Virus record (IMG/VR): IMGVR_UViG_3300010375_000009
Coordinates: 1 to 40,336 of that record
Source: a virus
Reading direction: 5' to 3' (one strand)
Length of the DNA: 40,336 bases
Shown here: positions 1 to 40,336 of the stretch, in pieces
Numbering within the stretch: the stretch's first letter is position 1
How the letters are laid out: each line of letters opens with the position of its first letter
The notes under the pieces: generated by a model
Database searches by the model: none
What the model was told of the DNA's origin: nothing
Seen by the model: only the letters and a program-made list of their open reading frames with translations
Made by a program: the position numbers and the translations under genes

Positions 1-123
1 TCACGAACCCACCGCATATCTCGCGGTCCTTACAGATCAGGCAGGGGCGATTTTCGAGCGGAGAATGATCGCCGCGCCGGTGCCCGCACTGGCAGAGATC
101 GTCGCGCGTGTCGGGAGCGGTCA
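1..123. repeat. Left copy of the 123-bp terminal direct repeat
   Basis: These bases are identical to 40214-40336, the other end of the window. With the gene-dense layout and a coding sequence that reads through the join, this shows a circular or circularly assembled molecule of about 40,213 bp. The overlap is most simply an assembly overlap. A physical terminal repeat is possible but nothing here proves it, and the repeat lies inside a gene rather than beside the terminase genes. Confidence 0.95.
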
Positions 124-124
124 C
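1..124 (-). CDS. Zinc-binding mini-protein, 5' part (gene spans the circle junction)
   Basis: Joined to 40213-40149 this gives a 62-residue protein starting with GTG at 124. The GTG overlaps the stop of the preceding 66-residue gene in a GTGA, the overlap style used throughout this operon. Residues 11-35 hold CQCGH, a later H, and C..C, a CxC-H-H-CxxC arrangement expected to bind one zinc ion. Small phage proteins with this pattern are common and mostly of unknown role; DNA or protein binding is an inference. The window ends cut the gene, so only residues 1-41 lie in this copy. Confidence 0.7.
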   Translation of the reverse strand, partial: MTAPDTRDDLCQCGHRRGDHSPLENRPCLICKDREICGGFV

Positions 125-321
125 GGCTTGGACACATTCCGTCTGAACCAAAAATCGGCGGAGTATTCGTCAGGCACGGCCTCAACCGTGAGGTACCAAG
201 TGCCCCCGTTCTCCATAACAACCGACGTTCCGGCCGACTTCAACAGTCGCCGGGCGCCGCCGCTGCGATACCAACCCACCCATCCTTCGGGGTTCAGGAT
301 TTCGAGACTGTTGTCATTCAT
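121..321 (-). CDS. Hypothetical protein, 66 aa, downstream of the integrase
   Basis: I do not recognise this protein. It reads as a small soluble protein with a Trp/Gly-rich N-terminus (GWVGWYRSGGARR) followed by a stretch that looks like a beta-strand (GTWYLTVEAV). Its ATG at 321 lies 8 bases inside the end of the integrase gene, and its TGA overlaps the GTG start of the zinc mini-protein, so all three are probably translated together. Its position beside int would suit an excisionase or directionality factor, but no helix-turn-helix is visible, so that is only a guess from context. Confidence 0.6.
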   Translation of the reverse strand: MNDNSLEILNPEGWVGWYRSGGARRLLKSAGTSVVMENGGTWYLTVEAVPDEYSADFWFRRNVSKP

Positions 322-1474
322 TTACTCGGCCCTGTCTCAGCTTCACCACGTTCTGCGCGTTGCGCTGCTTGGCGCGGCGGTAGATTTCCTTCGTCTGCGC
401 GCTCTTGTGGCCGAACGCGTCCTGCAGCATCCGGTCGGTCACGCCGGGCGTCAGGTCCGCTTCCGTCCCGCCACCGGCCCGCATGTCCATCGACTTGATC
501 TCGTCCGACACACCGGCCCGGCGGCAGATTCCCCGGAACACCTCGGCATAGTGCCGCTCGTTCCATGGCCCAAGCGCACCACGCCTCCGCTCGCACTTGA
601 TCACCGGCCCGACGCGCTGATCCTTCGGCACCAGCTCGAGCAGTTCGAGCAGCCGTGGCGTGTCGTTCAGATCGAACTCGCGCAGCATCAGCCCGACCTT
701 GTTCTGATGATAGCGGATCGTCCACGCCCGCTGGTCGATATCCTGCCAGCGCCAGCCGCTCGTCCACTGGCCGGCTTCCCAATATCCTATGATGTGCGTG
801 CGGCGCTCGACGAGATCGAACTGCGCCTGTGTGGCGATGGCGATCGACAGGTAGCCGTCCTTCACCGCCTGATCGACGATCGCCTTCACTTCCTCGCGTG
901 TCGGCGCCACCGTGCGCGGCTGCGCTACGGGAAACTCCATCGTCGACAGCAGATCCTTGAACTCCCGCGCGCCAGGGCAGGCGATGATGACGGCATATCG
1001 CGCCAGCGTGCGGACCATGGTGATCGTGTGCTTGGCGGCGGATGGTGTTTCGCCGTTCGGACCCTCCCAGCCCGCATACCATCCGAGCACTTGTTCGCCG
1101 GTGATGCCATGTGCGCCCTTCCGCGGCGCGATGATGCGGGGCCCCAGCTCGAACTCGATCTTGTTGCAGAGGTAATCGTAGCTCTTCTTCGTCTTGCCCC
1201 GGAGCTTGTGATAGGGCGAGTGCGGGTCGTGCTTGTAGCGGAAGATCAGCCACGCGATCGAATACGGTGTGCGGCCGTTCTCCTGCCCTGCGCGCCAGAT
1301 TTCGAGATCGGCCCAAAGCTCGCGGCATTTCGCTGAGACTTCATCGTCGGTCAGTTCGCGCGGCAGCCGCACGATGCGGATCGGATACCCGGCCTTGATG
1401 TCCCTATCGGGAGGAATCCAGTAAGTAAGGGTCCCACGCCTTTTGAGGCCTGGCGTTCTTGTGTCTTTTTCCAT
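314..1474 (-). CDS. int: Tyrosine recombinase (phage integrase)
   Basis: A 386-residue integrase of usual phage length. It catalyses site-specific recombination between attP and the host tRNA-Thr gene. The C-terminal catalytic domain shows an Arg in MDMRAGG (R332, box II, with Met where His is usual), His in FGHK (H356) and the nucleophile in EIYRRA (Y365). An earlier FDLVERRTHII segment probably carries the box I arginine. The N-terminal part should bind the arm sites. On the circle its gene lies about 0.8 kb from the attP core at 39712-39756. The start at 1474 overlaps the upstream gene by 71 nt and has only a weak Shine-Dalgarno, so a downstream start is possible. Confidence 0.93.
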   Translation of the reverse strand: MEKDTRTPGLKRRGTLTYWIPPDRDIKAGYPIRIVRLPRELTDDEVSAKCRELWADLEIWRAGQENGRTPYSIAWLIFRYKHDPHSPYHKLRGKTKKSYDYLCNKIEFELGPRIIAPRKGAHGITGEQVLGWYAGWEGPNGETPSAAKHTITMVRTLARYAVIIACPGAREFKDLLSTMEFPVAQPRTVAPTREEVKAIVDQAVKDGYLSIAIATQAQFDLVERRTHIIGYWEAGQWTSGWRWQDIDQRAWTIRYHQNKVGLMLREFDLNDTPRLLELLELVPKDQRVGPVIKCERRRGALGPWNERHYAEVFRGICRRAGVSDEIKSMDMRAGGGTEADLTPGVTDRMLQDAFGHKSAQTKEIYRRAKQRNAQNVVKLRQGRVNE

Positions 1475-1685
1475 ATTGCCCTACCCGCTCGGCTTCTATC
1501 TCCCGGCGTTCAAGTTCGCGATTCAATATCGGAGGAGTCAAGCCTTCCTGCTCGCCGAACCGCACGGCCACGATCCCGCCCGGCCGTATCTCCACCTCGG
1601 CCGGCGTCACGCCCAAGCTCTTGCAGAACCCGGCCAATTTCGCCAAGTCGGATTTGCTGACCGTGGAGCGGGCGCGTGCGGTCAT
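1404..1685 (-). CDS. Hypothetical protein, 93 aa
   Basis: A small acidic/basic protein whose middle (EVEIRPGGIVAVRFGE) looks like a two-strand hairpin after an N-terminal helix (SKSDLAKLAGFCKSLG). Related short proteins sit near integrases and recombination genes in many alphaproteobacterial phages, without assigned function. The ATG overlaps the stop of the 63-residue upstream gene in ATGA. Its end runs 71 nt into the integrase gene in another frame, which is unusually long for this operon. An excisionase role is possible from position but is not shown. Confidence 0.65.
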   Translation of the reverse strand: MTARARSTVSKSDLAKLAGFCKSLGVTPAEVEIRPGGIVAVRFGEQEGLTPPILNRELERREIEAERVGQYGKRHKNARPQKAWDPYLLDSSR

Positions 1686-1873
1686 GACACAATCTCGTAG
1701 AACACGACTTCGGCCGTCCGCAGATCAGGTTCGTGGTGCCAGTCGTATGAAGCGGCTAAGCCACCAAACGGCCCTACTTCTCCGGTTGTGCCACGAAGCC
1801 AAACCCGCACTTTCGTCCCCGGCGGCACCGGACACGCTCCTCCGTCGTGCGGAAGGCGAGTGGGGTTGGTCAT
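1682..1873 (-). CDS. Hypothetical protein, 63 aa
   Basis: It contains PVPPGTKVRVWLRG in the first half and YDWHH near residue 44, ending in a beta-like VVFYEIVS. This pattern (a V-P-P-G-T turn, then a strand, then Y-D-W) is familiar from small phage proteins resembling SH3-like folds, with no known role. It is joined by ATGA overlaps to the RecA-like ATPase upstream and the 93-residue gene downstream, so it belongs to the recombination block. Function unknown. Confidence 0.7.
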   Translation of the reverse strand: MTNPTRLPHDGGACPVPPGTKVRVWLRGTTGEVGPFGGLAASYDWHHEPDLRTAEVVFYEIVS

Positions 1874-2808
1874 GCCGCTGCGCTCGCCAGTTCGTCGACG
1901 CGCTGTGCGACGGGCTTAAGCTCTTCGTCCTTGATCCTTAGGAGCGCCGGCCGAAGGTCCTTCGGAACGCTTGACCACCATTCGCCAAGCGCTGCCATGC
2001 CGCCGTCCGCCGCGACGTAGCCCTTCTTGAGCAGGATTTCGAGTTGATCGCCGTCAGGCTTGGCGTCGCGCTTCCGTTCGACCGTGGCACCGCTGGCCCA
2101 TTGGGCGAGTTGCCGCCCGGTATCGAGTGACAGCGGCTTGCCGTCCGCGAACACGCCTTCGAGCGCCTTTGCCGTGCATTTCGTGCGGTGGAAGTTGTGG
2201 GCGCCGTCGATCCACCCGTGAACGAACATCTCGAACAAGATGTCGTCAGCCTGCTTCGGGTCGAGGATCTCGGATCGCACCCATTCTTTGCGGCCATTCT
2301 TCTCAACCTCGCGCATCGGGTATTTCGCACGCATACACAGGATCACGAGCGGAATCGGGCTTTGCATGAAGCGCAGCATAAAGTGGCGCTGATGGTCCAT
2401 CTTCGGCTTCTGCCAGACGACGGGGCCTTTCTTGCCCTGATCCTGCAGCGTCGCCGCCATGGAAAGCACGCCGCCGGCGCCTTCCCATTCGTGGCTGGCA
2501 GAATCGATGATCAGCGCGTCGATCTTTGCCTTCTCAGCGGCATCCATCGCGTTGCCGTAAGCCATGGGGCTGAAGTCGTTGCGCAGCGACAGCACCTTGT
2601 AGCCGCCGATTTCTGGGTATTCGGCCTTATCGGCATAGGCTTCACCGCGACCGCTTTCCGTCTCGATCATGCCGATGGTGCCGTCAGGGCCGACAAAACC
2701 GCGAGCGAGCACCAGAGCGCTGTACGTCTTGCCGCAACCGGATTCCGAATAGAGCCCGATGAGCGGCTTCGCTTCCGAGCGTGTGGCGTCGCGAAACGTG
2801 TAGGTCAT
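1870..2808 (-). CDS. RecA-fold ATPase, Sak4-like recombination protein
   Basis: A 312-residue P-loop ATPase. Walker A is SESGCGKT (residues 21-28) and Walker B is ALIIDS (about 98-103). Proteins of this AAA_24/Sak4 type occur in phage recombination modules and are thought to act with an exonuclease and an SSB in single-strand annealing. That fits here, since a RecE-like exonuclease is immediately upstream. The frame stays open much further upstream, but the ATG at 2808 overlaps the exonuclease stop in ATGA and the protein begins sensibly there, so the longer reading is rejected. No phage SSB is recognisable nearby. Confidence 0.85.
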   Translation of the reverse strand: MTYTFRDATRSEAKPLIGLYSESGCGKTYSALVLARGFVGPDGTIGMIETESGRGEAYADKAEYPEIGGYKVLSLRNDFSPMAYGNAMDAAEKAKIDALIIDSASHEWEGAGGVLSMAATLQDQGKKGPVVWQKPKMDHQRHFMLRFMQSPIPLVILCMRAKYPMREVEKNGRKEWVRSEILDPKQADDILFEMFVHGWIDGAHNFHRTKCTAKALEGVFADGKPLSLDTGRQLAQWASGATVERKRDAKPDGDQLEILLKKGYVAADGGMAALGEWWSSVPKDLRPALLRIKDEELKPVAQRVDELASAAA

Positions 2809-3743
2809 GGTGCTTGCGCCTCCAGGCTGCGTTGCAGATCGCCTTGGCTCGGCTTCCGTGCGCGCCTCAGCGTGTCGTCCATGTGGGAGTCCTTGGCTAT
2901 GAACTGAGCTTCCGCCCAAGGCGGGACATCGATGTAACAAGTGCGGCTCGGATAGCCGGGCCACAGGTTCGACGCCATGCACTGGCGCCATATCTCGATT
3001 GCGCGGGCCACCTTGTGCTCCGACAGATCGATTGCCGATGGCGTCAGACCGATGGCGCACAGGGCGAACGGAGATTCCGTCTCTTGCACGATGAAGCGGA
3101 ACGCCGGGTCTTTGGACAGACCGAGGGCCTTGATGCCGCGCCGGTAGAACCCCGCCTGGATATCGAAGCCGAGGCTGTACACGATCCGCTTCCAGTCGTC
3201 GGGATCGGCGCTGGCCTGCGTGGATTTGAAGTCGTCGAACGTGTCGCCAGCGTTCGGAAGCCAGTCGAGACGCGCGCGGCACCACAGGCCATGCTCTTTC
3301 CAGATCAGCGTTTGCTCGGGCTTGCCGTTCGTGAAGGCATCGTGCGCGTCGTCGTGGATTGCGAGCTGGCTGCGGCCGGAGCGCACCATCATCTGGACGC
3401 GCTCCCATTGCTCGGTCAGGAGCGGGATCTTGCCAGCGTCGCGCGCGGCGTCGCGGGCAGCTTTGGATTCCTTCGTCCGCCAATCCTCGGCGTCGATCAC
3501 CGCGAAGGCGCGCTCGTCGTGCAGCATGAACGAATGCGCCGCCGATCCGAGGTCGAACTTGTCGGAGTGATCCGGCTCGTAAGCGGGGTTCAGCCGGGGA
3601 TGCGCGGCCCACGCGTGCCGCGGCGTGCGCGTCACGCAGAGCTTCGCTATCGATGAGGACAGCGACGGCGTGGGGCAAGGATCTTGATGGTACTCCTCCG
3701 CGCTGATCTCATAGACGCCCGGCTTGTCGATCTTCGCCATCAC
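2805..3743 (-). CDS. RecE-like 5'-3' exonuclease (PDDEXK family)
   Basis: A 312-residue nuclease of the exodeoxyribonuclease VIII/DUF3799 type. It shows the family's LGSAAH motif (H70), the metal-binding Asp in RARLDW (D160) and the D-x-K of FDDFKST (D171, K173). Such enzymes degrade one strand of duplex DNA ends to give 3' tails for annealing. It is encoded just before the Sak4-like ATPase with an ATGA overlap, and the pair forms the phage's recombination module. Two ATG codons in a row (MMAK) leave the exact start uncertain by one residue. Confidence 0.88.
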   Translation of the reverse strand: MMAKIDKPGVYEISAEEYHQDPCPTPSLSSSIAKLCVTRTPRHAWAAHPRLNPAYEPDHSDKFDLGSAAHSFMLHDERAFAVIDAEDWRTKESKAARDAARDAGKIPLLTEQWERVQMMVRSGRSQLAIHDDAHDAFTNGKPEQTLIWKEHGLWCRARLDWLPNAGDTFDDFKSTQASADPDDWKRIVYSLGFDIQAGFYRRGIKALGLSKDPAFRFIVQETESPFALCAIGLTPSAIDLSEHKVARAIEIWRQCMASNLWPGYPSRTCYIDVPPWAEAQFIAKDSHMDDTLRRARKPSQGDLQRSLEAQAP

Positions 3744-3997
3744 GCCACCTCGATCTTGGGCGTTAGGACAACAATCGTGCTGTCGTCGCTGTCATCGCCG
3801 GGGCGGAACTCGACGCGCTCGAACCGACGTTCAGCGTGCCGCTTCCATCCGCCGTTGCAGTCGTAAAACTGGCCGCGAACGATCTTCAATTCGCGCGATG
3901 CGTCGTGCATCTTGGCGAGGATGTTTCGCTCGATCTTGCTTTCGGGCGTGAGGACGAGCTGTTCAAGCCCGTCTTCGATGTAGAGCGCGATCTTCAC
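3740..3997 (-). CDS. Hypothetical protein, 85 aa
   Basis: It starts at GTG 3997, which overlaps the stop of the 27-residue membrane peptide in GTGA. A longer upstream reading has Arg-rich, shadow-like sequence and is rejected. The protein looks soluble: an N-terminal VKIALYIEDGLEQLVLTP strand-turn-strand, a central helix (ERNILAKMHDASRELK) and a C-terminal beta strand (STIVVLTPK). I do not recognise the family. It lies directly upstream of the exonuclease, so a link to DNA metabolism is possible by context only. Confidence 0.7.
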   Translation of the reverse strand: MKIALYIEDGLEQLVLTPESKIERNILAKMHDASRELKIVRGQFYDCNGGWKRHAERRFERVEFRPGDDSDDSTIVVLTPKIEVA

Positions 3998-4077
3998 AGG
4001 ATCACCATCAGCACGGCGAGGAACACGGCGCCGGCCATAAGCACGCCAGCGATCCGGGAGTTCTGAATCTCTGTCAT
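3994..4077 (-). CDS. Membrane micro-peptide, 27 aa
   Basis: A 27-residue reading frame with a polar N-terminus (MTEIQNSR) followed by a single hydrophobic helix (about residues 9-27, rich in Val, Leu, Ala). Its ATG overlaps the preceding gene's stop (ATGA) and its TGA overlaps the next gene's GTG (GTGA). It therefore fills exactly what would otherwise be a gap in a gapless operon, and that is the main evidence that it is translated. A single-span inner-membrane peptide is expected; role unknown. Confidence 0.6.
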   Translation of the reverse strand: MTEIQNSRIAGVLMAGAVFLAVLMVIL

Positions 4078-4268
4078 GGCCCGTGCTCCAATGCGGCAAT
4101 CTCTGCCCGTAGCGCTGCGATCCGATCCGCTTCCGACATTTCGACCGCGCCACCACGCTTGCTCAGCCACCACGCGCCAACCATGCCGCCGATCACGAAG
4201 GCGGATAACAGGGCTATGGGCCAGTATGCGAGCACCTGATCCGCGACCGCTTGCTGCTCAAGGGTCAT
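4074..4268 (-). CDS. Small membrane protein, 64 aa
   Basis: One transmembrane helix (about residues 14-36, AYWPIALLSAFVIGGMVGAW) followed by a charged, probably coiled-coil tail (SEADRIAALRAEIAALEHG). The ATG at 4268 has a good Shine-Dalgarno (GAGGA, 5-nt gap), which decides against an ATG 30 nt upstream. It sits beside the 27-residue membrane peptide, so two adjacent membrane-directed products are made from the early-left transcript. Exclusion or membrane-sensing functions are known for such small phage proteins, but nothing here is specific. Confidence 0.7.
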   Translation of the reverse strand: MTLEQQAVADQVLAYWPIALLSAFVIGGMVGAWWLSKRGGAVEMSEADRIAALRAEIAALEHGP

Positions 4269-4452
4269 GGCGGTCCTCGGCTTCGATCTCGTCCGCAATG
4301 GTCTTGATGTATTTGGACCAACGAATGCGGTCCTCCATCGAGGAAAGCGCGAACGGCGGATAGTCTTTCGGACCCGTCGTCAGCCGAGTGTGGTATCCCT
4401 CGTTTGCGCGTTGGATGATGCGATCACCTAAGCTCAGTTTTTGCTTACCCAT
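4258..4452 (-). CDS. Hypothetical protein, 64 aa
   Basis: The start at 4452 is chosen because a GGGAGAA stands upstream and residues before it read as antisense-like sequence. The protein is soluble and mixed in charge, with GDRIIQRANEGYH near the start and a helical C-terminus (RWSKYIKTIADEIEAED). Family not recognised. It overlaps the neighbours by 8 and 11 nt. Probably expressed with the whole left operon from the immunity region. Confidence 0.65.
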   Translation of the reverse strand: MGKQKLSLGDRIIQRANEGYHTRLTTGPKDYPPFALSSMEDRIRWSKYIKTIADEIEAEDRHDP

Positions 4453-4783
4453 TCGCCGTTTCTCCCTTCGTATCGTCGGTGGGGGTGGCTTTCGCGATTG
4501 CGTCGTGCAATTCGACGATGCCGTCGAACACAGGCTTGGCCGTGGACGGTGCAGCATCGATCCGCGCGATCAGGTGCGCATAGATTTTCTGCGCCGCCTC
4601 CAGAAGATCAGGGACGGCGGCGATCAGTTCGGCATTTGCTTGGATGGCTTCCCATTGCTTCTGCGAGCCGCCGTGCGTTGCCATGAAGCAGATGCGGTTT
4701 TCGCTGTCGCCATCATGGATCGCCAGATTGTCCCCATCGCCGTATTCAACAACGGTCCAAGGTCCGGGTGTATGCCTGCCCAT
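4445..4783 (-). CDS. Conserved phage protein, HTPGPW type, 112 aa
   Basis: It begins with the signature HTPGPWTVVE, then a short beta section, then NAELIAAVPDLLEAAQK (about residues 50-66). This combination marks a widespread family of small phage and prophage proteins of unknown function. The gene starts immediately after the TAG of the upstream gene, with GGGAGG 8 nt before the ATG. The C-terminal 30 residues are Ala/Thr/Asp-rich and probably disordered. Confidence 0.8.
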   Translation of the reverse strand: MGRHTPGPWTVVEYGDGDNLAIHDGDSENRICFMATHGGSQKQWEAIQANAELIAAVPDLLEAAQKIYAHLIARIDAAPSTAKPVFDGIVELHDAIAKATPTDDTKGETANG

Positions 4784-5023
4784 CTATGCCGCCTCCCATT
4801 GTTGTTCCTGTGCGTGCTGTCCCAAAGGTGTGCGAGTTGCGATAGAGGAAAATTGGCGCCTTTCCAGAACGCAATCGTTCAGCGCCGTCGTGAGCATCCC
4901 GGCAGCACGTTGGTCTTCCGCTTTTGATACCGGCGCGTAGACAGCGTGCGGACGACCGCCGCCTTCAAGACGCTCGAAATATTCCGGGTCGGTGCATTCG
5001 ATGATGTCGAGCGATGCGCTCAT
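4784..5023 (-). CDS. Hypothetical protein, 79 aa
   Basis: A small soluble protein, N-terminus MSASLDIIECTDPEYFERL, with a mid-section predicted helical (KAEDQRAAGMLTTALNDCVLERRQF). I do not recognise it. The ATG overlaps the methyltransferase-like gene's stop in ATGA. It has two Cys, too few and too far apart for a metal site. Confidence 0.6.
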   Translation of the reverse strand: MSASLDIIECTDPEYFERLEGGGRPHAVYAPVSKAEDQRAAGMLTTALNDCVLERRQFSSIATRTPLGQHAQEQQWEAA

Positions 5024-5700
5024 GCGGCTACCGCTTCACGGGTGCAGGCCGTCCTGGCGATTGACAGAAGCAGGTCGCGGAATGCAGGCGGTGTGTGAAT
5101 GCGCGGAGTGCTGTCCTTGCCGCCGCCACGTGCACCGACTTCTCCAAGACGTTGCGCGCGCTTCAGTCCCATCCGCTCGATAACGACAGGATCAAGCCGC
5201 GCTGCGCTCTTGCCCCATGCCAGTTCGGGGAGTTCGCATCCGACCGCGTAGAGCCACGTTGGCTTGCGGGCGTAGTGACCGTAGCGGCCCTGCTCGACGC
5301 AGCATGTCCAGCCGCCGTGGAAGTCGGCAACGATCCATCCGCCCTCGCGCGCTGGCCGGTTGAGGCCGAAGTGGTCCCATGCGTGACTGCCGCACGGGTG
5401 CTCCAGGATGCCGCCGAACTTGCGTACTGCCGCGAGCGCTGCAGCGAAGCACCCGCCGTCATCGCCCTTGGTCTTGCGAACGCCCGTCCGCTTCACCGCG
5501 AGCGGCTGTCCCATCCAGAACTTGCCCCAGCGCTGGCACGGCGGATGCGCCACGACCGGATAAGGCCCGGAGTATAGACGCGCGTCGCGGCGAATGTCCC
5601 AAGGATCGACGCCTTCGAGGCCAAAGTAGCACCCGCCCGTCTCGACAAACAGCGCTGCCACCGCGTCTGTCGCTTCTAGGATGTCGTGGGAGGGGGTCAT
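5020..5700 (-). CDS. Putative DNA cytosine methyltransferase-like protein
   Basis: A 226-residue protein with PVVAHPPCQRWG (PPCQ at 53-56), resembling the catalytic PPC loop (motif IV) of C5-cytosine methyltransferases, and ILEHPCGS (about 98-105) in the position of the ENV motif, as EHP. An SAM-binding FxGxG loop is not clear at the N-terminus, and the protein is short for this class. Very similar proteins are common in alphaproteobacterial phages and are usually left unnamed. If active it would modify phage or host DNA. A non-methylating relative or another nucleotide-modifying role cannot be excluded. Confidence 0.5.
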   Translation of the reverse strand: MTPSHDILEATDAVAALFVETGGCYFGLEGVDPWDIRRDARLYSGPYPVVAHPPCQRWGKFWMGQPLAVKRTGVRKTKGDDGGCFAAALAAVRKFGGILEHPCGSHAWDHFGLNRPAREGGWIVADFHGGWTCCVEQGRYGHYARKPTWLYAVGCELPELAWGKSAARLDPVVIERMGLKRAQRLGEVGARGGGKDSTPRIHTPPAFRDLLLSIARTACTREAVAA

Positions 5701-5972
5701 GCGGTTGCCGCCTCTGGGAAATCTTCTGGATCCAGCCGCTCGCCTTCACGCAGGACGGATCGCGCGCCTTTGTGTGTGAGCCTGAACATGTAATCGCCGC
5801 CGTATAGCGGGCTGGGACCGAAACGCCGCGCATCGCCGATGACGACCATGCGTTCCCATTTATCAAAGTCCGAATGACCTGGGCCGCACACAAAATGATT
5901 GCGGTAAGATACCTTCCGGCCATCAACGAGGCCGAGCGCGTGCCGTGCCAGCGCTGTAGGTCCGTCGCTCAT
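5697..5972 (-). CDS. Conserved hypothetical protein, 91 aa
   Basis: A soluble protein with a VSYRNHFVCGPGHSDF stretch and a C-terminal LTHKGARSVLREGERLD segment that looks like a winged-helix hairpin plus helix. Similar short proteins occur in phage early regions. ATGA overlaps link it to both neighbours. Function unknown; nucleic-acid binding is a weak guess from the LTxxGxxxL-like end. Confidence 0.65.
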   Translation of the reverse strand: MSDGPTALARHALGLVDGRKVSYRNHFVCGPGHSDFDKWERMVVIGDARRFGPSPLYGGDYMFRLTHKGARSVLREGERLDPEDFPEAATA

Positions 5973-6316
5973 GCTGCCACCTCTTCCGTCTCAGCGCCTT
6001 GAGACTCGCTGTTCGTGGCGTCGGTCATCGCTTCGGGATTGGTGGGCTTTGGCTCGAACCATTTGGCGTCGTGTCCGCACAGGTGAGGCCAATTGCGGGC
6101 TTCGCCTGCCGTCGAGGCACGCTCTTGCGGAACCCCAGTAACAAGGTTGCGCTCGATGTTCTTGGGCGACCGACAGTCGAAGTAGTCGGTATTCAGCCAG
6201 CGGCAGGCCCTGCAGAACTTCACGGGCGGTACATCCAGCCTAGCGGCCGGATCGCGTGGCCCACGGTTCGAACCGCCCTTCACCCGCTCTACCGCCTGCA
6301 TCAGCTTGTCGGTCAT
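5969..6316 (-). CDS. Cysteine-containing phage protein, probably zinc binding, 115 aa
   Basis: The central part has KFCRACRWL, then FDC, then LCGHD: a CxxC followed by spaced Cys and a CGH, consistent with a zinc site. The pattern (FCxxCxW...C...LVTG...CG..xxxFEP) is familiar from small phage proteins. The C-terminal 25 residues are acidic and low in complexity. ATGA overlaps join it to the P-loop gene upstream and the 91-residue gene downstream. Confidence 0.65.
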   Translation of the reverse strand: MTDKLMQAVERVKGGSNRGPRDPAARLDVPPVKFCRACRWLNTDYFDCRSPKNIERNLVTGVPQERASTAGEARNWPHLCGHDAKWFEPKPTNPEAMTDATNSESQGAETEEVAA

Positions 6317-6663
6317 TGAGATTGCCTCGCGCGCGCAACGTTGGTTTCGCGCATAACGATGCGAGGCTCGTAGCTCAGAAGCTGTTCGTGATCGTTGAGC
6401 CGCATTTCCGCTGCTGCGGCTTTTGGGTCGGCGTGCTCAACTTTCAAGCCGATGGCGGAAAGAGCCGTCGCAATCTCTGTGTAAACGATGCTCTTTCCGA
6501 CACCTGTGAGGCCGGTAACGGTCACATAGACCGTCTTGTCCTCAATCGTCGGATTCTGGCTTGTAGACCATGACGCCTCCTTTCTTGTTCCTCGAAATTC
6601 TCGCGCGAATGCTTTTGTCGCCTCACGCAGCCTCGCGATCAGCGCCGCTACAGAGTCGGTCAT
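6313..6663 (-). CDS. Small P-loop NTPase-like protein, 116 aa
   Basis: VTVTGLTGVGKS (Walker A at residues 51-58) is preceded by a beta strand and followed by IVYTEIATALSAIGLKVEHAD, the usual helix-strand of a P-loop kinase-like fold. The protein ends after about 60 more residues, so a full Walker B/lid is missing and it is short for an NTPase. The N-terminal 40 residues are helical and basic. It could bind a nucleotide for a regulatory role. It is the second gene of the left operon, overlapping the basic peptide gene by ATGA. Confidence 0.7.
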   Translation of the reverse strand: MTDSVAALIARLREATKAFAREFRGTRKEASWSTSQNPTIEDKTVYVTVTGLTGVGKSIVYTEIATALSAIGLKVEHADPKAAAAEMRLNDHEQLLSYEPRIVMRETNVARARQSQ

Positions 6664-6800
6664 GGCGACACGCGCCGAAGATTTTGCTCAGCGCGACGCT
6701 CGATCATCCGTTCCTTGTGGGTCGGCAGGTTCCGGTACTTCGCCGGCCGCTTAGCTCGCCGTTCGGCTGCCCGCTGCGCTGCTGACTTCCGCTCTGCCAT
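6660..6800 (-). CDS. Basic early protein, 46 aa, first gene of the left operon
   Basis: Starts at ATG 6800 with GAGGT 6 nt upstream, and its TGA overlaps the P-loop gene's ATG (ATGA). The peptide is Arg/Lys/Glu-rich (AAERRAKRPAKY near residues 11-22; ERRAEQNLRR near the end), a strongly basic helix-forming sequence that could bind nucleic acid. As the first product of the transcript read from the left control region, it holds the place that antiterminators occupy in lambdoid phages. That comparison is positional only. Confidence 0.65.
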   Translation of the reverse strand: MAERKSAAQRAAERRAKRPAKYRNLPTHKERMIERRAEQNLRRVSP

Positions 6801-6825
6801 TGCTCGACCTCGTGCATCGTGACGA

Positions 6826-6844
6826 ACTATGACTTACTCATAGT
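6826..6844. promoter_or_regulatory. Strong left operator (19-bp inverted repeat)
   Basis: ACTATGACTTACTCATAGT: perfect 7-bp arms with a 5-nt spacer. It matches the operator at 7908-7926 in all positions of the consensus ACWATGASTTASTCATWGT. It lies just upstream of the first left-operon gene, so repressor or Cro bound here would block early-left transcription. Confidence 0.8.
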
Positions 6845-6853
6845 CTTTGGGTG

Positions 6854-6859
6854 TGTCAA
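6854..6859 (-). promoter_or_regulatory. Candidate -35 of the early-left promoter
   Basis: On the minus strand this reads TTGACA, a perfect -35 box, overlapping the weak operator and facing the left operon. The analogous -10 (CATAGT, plus-strand 6826-6831) is 22 nt away instead of the 17 nt seen at the right promoter. Either another -10 is used or the promoter is weak or assisted. Confidence 0.45.
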
Positions 6860-6874
6860 TGGGAAACTCATAGA
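6856..6874. promoter_or_regulatory. Weak left operator
   Basis: TCAATGGGAAACTCATAGA matches the operator consensus in 5 of 7 left-arm and 6 of 7 right-arm positions. Its centre is 30 bp from that of the strong site, about three helical turns. It closely resembles the weak right site at 7883-7901 (shared ATGGG and CTCATWGA). Confidence 0.6.
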
Positions 6875-6929
6875 ATTTTCCAGTCGGGCGGTTTCAGGCT
6901 ATGCTGCGCGCGAAACAAGGGGGGATACA

Positions 6930-7253
6930 ATGCTTAGGAGAATATTGATCGGCGGTGTAATCGCCACGCTGGCCGGGTGCGCCACACCAATCGCTATGGA
7001 GTCGACGGGCGGCAGCCGAGCCGATGGCTCGATCACCATGTCCTACGAATACGGGATGTTCCAACGGCCCGAGGTCGACCACGAAGCTGCGGCCCGGACG
7101 GCCGGCGCCCGGTGTCAGGCTTGGGGCTACGACCGAGCCGAGCCTTTCGGTGCTGGCGAACAGACGTGCCTGGCGCGCAATGAGTACGGGTGCCTGCGCT
7201 GGCGCGTGGACACGAAGTTCCAGTGCCTTGGTGCGCCGTCAGCGGGCAAATAG
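6930..7253 (+). CDS. YecR-like lipoprotein, 107 aa
   Basis: The start at 6930 (GGGGGGA 5 nt upstream) gives a lipoprotein signal with lipobox LAGC at residues 14-17 after MLRRILIGGVIAT. The longer upstream frame destroys this signal. The mature part resembles YecR-family lipoproteins: MSYEYG followed by AxxRCQAWGY and several paired Cys. YecR-like lipoproteins are small envelope proteins often carried by phages. A surface change in the lysogen, such as superinfection exclusion, is an inference. The gene faces the repressor gene and shares a hairpin with it at their ends. Confidence 0.8.
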   Translation: MLRRILIGGVIATLAGCATPIAMESTGGSRADGSITMSYEYGMFQRPEVDHEAAARTAGARCQAWGYDRAEPFGAGEQTCLARNEYGCLRWRVDTKFQCLGAPSAGK

Positions 7254-7259
7254 CCCGCT
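7241..7259. terminator. Bidirectional hairpin between convergent genes
   Basis: AGCGGGC and GCCCGCT form a 7-bp GC-rich stem with a 5-nt loop, right where the lipoprotein gene and the repressor gene end facing each other (stops at 7253 and 7258). No T-run follows in either direction, so it may be an intrinsic terminator with help or an mRNA-protecting hairpin. Confidence 0.5.
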
Positions 7260-7860
7260 ATCGCGGCCGGATGTAGAGAACCGGTGTTGCCCATTCGAGC
7301 ACGACATCCTCCCGTGGCGGGGCGTTCCAGCTTTCGAGCCGGTAGTGGTGTTTGGATGTGCCGCGCCGCACGGTTTTCAGCAGCGTTGCGCCGTCTGAGA
7401 CCTTCACAACGCACAGTTCGCCCAAGCATTTAGCCTCGTCCACGCCCTGATCGAGGCGCCGGTAGAAGATCAGCCAGCCCTCTTGCAGCGGATATTGGCT
7501 GTCGCCCTTGATCTTGACCGCGACGCAGCCCTCCTCGCCTGTGGGGGCTTCGACCATCTCGAGCCCGCCGCCCTGCGGGTAGTCATCGAACGGGAAGACC
7601 TCCGCCCCCGCGCCGACCTCGCCAACCACAGGCGACAGCGGTTTGCGCTTGTGAGCGCCCTTGCCGGTAAGCAGCCAGTCGAGCGAGACCCGGAAGAACG
7701 CGGCATAGCGAACCGCTGCATCCCGGCGTAGCCCGGTGGTGCCGTTCTCGTGGCCCAGGTACGTCGGTGGCGGCACGCCCATGGACTTGGCAGCCTGCGT
7801 GGCGGTCGAAAATCCCGCCTCTACACGCACCTTCTTGAGCCTGTCGTGAGGTTCCTGCAT
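7258..7860 (-). CDS. S24-family phage repressor (CI-like)
   Basis: A 200-residue repressor with an N-terminal helix-turn-helix (about residues 4-45, VRVEAGFSTATQAAKSMG) and DWLLTGKG ending the DNA-binding part. A C-terminal LexA/S24 domain follows, with Ser in KGDSQYP (S121), Lys in ATLLKT (K162) and a probable Ala-Gly self-cleavage site in EVGAGAEV (84-85). RecA-stimulated self-cleavage, and hence SOS induction, is expected. An earlier ATG at 7923 would put the start inside an operator and encode non-homologous residues, so 7860 is preferred. The gene has no clear Shine-Dalgarno. Confidence 0.88.
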   Translation of the reverse strand: MQEPHDRLKKVRVEAGFSTATQAAKSMGVPPPTYLGHENGTTGLRRDAAVRYAAFFRVSLDWLLTGKGAHKRKPLSPVVGEVGAGAEVFPFDDYPQGGGLEMVEAPTGEEGCVAVKIKGDSQYPLQEGWLIFYRRLDQGVDEAKCLGELCVVKVSDGATLLKTVRRGTSKHHYRLESWNAPPREDVVLEWATPVLYIRPR

Positions 7861-7882
7861 CCGGCGAAGGATGCCGTGCCAC

Positions 7883-7901
7883 GCTATGGGATGCTCATTG
7901 A
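7883..7901. promoter_or_regulatory. Weak right operator
   Basis: GCTATGGGATGCTCATTGA fits the operator consensus with 5 of 7 and 6 of 7 arm positions. It covers the repressor promoter's -10. Its centre is 25 bp from the strong site. Confidence 0.55.
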
Positions 7902-7911
7902 CAGCACACAA
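7883..7911 (-). promoter_or_regulatory. Candidate repressor promoter (P_RM-like)
   Basis: Minus strand: TTGTGT (plus 7906-7911), 17-nt spacer, CATAGC (plus 7883-7888), reading into the repressor gene. It overlaps both right operators and lies back to back with the cro promoter, the usual switch arrangement. Confidence 0.5.
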
Positions 7912-7926
7912 TGAGTTAGTCATTGT
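7898..7926 (+). promoter_or_regulatory. Candidate cro promoter (P_R-like)
   Basis: TTGACA (7898-7903), 17-nt spacer, CATTGT (7921-7926). The perfect -35 and correct spacing are good and the -10 is poor. Transcription would begin at about 7932-7935, at or next to the cro ATG (7935), so the mRNA would have almost no leader. The -10 lies wholly inside the strong operator. Confidence 0.6.
7908..7926. promoter_or_regulatory. Strong right operator (19-bp inverted repeat)
   Basis: ACAATGAGTTAGTCATTGT: perfect 7-bp arms and a 5-nt spacer, same design as the strong left operator. It is placed between the divergent repressor and cro genes. Confidence 0.85.
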
Positions 7927-7934
7927 CCCCTTCC

Positions 7935-8120
7935 ATGGATGATTTGTTCGACGCGGCAGCGGTCCGCACGGAGCTTGGCCTATCGCAGGCCCAGCTAGCC
8001 GAATTGCTCGGGATCGATCAGTCGTCGATCTCCAATTGGGAAACCGGCAAGACCAAGCCGAGCGGCCCGTCGCGCATGCTTCTGCAGCGTCTTCTGGCTG
8101 AGCATCGGGTAGCGGCATGA
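7935..8120 (+). CDS. Cro-like helix-turn-helix regulator, 61 aa
   Basis: A compact Xre/HTH_3 protein with the helix-turn-helix at about residues 14-37 (LSQAQLAELLGIDQSSISNW, ending ETGK). It is divergent from the repressor and first in the rightward transcript, so it should act as Cro, blocking repressor synthesis and committing to lysis. The ATG at 7935 has no Shine-Dalgarno and lies at the predicted transcription start, consistent with leaderless translation. A TTG at 7923 is in frame but lies within the -10 box, so it is rejected. Confidence 0.85.
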   Translation: MDDLFDAAAVRTELGLSQAQLAELLGIDQSSISNWETGKTKPSGPSRMLLQRLLAEHRVAA

Positions 8121-8203
8121 TCTGGCTCCTGCTCGCGTATCTCGCTTTGTCACCGGTCGCGGCGGTGTTCCTCGGTCGGTTCATCCGCTTCGGTGGCCGC
8201 TGA
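8117..8203 (+). CDS. Membrane micro-peptide, 28 aa
   Basis: Its ATG overlaps the cro stop (ATGA) and its TGA overlaps the next gene's ATG (TGATG). It is a hydrophobic N-terminal helix (MIWLLLAYLALSPVAAVFLG) with a basic tail (RFIRFGGR), the positive-inside pattern of a single-span membrane peptide. The exact fit between two genes supports translation. Role unknown; it would be made together with Cro. Confidence 0.6.
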   Translation: MIWLLLAYLALSPVAAVFLGRFIRFGGR

Positions 8204-8412
8204 TGGCGAAGGCGCTGAGCGCGTTGGCCGGACAGCGTTTCAAATTCCGGGCGGCGCGTCGGGCGCGCAAGCTGGCTCTCGATGAAGGCAACCACGGCGC
8301 GATGCTCGTTCAATCGCGCGCAATGAACATGGCCCGCTGGCGAGCCGCAAAGGTAAAGGCCCCGTCAACCTTAACTTTTAACGATACCCGGAGGTTAACA
8401 ACATGCTCGTGA
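8203..8412 (+). CDS. Basic hypothetical protein, 69 aa
   Basis: Coupled by TGATG to the micro-peptide. The first 55 residues are rich in Ala, Arg and Lys (RFKFRAARRARKLALDEG) and look helical. The last 15 overlap an AT-rich patch with three TTAAC words and the Shine-Dalgarno of the next gene. Codon usage is normal until about residue 52. Function unknown; a small basic helical protein expressed right after Cro might bind nucleic acid. Confidence 0.55.
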   Translation: MAKALSALAGQRFKFRAARRARKLALDEGNHGAMLVQSRAMNMARWRAAKVKAPSTLTFNDTRRLTTCS

Positions 8413-8543
8413 CCTCATCCGAACACCGCTACCCGGACGGCATAGACCTCGTGAAGACGCGCGTGCCGCATCCGGGCGAATTGTGGGCCGTGCTGGCTAT
8501 CGTCGCGATCTCGCTCGGCGCGTTCCTAGCGGTGGTGCTGTGA
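8403..8543 (+). CDS. Small membrane protein, 46 aa
   Basis: ATG 8403 has GGAGG 8 nt upstream. The N-terminal 25 residues are polar (SSEHRYPDG, VKTRVPHPGE), and the rest is one transmembrane helix (LWAVLAIVAISLGAFLAVVL). Its TGA overlaps the GTG start of the GcrA-like gene. It is the second membrane peptide in the early-right transcript. Function not known. Confidence 0.65.
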   Translation: MLVTSSEHRYPDGIDLVKTRVPHPGELWAVLAIVAISLGAFLAVVL

Positions 8544-8779
8544 GGACGCGGTTCTGGACTAAGGGCCGGGTCGAAGTTCTGCGCTCGATGTGGTCGACCT
8601 TCCGCACCCGCGAGATCGCCGACGCGCTCGGATGCACGGGCAACGCGGTGATCGGCAAGGCGAACCGGCTTGGTCTGCCGCCGATTGATCGCACGGAAGC
8701 AACACACCGCGCATGGCTCACCCGCGGAGAACGGCGAGCCTCCTACCCCACGAGGATCAACCAATGGCAAAGAACGTAA
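8540..8779 (+). CDS. GcrA-like DNA-binding domain protein, 79 aa
   Basis: Starts at GTG 8540 (GTGA overlap). Residues 5-45 match the N-terminal helix-turn-helix of GcrA: WTKGRVEVL, then REIADALG, then NAVIGKANRLGL. GcrA is an alphaproteobacterial cell-cycle regulator that binds promoters carrying CcrM-methylated GANTC and acts with sigma-70. Full-length GcrA is about 170 residues; here the C-terminal sigma-binding domain is missing. The phage protein may compete with or redirect host GcrA, or serve as its own early regulator. Family assignment is confident, role is inferred. Confidence 0.8.
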   Translation: MRTRFWTKGRVEVLRSMWSTFRTREIADALGCTGNAVIGKANRLGLPPIDRTEATHRAWLTRGERRASYPTRINQWQRT

Positions 8780-9177
8780 AGCAGCAGAATGGACAGGACG
8801 GCCACGGCGTCAGCGCGATCCGCGGCAATGGATACGACCCGGAAGCGGTGAAGGGGTTTGTCGATCGCATCGAGAACCTGAACGGCGATCTCGCCACGAT
8901 GAAGGGCGAGTTCATGGCGGAATGCAAAGTCGTCCACGGCGACATCAAGTCCGTGCTCGACGAGGCCAAGAACGCCGGCATTCCCAAGAAGGAACTGAAG
9001 CAGGCGATCAAGCGCCGCGCGCTCACGCTCAAGATCGGCGAGCTGCGCGACGAGCTGGAAGGCGAGCAGGTCGACAATTACGACGCCATCCTGCTGGCCC
9101 TGGGCGACATCGCGGACACGCCGCTGGGCCGCGCTGCTGCATCCAAGGCGCCAGACGCGCCGCGCGCTGCGGCGTAG
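8764..9177 (+). CDS. Coiled-coil protein resembling DUF2312/GapR, 137 aa
   Basis: ATG 8764 follows GAGGA with a 7-nt gap. After a flexible Gln/Asn/Gly-rich start, residues 25-85 are a long charged helix region (VKGFVDRIENLNGDLATMKG, then VLDEAKNAGIPKKELKQAIKRR). It resembles the pattern of DUF2312/GapR, a nucleoid protein that clamps overtwisted DNA in alphaproteobacteria. The relationship is a pattern match, not a proven homology. The C-terminus is Ala-rich. A phage version could aid replication or transcription of its own DNA. Confidence 0.6.
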   Translation: MAKNVKQQNGQDGHGVSAIRGNGYDPEAVKGFVDRIENLNGDLATMKGEFMAECKVVHGDIKSVLDEAKNAGIPKKELKQAIKRRALTLKIGELRDELEGEQVDNYDAILLALGDIADTPLGRAAASKAPDAPRAAA

Positions 9178-9186
9178 GAGGCGGCA

Positions 9187-9381
9187 ATGTCGGAGACTGT
9201 GTTCGCCAATCAAGATCAGATTGCGGAGAAATGGACGGCCGAACTCGCGCAGCTTCAGCGCGATCATGCTGCCGCTCTGGCCGCTGGCAAATCCGGCGTC
9301 GCCACATCCATCTCCGCAAAAATGAGAGGCGTGCGGAACGCCATCGACAAACTCACGCGAAAGGGTGCCTCAATTCGATGA
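9187..9381 (+). CDS. Hypothetical helical protein, 64 aa
   Basis: ATG 9187 has AGGAGG 6 nt upstream. Nearly all helix-forming (DQIAEKWTAELAQLQRDHAAAL, SISAKMRGVRNAIDKLTRKG), a probable two-helix hairpin. Its TGA overlaps the resolvase ATG. Not recognised. Confidence 0.65.
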   Translation: MSETVFANQDQIAEKWTAELAQLQRDHAAALAAGKSGVATSISAKMRGVRNAIDKLTRKGASIR

Positions 9382-9905
9382 GGGATTTGGCCCTTGACCT
9401 TGCAACACGCCTCGGCTTCGCGTTCGGAGTCGACGGCGTCGTGGAATCGCACGGCTCTTTCCGCTTGCCCTCGACGGGACCGGACATCGGCTCGTTCCTG
9501 CTGGCCTATCGCGGCTGGTTCCTGCACGCGCTCGCCGTGTGGCAGCCAGACTGCATCACCTTCGAAATGCCGATCCTGCCGGAGACGACGCAAATCGTGA
9601 CCCTGCGCAAGCTCTACGGCCTGTGCGGGCTTACCGAAATGCTCGCCATCCCCGACAGGATCGAAGTCCGCGAAGCCAACCTCACAGACATCCGCAAGCA
9701 TTTCATCGGTGTGGCGCGCGCACCCACGCACATCGAGAAAGACCGCCGCCGGCAGTGGATCAAGCAGCGCACGATCGCGGAATGCCGGGAGCGCGGATTC
9801 GAGCCGGAGGACGACAACGCGGCCGATGCGCTGGCGATGTTCTCGCTCGTGAACCATCTGCGCGACGACAAATTCCGGCTGCAGGCGCGGAAGGAGGCGG
9901 CATGA
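9378..9905 (+). CDS. RuvC-like Holliday-junction resolvase, 175 aa
   Basis: Shows the RNase H-fold acidic set of RuvC: D7 in LALDLATRLGFAF, E63 in ITFEMP, and D146/D150 in DDNAADALAM. It should cut four-way or branched DNA formed during phage replication and recombination, clearing it before packaging. The length matches bacterial RuvC (about 173). ATGA overlaps join it to the genes on both sides, placing it in the replication block. Confidence 0.82.
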   Translation: MRDLALDLATRLGFAFGVDGVVESHGSFRLPSTGPDIGSFLLAYRGWFLHALAVWQPDCITFEMPILPETTQIVTLRKLYGLCGLTEMLAIPDRIEVREANLTDIRKHFIGVARAPTHIEKDRRRQWIKQRTIAECRERGFEPEDDNAADALAMFSLVNHLRDDKFRLQARKEAA

Positions 9906-10972
9906 AGCGTCCGTCATTCCAGTTCTATCCGGCCGATTGGCGCAACAACGCAAAGCTGCGTCGCTGTTCCGAGGCGGCGCGCGGTGCGTGGATGGATATG
10001 CTCTGCGTTCTCCACGACAGCGACGAATATGGCGTCTGCCGCTGGCCGCTCGCTGACCTCGCGCGCTCGGCCGGTGTGTCCCTGAAACTCGCCAAGGAGC
10101 TTTCGGCGAAGAATGTGCTGAAGGGTTCGGATAATGGCTGCGCCGCCTTCACATTTTCCCCGACGCATGCCGGGAAGGCTGGCGACACCGTAATCCTGAT
10201 CGAGGCTTCCACGGGTCCGTGCTGGTACTGCAGCCGCTTTGTGCGTGACGAATGGATACGCCAGCGCAGAGGAACAGGGACGCAATTCACGACTGAAAAT
10301 CAGCCACCAAAGACGCCACCAAACAAATCACCAAAGCGTACCATTGGTGAACGGCAAGGTGACGGCCCTACATCTTCTTCTTCTTCTTCATCTCCATCGG
10401 CAGAAGAAGAATCCTCACTACGTTCGGAAAGCGCGACGAAGCGAAAACCGGGCACGTCGCTCCCTGAGGACTTCCCCACCGAACCCGATCTCGAATACGC
10501 GCGCCGGTTCTGGCGCGACAAGGGCCGGATCGATCTTGCCGATGCGATGAACGATCACATCCGCGAATTTCGCGACCACCACACCGCGAAAGGCACGACC
10601 TCGAAAAGCTGGCCCGCGTCATGGCGGACGTGGTGCAGCAACGCGCTGAAATTCAACAGGAAACCGATCAATGACCGGGCTGGTACCGAAAGAAAATCAA
10701 CCCCTACAGATCGCGCTATCCGCGTCCTCGCGGACATCGCTGGTTTCGAGCCTGGTGGAGATCGCGAGCGCGACGACGGTGCGCGAACTGCTCGGCCAGA
10801 GCCCAAACAGCTTGCGCTCGTGGCTTGCGGACCAACGCGCGAAGATCCCCCGTCCAGCTACGCAGGCGCAGATCAGCGCGCATCTGGCGAAGCTCATCCC
10901 GCACTACTGGCAGCCGGACATGACGGACGCGCAGATGCGTTCGAGATTCCTCGATTTCTGCTTCGATCTTGA
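9902..10972 (+). CDS. DUF1376-type replication protein, 356 aa
   Basis: The first 100 residues match DUF1376 (FYPADWRNN, RRCSEAARGAWMDMLC, YGVCRW), a domain at the start of many phage replication initiators and DnaT-like proteins. A Cys-containing segment, a linker with eight consecutive Ser (from 10372), and a C-terminal region (LPEDFPTEPDLEYARRFW ... WRTWCSNALKF) follow. The frame continues about 100 residues beyond this last conserved-looking part and there overlaps the next gene by 302 nt. Those final residues have mixed codon usage and may not be important. Confidence 0.75.
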   Translation: MKRPSFQFYPADWRNNAKLRRCSEAARGAWMDMLCVLHDSDEYGVCRWPLADLARSAGVSLKLAKELSAKNVLKGSDNGCAAFTFSPTHAGKAGDTVILIEASTGPCWYCSRFVRDEWIRQRRGTGTQFTTENQPPKTPPNKSPKRTIGERQGDGPTSSSSSSSPSAEEESSLRSESATKRKPGTSLPEDFPTEPDLEYARRFWRDKGRIDLADAMNDHIREFRDHHTAKGTTSKSWPASWRTWCSNALKFNRKPINDRAGTERKSTPTDRAIRVLADIAGFEPGGDRERDDGARTARPEPKQLALVACGPTREDPPSSYAGADQRASGEAHPALLAAGHDGRADAFEIPRFLLRS

Positions 10973-11351
10973 AGGCGTGACGGAGGCTGGGTTGGAAGCG
11001 GCGTGCATCGCCTATCGGCGCGAACCGAAGAACAAGTTCTTCCCGACACCGGGCGCGCTTCTTGAGCTGTGCAAGGACGATATCCGCGAGCGCATGGTGA
11101 AGATCAAAGCGATCGACAACGCGGCGAACGCGATCACGGTGGGCTTGGCGAAGTCCGACGACAGGGTCAGTCCGCTTCCGAGTGTCGCGGAAGTTCTGCT
11201 CAAGCACGGTAAGCAGGTGCCTTGGAAGGTGCCGCCTGTTCCGGACGGACCGGACGACGAAGCGCCGGCGCCGAAGCCCGATCAGCGCCCGATCACCGAT
11301 GGACTGCGCGATAGCCCGCTCGCGCGCCGCAGCCGTGGGGAATCGGAATGA
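10671..11351 (+). CDS. Putative replication-associated protein, 226 aa
   Basis: The ATG at 10671 follows AGGAAA. From about residue 60 it reads as a normal protein (QISAHLAKLIPHYW, RFLDFCFDLEGV, KFFPTPGALLELC). The HYW ... FDLEGV ... FFPTPGAL pattern is typical of helicase-loader or replication accessory proteins found after DUF1376 genes in such phages. The C-terminus is Pro/Asp-rich. The first 100 residues overlap the replication protein's end in another frame with GC-rich third positions in this frame. A later start, at about 10920, is possible but would remove conserved-looking sequence. Confidence 0.7.
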   Translation: MTGLVPKENQPLQIALSASSRTSLVSSLVEIASATTVRELLGQSPNSLRSWLADQRAKIPRPATQAQISAHLAKLIPHYWQPDMTDAQMRSRFLDFCFDLEGVTEAGLEAACIAYRREPKNKFFPTPGALLELCKDDIRERMVKIKAIDNAANAITVGLAKSDDRVSPLPSVAEVLLKHGKQVPWKVPPVPDGPDDEAPAPKPDQRPITDGLRDSPLARRSRGESE

Positions 11352-11563
11352 CCATCGAGCCCTTCTGCCCCGTCACCGGCAAAGCGAAGTTCGAGAGCGC
11401 GAAGCTCGCCGCCGAGGTGATGAAACGCGACGGCGCCCGCTTCCGCACGCGCCACAAGCGCAAGGGCGGCCTGCAGCCTTACCGGTGCGAGCACTGCAGC
11501 GCATGGCACCTCGGCCGCGCACGGCAGCACAGGCTGGCGACACGGAGGCCGGAGCACGCATGA
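11348..11563 (+). CDS. Small putative zinc-binding protein, 71 aa
   Basis: ATGA overlap with the upstream gene. CPVTGKAKF near the start and YRCEHCSAWHLGR near residues 45-57 give C-(x)-CxxC-xxxH ligands for a zinc ribbon. A basic middle (RFRTRHKRKGG) suggests nucleic-acid contact. Small phage proteins of this pattern are widespread and unnamed. Confidence 0.7.
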   Translation: MTIEPFCPVTGKAKFESAKLAAEVMKRDGARFRTRHKRKGGLQPYRCEHCSAWHLGRARQHRLATRRPEHA

Positions 11564-11784
11564 GGGCGATAATCAACAATCCTGCCGACCGTTGCACCGC
11601 GACCGCTGGAATTCATTTTCAGCGTGTAGCGCGAGACATTGGTCGCACGGACCTGAGGTGTCGTCGCCGCGTGCAAATCACAATCGATGGATCGGCTTTC
11701 TGTCGCGCGCACGCCGCAGATCGCGTCTTGGCAATGGTGCTTTCTGGCGCACATTTCACAATCGAATCCGCGGAGCACGTATGA
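11560..11784 (+). CDS. Hypothetical protein, 74 aa, Cys/His-containing
   Basis: Joined by ATGA overlaps to the gene before and after. Contains C12, then LRCRRRVQITIDGSAFCRAH, a C...C..H arrangement after a short beta hairpin, consistent with a metal site. Codon usage is more mixed than in neighbours. Function unknown. Confidence 0.6.
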   Translation: MRAIINNPADRCTATAGIHFQRVARDIGRTDLRCRRRVQITIDGSAFCRAHAADRVLAMVLSGAHFTIESAEHV

Positions 11785-12359
11785 CGATCCGCCAAATGGA
11801 ACTGCGAACGCCGCTCAGGGGATCGCCCATCGTGATTTGCAGCAATCGCGAGGAAGTCACGCGCGCCCTGGCGGGTTTCCGTGTCTATCGCGGTGTCTCG
11901 CAGCAGGTCCTCGACGACATCGCCGGTTGGACCGATGGCTACACCAGCAAGATCGAACAGCCGTTTTCCGGCGGCAGCTGGGCCAACCGCTCCGGCCGCT
12001 GCGCCATGCACTCGAGCTTCGACGAATGGCTGCAATCGCTCAAAGTCTGCCTCGTCATCGTGCCGCGCGAATCCAGCCTCACGATATTGGGCGAAGATGA
12101 GCAAACACGGGCCATTCAGATCATGGTGCCCCGCGAGCAGCACTTCAACAAACTGAAAAAGCGCAAGAAGATCAAAGACAAACGCGGAAAAGCACTCGCG
12201 CCACAAACCCCAAATGACGGTGCGTTGCACGCCACCCTACGGGATGCGAAACCCCTGTACTCTACCCCTGAACAAAAACAAGACGAACCGCAGGCGGTCA
12301 CTACAACAGCACGCCGGCCAACGCGCCAAGCGCCATCCCGTCCCCGACAGATCGCGTAA
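11781..12359 (+). CDS. Putative Xre-like regulator at the early/late boundary, 192 aa
   Basis: Residues 23-60 (ALAGFRVYRGVSQQVLDDIA, GWTDGYTSKIEQ) read as a helix-turn-helix of Xre type. A globular part follows, then a basic segment (KKRKKIKDKRGKA, about 130-142) and a disordered tail. It is the last gene before the first late leader (12366) and the terminase genes, the place where late-gene activators sit in many temperate phages. A role in switching on late transcription, perhaps through the GGTGCGTTG elements, is a testable inference. An in-frame copy of GGTGCGTTG lies in its coding sequence at 12219. Confidence 0.6.
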   Translation: MTIRQMELRTPLRGSPIVICSNREEVTRALAGFRVYRGVSQQVLDDIAGWTDGYTSKIEQPFSGGSWANRSGRCAMHSSFDEWLQSLKVCLVIVPRESSLTILGEDEQTRAIQIMVPREQHFNKLKKRKKIKDKRGKALAPQTPNDGALHATLRDAKPLYSTPEQKQDEPQAVTTTARRPTRQAPSRPRQIA

Positions 12360-12365
12360 CACCAC

Positions 12366-12410
12366 GGTGCGTTGAGCCTCACACGCCGCCGACAGCACTC
12401 TCCCACGCAT
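12366..12410 (+). promoter_or_regulatory. Late leader element 1 (GGTGCGTTG), before terminase small subunit
   Basis: GGTGCGTTG at 12366-12374, 7 nt after a stop codon and 43 nt before ATG 12409. GGTGC can pair with GCACT (12395-12399), or GTGCG with CGCAT at the start codon (12406-12410). There is no Shine-Dalgarno before the ATG. One of five intergenic copies. Confidence 0.65.
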
Positions 12411-13077
12411 GGGAGCAGCACTCGCCACCGTCGAAGTCCAGCACAGCAACGCCCATGCACCCCGCAAGGTCCGCATAAGCACCAACGTGAAGCGCGCCAT
12501 CGAAGCAATGGTGCACGACGGCAAGAAACGCGCTGAAGCCGCGCAGATCGCCGGAATTCTCGACGAAAGCCTCCGACAAGCCCTCACGCGACAAGAATGT
12601 TGCGCATACCTGAACGACCAGTTGAGGGTTAAACGCACGAGCGCGGCAGCCCGAACAGTCGCCAAGGCCGAGCAATTGATGGACGGCGCCGAGTCCGAGC
12701 ACGTCCAGGCCGACATGACCAAGTGGCTCGCCGGCCTCGAAGGCATCAGCCCTGTGCAACGTACTGAAAGCACTATCAATCTTCGCGCGCCGGTCGGTCC
12801 CGGGCTCGTGATCCTGATGGTCGCCGCACCTGACCCGCTGATAAGGCATCAGCAGAGCGAAGGCGGATTGACCAGCACAAACAGCAGGTTACCACCACCT
12901 GTTCCTCATCCCGCTTGGGGAAAGTCATCTGATTGCGATGCAGCAGCGACCGAAATCTCCGGGGAATTGCTTGCCCCGCAAAATGACGGGGAGGGGAAAA
13001 ATCGCGCGGCCGAGATTGACCGGGCTACTTCACCCGCGAGCGTGAGAAAAAATTCTTCCAGAAAATCAGGAGGGTAA
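12409..13077 (+). CDS. Terminase small subunit-like protein, 222 aa
   Basis: The N-terminal half reads like small-terminase helix-turn-helix proteins of alphaproteobacterial phages: KRAIEAMVHDGKKRAEAAQIAG, AYLNDQLRVKRTSAAARTVAKA, then AESEHVQADMTKWLAGLEGISPVQ. Such proteins recognise the packaging site and stimulate the large subunit. The C-terminal 70 residues are low in complexity, AT-richer and probably disordered. The ATG at 12409 has no Shine-Dalgarno and follows leader element 1. The large subunit follows after three small genes, one of them a GIY-YIG-type protein. Confidence 0.75.
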   Translation: MGAALATVEVQHSNAHAPRKVRISTNVKRAIEAMVHDGKKRAEAAQIAGILDESLRQALTRQECCAYLNDQLRVKRTSAAARTVAKAEQLMDGAESEHVQADMTKWLAGLEGISPVQRTESTINLRAPVGPGLVILMVAAPDPLIRHQQSEGGLTSTNSRLPPPVPHPAWGKSSDCDAAATEISGELLAPQNDGEGKNRAAEIDRATSPASVRKNSSRKSGG

Positions 13078-13413
13078 ATGGCGCGGCCGCGCTGGTGCGA
13101 GGATTCCCAAAGCTACGAGCAGTATTGCCACGTCTATGTGATCGGGCCTGAGGGCGGTCCGTACAAGATCGGGATCGCGGTTGATGTCGCGGTGCGGCTG
13201 ATCGACCTGCAGATCGGCAATCACCTCGAACTCAAGGTGTTGGCCTCCGTCAAGGTTCCGGGTTCGGCTCAGCGTGCGCGCAGCATTGAGGAGCAGATGC
13301 ACTGGGCGTTTTGGAAGCGCCGCGTGCGGGGCGAATGGTTTGATATTCCCCTGGCGGAAGCGGAAGCGCATTTGCAGCGATTGACGGCGCCCAAAGAGGA
13401 GATCGCGGCATGA
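13078..13413 (+). CDS. GIY-YIG/T5orf172-type protein between the terminase genes, 111 aa
   Basis: VYVIGPEGGPYKIGIAVD (about residues 21-38) is the GIY-YIG core in the form seen in T5orf172/MUG113 proteins (VYV ... YKIG). It is followed by a conserved-looking RLIDLQIGN and EEQMHWAF ... GEWF. These domains are nicking or homing-type nucleases or DNA-binding relatives. AGGAGG stands just before its ATG, which abuts the small terminase stop. Its place between the terminase genes recalls free-standing homing endonucleases and nuclease helpers (HNH proteins) of packaging. Which applies here is open. Confidence 0.72.
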   Translation: MARPRWCEDSQSYEQYCHVYVIGPEGGPYKIGIAVDVAVRLIDLQIGNHLELKVLASVKVPGSAQRARSIEEQMHWAFWKRRVRGEWFDIPLAEAEAHLQRLTAPKEEIAA

Positions 13414-13484
13414 AGCGCTTTCTCGCTTGGCTTGCGGCTTTGCTCGACGCGATCACTGAGGACGCGCTGAACGGGAGGCTGTGA
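13410..13484 (+). CDS. Micro-peptide, 24 aa
   Basis: An ATGA overlap at its start and a TGATG overlap at its end fit it exactly between two genes. It begins MKRFLAWLAALLDAITED, an amphipathic helix with a basic start. It may be a real peptide or merely a coupling device that carries ribosomes to the next start. Confidence 0.4.
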   Translation: MKRFLAWLAALLDAITEDALNGRL

Positions 13485-13708
13485 TGGCGGACATTGTCCC
13501 GATCAAGGCACACCGCGAATATTACCGCGCGCAGAAGAGGACGGCCGCGGGCGTACTGCGCGACTGTCGGGCCTCCAATCCGAAAGAGATTCTGGTGATC
13601 GGCATTGGCGCCGACGATGAATTGTTCGTTCAGGGCTCGCCGCCCGATCCCGGCAATGCGCTCTGGCTCATGGAAATGGCAAAGAAAAAACTCCTCGGGT
13701 CCACGTGA
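13484..13708 (+). CDS. Hypothetical protein, 74 aa, before terminase large subunit
   Basis: ATG 13484 has GGGAGG 5 nt upstream, which favours it over GTG 13481. The protein has a basic first half (AHREYYRAQKRT) and a beta-like ILVIGIGADDELFVQG. Similar small proteins precede terminases in other phages, without known function. GTGA overlap with the large terminase gene. Confidence 0.65.
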   Translation: MADIVPIKAHREYYRAQKRTAAGVLRDCRASNPKEILVIGIGADDELFVQGSPPDPGNALWLMEMAKKKLLGST

Positions 13709-15291
13709 ACGACGCCGCGAAGATCGAACCGCTTCGGATGACGATCGACGGCGAGACGCTGGCGGCGTTTGCGAACAACTGGGCGTTTGTGACGATCATC
13801 CGCGGGCCTTGGGCGAGCGGGAAGAGCACGGTCTGCATCCAGAAGATGTTCCAGGCTGCGTGCCTGCAGGCGCCGGATCGGCGGGGCGTGCGGCGGTCGC
13901 GCTGGGCGGTGGTGCGCAACTCGTATCCCGATCTGCAGGAAACGACGATCAAGACGTGGCTCGAGTGGTTCCCCGAGGATCTGTACGGGCCGATGCGTCG
14001 GTCGCGGCCGTTCCAGCATGTGATCTGCGTGCAGGGCGAGCCGGTCGGGGGCAAGCCGACGTTCGTCGAGATGGAGGTGGTGTTCCTCGCGCTCGACGAC
14101 GAGAACGACGTCAAGAAGCTGCTGTCGATGGAGTTCACGGGGGCGTGGATCAACGAAGCGCGCGAGATCATCAAGCCGCTGATCGACGCGGTGATCGGGC
14201 GCACGGGGCGGTTTCCGTCGAAGCGTGACGGTGGGCATACCTGGTCGGGCTGCTTCATGGACACGAACGCGCCGGCTGAGAACCATTGGCTCCCGATGAT
14301 GATGGGCGAAGCGGTGGTGCCGGATACCGTGAGCGACGACGAGCGCATGGGTTTGGCGAAGCCGGATGACTGGGTCTATTTCGTCCAGCCCGGGGCGCTG
14401 CGGCCGGTGAAGGACGCGCAGGGCAAGATCGTGGATTTCGAGCCGAACCCGGAAGCGGAGAACATCCGCAACCTGACGGACGGGTTCGAATACTACATGC
14501 GGCGCAAGGGCGGTAAGACGCGCTCGTGGGTGCTGGTGAATTTCTGCAACGAGCTCGGCACGCTGATGGCGGGCAAGCCGGTGTGGCCGACGTTCGACCG
14601 TCAGAAGCATGTCGCGCGCAAGCGATTGGCCTATGACGCGAACTATCCGCTGCTGGTCGGTATCGACTCGACAGGGCGCAATCCCGCGGCGGTGTTCGGG
14701 CAGCAGGTGCGCGGACGCTGGCTGCTGCTGGCTGAGTTGGTTGGCCGCGACATCGCGATCCCGGCGTTTGCCAAGCAGGTGAAGGCGAAGGCGGCCGCGC
14801 TCGTGGCGGCGGCGGGGATGAATACGGCCCATGCGGCCATCGTGTTCTACCGCGACCCGCATCAGGAGAAGGGCCAGGGCGACGACCGCAACACCGATCA
14901 GATGTACCTGCAGGCGGGTATACGGCTTATCCCGGCGCCGGGCGGGAACGCGATCGCCACGCGCACGCAGACGGTCGAGGTGCTGTTCGACAACGACAAG
15001 ATCGAGATCGATCCCGGCTGCACGATGCTGATCGCGGCCTGCGGCGGCGGCTACCGCTTCCGCAAGCTGAAGATCGCCGGGACCGAGGCCTACGAGGATT
15101 TGCCCGACAAGACGAACGGATATGCCGATGTCGCGGACGGGCTGCAGTATTTGATCCTCGGCGGCGGTGGCGGCCGGGAAATGGTGCATGGCGGGGCGAA
15201 GCCGAAGGCGGTCAACGTGGTGCGCAAGTTCAATCCGCTGGCGCGAGGCGAACAGGCGGCGAGCCGCAGGGCCAGCGTGTTCGCGCGGTGA
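13705..15291 (+). CDS. terL: Terminase large subunit
   Basis: A 528-residue packaging motor. Walker A is GPWASGKS (residues 34-41). The acidic strand GAWINEA (about 146-152) fits Walker B plus the catalytic Glu. The C-terminal RNase H-like nuclease begins at LLVGIDSTG (D about 320). It pumps phage DNA into the prohead through the portal and cuts it. The GTG start overlaps the preceding stop (GTGA). The C-terminus is basic after a Gly-rich GGGGGRE. The gene lies directly upstream of the portal region, as expected. Confidence 0.94.
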   Translation: MNDAAKIEPLRMTIDGETLAAFANNWAFVTIIRGPWASGKSTVCIQKMFQAACLQAPDRRGVRRSRWAVVRNSYPDLQETTIKTWLEWFPEDLYGPMRRSRPFQHVICVQGEPVGGKPTFVEMEVVFLALDDENDVKKLLSMEFTGAWINEAREIIKPLIDAVIGRTGRFPSKRDGGHTWSGCFMDTNAPAENHWLPMMMGEAVVPDTVSDDERMGLAKPDDWVYFVQPGALRPVKDAQGKIVDFEPNPEAENIRNLTDGFEYYMRRKGGKTRSWVLVNFCNELGTLMAGKPVWPTFDRQKHVARKRLAYDANYPLLVGIDSTGRNPAAVFGQQVRGRWLLLAELVGRDIAIPAFAKQVKAKAAALVAAAGMNTAHAAIVFYRDPHQEKGQGDDRNTDQMYLQAGIRLIPAPGGNAIATRTQTVEVLFDNDKIEIDPGCTMLIAACGGGYRFRKLKIAGTEAYEDLPDKTNGYADVADGLQYLILGGGGGREMVHGGAKPKAVNVVRKFNPLARGEQAASRRASVFAR

Positions 15292-15294
15292 ACG

Positions 15295-15311
15295 TGTAAG
15301 CAATCCTTACA
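15295..15311 (+). other. Short inverted repeat after the terminase gene
   Basis: TGTAAG and CTTACA flank a 5-nt spacer immediately after the terL stop and 9 nt before late leader element 2. Too AT-rich and short for a good terminator; it could be a protein-binding site. Confidence 0.35.
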
Positions 15312-15320
15312 TACTCATGC

Positions 15321-15365
15321 GGTGCGTTGCGGGTGAGCGTCCGCCGAACGCACCTTCCCGCGCAT
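15321..15365 (+). promoter_or_regulatory. Late leader element 2, strong hairpin before the portal block
   Basis: GGTGCGTT (15321-15328) pairs perfectly with AACGCACC (15347-15354), and inside it GCGG (15329-15332) pairs with CCGC (15341-15344): about 12 bp with a 2-nt bulge. The ATG at 15364 follows 43 nt after the motif start and has no Shine-Dalgarno. Confidence 0.7.
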
Positions 15366-15624
15366 GGGATGGGGCTCGCCACCAAAACCTGATCCGAAGC
15401 TGGTCAAAGAGCAGGACGCTGAAGCCCAGCGCGCCAAGCTCGACCGCATCGACCTGATCCAGAGCCAGCTTGGCCTCGAAGACCAGCTCCGCGCGCAGGT
15501 CTACGGGATGCGCGACACCAATGTCGGCGGCAACAATTCCGGCGGCGACGGCTTCAACGGCGGCGGATTTGGCGGCGGCGGCGGCGGGTATTTCCCCGGT
15601 CACTTCCTCGGATTCCCGCAATGA
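15364..15624 (+). CDS. Small Gly-rich protein upstream of the portal, 86 aa
   Basis: The first 50 residues form a charged helix (PKLVKEQDAEAQRAKLDRID) and the last 35 are Gly/Asn/Phe-rich (GGGFGGGGGGYFPGHF). The ATG has no Shine-Dalgarno and sits behind leader element 2. Its TGA overlaps the portal ATG. Short proteins of this kind precede head-tail connector genes in related podoviruses; a minor structural or assembly role is likely but unproven. Confidence 0.65.
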   Translation: MGWGSPPKPDPKLVKEQDAEAQRAKLDRIDLIQSQLGLEDQLRAQVYGMRDTNVGGNNSGGDGFNGGGFGGGGGGYFPGHFLGFPQ

Positions 15625-17189
15625 ACGGCGACACGCTCGAACAGCAGGCGCTCAAGTTCATCGGCGAGGCCGAGACCGACCGCGACTATCACAAGCCCTG
15701 GCTGACGGATGTCTACCGCTATTGCCTGCCGTGGCGCCGCCGTCCGGGCAATCACCAGCAGGTCAACGATCAGGACGATCTGTTCGACGCGACAGCGATC
15801 GAGGCTTTGTCCGACTTTGCGGCCGACATGCAGATCACCTTCACGCCGATCGAGGACGACTGGCTGGACGTTGAGGCGGCTGAGAACCTGTCGGTTGCCG
15901 ACGCCGCGCAGATCGCGCCCCAGCTCGCGGCCTATCAGGACGCCGTGTTCGGCGAGATTCGCCGCTCCAATTTCCACGAGGCGTCGCAGGAAGCGTATCC
16001 CGATCTCGGGACCGGCACCTGCGCGATGTTCGTCCAGGACTTCGACCTGACGGCACCGCTTCAGTGCCAGGCCGTGCCGATCACGGATTTGCTGATCGTG
16101 CGCGGCTGCTACGGCGGCGTCGATTTCAAGGCCCGCGAAATCCCGGCGATGAAGCTGCGCGATCTGGCGCCAACCTATCCGCGCGCGGCGCTGACGCCCG
16201 ATCTGGTGCAGCGCGCCGAATCCGATCCCGGCAGCACGGTGTGCGTGCACGAATGCTACTGGCGCCTGTGGGACCGCAAGAGCATTGAGCGCTGGCAGTA
16301 CGTGCTGCTGATCGACCGCAAGCAGGCGGACGCGGCGGTGCTGGAAGGTGCCGGCTGCTGTCCGCTCATCGTGGCGCGCTGGCGCACGGACTCCACGACG
16401 GCATGGGGTGTCGGCCCGCTCTACGTGGTGCTGCCGACCATCAAGACCCTCGATCAGCTTCAGTACCTCGTCCTCAAGAACCTGTCGTTCGCCGTGGATC
16501 CGGCGGGACTGTTCGACGACGACGGCACGATCAATCTCGAGAACGGCGTCAATCCGGGCGACTGGATTCCGCGTCAGGTCGGATCGAAGGCCGATGTGCT
16601 GCGCTCGGAATCGGATTTCGACACGACGTTCTTTGAACGCTCCGCGATGCAGAGCGACATCAAGCGCGCGCTCTTCCAGGACAACCCGAGCCAGTCCGGC
16701 GACACGCCGCCGACCGCATCGCAATGGATGGACGAGAAGGCCGAAGTCGCGCGCCGCATGGGTGCGCCGTTCGGCCGGCTCACGAGCGAATGGCAGATCG
16801 CGCTCTTCCAGCGCTTCGCCTATCTCGGCGAACGGCGCGGCGATCTTCCGAAGGTCAACCTCAAGGGCGGCGCCATCCGCTTGCGGCCGCAATCCCCGCT
16901 CGTGCGCGCGCAGCGGATGCAGAAGGTTTCGACCGCGTCCCAGCTCCTCGGCGCGGGCAACCAGCTTTTGGGCGAGCAGACGATGCAGGTGTCCGTCGAC
17001 GGCGGCGCGACGCTGCGCGCTCTGCAGAAGGCGCTCGGCGACGAACTCGTGGTGCTCCGCTCGCCAGAAGATCAGAAAGCGCTCATCGCGCAGGCTGCCC
17101 AGGCCGCTCAGGCGGCTGGTGTCATTCCGCAATCGCCGCAACAGCAGGGCGCACCACCGCCCGCCGTTCCAACGCAGCAGGCCGCATGA
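15621..17189 (+). CDS. Portal (head-to-tail connector) protein
   Basis: A 522-residue podoviral connector. It has the family's N-terminal pattern (DYHKPWLTDVYRYCLPW), a hydrophobic core with IKTLDQLQYLVLKNL, and a helical C-terminus ending in Ala/Gln-rich sequence that should form the crown. Twelve copies form the ring through which DNA enters and leaves. Length fits the T7/BPP-1 connector family. ATGA overlaps on both sides. Confidence 0.9.
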   Translation: MNGDTLEQQALKFIGEAETDRDYHKPWLTDVYRYCLPWRRRPGNHQQVNDQDDLFDATAIEALSDFAADMQITFTPIEDDWLDVEAAENLSVADAAQIAPQLAAYQDAVFGEIRRSNFHEASQEAYPDLGTGTCAMFVQDFDLTAPLQCQAVPITDLLIVRGCYGGVDFKAREIPAMKLRDLAPTYPRAALTPDLVQRAESDPGSTVCVHECYWRLWDRKSIERWQYVLLIDRKQADAAVLEGAGCCPLIVARWRTDSTTAWGVGPLYVVLPTIKTLDQLQYLVLKNLSFAVDPAGLFDDDGTINLENGVNPGDWIPRQVGSKADVLRSESDFDTTFFERSAMQSDIKRALFQDNPSQSGDTPPTASQWMDEKAEVARRMGAPFGRLTSEWQIALFQRFAYLGERRGDLPKVNLKGGAIRLRPQSPLVRAQRMQKVSTASQLLGAGNQLLGEQTMQVSVDGGATLRALQKALGDELVVLRSPEDQKALIAQAAQAAQAAGVIPQSPQQQGAPPPAVPTQQAA

Positions 17190-17464
17190 CACGCACGTTC
17201 GCATCGCTTCGTCCGCAACCGCGCAAGCCCGCGCCCGACGACCTTCTCGTGCAGTCCTGCGCGCACAAAATCTTCTCCACGCTCGAGGGCGAAATCTTCA
17301 TGCAATGGGCTCGGCTGCAGGCCGAAGCGGTGCTCGGTCCCGACGCTACGGACGGTGCGTTGCGGATGCACGAGGGCGAACGGCAATTTGTGCGCAAGAT
17401 CGAGGGACTGATTGCCAGTGGCAAAGAACGCAGCGCAGGACGACAAGGCGACAACGGCGGCTGA
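17186..17464 (+). CDS. Bbp19-like protein, 92 aa
   Basis: Resembles Bbp19 of Bordetella phage BPP-1, especially ALRMHEGERQFVRKIEGLI (about residues 57-75). It lies between portal and scaffold as in that phage. Its role there is not settled; a capsid assembly protein is likely. The ATGA overlap with the portal sets the start. A coding copy of GGTGCGTTG (17354-17362) encodes part of DGALR, and the GTG of the scaffold gene lies inside its end. Confidence 0.75.
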   Translation: MTRTFASLRPQPRKPAPDDLLVQSCAHKIFSTLEGEIFMQWARLQAEAVLGPDATDGALRMHEGERQFVRKIEGLIASGKERSAGRQGDNGG

Positions 17465-18140
17465 ATCTGCCGACGCCGCCGGTCTGAACGATCAGTCGAG
17501 CGTCAAGTTCGACGCGCTGCTCGCTGCGAGCGGCATCAGCGGCGACTACACCCAGGGCGACGTCGAGGAAGCCGCGCACAAGATCACGAACGCGCTGGCC
17601 GAACAGAAGCGACTCGCCGAAGACAAGGCTGCTGGCCTCGGCACCGTTCCCGACCGCTACAGCTTCGATCTTCCGCAGGACTTCAAGTCCCCGGACGGCC
17701 AGAAGTGGCAACCCGACGAGAACTTCACGAACTCGATCAGCGAGTGGGCGCGCGAAGCCGGCATCGATCAGGACAAGATGTCCAAGCTGGTCGTGCGCTA
17801 CGCGCAGCATCAGATGAACCAGATGACTGCCGGGAAGAAACAGTCCGATGAAGCCCGCAGTGCCGAACTCGGCAAGCTCGGCCCAAACGGGCAGGACCGC
17901 ATCGGCGCTGTGATGAAAGCGGTTGCCGCGCATTACGGCGACGACGGCGCGCAGGCCCTGCAACAGGGCGGATCGGCGCGCGGCATCGAAATTCTTGAAG
18001 ACCTACTCGCGGCGAAGAATGGCACCGGCAACGGTGCGCAGCAGCGCGGAAACGGTGCGGAGAAGCCGAATCTCAGTCAGCACGTCGGCAAAAAGGGCGG
18101 CGGCAGAAAACTTCTCGATATCGCGAACAAGGGACGATGA
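17418..18140 (+). CDS. Capsid scaffold / assembly protein, 240 aa
   Basis: An acidic, helix-rich protein with long disordered parts, immediately before the major capsid gene: the usual look and place of a podoviral scaffold. A YSFDLPQDFKSPDG section and a conserved helix (SISEWAREAGIDQDKMSKLV) resemble capsid assembly proteins. The C-terminus is basic (KKGGGRKLLDIANKGR), as expected for binding the coat protein. GTG 17418 is preferred over a TTG two codons earlier. It overlaps the Bbp19-like gene by 47 nt. Confidence 0.78.
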   Translation: MAKNAAQDDKATTAAESADAAGLNDQSSVKFDALLAASGISGDYTQGDVEEAAHKITNALAEQKRLAEDKAAGLGTVPDRYSFDLPQDFKSPDGQKWQPDENFTNSISEWAREAGIDQDKMSKLVVRYAQHQMNQMTAGKKQSDEARSAELGKLGPNGQDRIGAVMKAVAAHYGDDGAQALQQGGSARGIEILEDLLAAKNGTGNGAQQRGNGAEKPNLSQHVGKKGGGRKLLDIANKGR

Positions 18141-18149
18141 GGTAACACG

Positions 18150-19085
18150 ATGGTTGCGATTACACTTAATGACGCCGCGAAGATCGCGGCCGACAACGGA
18201 CAGACCAAGAAGGCCGGCATCATCGCCCAGTTCGCGGAAAAGTCCGATCTGCTGGGCGCGATGAGCTTTGAAGGCATCGCCGGCAACGCGGTCAACTACC
18301 TGCAGGAAGGCGAACTTCCTACTGTGGCATCGCGCGGTATCGGCGAAAGCTATGTCGCCAACGCGGGTACGTTCACCTCGCAGACCGATGCGCTGTACAT
18401 CTACGGTGGCGAGGTCACGCTCGACCGGTTCATTCACCAGACCCAGGGCGCCGAGGTGATGTCGCGCTACGAGACGACGAAGGTGAAGGCCCTGTCTGTG
18501 GCGATCACCACGGCGCTGATCGGCGGCTCGAATGCGACCGACCCGACCAGCCTGGACGGCCTTCAGACGCGCATCACGGAATCGACCCAGCTCATCGACG
18601 CTGGTTCGACCGCTGGCGGTGCGGCGCTCTCGCTCAAGAAGCTCGATCTCCTGATCGATTCCGTCGAAAGCCCGACGCACCTGCTCATGTCGCGCGCGAT
18701 GCGCCGCAAGTTCATGGCCGCTTTCCGGTCCTCGACCTTCCCGAACATCCGCATGGACAAGAATGATCTCGGCGAGATGATCATCAGCTACGGCGATCTT
18801 CCGATCCTTGTCGGGTATCCTCCGATGAAGAACACGCAGTTGCTGCCGTTCACCGAAGCGGCGTCCTCCGGCGGGGCGACCGCGACCTCCATCTACTGTG
18901 TGAACCTCGGCGAGGATGGCGTGGTCGGGATCTCGAACGGCGGCATCAGCGTTCGCGAACTCGGCGAGCAGAACGACGCGCCGGAAATGAAGACCCGCAT
19001 CGAATGGTATCTCGGCCTCGCGGACTATTCGCCCTATGCACGCGCACGCCTGCGCTACATCGGCGATCTCGACATCGTGGCGTAA
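18150..19085 (+). CDS. Major capsid protein, 311 aa
   Basis: Reads like the HK97-fold coat protein of BPP-1-like podoviruses. It has an N-terminal helical arm (AKIAADNGQTKKAGIIAQFAE), an E-loop-like stretch (ELPTVASRGIGESYVANAGTF), a long spine helix (VKALSVAITTALIGG) and a C-terminal P-domain strand region ending SPYARARLRYIGDLD. GAGGT 8 nt before the ATG is a good Shine-Dalgarno. It follows the scaffold and precedes the cement protein. Confidence 0.9.
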   Translation: MVAITLNDAAKIAADNGQTKKAGIIAQFAEKSDLLGAMSFEGIAGNAVNYLQEGELPTVASRGIGESYVANAGTFTSQTDALYIYGGEVTLDRFIHQTQGAEVMSRYETTKVKALSVAITTALIGGSNATDPTSLDGLQTRITESTQLIDAGSTAGGAALSLKKLDLLIDSVESPTHLLMSRAMRRKFMAAFRSSTFPNIRMDKNDLGEMIISYGDLPILVGYPPMKNTQLLPFTEAASSGGATATSIYCVNLGEDGVVGISNGGISVRELGEQNDAPEMKTRIEWYLGLADYSPYARARLRYIGDLDIVA

Positions 19086-19097
19086 GGGGAACGGACA

Positions 19098-19577
19098 ATG
19101 GCAAACGACACCAACCGCTACGGCTTCACCTACGACAGCAACCTGGTTCTCAAGGATCCCGGCCTCATCGCCGCGTCTGCGGCCGGCCAGGTCAACGGCA
19201 AGAACCAGCTCATCGACGTCGGAGACGGCGTCTACTGGGGCGCGGCAGTCATCGACTGGACCGCGTGCGAGGTCGATTCCTCGAACGAGCTTTACACCGT
19301 CAGCGTGCAGGGCGCGTTGCGCGGCACCGGCTCGACGCGCGATGTGCCCGTGCTCGACACGTCGCATATCGAAAACCTCGCGATGGCGGACTTCGGACAC
19401 ACCAGCGTCCGCAAGGGCGCTGCCGAAACTTCTCCTTCGAGCGGCCGCATGATCCTGCCGTTCCGCAATGTCGTCGCAGACACGACCTACCAGATCCTCC
19501 GTGCCTACATCACCGTGGCAGGCACGATCGCGACCGGCTTCAACGTCGGCATCTGGATCGGAAAGTTGCCGATCTGA
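19098..19577 (+). CDS. Bbp16-like capsid cement protein, 159 aa
   Basis: Matches in pattern the Bbp16 cement protein of BPP-1: ANDTNRYGFTYDSNLVLKD at the start, then a beta-rich body (GVYWGAAVIDWTACEVDSS, TTYQILRAYITV) and GFNVGIWIGKL at the end. Such proteins form jelly-roll clamps on the outside of the mature capsid. It directly follows the coat gene. Its stop overlaps the ATG of a 50-residue gene (TGATG). Confidence 0.85.
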   Translation: MANDTNRYGFTYDSNLVLKDPGLIAASAAGQVNGKNQLIDVGDGVYWGAAVIDWTACEVDSSNELYTVSVQGALRGTGSTRDVPVLDTSHIENLAMADFGHTSVRKGAAETSPSSGRMILPFRNVVADTTYQILRAYITVAGTIATGFNVGIWIGKLPI

Positions 19578-19729
19578 TGCGCGTCATCCTGATCCGCGAC
19601 CTGGAGACAGGTGAAGTGCTGAAGCGCTCAGGCGCGACGGCGCTGGAAATTCTCAAGCAGAAGGAGCGCTTCTGCGAAAAAGGCTCCGAGCCGAAAGGCT
19701 GGAAGCCGTCACAGAAGGAGGCCGCGTAA
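19577..19729 (+). CDS. Small hypothetical protein, 50 aa
   Basis: Starts in TGATG with the cement protein stop and ends in TAATG with the next peptide. MRVILIRDLETGEVLKRSGATAL reads as two strands then a helix. Its end supplies an AAGGAGG Shine-Dalgarno for the basic peptide. Function unknown, but translational coupling on both sides supports it. Confidence 0.6.
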   Translation: MRVILIRDLETGEVLKRSGATALEILKQKERFCEKGSEPKGWKPSQKEAA

Positions 19730-19800
19730 TGCGTAAGGGCAAAGGCAAGGGTCGCAAGGCCAAGCGCAAGGCTCGTCGTGCGAAGCGCAAGCGCAAATAG
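19729..19800 (+). CDS. Protamine-like micro-peptide, 23 aa
   Basis: It encodes 23 residues of which 16 are Lys or Arg and the rest are Met, Gly and Ala. AAGGAGG lies 7 nt before the ATG, one of the best ribosome sites in the window, and the ATG overlaps the preceding stop. Such a peptide would be fully charged and DNA- or RNA-binding. Located among head genes, it could be packaged with or condense DNA, neutralise charge, or act on host nucleic acid. None of this is shown. Confidence 0.65.
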   Translation: MRKGKGKGRKAKRKARRAKRKRK

Positions 19801-19830
19801 CACCTCAATTCTCGAAAGGGCTGAACGGCC

Positions 19831-20244
19831 ATGACCACGAACAATCTCCGGGCATCCGCGTCGCGCGCCAGTGGCGTGACCAAGCGTTACGATGCAGCCG
19901 CGACCGGCGTTGGCGCCTTGCAGAATCCGGTGACGGCCGTTGCCGGTGCCGGATCTTCACTCGCGACCGGAACGGCGATCTCCGCAAATCCGGGCGTCGT
20001 CAAGTTTACGGGCGCGGATGGCACCGTTGGCGCGACCTTGCCGCCGAGCGCAGGGTCTTCGCCGATCCCGATCCGCAATCCCGATGCCACGAACGCGGCG
20101 AAGGTCTACCCGAACACTTCGACAGGTGTGATCAACAACGGCTCGGCCGGCGCGGCATTGTCGATTCCGGCGAACACGGCTTGCGTCCTCTATCCGCTCG
20201 ACGGATCCGACAACTGGTTCAGCGTTCCGCGCGTCCCGTCGTAA
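19831..20244 (+). CDS. Probable virion protein, 137 aa
   Basis: Rich in Ala, Gly, Ser, Thr and Asn with regularly spaced short beta-like segments (VTAVAGAGSSL, GVVKFTGADGTVGATLPPS), as in capsid decoration or fibre proteins. It has almost no charged helices. It is preceded by a Shine-Dalgarno-like GAAAGG and located in the head block. Decoration protein is a reasonable guess; no named family recognised. Confidence 0.6.
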   Translation: MTTNNLRASASRASGVTKRYDAAATGVGALQNPVTAVAGAGSSLATGTAISANPGVVKFTGADGTVGATLPPSAGSSPIPIRNPDATNAAKVYPNTSTGVINNGSAGAALSIPANTACVLYPLDGSDNWFSVPRVPS

Positions 20245-20253
20245 GGAGACGCC

Positions 20254-20886
20254 ATGACGTCGACCACGGTTGAGAACGTCGTTTCCCGCACGACGGGCAT
20301 CAAGAAGAAGTTTGCCCTTCCGGTCGATAGCACGCTTTCGCAGGCGGCAAACGCTGCGGCTGTCGGCTCTTTCGCTAACGTCGACGGTCTCGTCGGAGAC
20401 TGCACGCGCTTCGGCAACTACGCCACGCTCAACTTCACGCTCACCAATGTTGTGATGAATTGCACGGATGCCGGCGCCTCGGGCTCCAGCGGGTCCGTGC
20501 AACTGTTCACGTTCGTCCAGCAGGCCATCGCCTCGATCGGTTGCCGTCAGAACTACAGCTCGATCGTCGAAGGTGGGGCACTGACATCCAGCGCAGGTGA
20601 CGCGGTCTATCAGGTTGGCCTGGGGTCGGTCGCGGTGACCGCGAAAGACGGCTCGCTCGGCGGAACCGATCAGGACCTCGGCGGCAAGACGTCGACCATC
20701 ACCGATTCAGGTGGCGTCGGATCGGGGAGCAAGGTATCCGCACCCGCGTCCGTTCTTGACGGCACCGACACGCCGGTCGGCATCTTCCTCAACTGGTCCG
20801 GCACGGCTGCGACCATCGACGCCAATGGCACGATGACCTTCACCGGAACGATCACGCTCCTCGTCGCGCTGCTCGGCGACGACTAG
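20254..20886 (+). CDS. Probable virion protein, 210 aa
   Basis: A beta-rich, low-charge protein (YATLNFTLTNVVMNC, VYQVGLGSVAVTAKDG, GTMTFTGTITLLVALLG). AAGGAG stands 5 nt before the ATG. Head or tail decoration is likely from composition and place between the capsid block and the tail adaptor. Its TAG is followed after 1 nt by late leader element 3. Confidence 0.6.
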   Translation: MTSTTVENVVSRTTGIKKKFALPVDSTLSQAANAAAVGSFANVDGLVGDCTRFGNYATLNFTLTNVVMNCTDAGASGSSGSVQLFTFVQQAIASIGCRQNYSSIVEGGALTSSAGDAVYQVGLGSVAVTAKDGSLGGTDQDLGGKTSTITDSGGVGSGSKVSAPASVLDGTDTPVGIFLNWSGTAATIDANGTMTFTGTITLLVALLGDD

Positions 20887-20887
20887 C

Positions 20888-20931
20888 GGTGCGTTGCCGC
20901 CCTGCGCGGTTGAGCCACACCTTGCGCCATG
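20888..20931 (+). promoter_or_regulatory. Late leader element 3, before the tail adaptor gene
   Basis: GGTGCGTTG at 20888-20896, 1 nt after the stop codon and 41 nt before ATG 20929, which has no Shine-Dalgarno. GGTG can pair with CACC (20918-20921), enclosing a CCGC/GCGG hairpin (20897-20900 with 20906-20909). Confidence 0.65.
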
Positions 20932-21528
20932 TCCGCCGCTGCTGTCGCCATCGTCAACGCTGCGATCTCCCGCACGGGTGGTAACACCATCACGGGCACC
21001 GATTTCACGGACGGCTCGGTTGAAGCCAATCTTGCCCTCGCCAATTATGAACAGATCGTCGTTACGGAATTGGAATCGGACCCGTGGCGGTTCGCGCGCA
21101 AGACCGATGTCTGCACGCTTGAGCCCGACGCGCCAATAGACACGTCCTGGGACTTCGCATGGACGCTGCCAGTTGATGTGCTCACCCTGCGCACCCTGTT
21201 CCGCAACGGACAGGTGATCGACTACGAGATCAACGAATCCGGTGAGGTTCTCACCCATTTCGATGATGATGTGTATGCGGTCTATACCTACCGCGCCGCC
21301 GAAAGCCTCTGGCCGTCCGACTTCACCGAAGGCGTCACGCGGCTGCTCGAAGCGCTCTATCTGCGCCTCGACGACCGGTTTTCCGAAGCCGACATGCGCG
21401 AGGAATCGGCGCGCCAAATCCTGAAGCGCGCCGCAAACACCCACGCCAAGGAAGAGGCTCCGAGCGATCCGCGCACGTTCCCGCTGGTTGCCGTGCGGAG
21501 GACCGGCTATGGCAATTGCCGTCGTTGA
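20929..21528 (+). CDS. Tail adaptor / tubular protein A-like, 199 aa
   Basis: The place, length and pattern fit the T7 gp11-type gatekeeper that docks under the portal: AAVAIVNAAISRTGGN, ANLALANYEQIVVTELESDPWRFA, then FTEGVTRLLEALYLRLDDRF. This adaptor links connector and nozzle. It starts without a Shine-Dalgarno behind leader element 3 and overlaps the tail tube gene by 20 nt. Confidence 0.72.
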   Translation: MSAAAVAIVNAAISRTGGNTITGTDFTDGSVEANLALANYEQIVVTELESDPWRFARKTDVCTLEPDAPIDTSWDFAWTLPVDVLTLRTLFRNGQVIDYEINESGEVLTHFDDDVYAVYTYRAAESLWPSDFTEGVTRLLEALYLRLDDRFSEADMREESARQILKRAANTHAKEEAPSDPRTFPLVAVRRTGYGNCRR

Positions 21529-23644
21529 GCGGGCCAATTTCTCGGCCGGCCAGATAGACGGAGCCGCGCGGCGCGACCGTCAAAAGACGATCTTCGTCGC
21601 AGGCTGTTCGGTGGCGCGCAATATGCGCATCCTGAACGGCGGTGGTCAGAAGCGCAGGCCGGGGCTCTGGCGACGGGCGACGCTGGTGGGCCAGTCGGTC
21701 GGCATCGAGTTCGTGACCGATGCGGGCGCGGTGTTCAAGCTGATCTTCTCCAACGCGCGCCTTGACATCTATGACACGTCGAACGCGCTTGTGCAGACGA
21801 TCACATCGCTGGCATGGGGCACGTCGATCCTGGGCGAACTCTATCTCGACCGCTCGCTCGGCAAGATGATCGTGTCGCATCAGACGTTCTGGCCGAAGGT
21901 TATTTCGGTCACCGCGGCCGGGGTGTGGAGCGTGTCGGACTTCGTGTTCGACGATGCGTTCTCCGGCGGGCCCGCCCAGCCCTATTACCGCTATGCCGAC
22001 AAGGGGATGACGCTGCAGCCGTCCGCGCTCACTGGGTCGGTCACGCTCTCGCTGTCGGGCGCGGGCGCCTTCAACGCCAGCCATGTCGGGGCGTATTTCC
22101 GCTACATCGGCTTTCCCATCCAGATCACCGGCTATTCGTCCGCCAATTCCGCGACGGGGACGGTGGTAGGAGCGCTCCCTCCGACCGTGCATTTCACCGT
22201 CGACAACGCCTCGAACTTCGCGGTGGACGAGGAAGCCGAAGGGCTCGATTCCGGCGCCAAGGGCATCATCACCGGGATCTCGGGCAGCACGATTACCTTC
22301 GTCTATGCGAGCAACTTCAACGGACTTGCCAAGGACGAAACGCTGATCGGGGACTCGTCCAAGGCGCAGGCGAAACTCACCACCGCGCCGGTCGCGACGA
22401 CACCCGCCGCCGTCGTGGATTGGGACGAGCAGGCATTCTCTGCGGTGCGCGGCTATCCCGGTTGCGGCGTGACGCATCGCGGGCGGCTCTACTTCGCGAA
22501 CATGCGCGATCTTCCCCGCGGCGTGACAGCATCAGCGGCGGGCCTGCCGAATTACTTCCTGATCGGCGCCAACGATGGCGATGCGTTCTTCGAGCTGGTG
22601 CCCGACTTCAAGGGCCAGCGGGTGCGCCATATCATGACGGCGGATCAGGGCCTCGTCCTCACCGACAAGGCGGCGTACTACCTGGCGGAATATTCGAACC
22701 AGCCGGTCACGCCCTCGACCATCGACTTCAAGTTCATCGGTCCGATTGGCGCGTCCAAAGCGCGGCCCATCGCGACCGAACAGGGCTTCGCCTTCATCGA
22801 GAACGGCGCCAACCGGGTGATCGGCATTCTTCCGACCGGAAGCGTCCAGCAGCCGTGGCAGGCGCAAGACCTGTCGCCGTTCTGGACCGAACTTCTCACC
22901 GGCCCGGTTGCGCTCGGTTCGAACATCGCCACGACCAGCTTTCCCGAGCGCTACGGCTTCGCCATCAACACCGATGGCACACTGGCCTGCGTCAAGTATC
23001 AGGACCCGAACGCGCCTGTGCCGATCGGCTGGACGCCGTGGGACACCGCGAACGGGTTGTTCAGCGCGGTCTTCCCGGCGGATGGAAAGCTGTGGGCCAT
23101 CGTCCATCGCACATCGCCCGCGGCATGGACGCTCGAGGAATTTGATGACGCGCTCTATCTCGATTGCGCGCAGACCTACACCTATGTGAGCGGTATTCCG
23201 AACGTTCCGTTCTACGCGAGCACGACGGTAAAGGTCATGGATGGCACGTCGCCATGGTGGCTGCGCGGCACGTTCGCGGTGAACGGCTCCGGCAATTTCA
23301 CGGCGTGGAATCTCGCAGCGGGCAATTACATCCTCGGCTACGATATGACGACCCAGTTCCGGCCCACACCGCCGGCACCGAGCGAACCCGCATTCCGCTT
23401 CGGTGAACGCTTCGGAATCGTCCGGCTGTACCTGCGCACGGAAAACACCGGCGCCTACATGATCAATGGGCAGACCAACGCGGCCTATCGCGCTGGCGAG
23501 GATACCAACGCCGCGCCGCCGCTGCGCAATGAATGGAAGCGCTGGAAGATCCCGGGCCGCAGCGCGAACCTCGCGCCGAACATCAACCAGTCGACGCCCG
23601 GCCCGCTGCAGATCAGCGAAATCACCATGGAGGTGTCGTTCTAA
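21509..23644 (+). CDS. Tail tubular protein B-like (nozzle), 711 aa
   Basis: GGAGGA 6 nt before ATG 21509 fixes this start over one 21 nt upstream. RNMRILNGGGQKRRPGL (about 36-52) and the following strand-rich section resemble the T7 gp12-type nozzle. A propeller-like, beta-rich body with repeated aromatic-Gly turns follows. It should form the tail end that attaches fibres. The gene follows the adaptor, as in T7-like and BPP-1-like phages. Confidence 0.75.
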   Translation: MAIAVVERANFSAGQIDGAARRDRQKTIFVAGCSVARNMRILNGGGQKRRPGLWRRATLVGQSVGIEFVTDAGAVFKLIFSNARLDIYDTSNALVQTITSLAWGTSILGELYLDRSLGKMIVSHQTFWPKVISVTAAGVWSVSDFVFDDAFSGGPAQPYYRYADKGMTLQPSALTGSVTLSLSGAGAFNASHVGAYFRYIGFPIQITGYSSANSATGTVVGALPPTVHFTVDNASNFAVDEEAEGLDSGAKGIITGISGSTITFVYASNFNGLAKDETLIGDSSKAQAKLTTAPVATTPAAVVDWDEQAFSAVRGYPGCGVTHRGRLYFANMRDLPRGVTASAAGLPNYFLIGANDGDAFFELVPDFKGQRVRHIMTADQGLVLTDKAAYYLAEYSNQPVTPSTIDFKFIGPIGASKARPIATEQGFAFIENGANRVIGILPTGSVQQPWQAQDLSPFWTELLTGPVALGSNIATTSFPERYGFAINTDGTLACVKYQDPNAPVPIGWTPWDTANGLFSAVFPADGKLWAIVHRTSPAAWTLEEFDDALYLDCAQTYTYVSGIPNVPFYASTTVKVMDGTSPWWLRGTFAVNGSGNFTAWNLAAGNYILGYDMTTQFRPTPPAPSEPAFRFGERFGIVRLYLRTENTGAYMINGQTNAAYRAGEDTNAAPPLRNEWKRWKIPGRSANLAPNINQSTPGPLQISEITMEVSF

Positions 23645-24048
23645 TGGGCTTCGTCGCAAACTTCGCCGAAGGCTTCATGGGCTACCAGCAGGCCCAGGGC
23701 GAAGCCGCGCAGTACAAGTTCAATGCGCGGTCGGAGCAGATCGCGGCCGATCAGGACAGCGTGAACCGGCTGGCCGATCTGAACTCGTCGCTGTCCTCGA
23801 TCAATGCGGTGCGCACATCGCGCAATTTGGACGTCGCCTCACCGACAGGGCTTGCGATCGCGGCCGATTACACTAAGCGCGCGCAGCAGGGCATCGACAC
23901 GTCGCGGTTGAATTACCTCACGCGGGCGCAAAGCGATCTCTTCGGGGCGTCGCAGGCGCAATACAAGGGCTATGCCGCGCTGATCGGCTCGTTCCTGAAA
24001 ACCGGTGATGAATTTGCGCAAGCCTTCGCGGCAGGCGGGGGCGGCTGA
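23644..24048 (+). CDS. Internal virion protein B-like (gp14 type), 134 aa
   Basis: Starts in TAATG with the nozzle gene's stop. It is a mostly helical, Ala/Gln-rich protein with a Gly/Phe-rich N-terminus (MGFVANFAEGFMGYQQAQGE) and a hydrophobic helix (AALIGSFLKTGDEFAQAF) near the end. It matches the look and place of the smallest ejected core protein of T7-like phages, which forms a pore in the outer membrane. Assignment is by size, composition and order. Confidence 0.62.
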   Translation: MGFVANFAEGFMGYQQAQGEAAQYKFNARSEQIAADQDSVNRLADLNSSLSSINAVRTSRNLDVASPTGLAIAADYTKRAQQGIDTSRLNYLTRAQSDLFGASQAQYKGYAALIGSFLKTGDEFAQAFAAGGGG

Positions 24049-26669
24049 TGGTCTCGAAACTCGGCGGCCTTCCCGAACTGTCGTATGGCCCGGCGACGCT
24101 ACAGCCCGCGCCTGTGGTGAGCGGCGATGCGACGGTGGACGCCTTTGCGCATCTGGCCGATCAGGCCGAAGGGCTTGTGAAAGACGTGTTCCGTCCCGAT
24201 GCGGAAGCGGAAGGCTCGAATGCCGTCACCAAGGATGCCAACGGCAATCTCACGGTCGCGGCGCCTTCGCTGAAGACGGTGCTTACCGGCCAGACCGAGG
24301 CCTACCAGCACGCGGCGCAACTCAGCTACATCACGCAGAGCGCGCTCGATATCCGCCCCAAGATCGCGGATTTGAAGAACGCATATGCGGACAATCCCGA
24401 CGGCTTCCGCGCGGCGCTCGACAAATACACCGGCAGCGTGCTCACCGCGACACCGCAGTCCTATCAGCCCGCGATCCGCCAGATGATCGACACGGACGGC
24501 GGCGCAGCGCTGACCGATCTCACCAACGACAAGAACAAGAAGACCGCCGACGACGCTAAGGAAAACGGCCTCAATCTCTGGCAACAAAGCGTCAACACGC
24601 TCAGCGGCTATGCGCGGTCGAACGATCTGAACAATCCGGTGGCGCAAAAGCTGCTCGCGCAGACCAAGGATTTGCAGGTCTCGCTCACAAACAACCCGGT
24701 GATCAAGCTCTCGCGCGAAGAGCAATTGAAGTTCGCCACGCTGGAATCGACGCTCAAGGCGCAGACGTTCGCGGCCCAGGGCGAAGACCTCTATCACCGC
24801 TATGGCGAAGCTGAAGCGGAGACGCAGCTCAAGGGCCTCGTCAACGATCCGTCGCTGAACCTGTCGGATGATGAGCGGCAGACCGCGATGGCGCGCGGCC
24901 TCTCGGAAATCCGCTTTCAGGCATCGCTCGACCGGGAGAACAATCAAGAAGCGCAGCGTCAGGTCGAATATCAGGCCGACGACGCAAAAGCGCAGGCGTT
25001 GGCGACCGGTGACTATTCGTCGGTGATGACGGACCAGCAAATCCGCGCGGCGTATGCGAAGAACCCGCAGCGCGCGGAACAGATCATCGAAGGGCTGCAC
25101 GGCGCCGCCGAGACCTACACGATGAAGAAATCCGTCGCGATGGCTTCACCGGCCGATCTGGCAAGCCTCGCGGCGAAATACAATCCGGCGAACCAGAGCA
25201 CCATCGTCCCCACATCGACCGGCTCGCGCGCGGGCGACAATCTCGCCAACAACAATCCCGGCAACATGAAGGTGCCAGGCAGCGACACGCAGTTCCAGCA
25301 ATTCCCGTCCATGCAGGAAGGCATCGACGCGGTCGGACACCAGATCAATCTCTACCGCTCGCGCGACGGGCTGAACACGATCGCGGACATCGTCTCGAAA
25401 TACGCGCCGCCGATGAGCAAGGGCAAGCCCGAGAACAACACAGCGGCCTATATCTCGGACGTGGCGAATGCGACCGGCATCCCGGCCAACCAGCCGCTCA
25501 CCGATGCGCAGGTGCCCGCCGTCCGCGACGCGATCATTCGGCACGAGCAAGGCGGCACGACGCCGGACGACCTGCTCGCCGGGCCGCAGCATGGCCCGAT
25601 GGGCTCCGACTTCGCCGCCCGCCAGCGCACCTATCAGGCGTTCCAGACGGCGGTCCAGGCAAGGCAGAAGGCGCTCATGTCGGACCCCCAAAACTACGTG
25701 CTGCAGAACCGCCCGGACATCGTCGCGCAGGTCAATTCGACCGACCCGCAGACGGCGCAGAACGGTGTTCGTGCATCGCTGGCGGTGCAGTCCGATCTCG
25801 GCGTTGCGCAGCCGCAGGTCCTCGCCAACGGCCAGAAGCAGGCGATCATCGCCAACTTCACCAACCCGCCCGACCCGGCGCAGCGCGCGCAGAACATGCT
25901 CACCGCGCTCGGCGGCCTGCAGGCGAAATATGGCAAATACTATCCGCAGGTGATGGCCGAACTCGCCAAGGGCGGAAAGATGCCGGCGGAAGTGACCGGC
26001 CTCGATTGGGTTCGTCAGGACCCCGGCGTCGGCGCCCGCATGGCCAACGCGGTGAACACCGGGAAGTCGGCGCTGGCGAAGCTCGTCCCCGATACCGGCG
26101 ATGTCGACAAGGCGGTGGTGCAGGGCCTCGCGGGCTTCAATGGCACGCTGCGCGGTTTCGACGGCTCGCAGATCGCGTCGCAGATGGTGCAGGCGACGCA
26201 GCTCTACGCCTACCAGCTCGTCGCGGAAGGGACCGATCCGGCGACGGCGGCGAGTCAGGCCGTGAACGACATCGTCGGCAAGAATTTCCATGTGCAGGAC
26301 ACCTACCGCGTGCCGTCGTACCTGAACGCGGGTTCTGTCGCGCGCGGCGTTTCGCTCGCGACGCAAAACCTGCACGCCGTGAACCTCGAGCCGTATGCGG
26401 GCGCCACGGGTGTCAGCGTCGGTGATCGCCAGAAGATGAGCGAATCCATCCTCAAGAGCCAAGGCGTGTGGCTCACGCTCCCGGATAACAGCGGCGTGGC
26501 GCTCGCATGGCCCGCACAGACGGGATACCTGCAAGCCCGCACGTCGAAGGGCCAGCCGATCCAGTACACATGGGCGCAGCTTTCCTCGATGGAGAAGGGC
26601 CAGCCAATCCCGATCAACACGATTCAGGACCAGCCGCCGCCTCCGGGAACGAGGACGTTCCTGAAATGA
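24048..26669 (+). CDS. Internal virion protein with a peptidoglycan-cleaving domain, 873 aa
   Basis: A large, mostly helical ejection protein. Residues 395-500 contain NNPGNMKVPG, then MQEGIDAVGHQINLYRSRDGLNTIADIVSKYAPP, then AAYISDVANATG: the pattern of lysozyme-like/transglycosylase domains carried by phage virion proteins for opening the cell wall during DNA entry. The flanking parts are helical and charged. TGATG coupling to the gp14-like gene. No other wall hydrolase is recognisable in the genome, so this domain might also bear on lysis. Confidence 0.75.
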   Translation: MVSKLGGLPELSYGPATLQPAPVVSGDATVDAFAHLADQAEGLVKDVFRPDAEAEGSNAVTKDANGNLTVAAPSLKTVLTGQTEAYQHAAQLSYITQSALDIRPKIADLKNAYADNPDGFRAALDKYTGSVLTATPQSYQPAIRQMIDTDGGAALTDLTNDKNKKTADDAKENGLNLWQQSVNTLSGYARSNDLNNPVAQKLLAQTKDLQVSLTNNPVIKLSREEQLKFATLESTLKAQTFAAQGEDLYHRYGEAEAETQLKGLVNDPSLNLSDDERQTAMARGLSEIRFQASLDRENNQEAQRQVEYQADDAKAQALATGDYSSVMTDQQIRAAYAKNPQRAEQIIEGLHGAAETYTMKKSVAMASPADLASLAAKYNPANQSTIVPTSTGSRAGDNLANNNPGNMKVPGSDTQFQQFPSMQEGIDAVGHQINLYRSRDGLNTIADIVSKYAPPMSKGKPENNTAAYISDVANATGIPANQPLTDAQVPAVRDAIIRHEQGGTTPDDLLAGPQHGPMGSDFAARQRTYQAFQTAVQARQKALMSDPQNYVLQNRPDIVAQVNSTDPQTAQNGVRASLAVQSDLGVAQPQVLANGQKQAIIANFTNPPDPAQRAQNMLTALGGLQAKYGKYYPQVMAELAKGGKMPAEVTGLDWVRQDPGVGARMANAVNTGKSALAKLVPDTGDVDKAVVQGLAGFNGTLRGFDGSQIASQMVQATQLYAYQLVAEGTDPATAASQAVNDIVGKNFHVQDTYRVPSYLNAGSVARGVSLATQNLHAVNLEPYAGATGVSVGDRQKMSESILKSQGVWLTLPDNSGVALAWPAQTGYLQARTSKGQPIQYTWAQLSSMEKGQPIPINTIQDQPPPPGTRTFLK

Positions 26670-28363
26670 ACTTCGCCTATTCGCTCGACAATTCGGACGA
26701 GGACCGCGATCAGCGCATCAGCCAGGCGCAGGTCCCGTGGACCCACGCGCTCGAAGCGACGGCGCAGGATGCGTGGGTTCATAACCCGGTGCACGCGATC
26801 GTCGACACCACCGAATATTACGAGGCGCAGCACCCCGAATGGCGCGGCCCGCTTGGCGAGCTCGAAGCGATGGGGCGGCCGGTCAGCGCGGACGAGCCGG
26901 TCGACGCCGACACGCTGAACCAGCAATACGGCGAAAGCCTCGGCCTTTCGTTCGACCAGCCGCAGCGGCGCGGTGCGGTCGACATTCTCGTCAATCAGAA
27001 GAAACAACAGCTTCAGCGCGATTACACGCTGGCCCATGCCCCGTCCGGTGTCGGCTACACGGCGGCCAGTCTCGCAACCTCGCTCGCCGTTTCGGCGGCT
27101 GATCCGCTCAACGTCGCGGCTGCGTTCGTGCCGGTCGTTGGCGAGGCGCGCGCGGGGCTTTGGGCCGAGCGGGTCGGCCCCACGGCTGCGCGGCTGGGTC
27201 AAGGCGCCATCGAAGGCGGTGTCGGCACGGCGGCGCTGCAACCGGTCGAAGCGGTCCGTGACGATGCGTTCCAGCAGGAATACGGCCCGGCCGATGCGTT
27301 CTGGAATGTGGCCTTCGGGACGGTGCTCGGCGGCGGCTTGCACGCAGGCATCGGCAAAATCTCCGACATGCTCGACCGGCTGCACTCCGACACGCGCGAA
27401 GCGGCGCTGCGAACGGCGGTGGCGCAATCGGCGGACGGCCGGCCCGCCGATGTGGAAGCGGCGCTCAAGAGCGATCCGGCTTATGCGACCGTGACCGAGC
27501 CGGGGCCGGTTACGTCGCTGCCCGTGATCGATGAAGAGGGGATCAGGCTTTCGTCGCGCGAGGCGCAGATCGAATCCGATATTTCGTCACTCAAAGAGCA
27601 TCTTTCGGGACTGCCCGAAGGCGATCAGAACGCATCCGACACGCTTGCGCGTCTGCAGGCTGTCGAACAACAACTCGCCTCTCCCGATCTCGACCCGGCG
27701 ATGCACAAGACGCTGTCCACGCGCCGCGACGAATTGCTGACGAACACTACGCCTGAGCAATTGCAGGAAGCAGCAAGCCCGATTGATGAACGGCGCAACG
27801 CGCAGAACCAGCTCGACGCCAGCCAGCGTGAACTCGATACGGTGCGCGCTCAGCAGGTCGACCGGCTCGCCCAACGGCTTTCCCCCGAAGCGCTCGAAAG
27901 GTTGCGTTCCTATGGCTACAAACCAGAACCCCTCGATCTTGCAGGCCAGCAAGAAGCGTCTCGCGGCGTTCAAGCGCCTGATGCAGGATCAATCGCTCAG
28001 CCCGAAGGACTTGGCGGTGGCGAAGGAACTGTACCAGCGGCAACAAGCACTGGTGCAGTACCGCAAGACTTTAGCGACGCCCTGAGCCGCGCGCGCGATG
28101 CCTCGCTCTCGCCCGGCCCGACGCCCGCCACCTCGCCGCAAGCCTCTCTCGCCGCCGATGCGCTGCTGAAATCCCGCGCCGGTGACGATGTCGACGTGGA
28201 GCATCAGCAGGCGCTCGCGCAGGTCGCGGAATACGAGAAGCAGGGCATCCTGTCGGCTGAGCAGGCCGAACAGGCGCGCGCCGGGAGCGAGGACATCCAG
28301 AAAGCGCAGCGTGACGGCGAGGCGGCGAAAGCGGCGGCGCGGTGCCTGCTGCTGCATCCGTAG
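26666..28363 (+). CDS. Internal virion protein (gp15-like), 565 aa
   Basis: Starts in an ATGA overlap. Hydrophobic Ala/Gly stretches at about residues 130-230 (VGYTAASLATSLAVSAADPL, GTVLGGGLHAGIGK) could cross the membrane after ejection. Coiled-coil-like charged helices follow (about 290-420). From 27912 to 28085 the frame's third positions become AT-rich (22 of 57 codons end in G/C by my count), while another frame is GC-rich and encodes a nested ORF; normal usage resumes after. The C-terminus ends AARCLLLHP. Core/ejection role inferred from place. Confidence 0.68.
   Translation: MNFAYSLDNSDEDRDQRISQAQVPWTHALEATAQDAWVHNPVHAIVDTTEYYEAQHPEWRGPLGELEAMGRPVSADEPVDADTLNQQYGESLGLSFDQPQRRGAVDILVNQKKQQLQRDYTLAHAPSGVGYTAASLATSLAVSAADPLNVAAAFVPVVGEARAGLWAERVGPTAARLGQGAIEGGVGTAALQPVEAVRDDAFQQEYGPADAFWNVAFGTVLGGGLHAGIGKISDMLDRLHSDTREAALRTAVAQSADGRPADVEAALKSDPAYATVTEPGPVTSLPVIDEEGIRLSSREAQIESDISSLKEHLSGLPEGDQNASDTLARLQAVEQQLASPDLDPAMHKTLSTRRDELLTNTTPEQLQEAASPIDERRNAQNQLDASQRELDTVRAQQVDRLAQRLSPEALERLRSYGYKPEPLDLAGQQEASRGVQAPDAGSIAQPEGLGGGEGTVPAATSTGAVPQDFSDALSRARDASLSPGPTPATSPQASLAADALLKSRAGDDVDVEHQQALAQVAEYEKQGILSAEQAEQARAGSEDIQKAQRDGEAAKAAARCLLLHP
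27912..28085 (+). CDS. Nested overlapping ORF, 57 aa
   Basis: Lies wholly inside the internal virion gene in the +1 frame. Its codons end in G/C in 46 of 57 cases by my count, against 22 of 57 for the larger gene over the same bases. The product reads as a natural helical protein (QASKKRLAAFKRLM, SPKDLAVAKELYQRQQALVQYRKT). GAAAGG lies about 10 nt before the ATG. Either an overprinted gene, or a part of the virion protein displaced by paired frameshifts or reached by programmed frameshifting. Confidence 0.5.
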   Translation: MATNQNPSILQASKKRLAAFKRLMQDQSLSPKDLAVAKELYQRQQALVQYRKTLATP

Positions 28364-28376
28364 GATAGGAGGCAAA

Positions 28377-28622
28377 ATGGCTGACAACCCGTTAGATTTT
28401 CAGAGCGCGCACGACCGCAAACATGGCCCTGACGCAGAGTTCGTCTATCGCGATGAGCGAGGGTGCAGTTGGTTCAAATTCACATGTTCATATCGCGACG
28501 GAGAAGACGAATTTTGCTTCGAAATCTGGGCGCTCAATGTGGCCGATGCAGAGCGGCGACTCCGAGCAATCTGCCAGACCGCTAAGGTCGACGGCCAGTT
28601 GTTCCATGAAGTGCCTGCTTAG
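28377..28622 (+). CDS. Possible moron: small soluble protein, 81 aa
   Basis: A self-contained gene with its own AGGAGG 4 nt before the ATG, in AT-richer sequence than its neighbours. It is inserted between two internal virion genes that would otherwise be adjacent. The product has FKFTCSY and FEIWALNVADAERRLRAI, a beta-then-helix pattern seen in unnamed small alphaproteobacterial proteins. It is unlike a virion protein. Independent gain is likely; function (host modulation, defence or counter-defence) is unknown. Confidence 0.7.
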   Translation: MADNPLDFQSAHDRKHGPDAEFVYRDERGCSWFKFTCSYRDGEDEFCFEIWALNVADAERRLRAICQTAKVDGQLFHEVPA

Positions 28623-28631
28623 GGGGATTGT

Positions 28632-31145
28632 GTGGCGATCAAGGACTGCATCGACGAAATCCGGAAGATGTCCGCCGCGGACGATCTCAGCGACGAGGAC
28701 ATTCACGCCATCGCGGACGAAATCCAGCGCCGGGCCGCGAACAAGCGTGCACGCGACAAGCTGTTGTCCCAAAAAGATGCGCTCGATGAGGCGGCGGAAG
28801 ACTTCACCAAGGAAGCCGACATCGCGGCCAAGATCGAAGCGCGCAACAAAGCGATCAACATCGTCACCCGCGCCAAGCTGGACGAGTTCATGCGCCAGGC
28901 GGTCGACGCGCATGGCCTCAGGCCCGACGAAGCGATCCGCGCGCTGAACGTCGGCATCGAGAAGAAGCTGCCCGGCGGACACCTCTCTGTCGATGCACGC
29001 ACCAAGGCGCTCACCGGCGAATATGTCGGCGGCCTCGTGGCGGATCTGGAACGCGCGGGCCTCTGGGAATTTCTCTCGCGCCGCATGGGGCTGTTCGGGC
29101 GGGATGCCGGCGCGCTGGACCGCGACATCGCGAAAGCCATGTGGTCGATCCGCGACGGCAAATCCACGGCGGACGGCATTTCGGTCGAGGCCGCGCACAT
29201 CGGCGAGATATTCCACAAATGGCAGGAGGCGGCGCGGCTTCGCTCGAACCGCGCTGGTGCCTTCATCCGCGAGGCTCCCGGCTACATCATGCGCCAGAGC
29301 CACGACCCGCTTGCGATCACCCGGGCGGGCCGCGAGGACTGGACCGCGTTCACCAAGCCACTGCTCGATGCGGAGCAGACCTTCGGCGCCTCCGATCCCG
29401 ACCGCTTCCTGAGCACCACCTATTCCGCGCTATCCTCCGGCGAGTTCGTCCGGACCGGCGCGGCGCAGACCGACCTTGCGTTCAAAGGCCCCGGCAATCT
29501 CGCCCGGCGCATCAGCAAAGACCGCACGCTGCATTTCAAGGATGCGGAATCGTTCCTCGCCTATAACGACCGCTTCGGCACCAAGAACCTGATCGAAGGC
29601 GTGTTCTCCGGCCTGCAGAAATCCGCGCAGGACACGGCGCTGATGGAGACATGGGGCACGAACCCGCGCGCCATGTTCGACGACGTGCGCGACGCCTTCG
29701 CCAAGGCGCATCGCGACGATCACCCCGAGTGGTCGCGCAAGCTGCACGACGCTTCGCTGGACAACCAGTTCAAGGAAGTCGACGGCACGACGCGCATCGC
29801 GAACAATCTGGATATCGCCCGATGGGCAGGCGGCTTCCGCGCGCTGAGTTCGATGTCGCATCTCGGCTTCTCCACGCTGTCTTCCCTCCCCGATATCGCG
29901 ACCGCCGCAGCGGAATTGCGCTGGCAGGGAGAGAACCTGGGGCGCGCGTACTCGGGCGTTCTTTCCGACGTGCTCAAGGGCCGGTCTTCTGCCGAGCAGC
30001 GCGCGCTGGCTGCGGAGATTGGCGTGGGGATCGAAGGAGCGCTCGGCGATGCCTATGCGCGGTTCTCGTCCACGGACGGCCTTCCGGGACAGGCATCGAA
30101 GCTGATGCGGCTCTACTTCAAGGCCAACCTGCTGTCGTGGTGGACCGACGCGGTGAAGGGTGGCGCGGGCAAGATGATGGCGTTCCGCGCGGCCGAACAG
30201 GCGGGGAAGTCGTGGGCCAAGGTCGACGGGCGATTCCGTGACGCGCTGTCGGGCTACGGCATCGACGAAGCGAAGTGGGACATCATCCGGCAGGGCAAGC
30301 TCAAGGCGGTGGACGGCAAGTCCTATCTGACGCCGGACGGCGTGCGATCGCTGCCCGATGCCGCGTTCGATGCCGATCCGCGCAAGGCGCAGGGGATGCG
30401 CGACGAACTCTCCACCGCGCTCCAAGCCTTCTACACCGACCGCACGGACTCCGCGGTCATCACACCCGGCGCACACGAACGCGCCATCCTGAACCAGGGC
30501 ACGCAGCGTGGGACATGGCTCGGCGAGGGATTGCGCTTCATCGCGCAGTTCAAATCCTTCCCGCTGTCGTTCGCCACCAAGGTCTTCGGACGTGAACTCA
30601 ACGGCCTCGGGCTGGTGCAGGGCTTGCTCAAGGGCCGGGGCGATATCCTCGGGCTGGCCCATACGATCGCGGCGACGACGGCAATGGGGATGATCGCGCT
30701 CGAAGCCAAGGAAGTGCTCAAGGGGCATACCCCGCTCGATCCGTTCGGCGAGCATTGGGCCGGCGCATGGGGCAACGCCATGACGCAGGGCGGCGGCCTC
30801 GGCATCTATGGCGATTATCTGCTCGGGGACTTTTCGAGCTACGGCTCGACACCTTTGGAGACCGCAGCTGGTCCGTACTATTCGAACGTCGCCCAACTGC
30901 TCAAAATCTATTCCGACGCGCGGCAGGGCCAGAAAAGCACGGCTGGCGAGGCCATCCGCTTCGCGCGCGACAACACGCCGGGGGCCAATCTGTTCTACGT
31001 GAAGGCGGCGCTCGATTACCTCGTGCTGTACCACCTTCAGGAAATGGCCTCGCCCGGCTATCTGCGGCGCACCGAACAGAACCTCAAGAAGAACACCGGT
31101 CAGGGCTACATCTTCCCGCCCTCGCAATACGCGGTCGGCCAATAG
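28632..31145 (+). CDS. Large internal virion / DNA ejection protein (gp16-like), 837 aa
   Basis: GTG 28632 follows AGGGGGA. A long helical protein with many charged heptad-like stretches at the N-terminus, hydrophobic patches towards the C-terminus (DILGLAHTIAATTAMGMIALEA, about 672-693) and LLSWWTDAVKGGAGKMMAF (about 500). It is the last and largest of the core genes, consistent with the ejection protein that spans the inner membrane. There is no lysozyme motif here; that sits in the 873-residue neighbour. Its TAG is followed after 1 nt by leader element 4. Confidence 0.72.
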   Translation: MAIKDCIDEIRKMSAADDLSDEDIHAIADEIQRRAANKRARDKLLSQKDALDEAAEDFTKEADIAAKIEARNKAINIVTRAKLDEFMRQAVDAHGLRPDEAIRALNVGIEKKLPGGHLSVDARTKALTGEYVGGLVADLERAGLWEFLSRRMGLFGRDAGALDRDIAKAMWSIRDGKSTADGISVEAAHIGEIFHKWQEAARLRSNRAGAFIREAPGYIMRQSHDPLAITRAGREDWTAFTKPLLDAEQTFGASDPDRFLSTTYSALSSGEFVRTGAAQTDLAFKGPGNLARRISKDRTLHFKDAESFLAYNDRFGTKNLIEGVFSGLQKSAQDTALMETWGTNPRAMFDDVRDAFAKAHRDDHPEWSRKLHDASLDNQFKEVDGTTRIANNLDIARWAGGFRALSSMSHLGFSTLSSLPDIATAAAELRWQGENLGRAYSGVLSDVLKGRSSAEQRALAAEIGVGIEGALGDAYARFSSTDGLPGQASKLMRLYFKANLLSWWTDAVKGGAGKMMAFRAAEQAGKSWAKVDGRFRDALSGYGIDEAKWDIIRQGKLKAVDGKSYLTPDGVRSLPDAAFDADPRKAQGMRDELSTALQAFYTDRTDSAVITPGAHERAILNQGTQRGTWLGEGLRFIAQFKSFPLSFATKVFGRELNGLGLVQGLLKGRGDILGLAHTIAATTAMGMIALEAKEVLKGHTPLDPFGEHWAGAWGNAMTQGGGLGIYGDYLLGDFSSYGSTPLETAAGPYYSNVAQLLKIYSDARQGQKSTAGEAIRFARDNTPGANLFYVKAALDYLVLYHLQEMASPGYLRRTEQNLKKNTGQGYIFPPSQYAVGQ

Positions 31146-31146
31146 C

Positions 31147-31211
31147 GGTGCGTTGAGCGCAGGGCGCGAGCGCCCATTATCCCGGCAGCGAGATTTTCGA
31201 CCGGGAGCACC
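31147..31211 (+). promoter_or_regulatory. Late leader element 4, three-way-junction fold before the fibre block
   Basis: GGTGC (31147-31151) can pair with GCACC (31207-31211). Inside are hairpin GGGCG-CGAG-CGCCC (31162-31175) and hairpin TCCCGG/CCGGGA (31180-31185 with 31201-31206), stacked on the closing stem. The likely Shine-Dalgarno GGGAG (31203-31207) of the next gene is inside this structure. Motif to ATG is 70 nt, longer than in the other copies. Confidence 0.65.
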
Positions 31212-31216
31212 ATCCG

Positions 31217-31813
31217 ATGAGCCTCAAGGACACCCTGAAGGCCGAAGCCAGCGTCGGAGCGACGGCGATTCTTGGAGGCGGCATGTCCGAACAGGCGCGC
31301 GCCGAGGGCGTCTATGTCGTCGAATGCTTCGACAAGGACGGCAATCTCAAGTGGCGCGACACCATTGAAAACACGGTGATGACCGAGGGGAAGAACGTCG
31401 TCCTCGATCAAGCGCTGGCTGGCTCGTCCTATAGCGTTGTTGGCCCCTACATGGGGCTGATTTCATCGGTGAGCTATTCCGCGATCGCTGCCACCGACGT
31501 CGGCACGCAGATCAACGGCACGAACGCATGGAAGGAAGCTGGCGGCTCGAACGCCCCGACCTATACCGGCAACCGCAAGACCTGCGCATGGTCGTCGGCA
31601 TCGGCTGGCGCCAAAGCGCTGTCCGCCGCTCTAGCCTTTGCGATCACCGGCACCGGCACGATCAAGGGCTGCTTCATCGTGTTCTTCACCGGTGCGGTGA
31701 ACACGAAGGACGACGCGCACGGCACGCTGCTGTCGGCCGGCCTGTTCTCAGGCGGCGACCGCGCAGTACTCAGCGGCGACACCGTGAACGTGAGCTACAG
31801 CATATCGCTATGA
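31217..31813 (+). CDS. Probable tail fibre-associated protein, 198 aa
   Basis: Begins MSLKDTLKAEASVGATAILGGG, then a beta-rich body (GVYVVECFDKDGNLKWRDTIENTV) resembling virion proteins found before tail fibres in podoviruses. Gly/Ser/Thr/Ala-rich, low in charge. GGGAG 9 nt before the ATG is buried in leader element 4. Opens the receptor-binding module. Confidence 0.62.
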   Translation: MSLKDTLKAEASVGATAILGGGMSEQARAEGVYVVECFDKDGNLKWRDTIENTVMTEGKNVVLDQALAGSSYSVVGPYMGLISSVSYSAIAATDVGTQINGTNAWKEAGGSNAPTYTGNRKTCAWSSASAGAKALSAALAFAITGTGTIKGCFIVFFTGAVNTKDDAHGTLLSAGLFSGGDRAVLSGDTVNVSYSISL

Positions 31814-32106
31814 GCGTGAAAGAGACGGTCAAGGAGCATTTTTCGGTGCTCGCGGACGGCGGGCTGCGGGTACGCATGAACCGCGTCCTGCCCGGCGAAC
31901 CGGTCATCCGTCACGCACACCCGAAAGCGCACGCGACCGTCATCACCGGGCACATCGTCGCGAAGTGCGACCGTGGCGATTTCAATCTGATCGCGCCCGA
32001 AGGTCACCTCGCCGTGTTCATCGTTCCTGCCGGCGAAATGCACGAGCTGCACGCCGTCACACCCAGCGCTTACGCCTGCGTCGGTGAGGAAGGGTTCGAC
32101 CTGTGA
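31810..32106 (+). CDS. Cupin-like small protein, 98 aa
   Basis: Reads as one cupin barrel: RHAHPKAHATVITGHIVAKC has the H-x-H of motif 1 with a following strand, and FIVPAGEMHELHAV has the P-x-G-x-x-H of motif 2. Metal binding by these His is expected. Cupin-like proteins occur near phage tail genes as small structural or assembly factors; an enzyme role is not excluded. ATGA and GTGA overlaps tie it to both neighbours. Confidence 0.6.
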   Translation: MSVKETVKEHFSVLADGGLRVRMNRVLPGEPVIRHAHPKAHATVITGHIVAKCDRGDFNLIAPEGHLAVFIVPAGEMHELHAVTPSAYACVGEEGFDL

Positions 32107-32606
32107 CAACCGTCCTCAAAGCAAATCCCGGCTCATCCGCTGCGCTCACCGTCACGGCGCTGGCGAGCCTCGCGAGCGATACCAACCTGCTTGCCGGATG
32201 GTCTTCGGCGGTGATCGACAACACGTCGAATCTCAGCGTCGACGAACAGATCGCTGGCACGATCCTTACCGGCACGAGCCCGACCGTCAGCACCTCGATC
32301 CTGATCTATGCCTGGTCGATCCTCGACGACACGCCGACATATCCCGATACCATCGACGGCACGCAGGGCGCCAAAACCCTCACGTCGGCCAATGTGCTCA
32401 ACTCCGGCGCGTTCAAGCTGCTCGGCGTCATCACCATCGACGCGACGACCAACCGGTCCTATCCGTTCGCGTTCAATATCGCGCAGGCTTTTGGCGGGAC
32501 GATGCCGAAGAAGTGGGGCGCCTTCATCGTGCATAACACCGGCGTCGCGCTGAAATCCTCCGGCCAGGTCGTCAGCCGCATCCCGCATCAGTATCAGAAC
32601 GTGTAG
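32103..32606 (+). CDS. Probable tail/fibre protein, 167 aa
   Basis: GTG start in a GTGA overlap. A beta-rich, Thr/Ser/Ala-rich protein (AALTVTALASLASDTNLLAGW, TSILIYAWSILDD) ending HQYQNV. Similar proteins stand next to fibres in podoviruses. No named domain recognised. Confidence 0.6.
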   Translation: MTTVLKANPGSSAALTVTALASLASDTNLLAGWSSAVIDNTSNLSVDEQIAGTILTGTSPTVSTSILIYAWSILDDTPTYPDTIDGTQGAKTLTSANVLNSGAFKLLGVITIDATTNRSYPFAFNIAQAFGGTMPKKWGAFIVHNTGVALKSSGQVVSRIPHQYQNV

Positions 32607-32615
32607 GGGCGTCGG

Positions 32616-34136
32616 ATGGCGCTCTGGACGCCGCGCCTCATCAAGCCGACCAGCCATGTCCGGGCGAACCTCGCGCATCCGCAGGCCCGCGAACTCGCGT
32701 TCTTTCTGCACAATGTCGGTGGCGGGACGTTCGTCGATGCGGTGACCGGAAAGACCGAGGGCGCGGCGTCCGGTCAATCCGCGCTTGCTTCCTCGGAAGG
32801 CAATGTCCTCCACTTGGGCGGCACGACGCGGTCGAGCGGAACGGCGTTCGTCAACACGCAAGCCACGGTGCAGAACTTCTGCACGGTCATCGCCAATCTC
32901 CGGCTCACGACCAAGCCCGCTTCGCGGTGCACGGCCGTTCAGTACGGCGTTTCGAGCAATGGCAGCGGGCCATTTGTCGGCTTCGACTCCAACGGGTTCG
33001 CGCACGGCGGATGCTCAGGCACAAATGGCACCAACAGTTCCGCGAGCCTCGACGCGGTCGATCACACGGGCAAGTGGGTTGTCGTAGCGGGATCGTGGTT
33101 TCCGACTGGTGCGAAGACAAACAACGCCGTATCGAACGGCTCGTGCGTGTGGGTCGACGGCGTCGCGAAATTCTTTGGCACAGCCGGCGCTGGCTCCCAA
33201 TCGACCAATGCCGTGCCGAACACGCTGGCGCTCGGCCGCGAGATTTCGAACTACAACAACTTTTTCGTGGGCGACATCGCCTGGGGCGTAGGCCTCAACC
33301 GGCTGCTGTCCGACGACGAGCAGGCCTGGTGGGCACAGCACGCCTATGAGGTGCTCGAACAGAACGTCAGCCGTTCGTTCTTCTCGATGCCGGCTGCTGC
33401 CGGCGGCAACGTCTACAACGACTCAGTCTCGGAAAGCGGCTCAGCGTCCGATAGCCCGACTGATGTTGCGACGCTGCCATCAAGCGCTTCAGAAAGCGGT
33501 TCTGCATCTGACGCACCGTCTTCCGTAGCCACGCTGCCATCGTCCGTTTCTGAAAGCGGAACGGCCAGCGATGCTGCGTCCTCGCTCGCGACATTGCCGT
33601 CCACTGCGGCCGAAAGCGGCGCGGCATCGGACGCGCCGAGCAACATTGGAACGTTTGGGGTCAGCGCATCAGAGAGCGGATCGGCTGCTGATACTCCGTC
33701 GACCGGCACAACGTTCGCGTCGACCATCTCTGAGACCGGAACAGCCTCCGACGCCCCGTCCAGCGTTGCCGTCCTGCCGTCGAGCGTTTCGGACTCGCTC
33801 GCGGCTTTCGATGCGGGCGCTATTCTGGCGGGAAGCGATCCGTTCGCGGGCACCGTCATCCCCGGCGCGCGCTTCCCGCAGCGCCAAGAGCGTCTTGTCG
33901 ATTCGAATGGCCGCATCACCGAGCCGTGGTATCGCTGGGCCAAATTCGTCGACGCCGCTGTGCGCGCGCTCCACGTCGGCAAGGCCGACATCAACACGCC
34001 GATCATCCTCACGTCCGCCACCGCTGCCGACGTGCCCACTCCGCCGTCCGACGTTTGGTACATCTTCGTCGACAACGTGACGGGAAAGATCGTCTTCAAG
34101 GCTTACACCGGAACCACTCGCGAGCTTGACCCATGA
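32616..34136 (+). CDS. Tail fibre with lectin-like domain and Ser/Ala repeats, 506 aa
   Basis: Residues 1-250 resemble a concanavalin/LamG-type sugar-binding sandwich (ELAFFLHNVGGGTFVDAVTGK, ..LGREISNYNNFFVGDIAWGVGLNRLLSDDE). Residues 271-390 are six full copies and a partial of a 20-residue repeat of the type SESGSASDAPSSVATLPSS. The C-terminal 110 residues form a compact end (EPWYRWAKFVDAAVRALHVG). A receptor-binding fibre with an extended shaft is the natural reading. The end overlaps the tailspike start (ATGA). Confidence 0.68.
   Translation: MALWTPRLIKPTSHVRANLAHPQARELAFFLHNVGGGTFVDAVTGKTEGAASGQSALASSEGNVLHLGGTTRSSGTAFVNTQATVQNFCTVIANLRLTTKPASRCTAVQYGVSSNGSGPFVGFDSNGFAHGGCSGTNGTNSSASLDAVDHTGKWVVVAGSWFPTGAKTNNAVSNGSCVWVDGVAKFFGTAGAGSQSTNAVPNTLALGREISNYNNFFVGDIAWGVGLNRLLSDDEQAWWAQHAYEVLEQNVSRSFFSMPAAAGGNVYNDSVSESGSASDSPTDVATLPSSASESGSASDAPSSVATLPSSVSESGTASDAASSLATLPSTAAESGAASDAPSNIGTFGVSASESGSAADTPSTGTTFASTISETGTASDAPSSVAVLPSSVSDSLAAFDAGAILAGSDPFAGTVIPGARFPQRQERLVDSNGRITEPWYRWAKFVDAAVRALHVGKADINTPIILTSATAADVPTPPSDVWYIFVDNVTGKIVFKAYTGTTRELDP
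33426..33800 (+). repeat. 60-bp tandem repeat coding for Ser-rich units
   Basis: Units begin at 33426, 33486, 33546, 33606, 33666 and 33726, with a partial at 33786. Each codes for (V/A)SESG-ASDAPSS-ATLPS with changes. Codon-level divergence between units shows they are not recent copies. They form an extended fibre segment. Confidence 0.75.
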
Positions 34137-37100
34137 AAAATCTGATCTTCCTTCTGGCGCTCCTGCTGCCGTCGCTCGCGATCGCGGACTCCATCGTCAC
34201 GACGACGCAGGTCCAGACGATCTCGAACAAGAGCATCACGCCGACATCAGCGACAAACACGGTCACGCTCGAAGCGCTCGGCGGCCGCGCGCTGGCGCTC
34301 AAGGACTTCGCCGGCGCCACCGACGATTGCTCGACGCCCAACGCCACGGTGATGACGAATGCCGAGACGGCGGCGCTCGGCTCCGGCATCCACAACATCG
34401 TCGTGACCGGCGGCTGCTATGCTGTCGGCACGCACACCGTCGCGCCTGGCATCCAATACTGGTGCCCGGGCCCTATCGCGACCGAACCGGCGAACAACGA
34501 TTACCGCAACATGCCGATGAGCTTCGCGCTCACGACCACCGCCGGCATCACATTTCCGTCCAATTCCGGCGAGCACAACTGCACGTTCCTCAAGTCGAAC
34601 ATCGCGCAGGCCGCGCCGCCCGCATCCGGCGATTTCCAGGCGAACTACGCCCGCGCGCAGGCTTTCGCCGGAACAGGTGTCACCGTCACCGGGGAAGGAT
34701 CGACGCTCGATGGCGGTCTTTTCGTGGGTTTCGCTACCGGCGTCAGCACCAAGAACGCGCGCACCGCGGTTCTCAAACATTTGTCGATCGACGCCACCAA
34801 GTGCATCGATTTCACGAACCAGCCCGGCGGCGGACGCATCGACGGAAGCGATCTCCAGTGCTCGCCCTTTGCCACCCGGTTTGGCGGCACGATGCAGGAA
34901 CCGTCGTTCGCGGTTTCGAGCATCACCGATTCCGGGGGCAACCTGCTCGCCACGCTCAGTTCGGCCTGCACCGGTGTTGGCTGTCCGCTCACCGGCTATC
35001 AGGTCTGGATGGCGAATGCCGACAACCTGAGCGCACAGAGTGCGATCGGCGGGTGGATCGCCACCGTCGTCGACTCCACGCACATCCTGTTCCAGGGCTC
35101 CACGTCGGCCTTCATCACGGGCGGACAGTCTGAGCCCGGCGTCACCGTGACCAATGGCTCCGTAGTCATTTCCGGCCTCACGCTGTTTCTGTCTCAGGTC
35201 CAGCCGACACAATCGGTGACCGGGTCCTGCATCACGGGCACGGCGACGATCGTCAACGTGCATCGCGGTTATGGCAAGATCTGGCTGGATAGCGCCCATC
35301 CGGCCAATACGACCGGAACCTGCACAATCACCATCGCGGACACCGCGCCGACGCTGGTTTCCATCGCGGCCGTTTCCATCAACACTGCGGGCTCCGGGTA
35401 CTCCGTTGGGGATCGGGTGTCGCCATCGACGGGAACCGGCACGCCGGCAGTGATCGATGTCGATCAGATCGATAACGGCGCCATCGGCGGACCGGGCGTT
35501 CCCACGGCTGTTTCGTTCGACGATGCCGATGGCAGCGAGGGCAGTTATTCGGTCCTGCCGACGCTGACAAACAGCCCCACGACCGGCGGGACGGGCAGCG
35601 GTCTGACGCTCGATCTCAAGGTGGCGTCGATCTACGGCTCGGCGGTGATGCGCAATGGTCCCGCGTTCAATTGCGCCAAGACCGTCGACGTCCGCCTGAA
35701 TGACATCGGCGAGTTGAGCCACTCCAAAGGAATTTCCGCCGGCTTCAATTGCCGCGGCCTGATCGCGGTGAACTGCTCGCTGCACGATGAGAACGTCCTG
35801 CAGGATCAGACGCACTACGGCATCGAGTTCTGGTCGAACGCCGACAGCAACCGCATGTCGATGTGCGACAGCTACTATTTCGGTGCTGCGATCGCGGCGC
35901 ACAGCAAGGCTGCATCGAACATCGCGCCCAACGTGGTGGCGAACTCGCACCTGGGCGGATCGGCCGGCAACAGCGGGTTGCTGAACACCCTTGTGGATGT
36001 GGCCTGTTACGACGCCAGCAACGTGCCATGTCCTGCCACGCCGCAGAAGTCCTCGATCACGCTTTCCGGGAACACCGCGCAGATCGCGGGTTCGGTGATC
36101 ACCGTCATGGGCGACGCGCGCAGCGTGAACATGGTCGGAAACTCGTTCGCCGGCACGACCGCCTATTGCGAGAACGACACGGCGGGAACGCTCACTGTCG
36201 GTGGGTCGAACAGTCTGCTTGGTTATGTCGGTTGCGGGGATTTCGCGACCAGCCCCGACACGAACAGCGTGAAGATACAGCCCACCAACACGAACACCGT
36301 GCGGCTGACCAACGGGGATTGCGGCAAAACCGTCATTTCGAGTGCTGCGGGCGGCACGCTCCCCGTGATCCTGCCGAATCCTGCGGTCACGGGATGCACC
36401 GTCAAGTTCCGGCCGAACACGAACGCCATCACCATCGACCCGAATGGCGCGACGATCGCCACAAACCCCGTTGCTCAGTCGAGCATCCTCACGCTGGTTG
36501 GCGAAGTGAGCGGATCGATCACGTTCCGCTACGACCCGAGCACGAACCGCTGGCGCATTGACGGCGGCGCGCCCTCGACGATCACGCGCAACAATTTGGG
36601 CTATGGCTCGAACACCGCCCATGGGCAGGTCTACATGTCCTGCAAGGGTACGTGCTCCGGTGGCACCGGCCAGCTTCAGGTCTGCCCGCTCAACGGCTCC
36701 GGCGGCCTCATCATCAACGGATCGATGTATTCGCTCGCGGGCTGCATCTTTCTGGACAATTCCGTGTTCTCCGCGGTCACAAGCGCGCTGCGCTACATCT
36801 ACGCGCTCCCGACCACGCAGGGGGTGACGGCGATGGCGGACAATGGCAGCGGCAAGGTTCGCCTGACGATCAACAGCACGGCCGGTTTCAACACCGGCGA
36901 TCCGATCACCTGCGTCAATGCGACGGGCACGGCGGCGGCGGATGTGCTCAACGACGTCAATACGACGCTGATCGATGCCACGCACATCGACGTGACGGAT
37001 GTGAGCTGGGTCGCGACCGGTACGGGATCCTGCTACTGGATCGGGCTGGTCATCAGCGCGGCCGGGCATGTGACGGATGCCAATGGCGTCGAGGTCCAGA

Positions 37101-37612
37101 GCGGCAACACCGCGCGGACACTGGTCGGCATGGCCTACATCGACGCCTCGCACAACCTGAATGCGACCGCGACGAAGCAGGACGTGGCGAGCTGGGAAAA
37201 TCGCCAGCAGAACAAGTGCATCAGCACCTATTCGACCGACCGCACGACCTCGTCGACCTCCTACGCCGAGCCCAACAGCGAGATCGAATGCGAGTTCGTC
37301 TCGTGGGGCGCGCCTGCGACGCCCGGCCTCCCTGTCCCGACAACAGCCTTCGCGGCAAGCGGCATGGCGGCGAACGGCACAGGCGGCGATGGCTGGAACG
37401 TTGGCGCCGGGTTCGACAGCACCTCGACCGCGCAGACCGAGAAGACCGGCAGCAACAATGGCGGGACGACGCAATTGCCGTTCGCGCTCAGCGGTGCGGC
37501 CAGCCTGTCGGAAGGCAAGCATTTCGTGACCCTGCTGGCGAAGTCGATCACCGGGGGCACCACGACGGTCTACAGCTCAGCAACCTCGCTGGAAGCCTTG
37601 CCCTGGCAATGA
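34133..37612 (+). CDS. Tailspike-like protein with an N-terminal signal-peptide-like helix, 1159 aa
   Basis: A very large Gly/Thr/Ser/Asn-rich, beta-rich protein. Residues 150-220 and 490-640 have the short-strand, Asn-turn look of a right-handed beta-helix (TVTGEGSTLDGGLFVGF; NCRGLIAVNCSLHDENV), as in spikes that bind or cut polysaccharide. The first 19 residues (KNLIFLLALLLPSLAIADS) look like a secretion signal with an Ala-x-Ala cleavage site. Many Cys occur. The ATGA overlap with the fibre gene supports the start. Enzymatic residues cannot be picked out. Confidence 0.72.
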   Translation: MKNLIFLLALLLPSLAIADSIVTTTQVQTISNKSITPTSATNTVTLEALGGRALALKDFAGATDDCSTPNATVMTNAETAALGSGIHNIVVTGGCYAVGTHTVAPGIQYWCPGPIATEPANNDYRNMPMSFALTTTAGITFPSNSGEHNCTFLKSNIAQAAPPASGDFQANYARAQAFAGTGVTVTGEGSTLDGGLFVGFATGVSTKNARTAVLKHLSIDATKCIDFTNQPGGGRIDGSDLQCSPFATRFGGTMQEPSFAVSSITDSGGNLLATLSSACTGVGCPLTGYQVWMANADNLSAQSAIGGWIATVVDSTHILFQGSTSAFITGGQSEPGVTVTNGSVVISGLTLFLSQVQPTQSVTGSCITGTATIVNVHRGYGKIWLDSAHPANTTGTCTITIADTAPTLVSIAAVSINTAGSGYSVGDRVSPSTGTGTPAVIDVDQIDNGAIGGPGVPTAVSFDDADGSEGSYSVLPTLTNSPTTGGTGSGLTLDLKVASIYGSAVMRNGPAFNCAKTVDVRLNDIGELSHSKGISAGFNCRGLIAVNCSLHDENVLQDQTHYGIEFWSNADSNRMSMCDSYYFGAAIAAHSKAASNIAPNVVANSHLGGSAGNSGLLNTLVDVACYDASNVPCPATPQKSSITLSGNTAQIAGSVITVMGDARSVNMVGNSFAGTTAYCENDTAGTLTVGGSNSLLGYVGCGDFATSPDTNSVKIQPTNTNTVRLTNGDCGKTVISSAAGGTLPVILPNPAVTGCTVKFRPNTNAITIDPNGATIATNPVAQSSILTLVGEVSGSITFRYDPSTNRWRIDGGAPSTITRNNLGYGSNTAHGQVYMSCKGTCSGGTGQLQVCPLNGSGGLIINGSMYSLAGCIFLDNSVFSAVTSALRYIYALPTTQGVTAMADNGSGKVRLTINSTAGFNTGDPITCVNATGTAAADVLNDVNTTLIDATHIDVTDVSWVATGTGSCYWIGLVISAAGHVTDANGVEVQSGNTARTLVGMAYIDASHNLNATATKQDVASWENRQQNKCISTYSTDRTTSSTSYAEPNSEIECEFVSWGAPATPGLPVPTTAFAASGMAANGTGGDGWNVGAGFDSTSTAQTEKTGSNNGGTTQLPFALSGAASLSEGKHFVTLLAKSITGGTTTVYSSATSLEALPWQ

Positions 37613-37613
37613 C

Positions 37614-37657
37614 GGTGCGTTGCCCGCGACGGTAGAGCGGCTCAATCGTGGCGCATG
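37614..37657 (+). promoter_or_regulatory. Late leader element 5, before the lysis block
   Basis: GGTGCGTTG at 37614-37622, 1 nt after the tailspike stop and 41 nt before ATG 37655, which has no Shine-Dalgarno. GTGCG (37615-37619) can pair with CGCAT (37652-37656) covering the start codon, around a CCGC/GCGG hairpin (37624-37627 with 37637-37640). Confidence 0.65.
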
Positions 37658-38029
37658 GATTTCTCGTCGCTGAAAAACAACCCGCTCTATGGGCCTTTGC
37701 GGCTCATCGTCGTTTTCGCGCTCACCCGCGCCATCGCGAAGGGCTGGGTTCCCGCCGATGTGATCGACCCCGACCTCCTGACCGGCATCATCGTCGGTCT
37801 TCTGGCGACGTGGTCCCTCTGGCAGCAGAGCCATACCGCAAAGAAGGCGGACCTCGTGACCGCAGTTGCTGTGCACAGCGCGGTTGCGCGCCAGACGCCG
37901 GTGATGACGCCGCTCAGCCAGGCCGAGCAAAAGGCCGTCGTCGCGGGCGCGAAAGCTGCCGTGGAGCGCCTGCCAGAAAAAGAGATCACCGACCGGCTCA
38001 ATCAATCGCAGACTGGAGAACAACCATGA
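37655..38029 (+). CDS. Putative holin, 124 aa
   Basis: Two hydrophobic segments (about residues 12-28, GPLRLIVVFALTRAIAKGW, and 40-58, LLTGIIVGLLATWSLWQQ) followed by a charged C-terminal tail. This is the layout of small phage holins (for example the Pam3-gp28-like type). It heads the lysis region behind leader element 5. Holins oligomerise in the inner membrane to time lysis. A membrane protein of another role is possible. Confidence 0.62.
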   Translation: MDFSSLKNNPLYGPLRLIVVFALTRAIAKGWVPADVIDPDLLTGIIVGLLATWSLWQQSHTAKKADLVTAVAVHSAVARQTPVMTPLSQAEQKAVVAGAKAAVERLPEKEITDRLNQSQTGEQP

Positions 38030-38388
38030 AGCGTCTAGCCCTCGTCGCCGCGCTCGTCCTGCCGCTGGCCGGTTGCACCACGATTGCGCAGTGGACCGCC
38101 AACACCGCTCAGTCACTTTCCAGCTCCACACCGACTCAGGTTTCGACCTTCGCGACCGCCGTTCTCGCCGCCGATGGCGTGACGAAGGCGGCCGACATCG
38201 CCGTGAACACCGGCACGCTCGACCGCCCCACGCTGCAACAAATCAGCCAGATCAGCGACGCCGTGCATGACGCCTTCACGCATCTGAAGGCCGCCAACGA
38301 CGCGCATGAAAGCCTGAACTTCGCTGCGCTGAACGAGGCGCTGCGCCAGTGGAACGCCTACACAACCTCAAAAGGGATCACACACTGA
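38026..38388 (+). CDS. Small lipoprotein in the lysis block, 120 aa
   Basis: Lipoprotein signal MKRLALVAALVLPLAGCTT with lipobox LAGC at residues 14-17. The mature part is helical (QVSTFATAVLAADGVTKAADIA, DAVHDAFTHLKAANDAHE). ATGA overlap with the holin gene. It could be an outer-membrane spanin, since it stands next to a holin and a membrane coiled-coil protein. But Rz1-type spanins are usually Pro-rich and shorter, so the label stays open. Confidence 0.62.
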   Translation: MKRLALVAALVLPLAGCTTIAQWTANTAQSLSSSTPTQVSTFATAVLAADGVTKAADIAVNTGTLDRPTLQQISQISDAVHDAFTHLKAANDAHESLNFAALNEALRQWNAYTTSKGITH

Positions 38389-38708
38389 TGTCGAGCCAAG
38401 GAACTCCCTCGACGTGGGATGAAATCGTCGCCGGCGTGAACGGCTTCGTCACGGCCATCGCCCCGCTCGTTCCTGTCGCTGAAGTAGCCTTTCCGGGCGG
38501 CGCAGCGGCGATCAGCATTGGCGAGAAGATCGTTCAGGGTGTGATCGCTGCCGAACCCACGGCCGTCGCGCTCTACAATCAGATCGTCGGCGGCACACCT
38601 CCGACCGCCGCGCAGCTTCAGGCGTTCGAGGACGGCTACGAGGCGGACTACCTCACGCTGAAAGCCGACATCGCCAAGCAGCTCGCGGCCCTTCCGCCCG
38701 CCTCCTAA
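38388..38708 (+). CDS. Hypothetical protein in the lysis block, 106 aa
   Basis: TGATG coupling to the lipoprotein gene. A moderately hydrophobic N-terminal half (IVAGVNGFVTAIAPLVPVAEVAF, ISIGEKIVQGVIAAEPTAVAL) and a helical C-terminus. Not hydrophobic enough for certain membrane spans. Related small proteins of unknown role occur by phage lysis genes. Confidence 0.6.
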   Translation: MSSQGTPSTWDEIVAGVNGFVTAIAPLVPVAEVAFPGGAAAISIGEKIVQGVIAAEPTAVALYNQIVGGTPPTAAQLQAFEDGYEADYLTLKADIAKQLAALPPAS

Positions 38709-38709
38709 C

Positions 38710-39108
38710 TTGGCCCCGCGCTCACAAAGCAATATCGACCTCTCCCAGCAAATAGGCCGCATGGCGGCCGTGCTGGATCGCATCCCCGAAGACCGCAAGG
38801 AATTCCTCGGGCAGATCGACAAATTGGACACCAGCATCACCAGCATGACAGGCATGATCGCAGAAATGCGATCCGCCTTCGCTGGCGTTATCCGGCGTAC
38901 CGAGACGTTGGAGAAAGACGGCGACCGCTGCGAAAAGCTGGAAGCCATTGTCCAGGATCACGGCGCGCGGCTTAAGAACCTTGAGACCTGGCGCACGAAT
39001 CGGCGCCGCGCGAACGCGATGATCGCGTCCAGCCTTGGGGCGGTTGGCGGGATTGTCGCGTCGGCTGTTCTCCCGCTCGTCATTCGCTGGCTGACCGGAC
39101 ACCCGTAG
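38710..39108 (+). CDS. Coiled-coil protein with a C-terminal membrane helix, up to 132 aa
   Basis: A long charged coiled-coil (about residues 18-95: LDRIPEDRKEFLGQIDKLD; IIRRTETLEKD-type heptads) ends in one membrane helix (NAMIASSLGAVGGIVASAVLPLVI). The layout resembles XhlA/DUF1515-type phage membrane proteins or a reversed inner-membrane spanin. The frame opens at TTG 38710 without a Shine-Dalgarno. ATG 38761 is the alternative start and gives 115 residues. Confidence 0.6.
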   Translation: MAPRSQSNIDLSQQIGRMAAVLDRIPEDRKEFLGQIDKLDTSITSMTGMIAEMRSAFAGVIRRTETLEKDGDRCEKLEAIVQDHGARLKNLETWRTNRRRANAMIASSLGAVGGIVASAVLPLVIRWLTGHP

Positions 39109-39118
39109 GAGGTTTCAC

Positions 39119-39634
39119 ATGAAACAGTTCGCCATCGCTGGACTGCTCTCAGCGCTCGCCTCGTCATCGCTGGCGGCGGTTTCTCCCGTCTGCACGCCGA
39201 ACATGCCGGAGCTTCTCGCCGCCGTGCCTGAGGACAATTTGCGCCATGTGGTGATGTCGCTGCCGGTGCCTGGCGTGCACAAGGGCGACGTGTTCCTCGT
39301 CTCGGGCGAGCTGGGCGAGACGAACAACACCGACCAGTGGGCGATGTGGGGCAGCGGGATAACGGTTGCCGACACCGCGACCGGTAACACCGGCTATCAG
39401 GTGACCGAGCAGAACGCGATGAACTTCAATCCGGTCTCGGACTCGTGCTGGGTTGGCCGCTGCGACGTGCACCACCTCGTGTCGACCAAGGTCCAGCTAT
39501 GGGTCGCGCCGAAGGACTATTCGACCGCGTATTTCAACTTCTTGAGCTGGTCGAGCACGTCGCCGAACAAGCCGTCCTATGCCGTGACCGTCGACAAGGG
39601 CAACGGCAAGATGTGCGTCGCGAAGCTGAACTGA
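39119..39634 (+). CDS. Secreted protein beside attP, probable lysogenic conversion gene, 171 aa
   Basis: AGGAGG 6 nt before the ATG. The first 19-20 residues (MKQFAIAGLLSALASSSLAA) form a signal peptide with an SLA-A cleavage site. The mature part is beta-rich with four Cys that could pair (one near the start, CWVGRC in the middle, one near the end). It is the last plus-strand gene before the attachment site, where phages commonly carry cargo genes. A periplasmic or surface protein made in lysis or in the lysogen is expected. Family not recognised. Confidence 0.7.
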   Translation: MKQFAIAGLLSALASSSLAAVSPVCTPNMPELLAAVPEDNLRHVVMSLPVPGVHKGDVFLVSGELGETNNTDQWAMWGSGITVADTATGNTGYQVTEQNAMNFNPVSDSCWVGRCDVHHLVSTKVQLWVAPKDYSTAYFNFLSWSSTSPNKPSYAVTVDKGNGKMCVAKLN

Positions 39635-39650
39635 GGAAAACGAGGAAACA
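39631..39650. promoter_or_regulatory. Left arm-type integrase sites (paired repeats)
   Basis: On the minus strand this reads TGTTTCCTCGTTTTCCTCAG, two TTTCCTC words 9 bp apart. The same pair recurs on the other side of the core at 39772-39793 in inverted orientation. The site overlaps the stop codon of the secreted-protein gene. Confidence 0.6.
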
Positions 39651-39711
39651 TATCGCCCCGAGACGGCCGATCCGGGGAAAGCCTCGTTGATTCTATTGCT
39701 TGCGCCAGAGT

Positions 39712-39756
39712 TTTGTAATCAGGGGGTCACAGGTTCGAGTCCTGTAGCCGGCACCA
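39712..39756 (+). other. attP core: 3' part of a tRNA-Thr(UGU)
   Basis: The 45 bp run from the anticodon loop (TTTGTAA, anticodon TGT) through the 3' anticodon stem, variable loop, a perfect T-arm (ACAGG/CCTGT around TTCGAGT), the 3' acceptor strand and CCA. The 5' half of a tRNA is absent: bases before 39712 do not pair with TCAGG. This is the usual attP of a phage that integrates into a tRNA gene and restores its 3' end. Confidence 0.85.
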
Positions 39757-39771
39757 GCACTTAGCTCAATT

Positions 39772-39793
39772 TGTTTCCTCAGACTTTCCTCAG
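39772..39793. promoter_or_regulatory. Right arm-type integrase sites (paired repeats)
   Basis: Two TTTCCTC words 11 bp apart, the second as TTTCCTCAG, as an inverted counterpart of the pair at 39631-39650. The core lies between the two pairs. Probable binding sites for the integrase N-terminal domain. Confidence 0.6.
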
Positions 39794-40168
39794 ATTGGCT
39801 GGGGAAAGTGGAACGGGCGTTTCCGGATCGGTCGCGGTTTGTGCGAGGGCGGCGTCGATCATCGCGTGCCATACCGGCACCCATGGATCGGCCTCAAGTG
39901 TTCCCTCTTCTCCTACGTCGCCCGAAAGGCAACTGTTAACCGCACGCTCCCCCGCTTTCTCCATTGCCTCTGTCGGATCGCGCATGGCGGCGATAGCGGC
40001 GCGGGCGCAAGCCGTAGCGATTTCACCGTGGATATCATAATCGCCGGATGTGCGATCCTCTACGATCCTAGCGATTGCCGCCGCCACGCGCTCAGTCGTG
40101 TCTGACTTACCCTGGGACGTGGGCTCACCAAGAGAAACCCTTAGCCAACTATCGAGAAACTTTCCCAA
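39779..40168 (-). CDS. Hypothetical protein, 129 aa, last gene of the left operon
   Basis: TTG 40168 is chosen as start because AGGAGG stands exactly 5 nt before it (minus strand, plus 40174-40179). An ATG at 40195 is in frame but lacks a ribosome site. The protein is acidic and helical (TTERVAAAIARIVEDR, ACARAAIAAMRDPTEAMEKAG, PVWHAMIDAALAQ). This AAIAAMR-DPTEAM ... W-MIDAAL pattern is common in unnamed phage proteins. It overlaps the zinc mini-protein's end by 20 nt and ends within the right attP arm. Confidence 0.7.
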   Translation of the reverse strand: MGKFLDSWLRVSLGEPTSQGKSDTTERVAAAIARIVEDRTSGDYDIHGEIATACARAAIAAMRDPTEAMEKAGERAVNSCLSGDVGEEGTLEADPWVPVWHAMIDAALAQTATDPETPVPLSPANLRKV

Positions 40169-40336
40169 TGGAACCTCCTGCGTGCGTTTGAGCATTCATT
40201 TCTTCGCCGCGCTTCACGAACCCACCGCATATCTCGCGGTCCTTACAGATCAGGCAGGGGCGATTTTCGAGCGGAGAATGATCGCCGCGCCGGTGCCCGC
40301 ACTGGCAGAGATCGTCGCGCGTGTCGGGAGCGGTCA
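40149..40336 (-). CDS. Zinc-binding mini-protein, copy at the right end (lacks one base of its start codon)
   Basis: This is the same 62-residue gene as at 1-124, read here to its TAG at 40149-40151. The window ends inside the GTG start codon, whose last base is at position 124 of the other end. The C-terminal 20 residues (about VKRGEEMNAQTHAGG onward) are probably flexible and contain the ribosome site of the next gene. Confidence 0.7.
   Translation of the reverse strand, partial: TAPDTRDDLCQCGHRRGDHSPLENRPCLICKDREICGGFVKRGEEMNAQTHAGGSIGKVSR
40214..40336. repeat. Right copy of the 123-bp terminal direct repeat
   Basis: Identical to 1-123. See the left copy for its meaning. Confidence 0.95.

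Follow-up and report, generated by a model that had tools for sequence, protein, structure and literature searches.

In phage T4 the middle promoters carry a box for the phage factor MotA in place of the -35 hexamer, together with a sigma70 -10, and the MotA box is centred near -30. The lambda-repressor-fold activators cII and cI of phage lambda act next to or across the -35 region, and the cII boxes read TTGC-N6-TTGC. Among temperate phages, Ogr of P2 is one activator of sigma70 late promoters and C of Mu is another. Beginning an mRNA on the start codon itself, without a leader, is not the way of most bacterial genes. In Mu, a single phage activator, C, turns on the head, tail and lysis blocks from several dispersed late promoters with poor sigma70 consensus (PMC4461284). 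The late promoters of phiEco32-like phages are read by a phage sigma factor (PMC8948821), and those of phiKZ, as far as the account cited in PMC5312081 goes, contain TATG and are served by the phage's own multisubunit RNA polymerase. Here we report that a 9-mer, GGTGCGTTG, repeated in the late region of a virus, is very probably the distal half of activator-dependent, sigma70-type late promoters that would make leaderless mRNAs. No description of this element or of an equivalent was found in the open-access literature, where the ten papers listed (of 420) for the 8-mer GTGCGTTG as a text string had unrelated titles. An earlier sequence-only reading of the same DNA knew of no such element.

The window, by which we mean the whole 40,336-nt stretch that was analysed (IMGVR_UViG_3300010375_000009), is the record of a temperate podovirus as judged from its sequence. 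It encodes exonuclease VIII, internal virion proteins and a virion gene set that is T7-like, and no close DNA relative of it was found in the phage collection. Its GapR-like (DUF2312) protein points to an alphaproteobacterial host, and a MUG113/T5orf172 (GIY-YIG-like) protein is encoded at 13078-13413, between the small and large terminase genes. The features used below are as follows.

314-1474, minus strand: integrase
7258-8313, minus strand: S24/CI-like repressor
8764-9177: GapR-like (DUF2312) DNA-binding protein
11781-12359, plus strand: XRE-type helix-turn-helix protein of 192 aa, candidate activator
12219-12227, plus strand: exact GGTGCGTTG within the 3' end of the regulator gene, without a -10 at the right spacing
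12366-12374, plus strand: putative late promoter element GGTGCGTTG (-35 region and upstream GTGC box), ahead of the small terminase gene
12396-12401, plus strand: putative -10 CACTCT, start predicted at or next to ATG 12409
12409-13077, plus strand: small terminase subunit, leaderless candidate
15321-15329, plus strand: putative late promoter element GGTGCGTTG, ahead of the 86-aa gene and portal block
15351-15356, plus strand: putative -10 CACCTT, ATG 15364
15364-15624, plus strand: 86-aa gene ahead of portal, leaderless candidate
15621-17189, plus strand: portal
17354-17362, plus strand: putative late promoter element GGTGCGTTG, within the 3' end of ORF 17186-17464
17384-17389, plus strand: putative -10 CAATTT, at the correct spacing from the 17354 element
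From 18150: major head protein
20888-20896, plus strand: putative late promoter element GGTGCGTTG, ahead of the tail adaptor block
20918-20923, plus strand: putative -10 CACCTT, ATG 20929
20929-21528, plus strand: tail protein (phrog_394), leaderless candidate
From 21488: second tail protein
31147-31155, plus strand: putative late promoter element GGTGCGTTG with a longer leader, ATG 31217
31175-31180, plus strand: putative -10 CATTAT, start predicted near 31187, leader of about 30 nt with GGAG
31217-31813, plus strand: phrog_8123 protein, heading its block, leadered
37614-37622, plus strand: putative late promoter element GGTGCGTTG, ahead of the holin/lysis block
37643-37649, plus strand: putative -10-like CAATCGT, ATG 37655
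37655-38029, plus strand: holin-like protein (Phage_holin_10, E 7.8e-6, just under the Pfam cut-off), leaderless candidate

When both strands of the window were scanned, exact GGTGCGTTG was found seven times on the plus strand and not at all on the minus strand, at the coordinates that the sequence-only reading had given; the shuffle mean is 0.46, and a count of seven was reached in none of 100 dinucleotide shuffles. A purine and a C stand ahead of all seven copies, the full match being RCGGTGCGTTG. One-mismatch copies are not above chance level in the window, and the site is therefore strict. Five of the seven copies stand 41-70 nt before late-gene ATGs; the distances of 43, 43, 41, 70 and 41 nt reported for them are all correct, as is the placing of three of them 1 nt past a stop codon (stops 20886, 31145 and 37612). 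Two other late-region gaps, at 19730-19830 and about 28364-28631, have no copy. The two copies in coding sequence had been counted correctly, but their joint dismissal does not hold. The copy at 17354, which has a CAATTT -10 and counterparts ahead of the same gene in four relatives (W01, G008, G009 and G014), is probably a promoter as well and would serve the scaffold/capsid block, whereas the copy at 12219 has no -10 and is probably not a promoter.

Relatives were gathered by portal protein and include IMG/VR records, a Brevundimonas MAG, a Gellertiella hungarica isolate and Microcystis phage Mwe-JY08. Scanned on both strands, the complete relatives with GTGCGTTG, whose portal proteins are only 31-45% identical, keep this 8-mer, usually with AG next, in 7-10 copies on the late strand and 0-1 on the other (late/other strand: G002 9/1, G003 9/1, G004 8/1, G005 10/0, G007 7/0, G016 8/1, W01 7/1 and the window 8/1), while a 3.5 Mb host assembly has a background of 39/46 by strand. 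The element marks a large podovirus family, mostly of Alphaproteobacteria. Unbiased strand-specific k-mer counting found variant elements, namely GTGCATTC in G001 and G006 (7/0) and TGTGCTTTG in G008, G009 and G014 (6-7/0), that precede the same genes as GTGCGTTG, often with equal spacing. In two sister clades all copies are GTGCATTC or GTGCTTTG and the late strand is without GTGCGTTG; in the portal tree, each variant forms one clade with full support and GTGCGTTG is scattered over the remainder. Since the dispersed sites of one genome have changed together, a trans-acting reader is implied.

The cultured portal relatives Hodr, MEP301 and two Vibrio phages are without the element, which is therefore not general to the portal family, and no obvious alternative motif was seen by eye in the upstream regions of Hodr. 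A blind DNA-pattern scan for the element, the -10 and CATG over 2.9 million viral contigs recovered more portal-family phages, including a lineage of 46% GC with 4-5 strand-specific copies. The same scan returned many marine viral contigs of 40% GC with a single near-identical taattGTGCGTTGAG about 32 nt before an ATG (L094, L113, L114, L119, L124, L138, L140 and L160 among them), which form a further lineage; some 40% GC marine contigs encode a related XRE protein (L126, L142 and L183). Other repeats were also met in these genomes. The top k-mer of G010, AGTGTTAG, was ruled out as an element because it is a terminal tandem repeat, and this 41.5 kb record has 12-nt tandem repeats, GGCCAGTGTTAG, at both ends. 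Strand-specific coding-like repeats in 7-19 copies occur in G002, G008 and G009 (CCCACGCCGCATCCC; GCCGCAGACTCC; GAGTGCCGGTGGCGGA), and direct repeats in Mwe-JY08 were uninformative for the element. Mwe-JY08 (L009, PP395640.1) encodes a DUF2312/GapR-like protein and a LexA-like protein, and in its portal and late promoters it belongs with this mostly alphaproteobacterial clade; the cyanobacterial host given for it may be an error, with a heterotroph in the culture as the host instead.

Of 126 copies counted across the family, 58 have an ATG 31-34 nt past the element, compared with 1.9% of random positions, in a search that by design counted ATG starts only. A Shine-Dalgarno sequence is found in one of these 58 copies and in 10 of the 18 with a spacing of 41-61 nt (Fisher p 4e-7, a value that overstates independence because many of the 126 copies come from related genomes). 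In the window, the four short-distance cases have no Shine-Dalgarno sequence, as had been noticed before, and the leader at 31147 has GGAG. Of 40 non-redundant leaders aligned on the ATG, 30 have A at -11, 31 have T at -7 and 32 have C at -1, and nothing else was notable. This is the geometry of a sigma70 -10; it predicts a transcription start on the A of the AUG, or no more than about 1 nt away, with a pyrimidine at -1. Measured from the element, an A...T pair at an offset of 20-23 is present in 36 of 40 short copies (p 1e-28) and in 19 of 41 other copies (p 1e-7) against a background of 12%, both p-values including related genomes. Copies inside genes are among those that keep this distance; outside the short class, about half of the copies have no recognisable -10. 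Of the seven window copies, six have the pair, including 17354 and not 12219, and the -10 and the ATG are offset by 1 nt or less from their family-average positions, so that the prediction places the start on the A of the ATG or beside it and not on an exact base.

At 32 nt, which is the most frequent spacing, GTGC is placed at -40 to -37 and the TT of GTGCnTT at -35/-34. The TT is fixed in all variants and TTG is present in two of the three; the rest of the -35 hexamer is not the consensus TTGACA. The GTGC box stands at -40 to -37 ahead of the terminase, portal, scaffold, tail and lysis blocks, and several relatives have terminator hairpins with T runs directly 5' of the element at the tail gene. 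A late promoter, one of the options that the sequence-only reading had offered, is thus backed by the relatives, the spacing, the -10, the trade-off between Shine-Dalgarno sequence and leader length, the adjacent terminators and the concerted switching between clades. Some copies close to the beginning of the late region have no A at -11 and have GGCGTGGTGC instead (G003:16963, G005:16930, G002:20218 and G003:20696); they may represent a second class of promoters that is weaker or is used at a different time.

We propose that the RNA polymerase of the host, carrying the primary (sigma70-type) sigma factor, would use the weak -10 (nAnnnT) and the partial -35 (TT at -35/-34), while a phage DNA-binding factor would read GTGC at -40 to -37, adjoining the -35, and recruit or stabilise the polymerase in the style of a class II activator. 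At most copies, the transcript would open on the A of the AUG or no more than about one nt away, so that each late block would have its first gene on a leaderless mRNA for which a Shine-Dalgarno sequence is unneeded; the downstream genes of the operon would be translated via their own Shine-Dalgarno sequences or by coupling. A Shine-Dalgarno sequence is usually present where the ATG is more distant. The lack of Shine-Dalgarno sequences that had been observed earlier stands, and we read it as a consequence of the predicted start, since a transcript whose 5' end is the AUG, give or take a nucleotide, has no leader to carry one.

The likeliest factor would be the XRE-type helix-turn-helix protein encoded at 11781-12359, which would be produced ahead of the late genes. 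When the ORFs of 15 genomes were compared by BLAST, its gene was the only clearly non-virion one to be found in 14; it is missing in G013, where no GTGCnTT element was recognised, and no other genome of the set lacks both. Members of the family match HTH_31/HTH_3. In the AlphaFold model, the N-terminal part is helical and predicted with confidence, and its neighbours in the PDB are HipB and restriction C-proteins. In several genomes the gene comes shortly before that of the small terminase subunit and ahead of the late block. By co-occurrence and fold, this protein is our candidate for binding the GTGC box and activating the late promoters. The XRE proteins of the GTGCTTTG clade (L080 / L083 / L092; G008, G009 and G014) have an extra N-terminal AlpA/excisionase-like HTH.

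It is a serious possibility, if not quite a probable one, that the promoter is real and is read by some other protein of the phage or the host, such as a small early one, the XRE gene having a different role. XRE proteins are common in phages, the assignment depends on co-occurrence and fold, and no clean correlation was found between recognition-helix residues and motif class. Pelagibacter phage Hodr encodes a related XRE protein (E 7e-8) and has no GTGCGTT, so that, if the XRE protein is the reader, its site in Hodr must differ. Against another reader speak the DNA-binding fold of the only non-virion product shared by nearly all of the genomes and the position of its gene, just ahead of that of the small terminase subunit in several of them.

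A dedicated sigma factor, either phage-encoded or an alternative one of the host, that reads GTGCGTTG as an entire -35 would leave the promoter and the leaderless mRNAs as we propose them, and we consider it improbable. The 8-mer is rigid, runs contiguously through the -35 and switches as a unit between clades, and a consensus sigma70 scan of a stretch with two copies of the element (L053) found no promoter. Yet no match to Sigma70_r2, r4 or r4_2 passed the cut-off in 13 phage genomes, with positive controls, and the weak sub-cut-off matches in G009 and G014 fall in or at the small terminase region; A at -11 with T at -7 is the signature of a primary sigma, T-35 and T-34 are unchanged across all variants, and a host sigma would leave the clade-specific switch unexplained.

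A T7-like or otherwise unrecognised phage RNA polymerase that reads the element as a contiguous promoter would suit the T7-like virion gene set and the clade specificity that promoters of such polymerases have. It is nevertheless very unlikely: RNA_pol (PF00940) had no match in 13 genomes, in a search whose control was silent, the large window ORFs scanned match virion families or nothing, with no Pfam or PHROG polymerase, the second element 20-23 nt downstream has the A-11/T-7 geometry, and a leader of about 30 nt would leave the missing Shine-Dalgarno sequences unexplained. Very unlikely too is a post-transcriptional RNA element in the 5' leader, either a processing site or a translational enhancer, as the adjoining stop and start codons and the short class without Shine-Dalgarno sequences might suggest, given that RNAalifold predicted no conserved or compensatory pairs in 20 leaders, single leaders fold no better than shuffles, Rfam gave no match, copies stand just past terminators and those inside genes retain the -10 spacing.

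With the activator-dependent sigma70-type promoter, a widespread but uncharacterised lineage of podoviruses, most of them from Alphaproteobacteria, would turn on its late genes. The results yield a promoter grammar for use in scans, a candidate activator and, from nature, two switches of specificity that changed every site in a genome. A wider proposal, which we put forward tentatively and hold at somewhat less than even confidence, is that the virion and lysis programme runs on leaderless promoters, that a small XRE factor replaces recognition of the -35, that factor and sites have switched together at least two times (GTGCGTTG to GTGCATTC and to GTGCTTTG), and that late translation is leaderless and possibly bypasses host initiation based on Shine-Dalgarno sequences. 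Such a viral late regulon on leaderless mRNAs would be testable in an isolate, because the isolate Gellertiella hungarica DSM 29853 carries a relative of the GTGCTTTG class as a prophage in its genome (L054 / L050), which makes it a convenient experimental system.

Compared with the described systems, the putative promoters are like those of Mu C and P2 Ogr in being dispersed, activator-dependent late promoters with poor sigma70 consensus; they differ in that the box adjoins the -35 instead of lying further upstream, that the start is predicted at the start codon and that the candidate activator is of XRE type, unlike C or Ogr. With lambda cII they would share an activator at the -35, and TTGC-N6-TTGC recalls GTGC-GTTGAG; here, however, there is one conserved box, at 5-7 or more sites, for late genes and not for a repressor or integrase as with cII and cI. 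As in T4, a phage-factor box would replace the -35 alongside a sigma70 -10, but the MotA box is nearer to the -10 than the GTGC box and no MotA/AsiA homologue was seen. The phiEco32-like phages are likewise podoviruses that use the host core enzyme on phage-specific promoters, although no sigma homologue passes the cut-off here. With phiKZ, within what the cited account covers, the likeness is a promoter element that extends into a start at an ATG-like sequence, and the difference is that phiKZ uses its own multisubunit RNA polymerase, whereas the late promoters described here would be transcribed by the polymerase of the host.

Follow-up and report, generated by a model that had tools for sequence, protein, structure and literature searches.

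The window analyzed here is a virus record, taken over its full length of 40,336 bases. It has genes for an integrase, an exonuclease VIII-like protein, and a RuvC-like resolvase, and it also encodes a portal-type head-tail adaptor, a major head protein, tail proteins, and a block of internal virion proteins; we take the virus to be a temperate podovirus. One gene of that block, for an internal virion (ejection) protein, houses the reading frame described below and is called the host gene. Its best match is phrog_3003 (E value of 1.5e-34), with a weaker match to phrog_342, an internal virion protein with an endolysin domain. The mechanical ORF opens at 26507, but homology starts only at the ATG at 26666, which overlaps the 3' end of the upstream gene. 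Judged from the sequence, the gene most likely starts at this ATG, the part from 26507 being an upstream extension of the ORF, and the protein length in Table 1 is counted from there because the homology begins there. The 5' neighbor is an endolysin/tape-measure-like gene (24048 to 26669), and the 3' neighbor is a large virion structural gene (28632 to 31145, phrog_684). Both the sequence match and the position, between endolysin-like and large internal virion proteins, are those of a phrog_3003 member, and the gene order is the same in three other loci, L002, L004, and L017.

Two further features were seen around the host gene. An 81-aa ORF on the plus strand (28377 to 28622) with a strong Shine-Dalgarno sequence (GGAGG) lies between two internal virion protein genes and has weak matches to phrog_2920 (5e-5) and phrog_10509. 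The flanking genes nearly adjoin in L002 and L004, and the ORF is apparently a gene inserted in the lineage of the window phage. Near the C terminus of the host protein, residue 560 (28343 to 28345) is a cysteine (CLLLHP) that is invariant in 14 of 14 aligned relatives, while the C-terminal half is otherwise variable around it.

Table 1. Positions of the host gene, the nested ORF, and the segments of the codon-frame switch
Feature	Position	Strand	Basis
Host gene, internal virion (ejection) protein, 565 aa	26666..28363	+	phrog_3003 match, homology start
Transition zone, poor codon usage in both frames	27860..27920	+	Synonymous scores
Possible weak Shine-Dalgarno sequence GAAAGG for the nested ATG	27896..27901	+	Duplex energy
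Nested ORF, +1 frame, ATG to TGA, 57 aa (MATNQNPSILQASKKRLAAFKRLMQDQSLSPKDLAVAKELYQRQQALVQYRKTLATP)	27912..28085	+	ORF list, codon scores, fold
Core, 49 codons, +1 frame gene-like, main frame a passive shifted reading	27921..28067	+	Codon and synonymous scores
Return of main-frame preference, encoding (D)FSDALSRARDAS	28068..28110	+	Codon scores, L002 alignment

Codon-frame switch within the host gene

A preliminary description of this DNA had reported, in the +1 frame of the host gene, an ORF of 57 residues that has both an ATG and a stop. A recount confirmed the coordinates, with the ATG at 27912, the TGA at 28083 to 28085, and the nested ORF entirely within the main ORF. The count of 46 G/C-ending codons among the 57 of the +1 frame was also correct, while the count for the main frame is 23 of 57 to 58 rather than 22. 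The 46 of 57 is ordinary when taken alone, because the third positions of the +1 frame are the first positions of the main frame, where G+C is about 0.75 throughout the gene. The anomaly is instead the drop in main-frame GC3 together with a full switch of the three-position pattern (G+C of 0.61/0.33/0.86 when read in the +1 frame). The overall G+C content of the nested stretch is 0.59, compared with 0.62 to 0.72 in its neighbors.

We used six other large genes of the window, with 4,369 training codons, as the codon usage reference. Over the 57 codons from 27912 to 28085, the log-likelihood of the +1 frame is above that of the main frame by 27.7 nats, whereas 4,027 null windows from other genes of the phage gave a mean difference of -57.1 (SD, 13.0) and a maximum of -9.4; the far better codon usage first described for the +1 frame is thus borne out. 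With synonymous choice only, the main frame has a z score of -8.7 (null minimum, -6.9) and the +1 frame one of -2.4 (null maximum, -3.05). A coding signal specific to the embedded frame is present in the log-likelihood, synonymous, and core scores, and the frame switch is confirmed as real, strong, and far beyond chance. That a free linker of odd composition produced it by accident would suit a region that is variable and predicted to be disordered, but both frames lie beyond every null window, and this explanation is strongly disfavored as very improbable.

Over the full span from ATG to TGA, the nested ORF scores lower than most real genes do (windows as low make up 3.6% by z score and 0.6% by frame difference), an effect of the first two codons after the ATG and of the last five. 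In the core, nothing in the scores separates the +1 frame from the true genes of the phage (z score of -0.31 versus 0.10 ± 1.28 for real genes) or the main frame from a passive minus-one reading (-8.97 versus -7.6 ± 1.5 for shifted readings of true genes). The nested-minus-main score is 36.9 versus 45.5 ± 10.7 for true genes. These values somewhat flatter the +1 frame, since the core limits were set with the data that they describe.

The boundaries of the switch were located with a two-state model and sliding synonymous scores, which place the 3' end of the +1-like region at about 28064 to 28070. The 5' end is less certain, as the model puts it at 27858 to 27876 and good +1 synonymous usage begins only from about 27920. 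The transition zone has z scores of about -3.3 in the main frame and about -0.7 to -3.3 in the +1 frame and contains the rare codons AGG, TTG, CGT, and CTT. On the 3' side, main-frame preference is back about six codons ahead of the nested stop. The segment in which it returns encodes residues that L002 has in part as well. It also covers the five codons before the nested stop, ACT TTA GCG ACG CCC, of which ACT occurs 8 times and TTA not once among the 4,369 training codons. Among 49-codon +1 segments from the other genes, 1.6% have, as here, both an ATG within -3 to +4 codons of the segment and a stop no more than 6 codons away.

Other reading frames were considered at the locus. A gene on the opposite strand was rejected, as the reverse frames hold stops or score below 0, and so was a longer +1 gene from the TTG at 27783, since +1 codon usage is poor before 27912. 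Elsewhere in the host gene, main-frame codon usage is also poor at 27728 to 27790 (z score of about -4.8 over 16 codons), a segment without a gene-like alternative frame. In the ORF at 32616 to 34136, the +2 frame scores about the same as the main frame over one 57-codon window (33468 to 33638; difference of +1.4), which is the top +2-frame score among the training genes.

A programmed +1 (or -2) frameshift, one of the readings first suggested, would yield a truncated internal virion protein with a helical hairpin tail. The +1 frame indeed stays open over 27783 to 28085, and the switch is closely preceded by rare AGG and TTG codons. Inspection by eye, however, recognized no known +1 slip motif near the switch, the stretch from 27783 to 27912 has poor codon usage in the +1 frame, and an ATG is available. 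This is the weakest of the earlier readings, and we consider it the least probable of all the explanations weighed here.

Predicted structures and relatives of the two translations

AlphaFold2, run on the single sequence, predicted the nested peptide to be a helical hairpin with helices at residues 7 to 24 and 31 to 54 (mean pLDDT of 79, with 86 to 89 in the core), in agreement with the helical protein that had been proposed for the +1 frame. The peptide looks soluble, and its sequence gives no hint of a signal or membrane segment. A Foldseek search against the PDB returned generic helical hairpins only (MexA and others; best E value of 0.55). Pfam matches to Gal11_ABD1 (0.0014) and the H-NS N-terminal domain (0.011) were below cutoffs and were taken as generic helix matches, and the idea that the peptide repeats the host protein's own helical region was dropped, the similarity being no better than with shuffles. 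The host protein, modeled together with seven relatives, is confidently helical at about residues 300 to 400 and has pLDDT values below 50 over residues 415 to 509, which cover the whole nested stretch (416 to 473). The main-frame residues over that stretch are predicted to be disordered, the low pLDDT being an indirect sign only because the alignment depth is small.

We sought relatives in viral scans, a genome scan, whole-genome surveys with the neighboring gene, and phage and plasmid collections. The database search proposed earlier for the +1 peptide was run, and no relative was detected in the libraries or in the viral, genome, phage, and plasmid collections searched. The only near relatives of the host gene locus in these collections are L002 (63% identity in the neighboring gene) and L004 (62%). 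The host protein of L002 is 44% identical to that of the window, and its gene has ordinary main-frame codons in the region and no +1 ORF there. In L004, the homologue (3777 to 4994; 405 aa) is without about residues 275 to 470, the central helical/linker region, so the linker is dispensable in that virus.

Sixteen relatives of the internal virion protein, from Pelagibacter, Pseudomonas, Vibrio, Stenotrophomonas, and phiV10-like phages and from bacterial contigs, were scanned for a comparable second-frame stretch. None of the 16 had one (best value of 0.10 nats per codon versus 0.74 here), and local alignments of both frames to them were not significant. A scan covering 98 large ORFs of the window and of the loci compared with it, which left out the window's own internal virion protein and gives a rough base rate only, found strong second-frame hits only in spurious-looking ORFs that were on the wrong strand, overlapped two better-supported genes, or lay upstream of a real start.

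Embedded gene or frameshift scar

For the nested ATG, the GAAAGG sequence forms a duplex of -3.6 kcal/mol, a value that 29% of out-of-frame internal ATGs also reach. Folding of the mRNA about the nested ATG is weak, at -10.5 kcal/mol; true starts average -13.2 and out-of-frame ATGs average -18.5, with only 1.6% of the latter as weak. This openness and the coincidence of ATG and stop with the core cannot be treated as wholly separate from the lower G+C of the stretch.

The explanation that we tentatively place first is that the stretch is a small embedded gene of 57 aa with its own ATG and stop and that the linker of the host gene is its passive reader. It is favored by the codon scores of the +1 frame, by the ATG and stop near the core ends, by the open mRNA at the ATG, by the predicted helical hairpin, and by the linker, which is predicted to be disordered and is dispensable in L004. 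Against it are the weak Shine-Dalgarno sequence, the ACT and TTA near the end, the low score over the full 57 codons, the lack of detected relatives in the collections searched, the L002 gene without such an ORF, the return of main-frame preference before the nested stop, and the lack of any sign of a net insertion relative to L002. With somewhat more reserve, we suggest the fuller reading that the internal virion protein gene carries an out-of-frame helical-hairpin gene and that the larger, widespread gene, whose frame is the passive one, came to extend across it as a disordered linker.

Ribosomes starting at the internal ATG would then read the internal virion protein mRNA in the +1 frame as far as the TGA and make a 57-aa helical-hairpin protein. 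Read in the other frame as part of the host gene, the stretch would give about 58 residues of disordered linker, rich in Gly, Pro, Ala, and Ser, that lie between the helical segment and the conserved C-terminal segment of the host protein. We infer both a ribosome start at 27912 and a function for the peptide. As a guess, its role would be that of a small virion, assembly, or late host-directed protein, since its synthesis would coincide with that of the ejection proteins.

Frameshifts, biological and technical taken together, are a possible but less probable explanation. The biological version, rather unlikely by itself but a serious rival, is that two compensating indels (near 27860 to 27920 and near 28065 to 28070) shifted a helical sequence that the ancestral internal virion protein held in its own frame, so that the stretch now yields a disordered linker while the +1 ORF goes unexpressed. 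Consistent with it, the codon switch falls inside the ORF and not exactly at its ATG and TGA, main-frame usage is back before the rare codons ACT and TTA, and the host protein is already helical immediately upstream. The region between anchors has 154 residues in the window and 145 in L002, which gives no sign of net insertion, and this roughly equal length also fits such indels. A hybrid translation (main, +1, main) also scores 162 against L002, compared with 140 for the main frame alone, but shuffles reach these scores in 3% and 5% of trials, respectively, and L002 is too diverged to choose between the frames. The near coincidence of the segment with an ATG and a stop and the open mRNA at the ATG would moreover be chance, and both indels would need to be recent because the main frame shows no codon adaptation.

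The same lack of adaptation would fit two sequencing or assembly indels, as would the origin of the record, whose ends are classed by IMG/VR rules and which is therefore probably an uncultivated metagenome contig. The two errors, separated by about 150 bases, would need to offset each other exactly without closing the ORF, and the other large structural genes look intact; we regard this arrangement as quite improbable. Improbable, too, is a captured and unexpressed remnant, in which a piece of a small gene recombined into a dispensable linker and is merely read through. The passive main frame, the dispensable linker, and a G+C content below that of the neighbors agree with such a capture, but no donor was found in the libraries and collections searched, the start and stop are intact, and the mRNA is open at the ATG.

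Of the readings that the preliminary description offered, an embedded gene and a pair of frameshifts thus survive, whereas a plain overprint of the virion gene fits poorly: the codons mark +1 as the established frame and the main frame as passive. The weights given to the embedded gene and to the frameshifts are a judgment and not a computation. If the embedded gene is real, other genes can lie within the disordered linkers of virion proteins, with the embedded frame carrying the coding signature and the large structural gene reading passively. If the stretch is a frameshift scar instead, such a linker can arise by a shift of frame in a helical segment.

Comparison with known systems

Rz1 is the standard case of an embedded out-of-frame gene in double-stranded DNA phages, and gene finders usually discard such genes; to our knowledge, they are rarely reported in these phages. 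The host gene itself resembles the internal virion proteins of phrog_3003 and phrog_342, as in Pelagibacter phage HTVC100P, Pseudomonas phage Ab31, and phiV10-like phages, in sequence and gene order, and differs from the 16 relatives scanned in having a second-frame stretch. In virus overlapping genes, the frame nearer to genome codon usage is taken as ancestral, and older de novo genes can also gain genome-like codon usage (PMC8227390). By this rule, the nested frame would be ancestral here, so the rule does not favor a new gene simply overprinted on the virion gene; yet it is the host gene that has homologues, and none was found for the nested ORF. The codons could look the same, however, if an old nested gene were under strong constraint and the linker that it overlaps under none.

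In the embedded spanin genes Rz/Rz1 of lambda, Rz1 is a lipoprotein lysis gene, of tested function, inside another lysis gene (PMC6139136, PMC5295617). As there, a small ORF lies wholly inside a larger gene, out of frame, in a double-stranded DNA phage; unlike Rz1, it lies in a virion protein gene, and its putative peptide is soluble-looking and predicted to be helical. The sgl genes of single-stranded RNA phages are de novo embedded lysis genes and, like the ORF described here, are short, unrelated ORFs embedded in larger genes and overlooked by annotation (PMC7693330). Unlike those lysis genes of RNA phages, the ORF in the window lies in a stretch whose codon usage marks the embedded frame as established.
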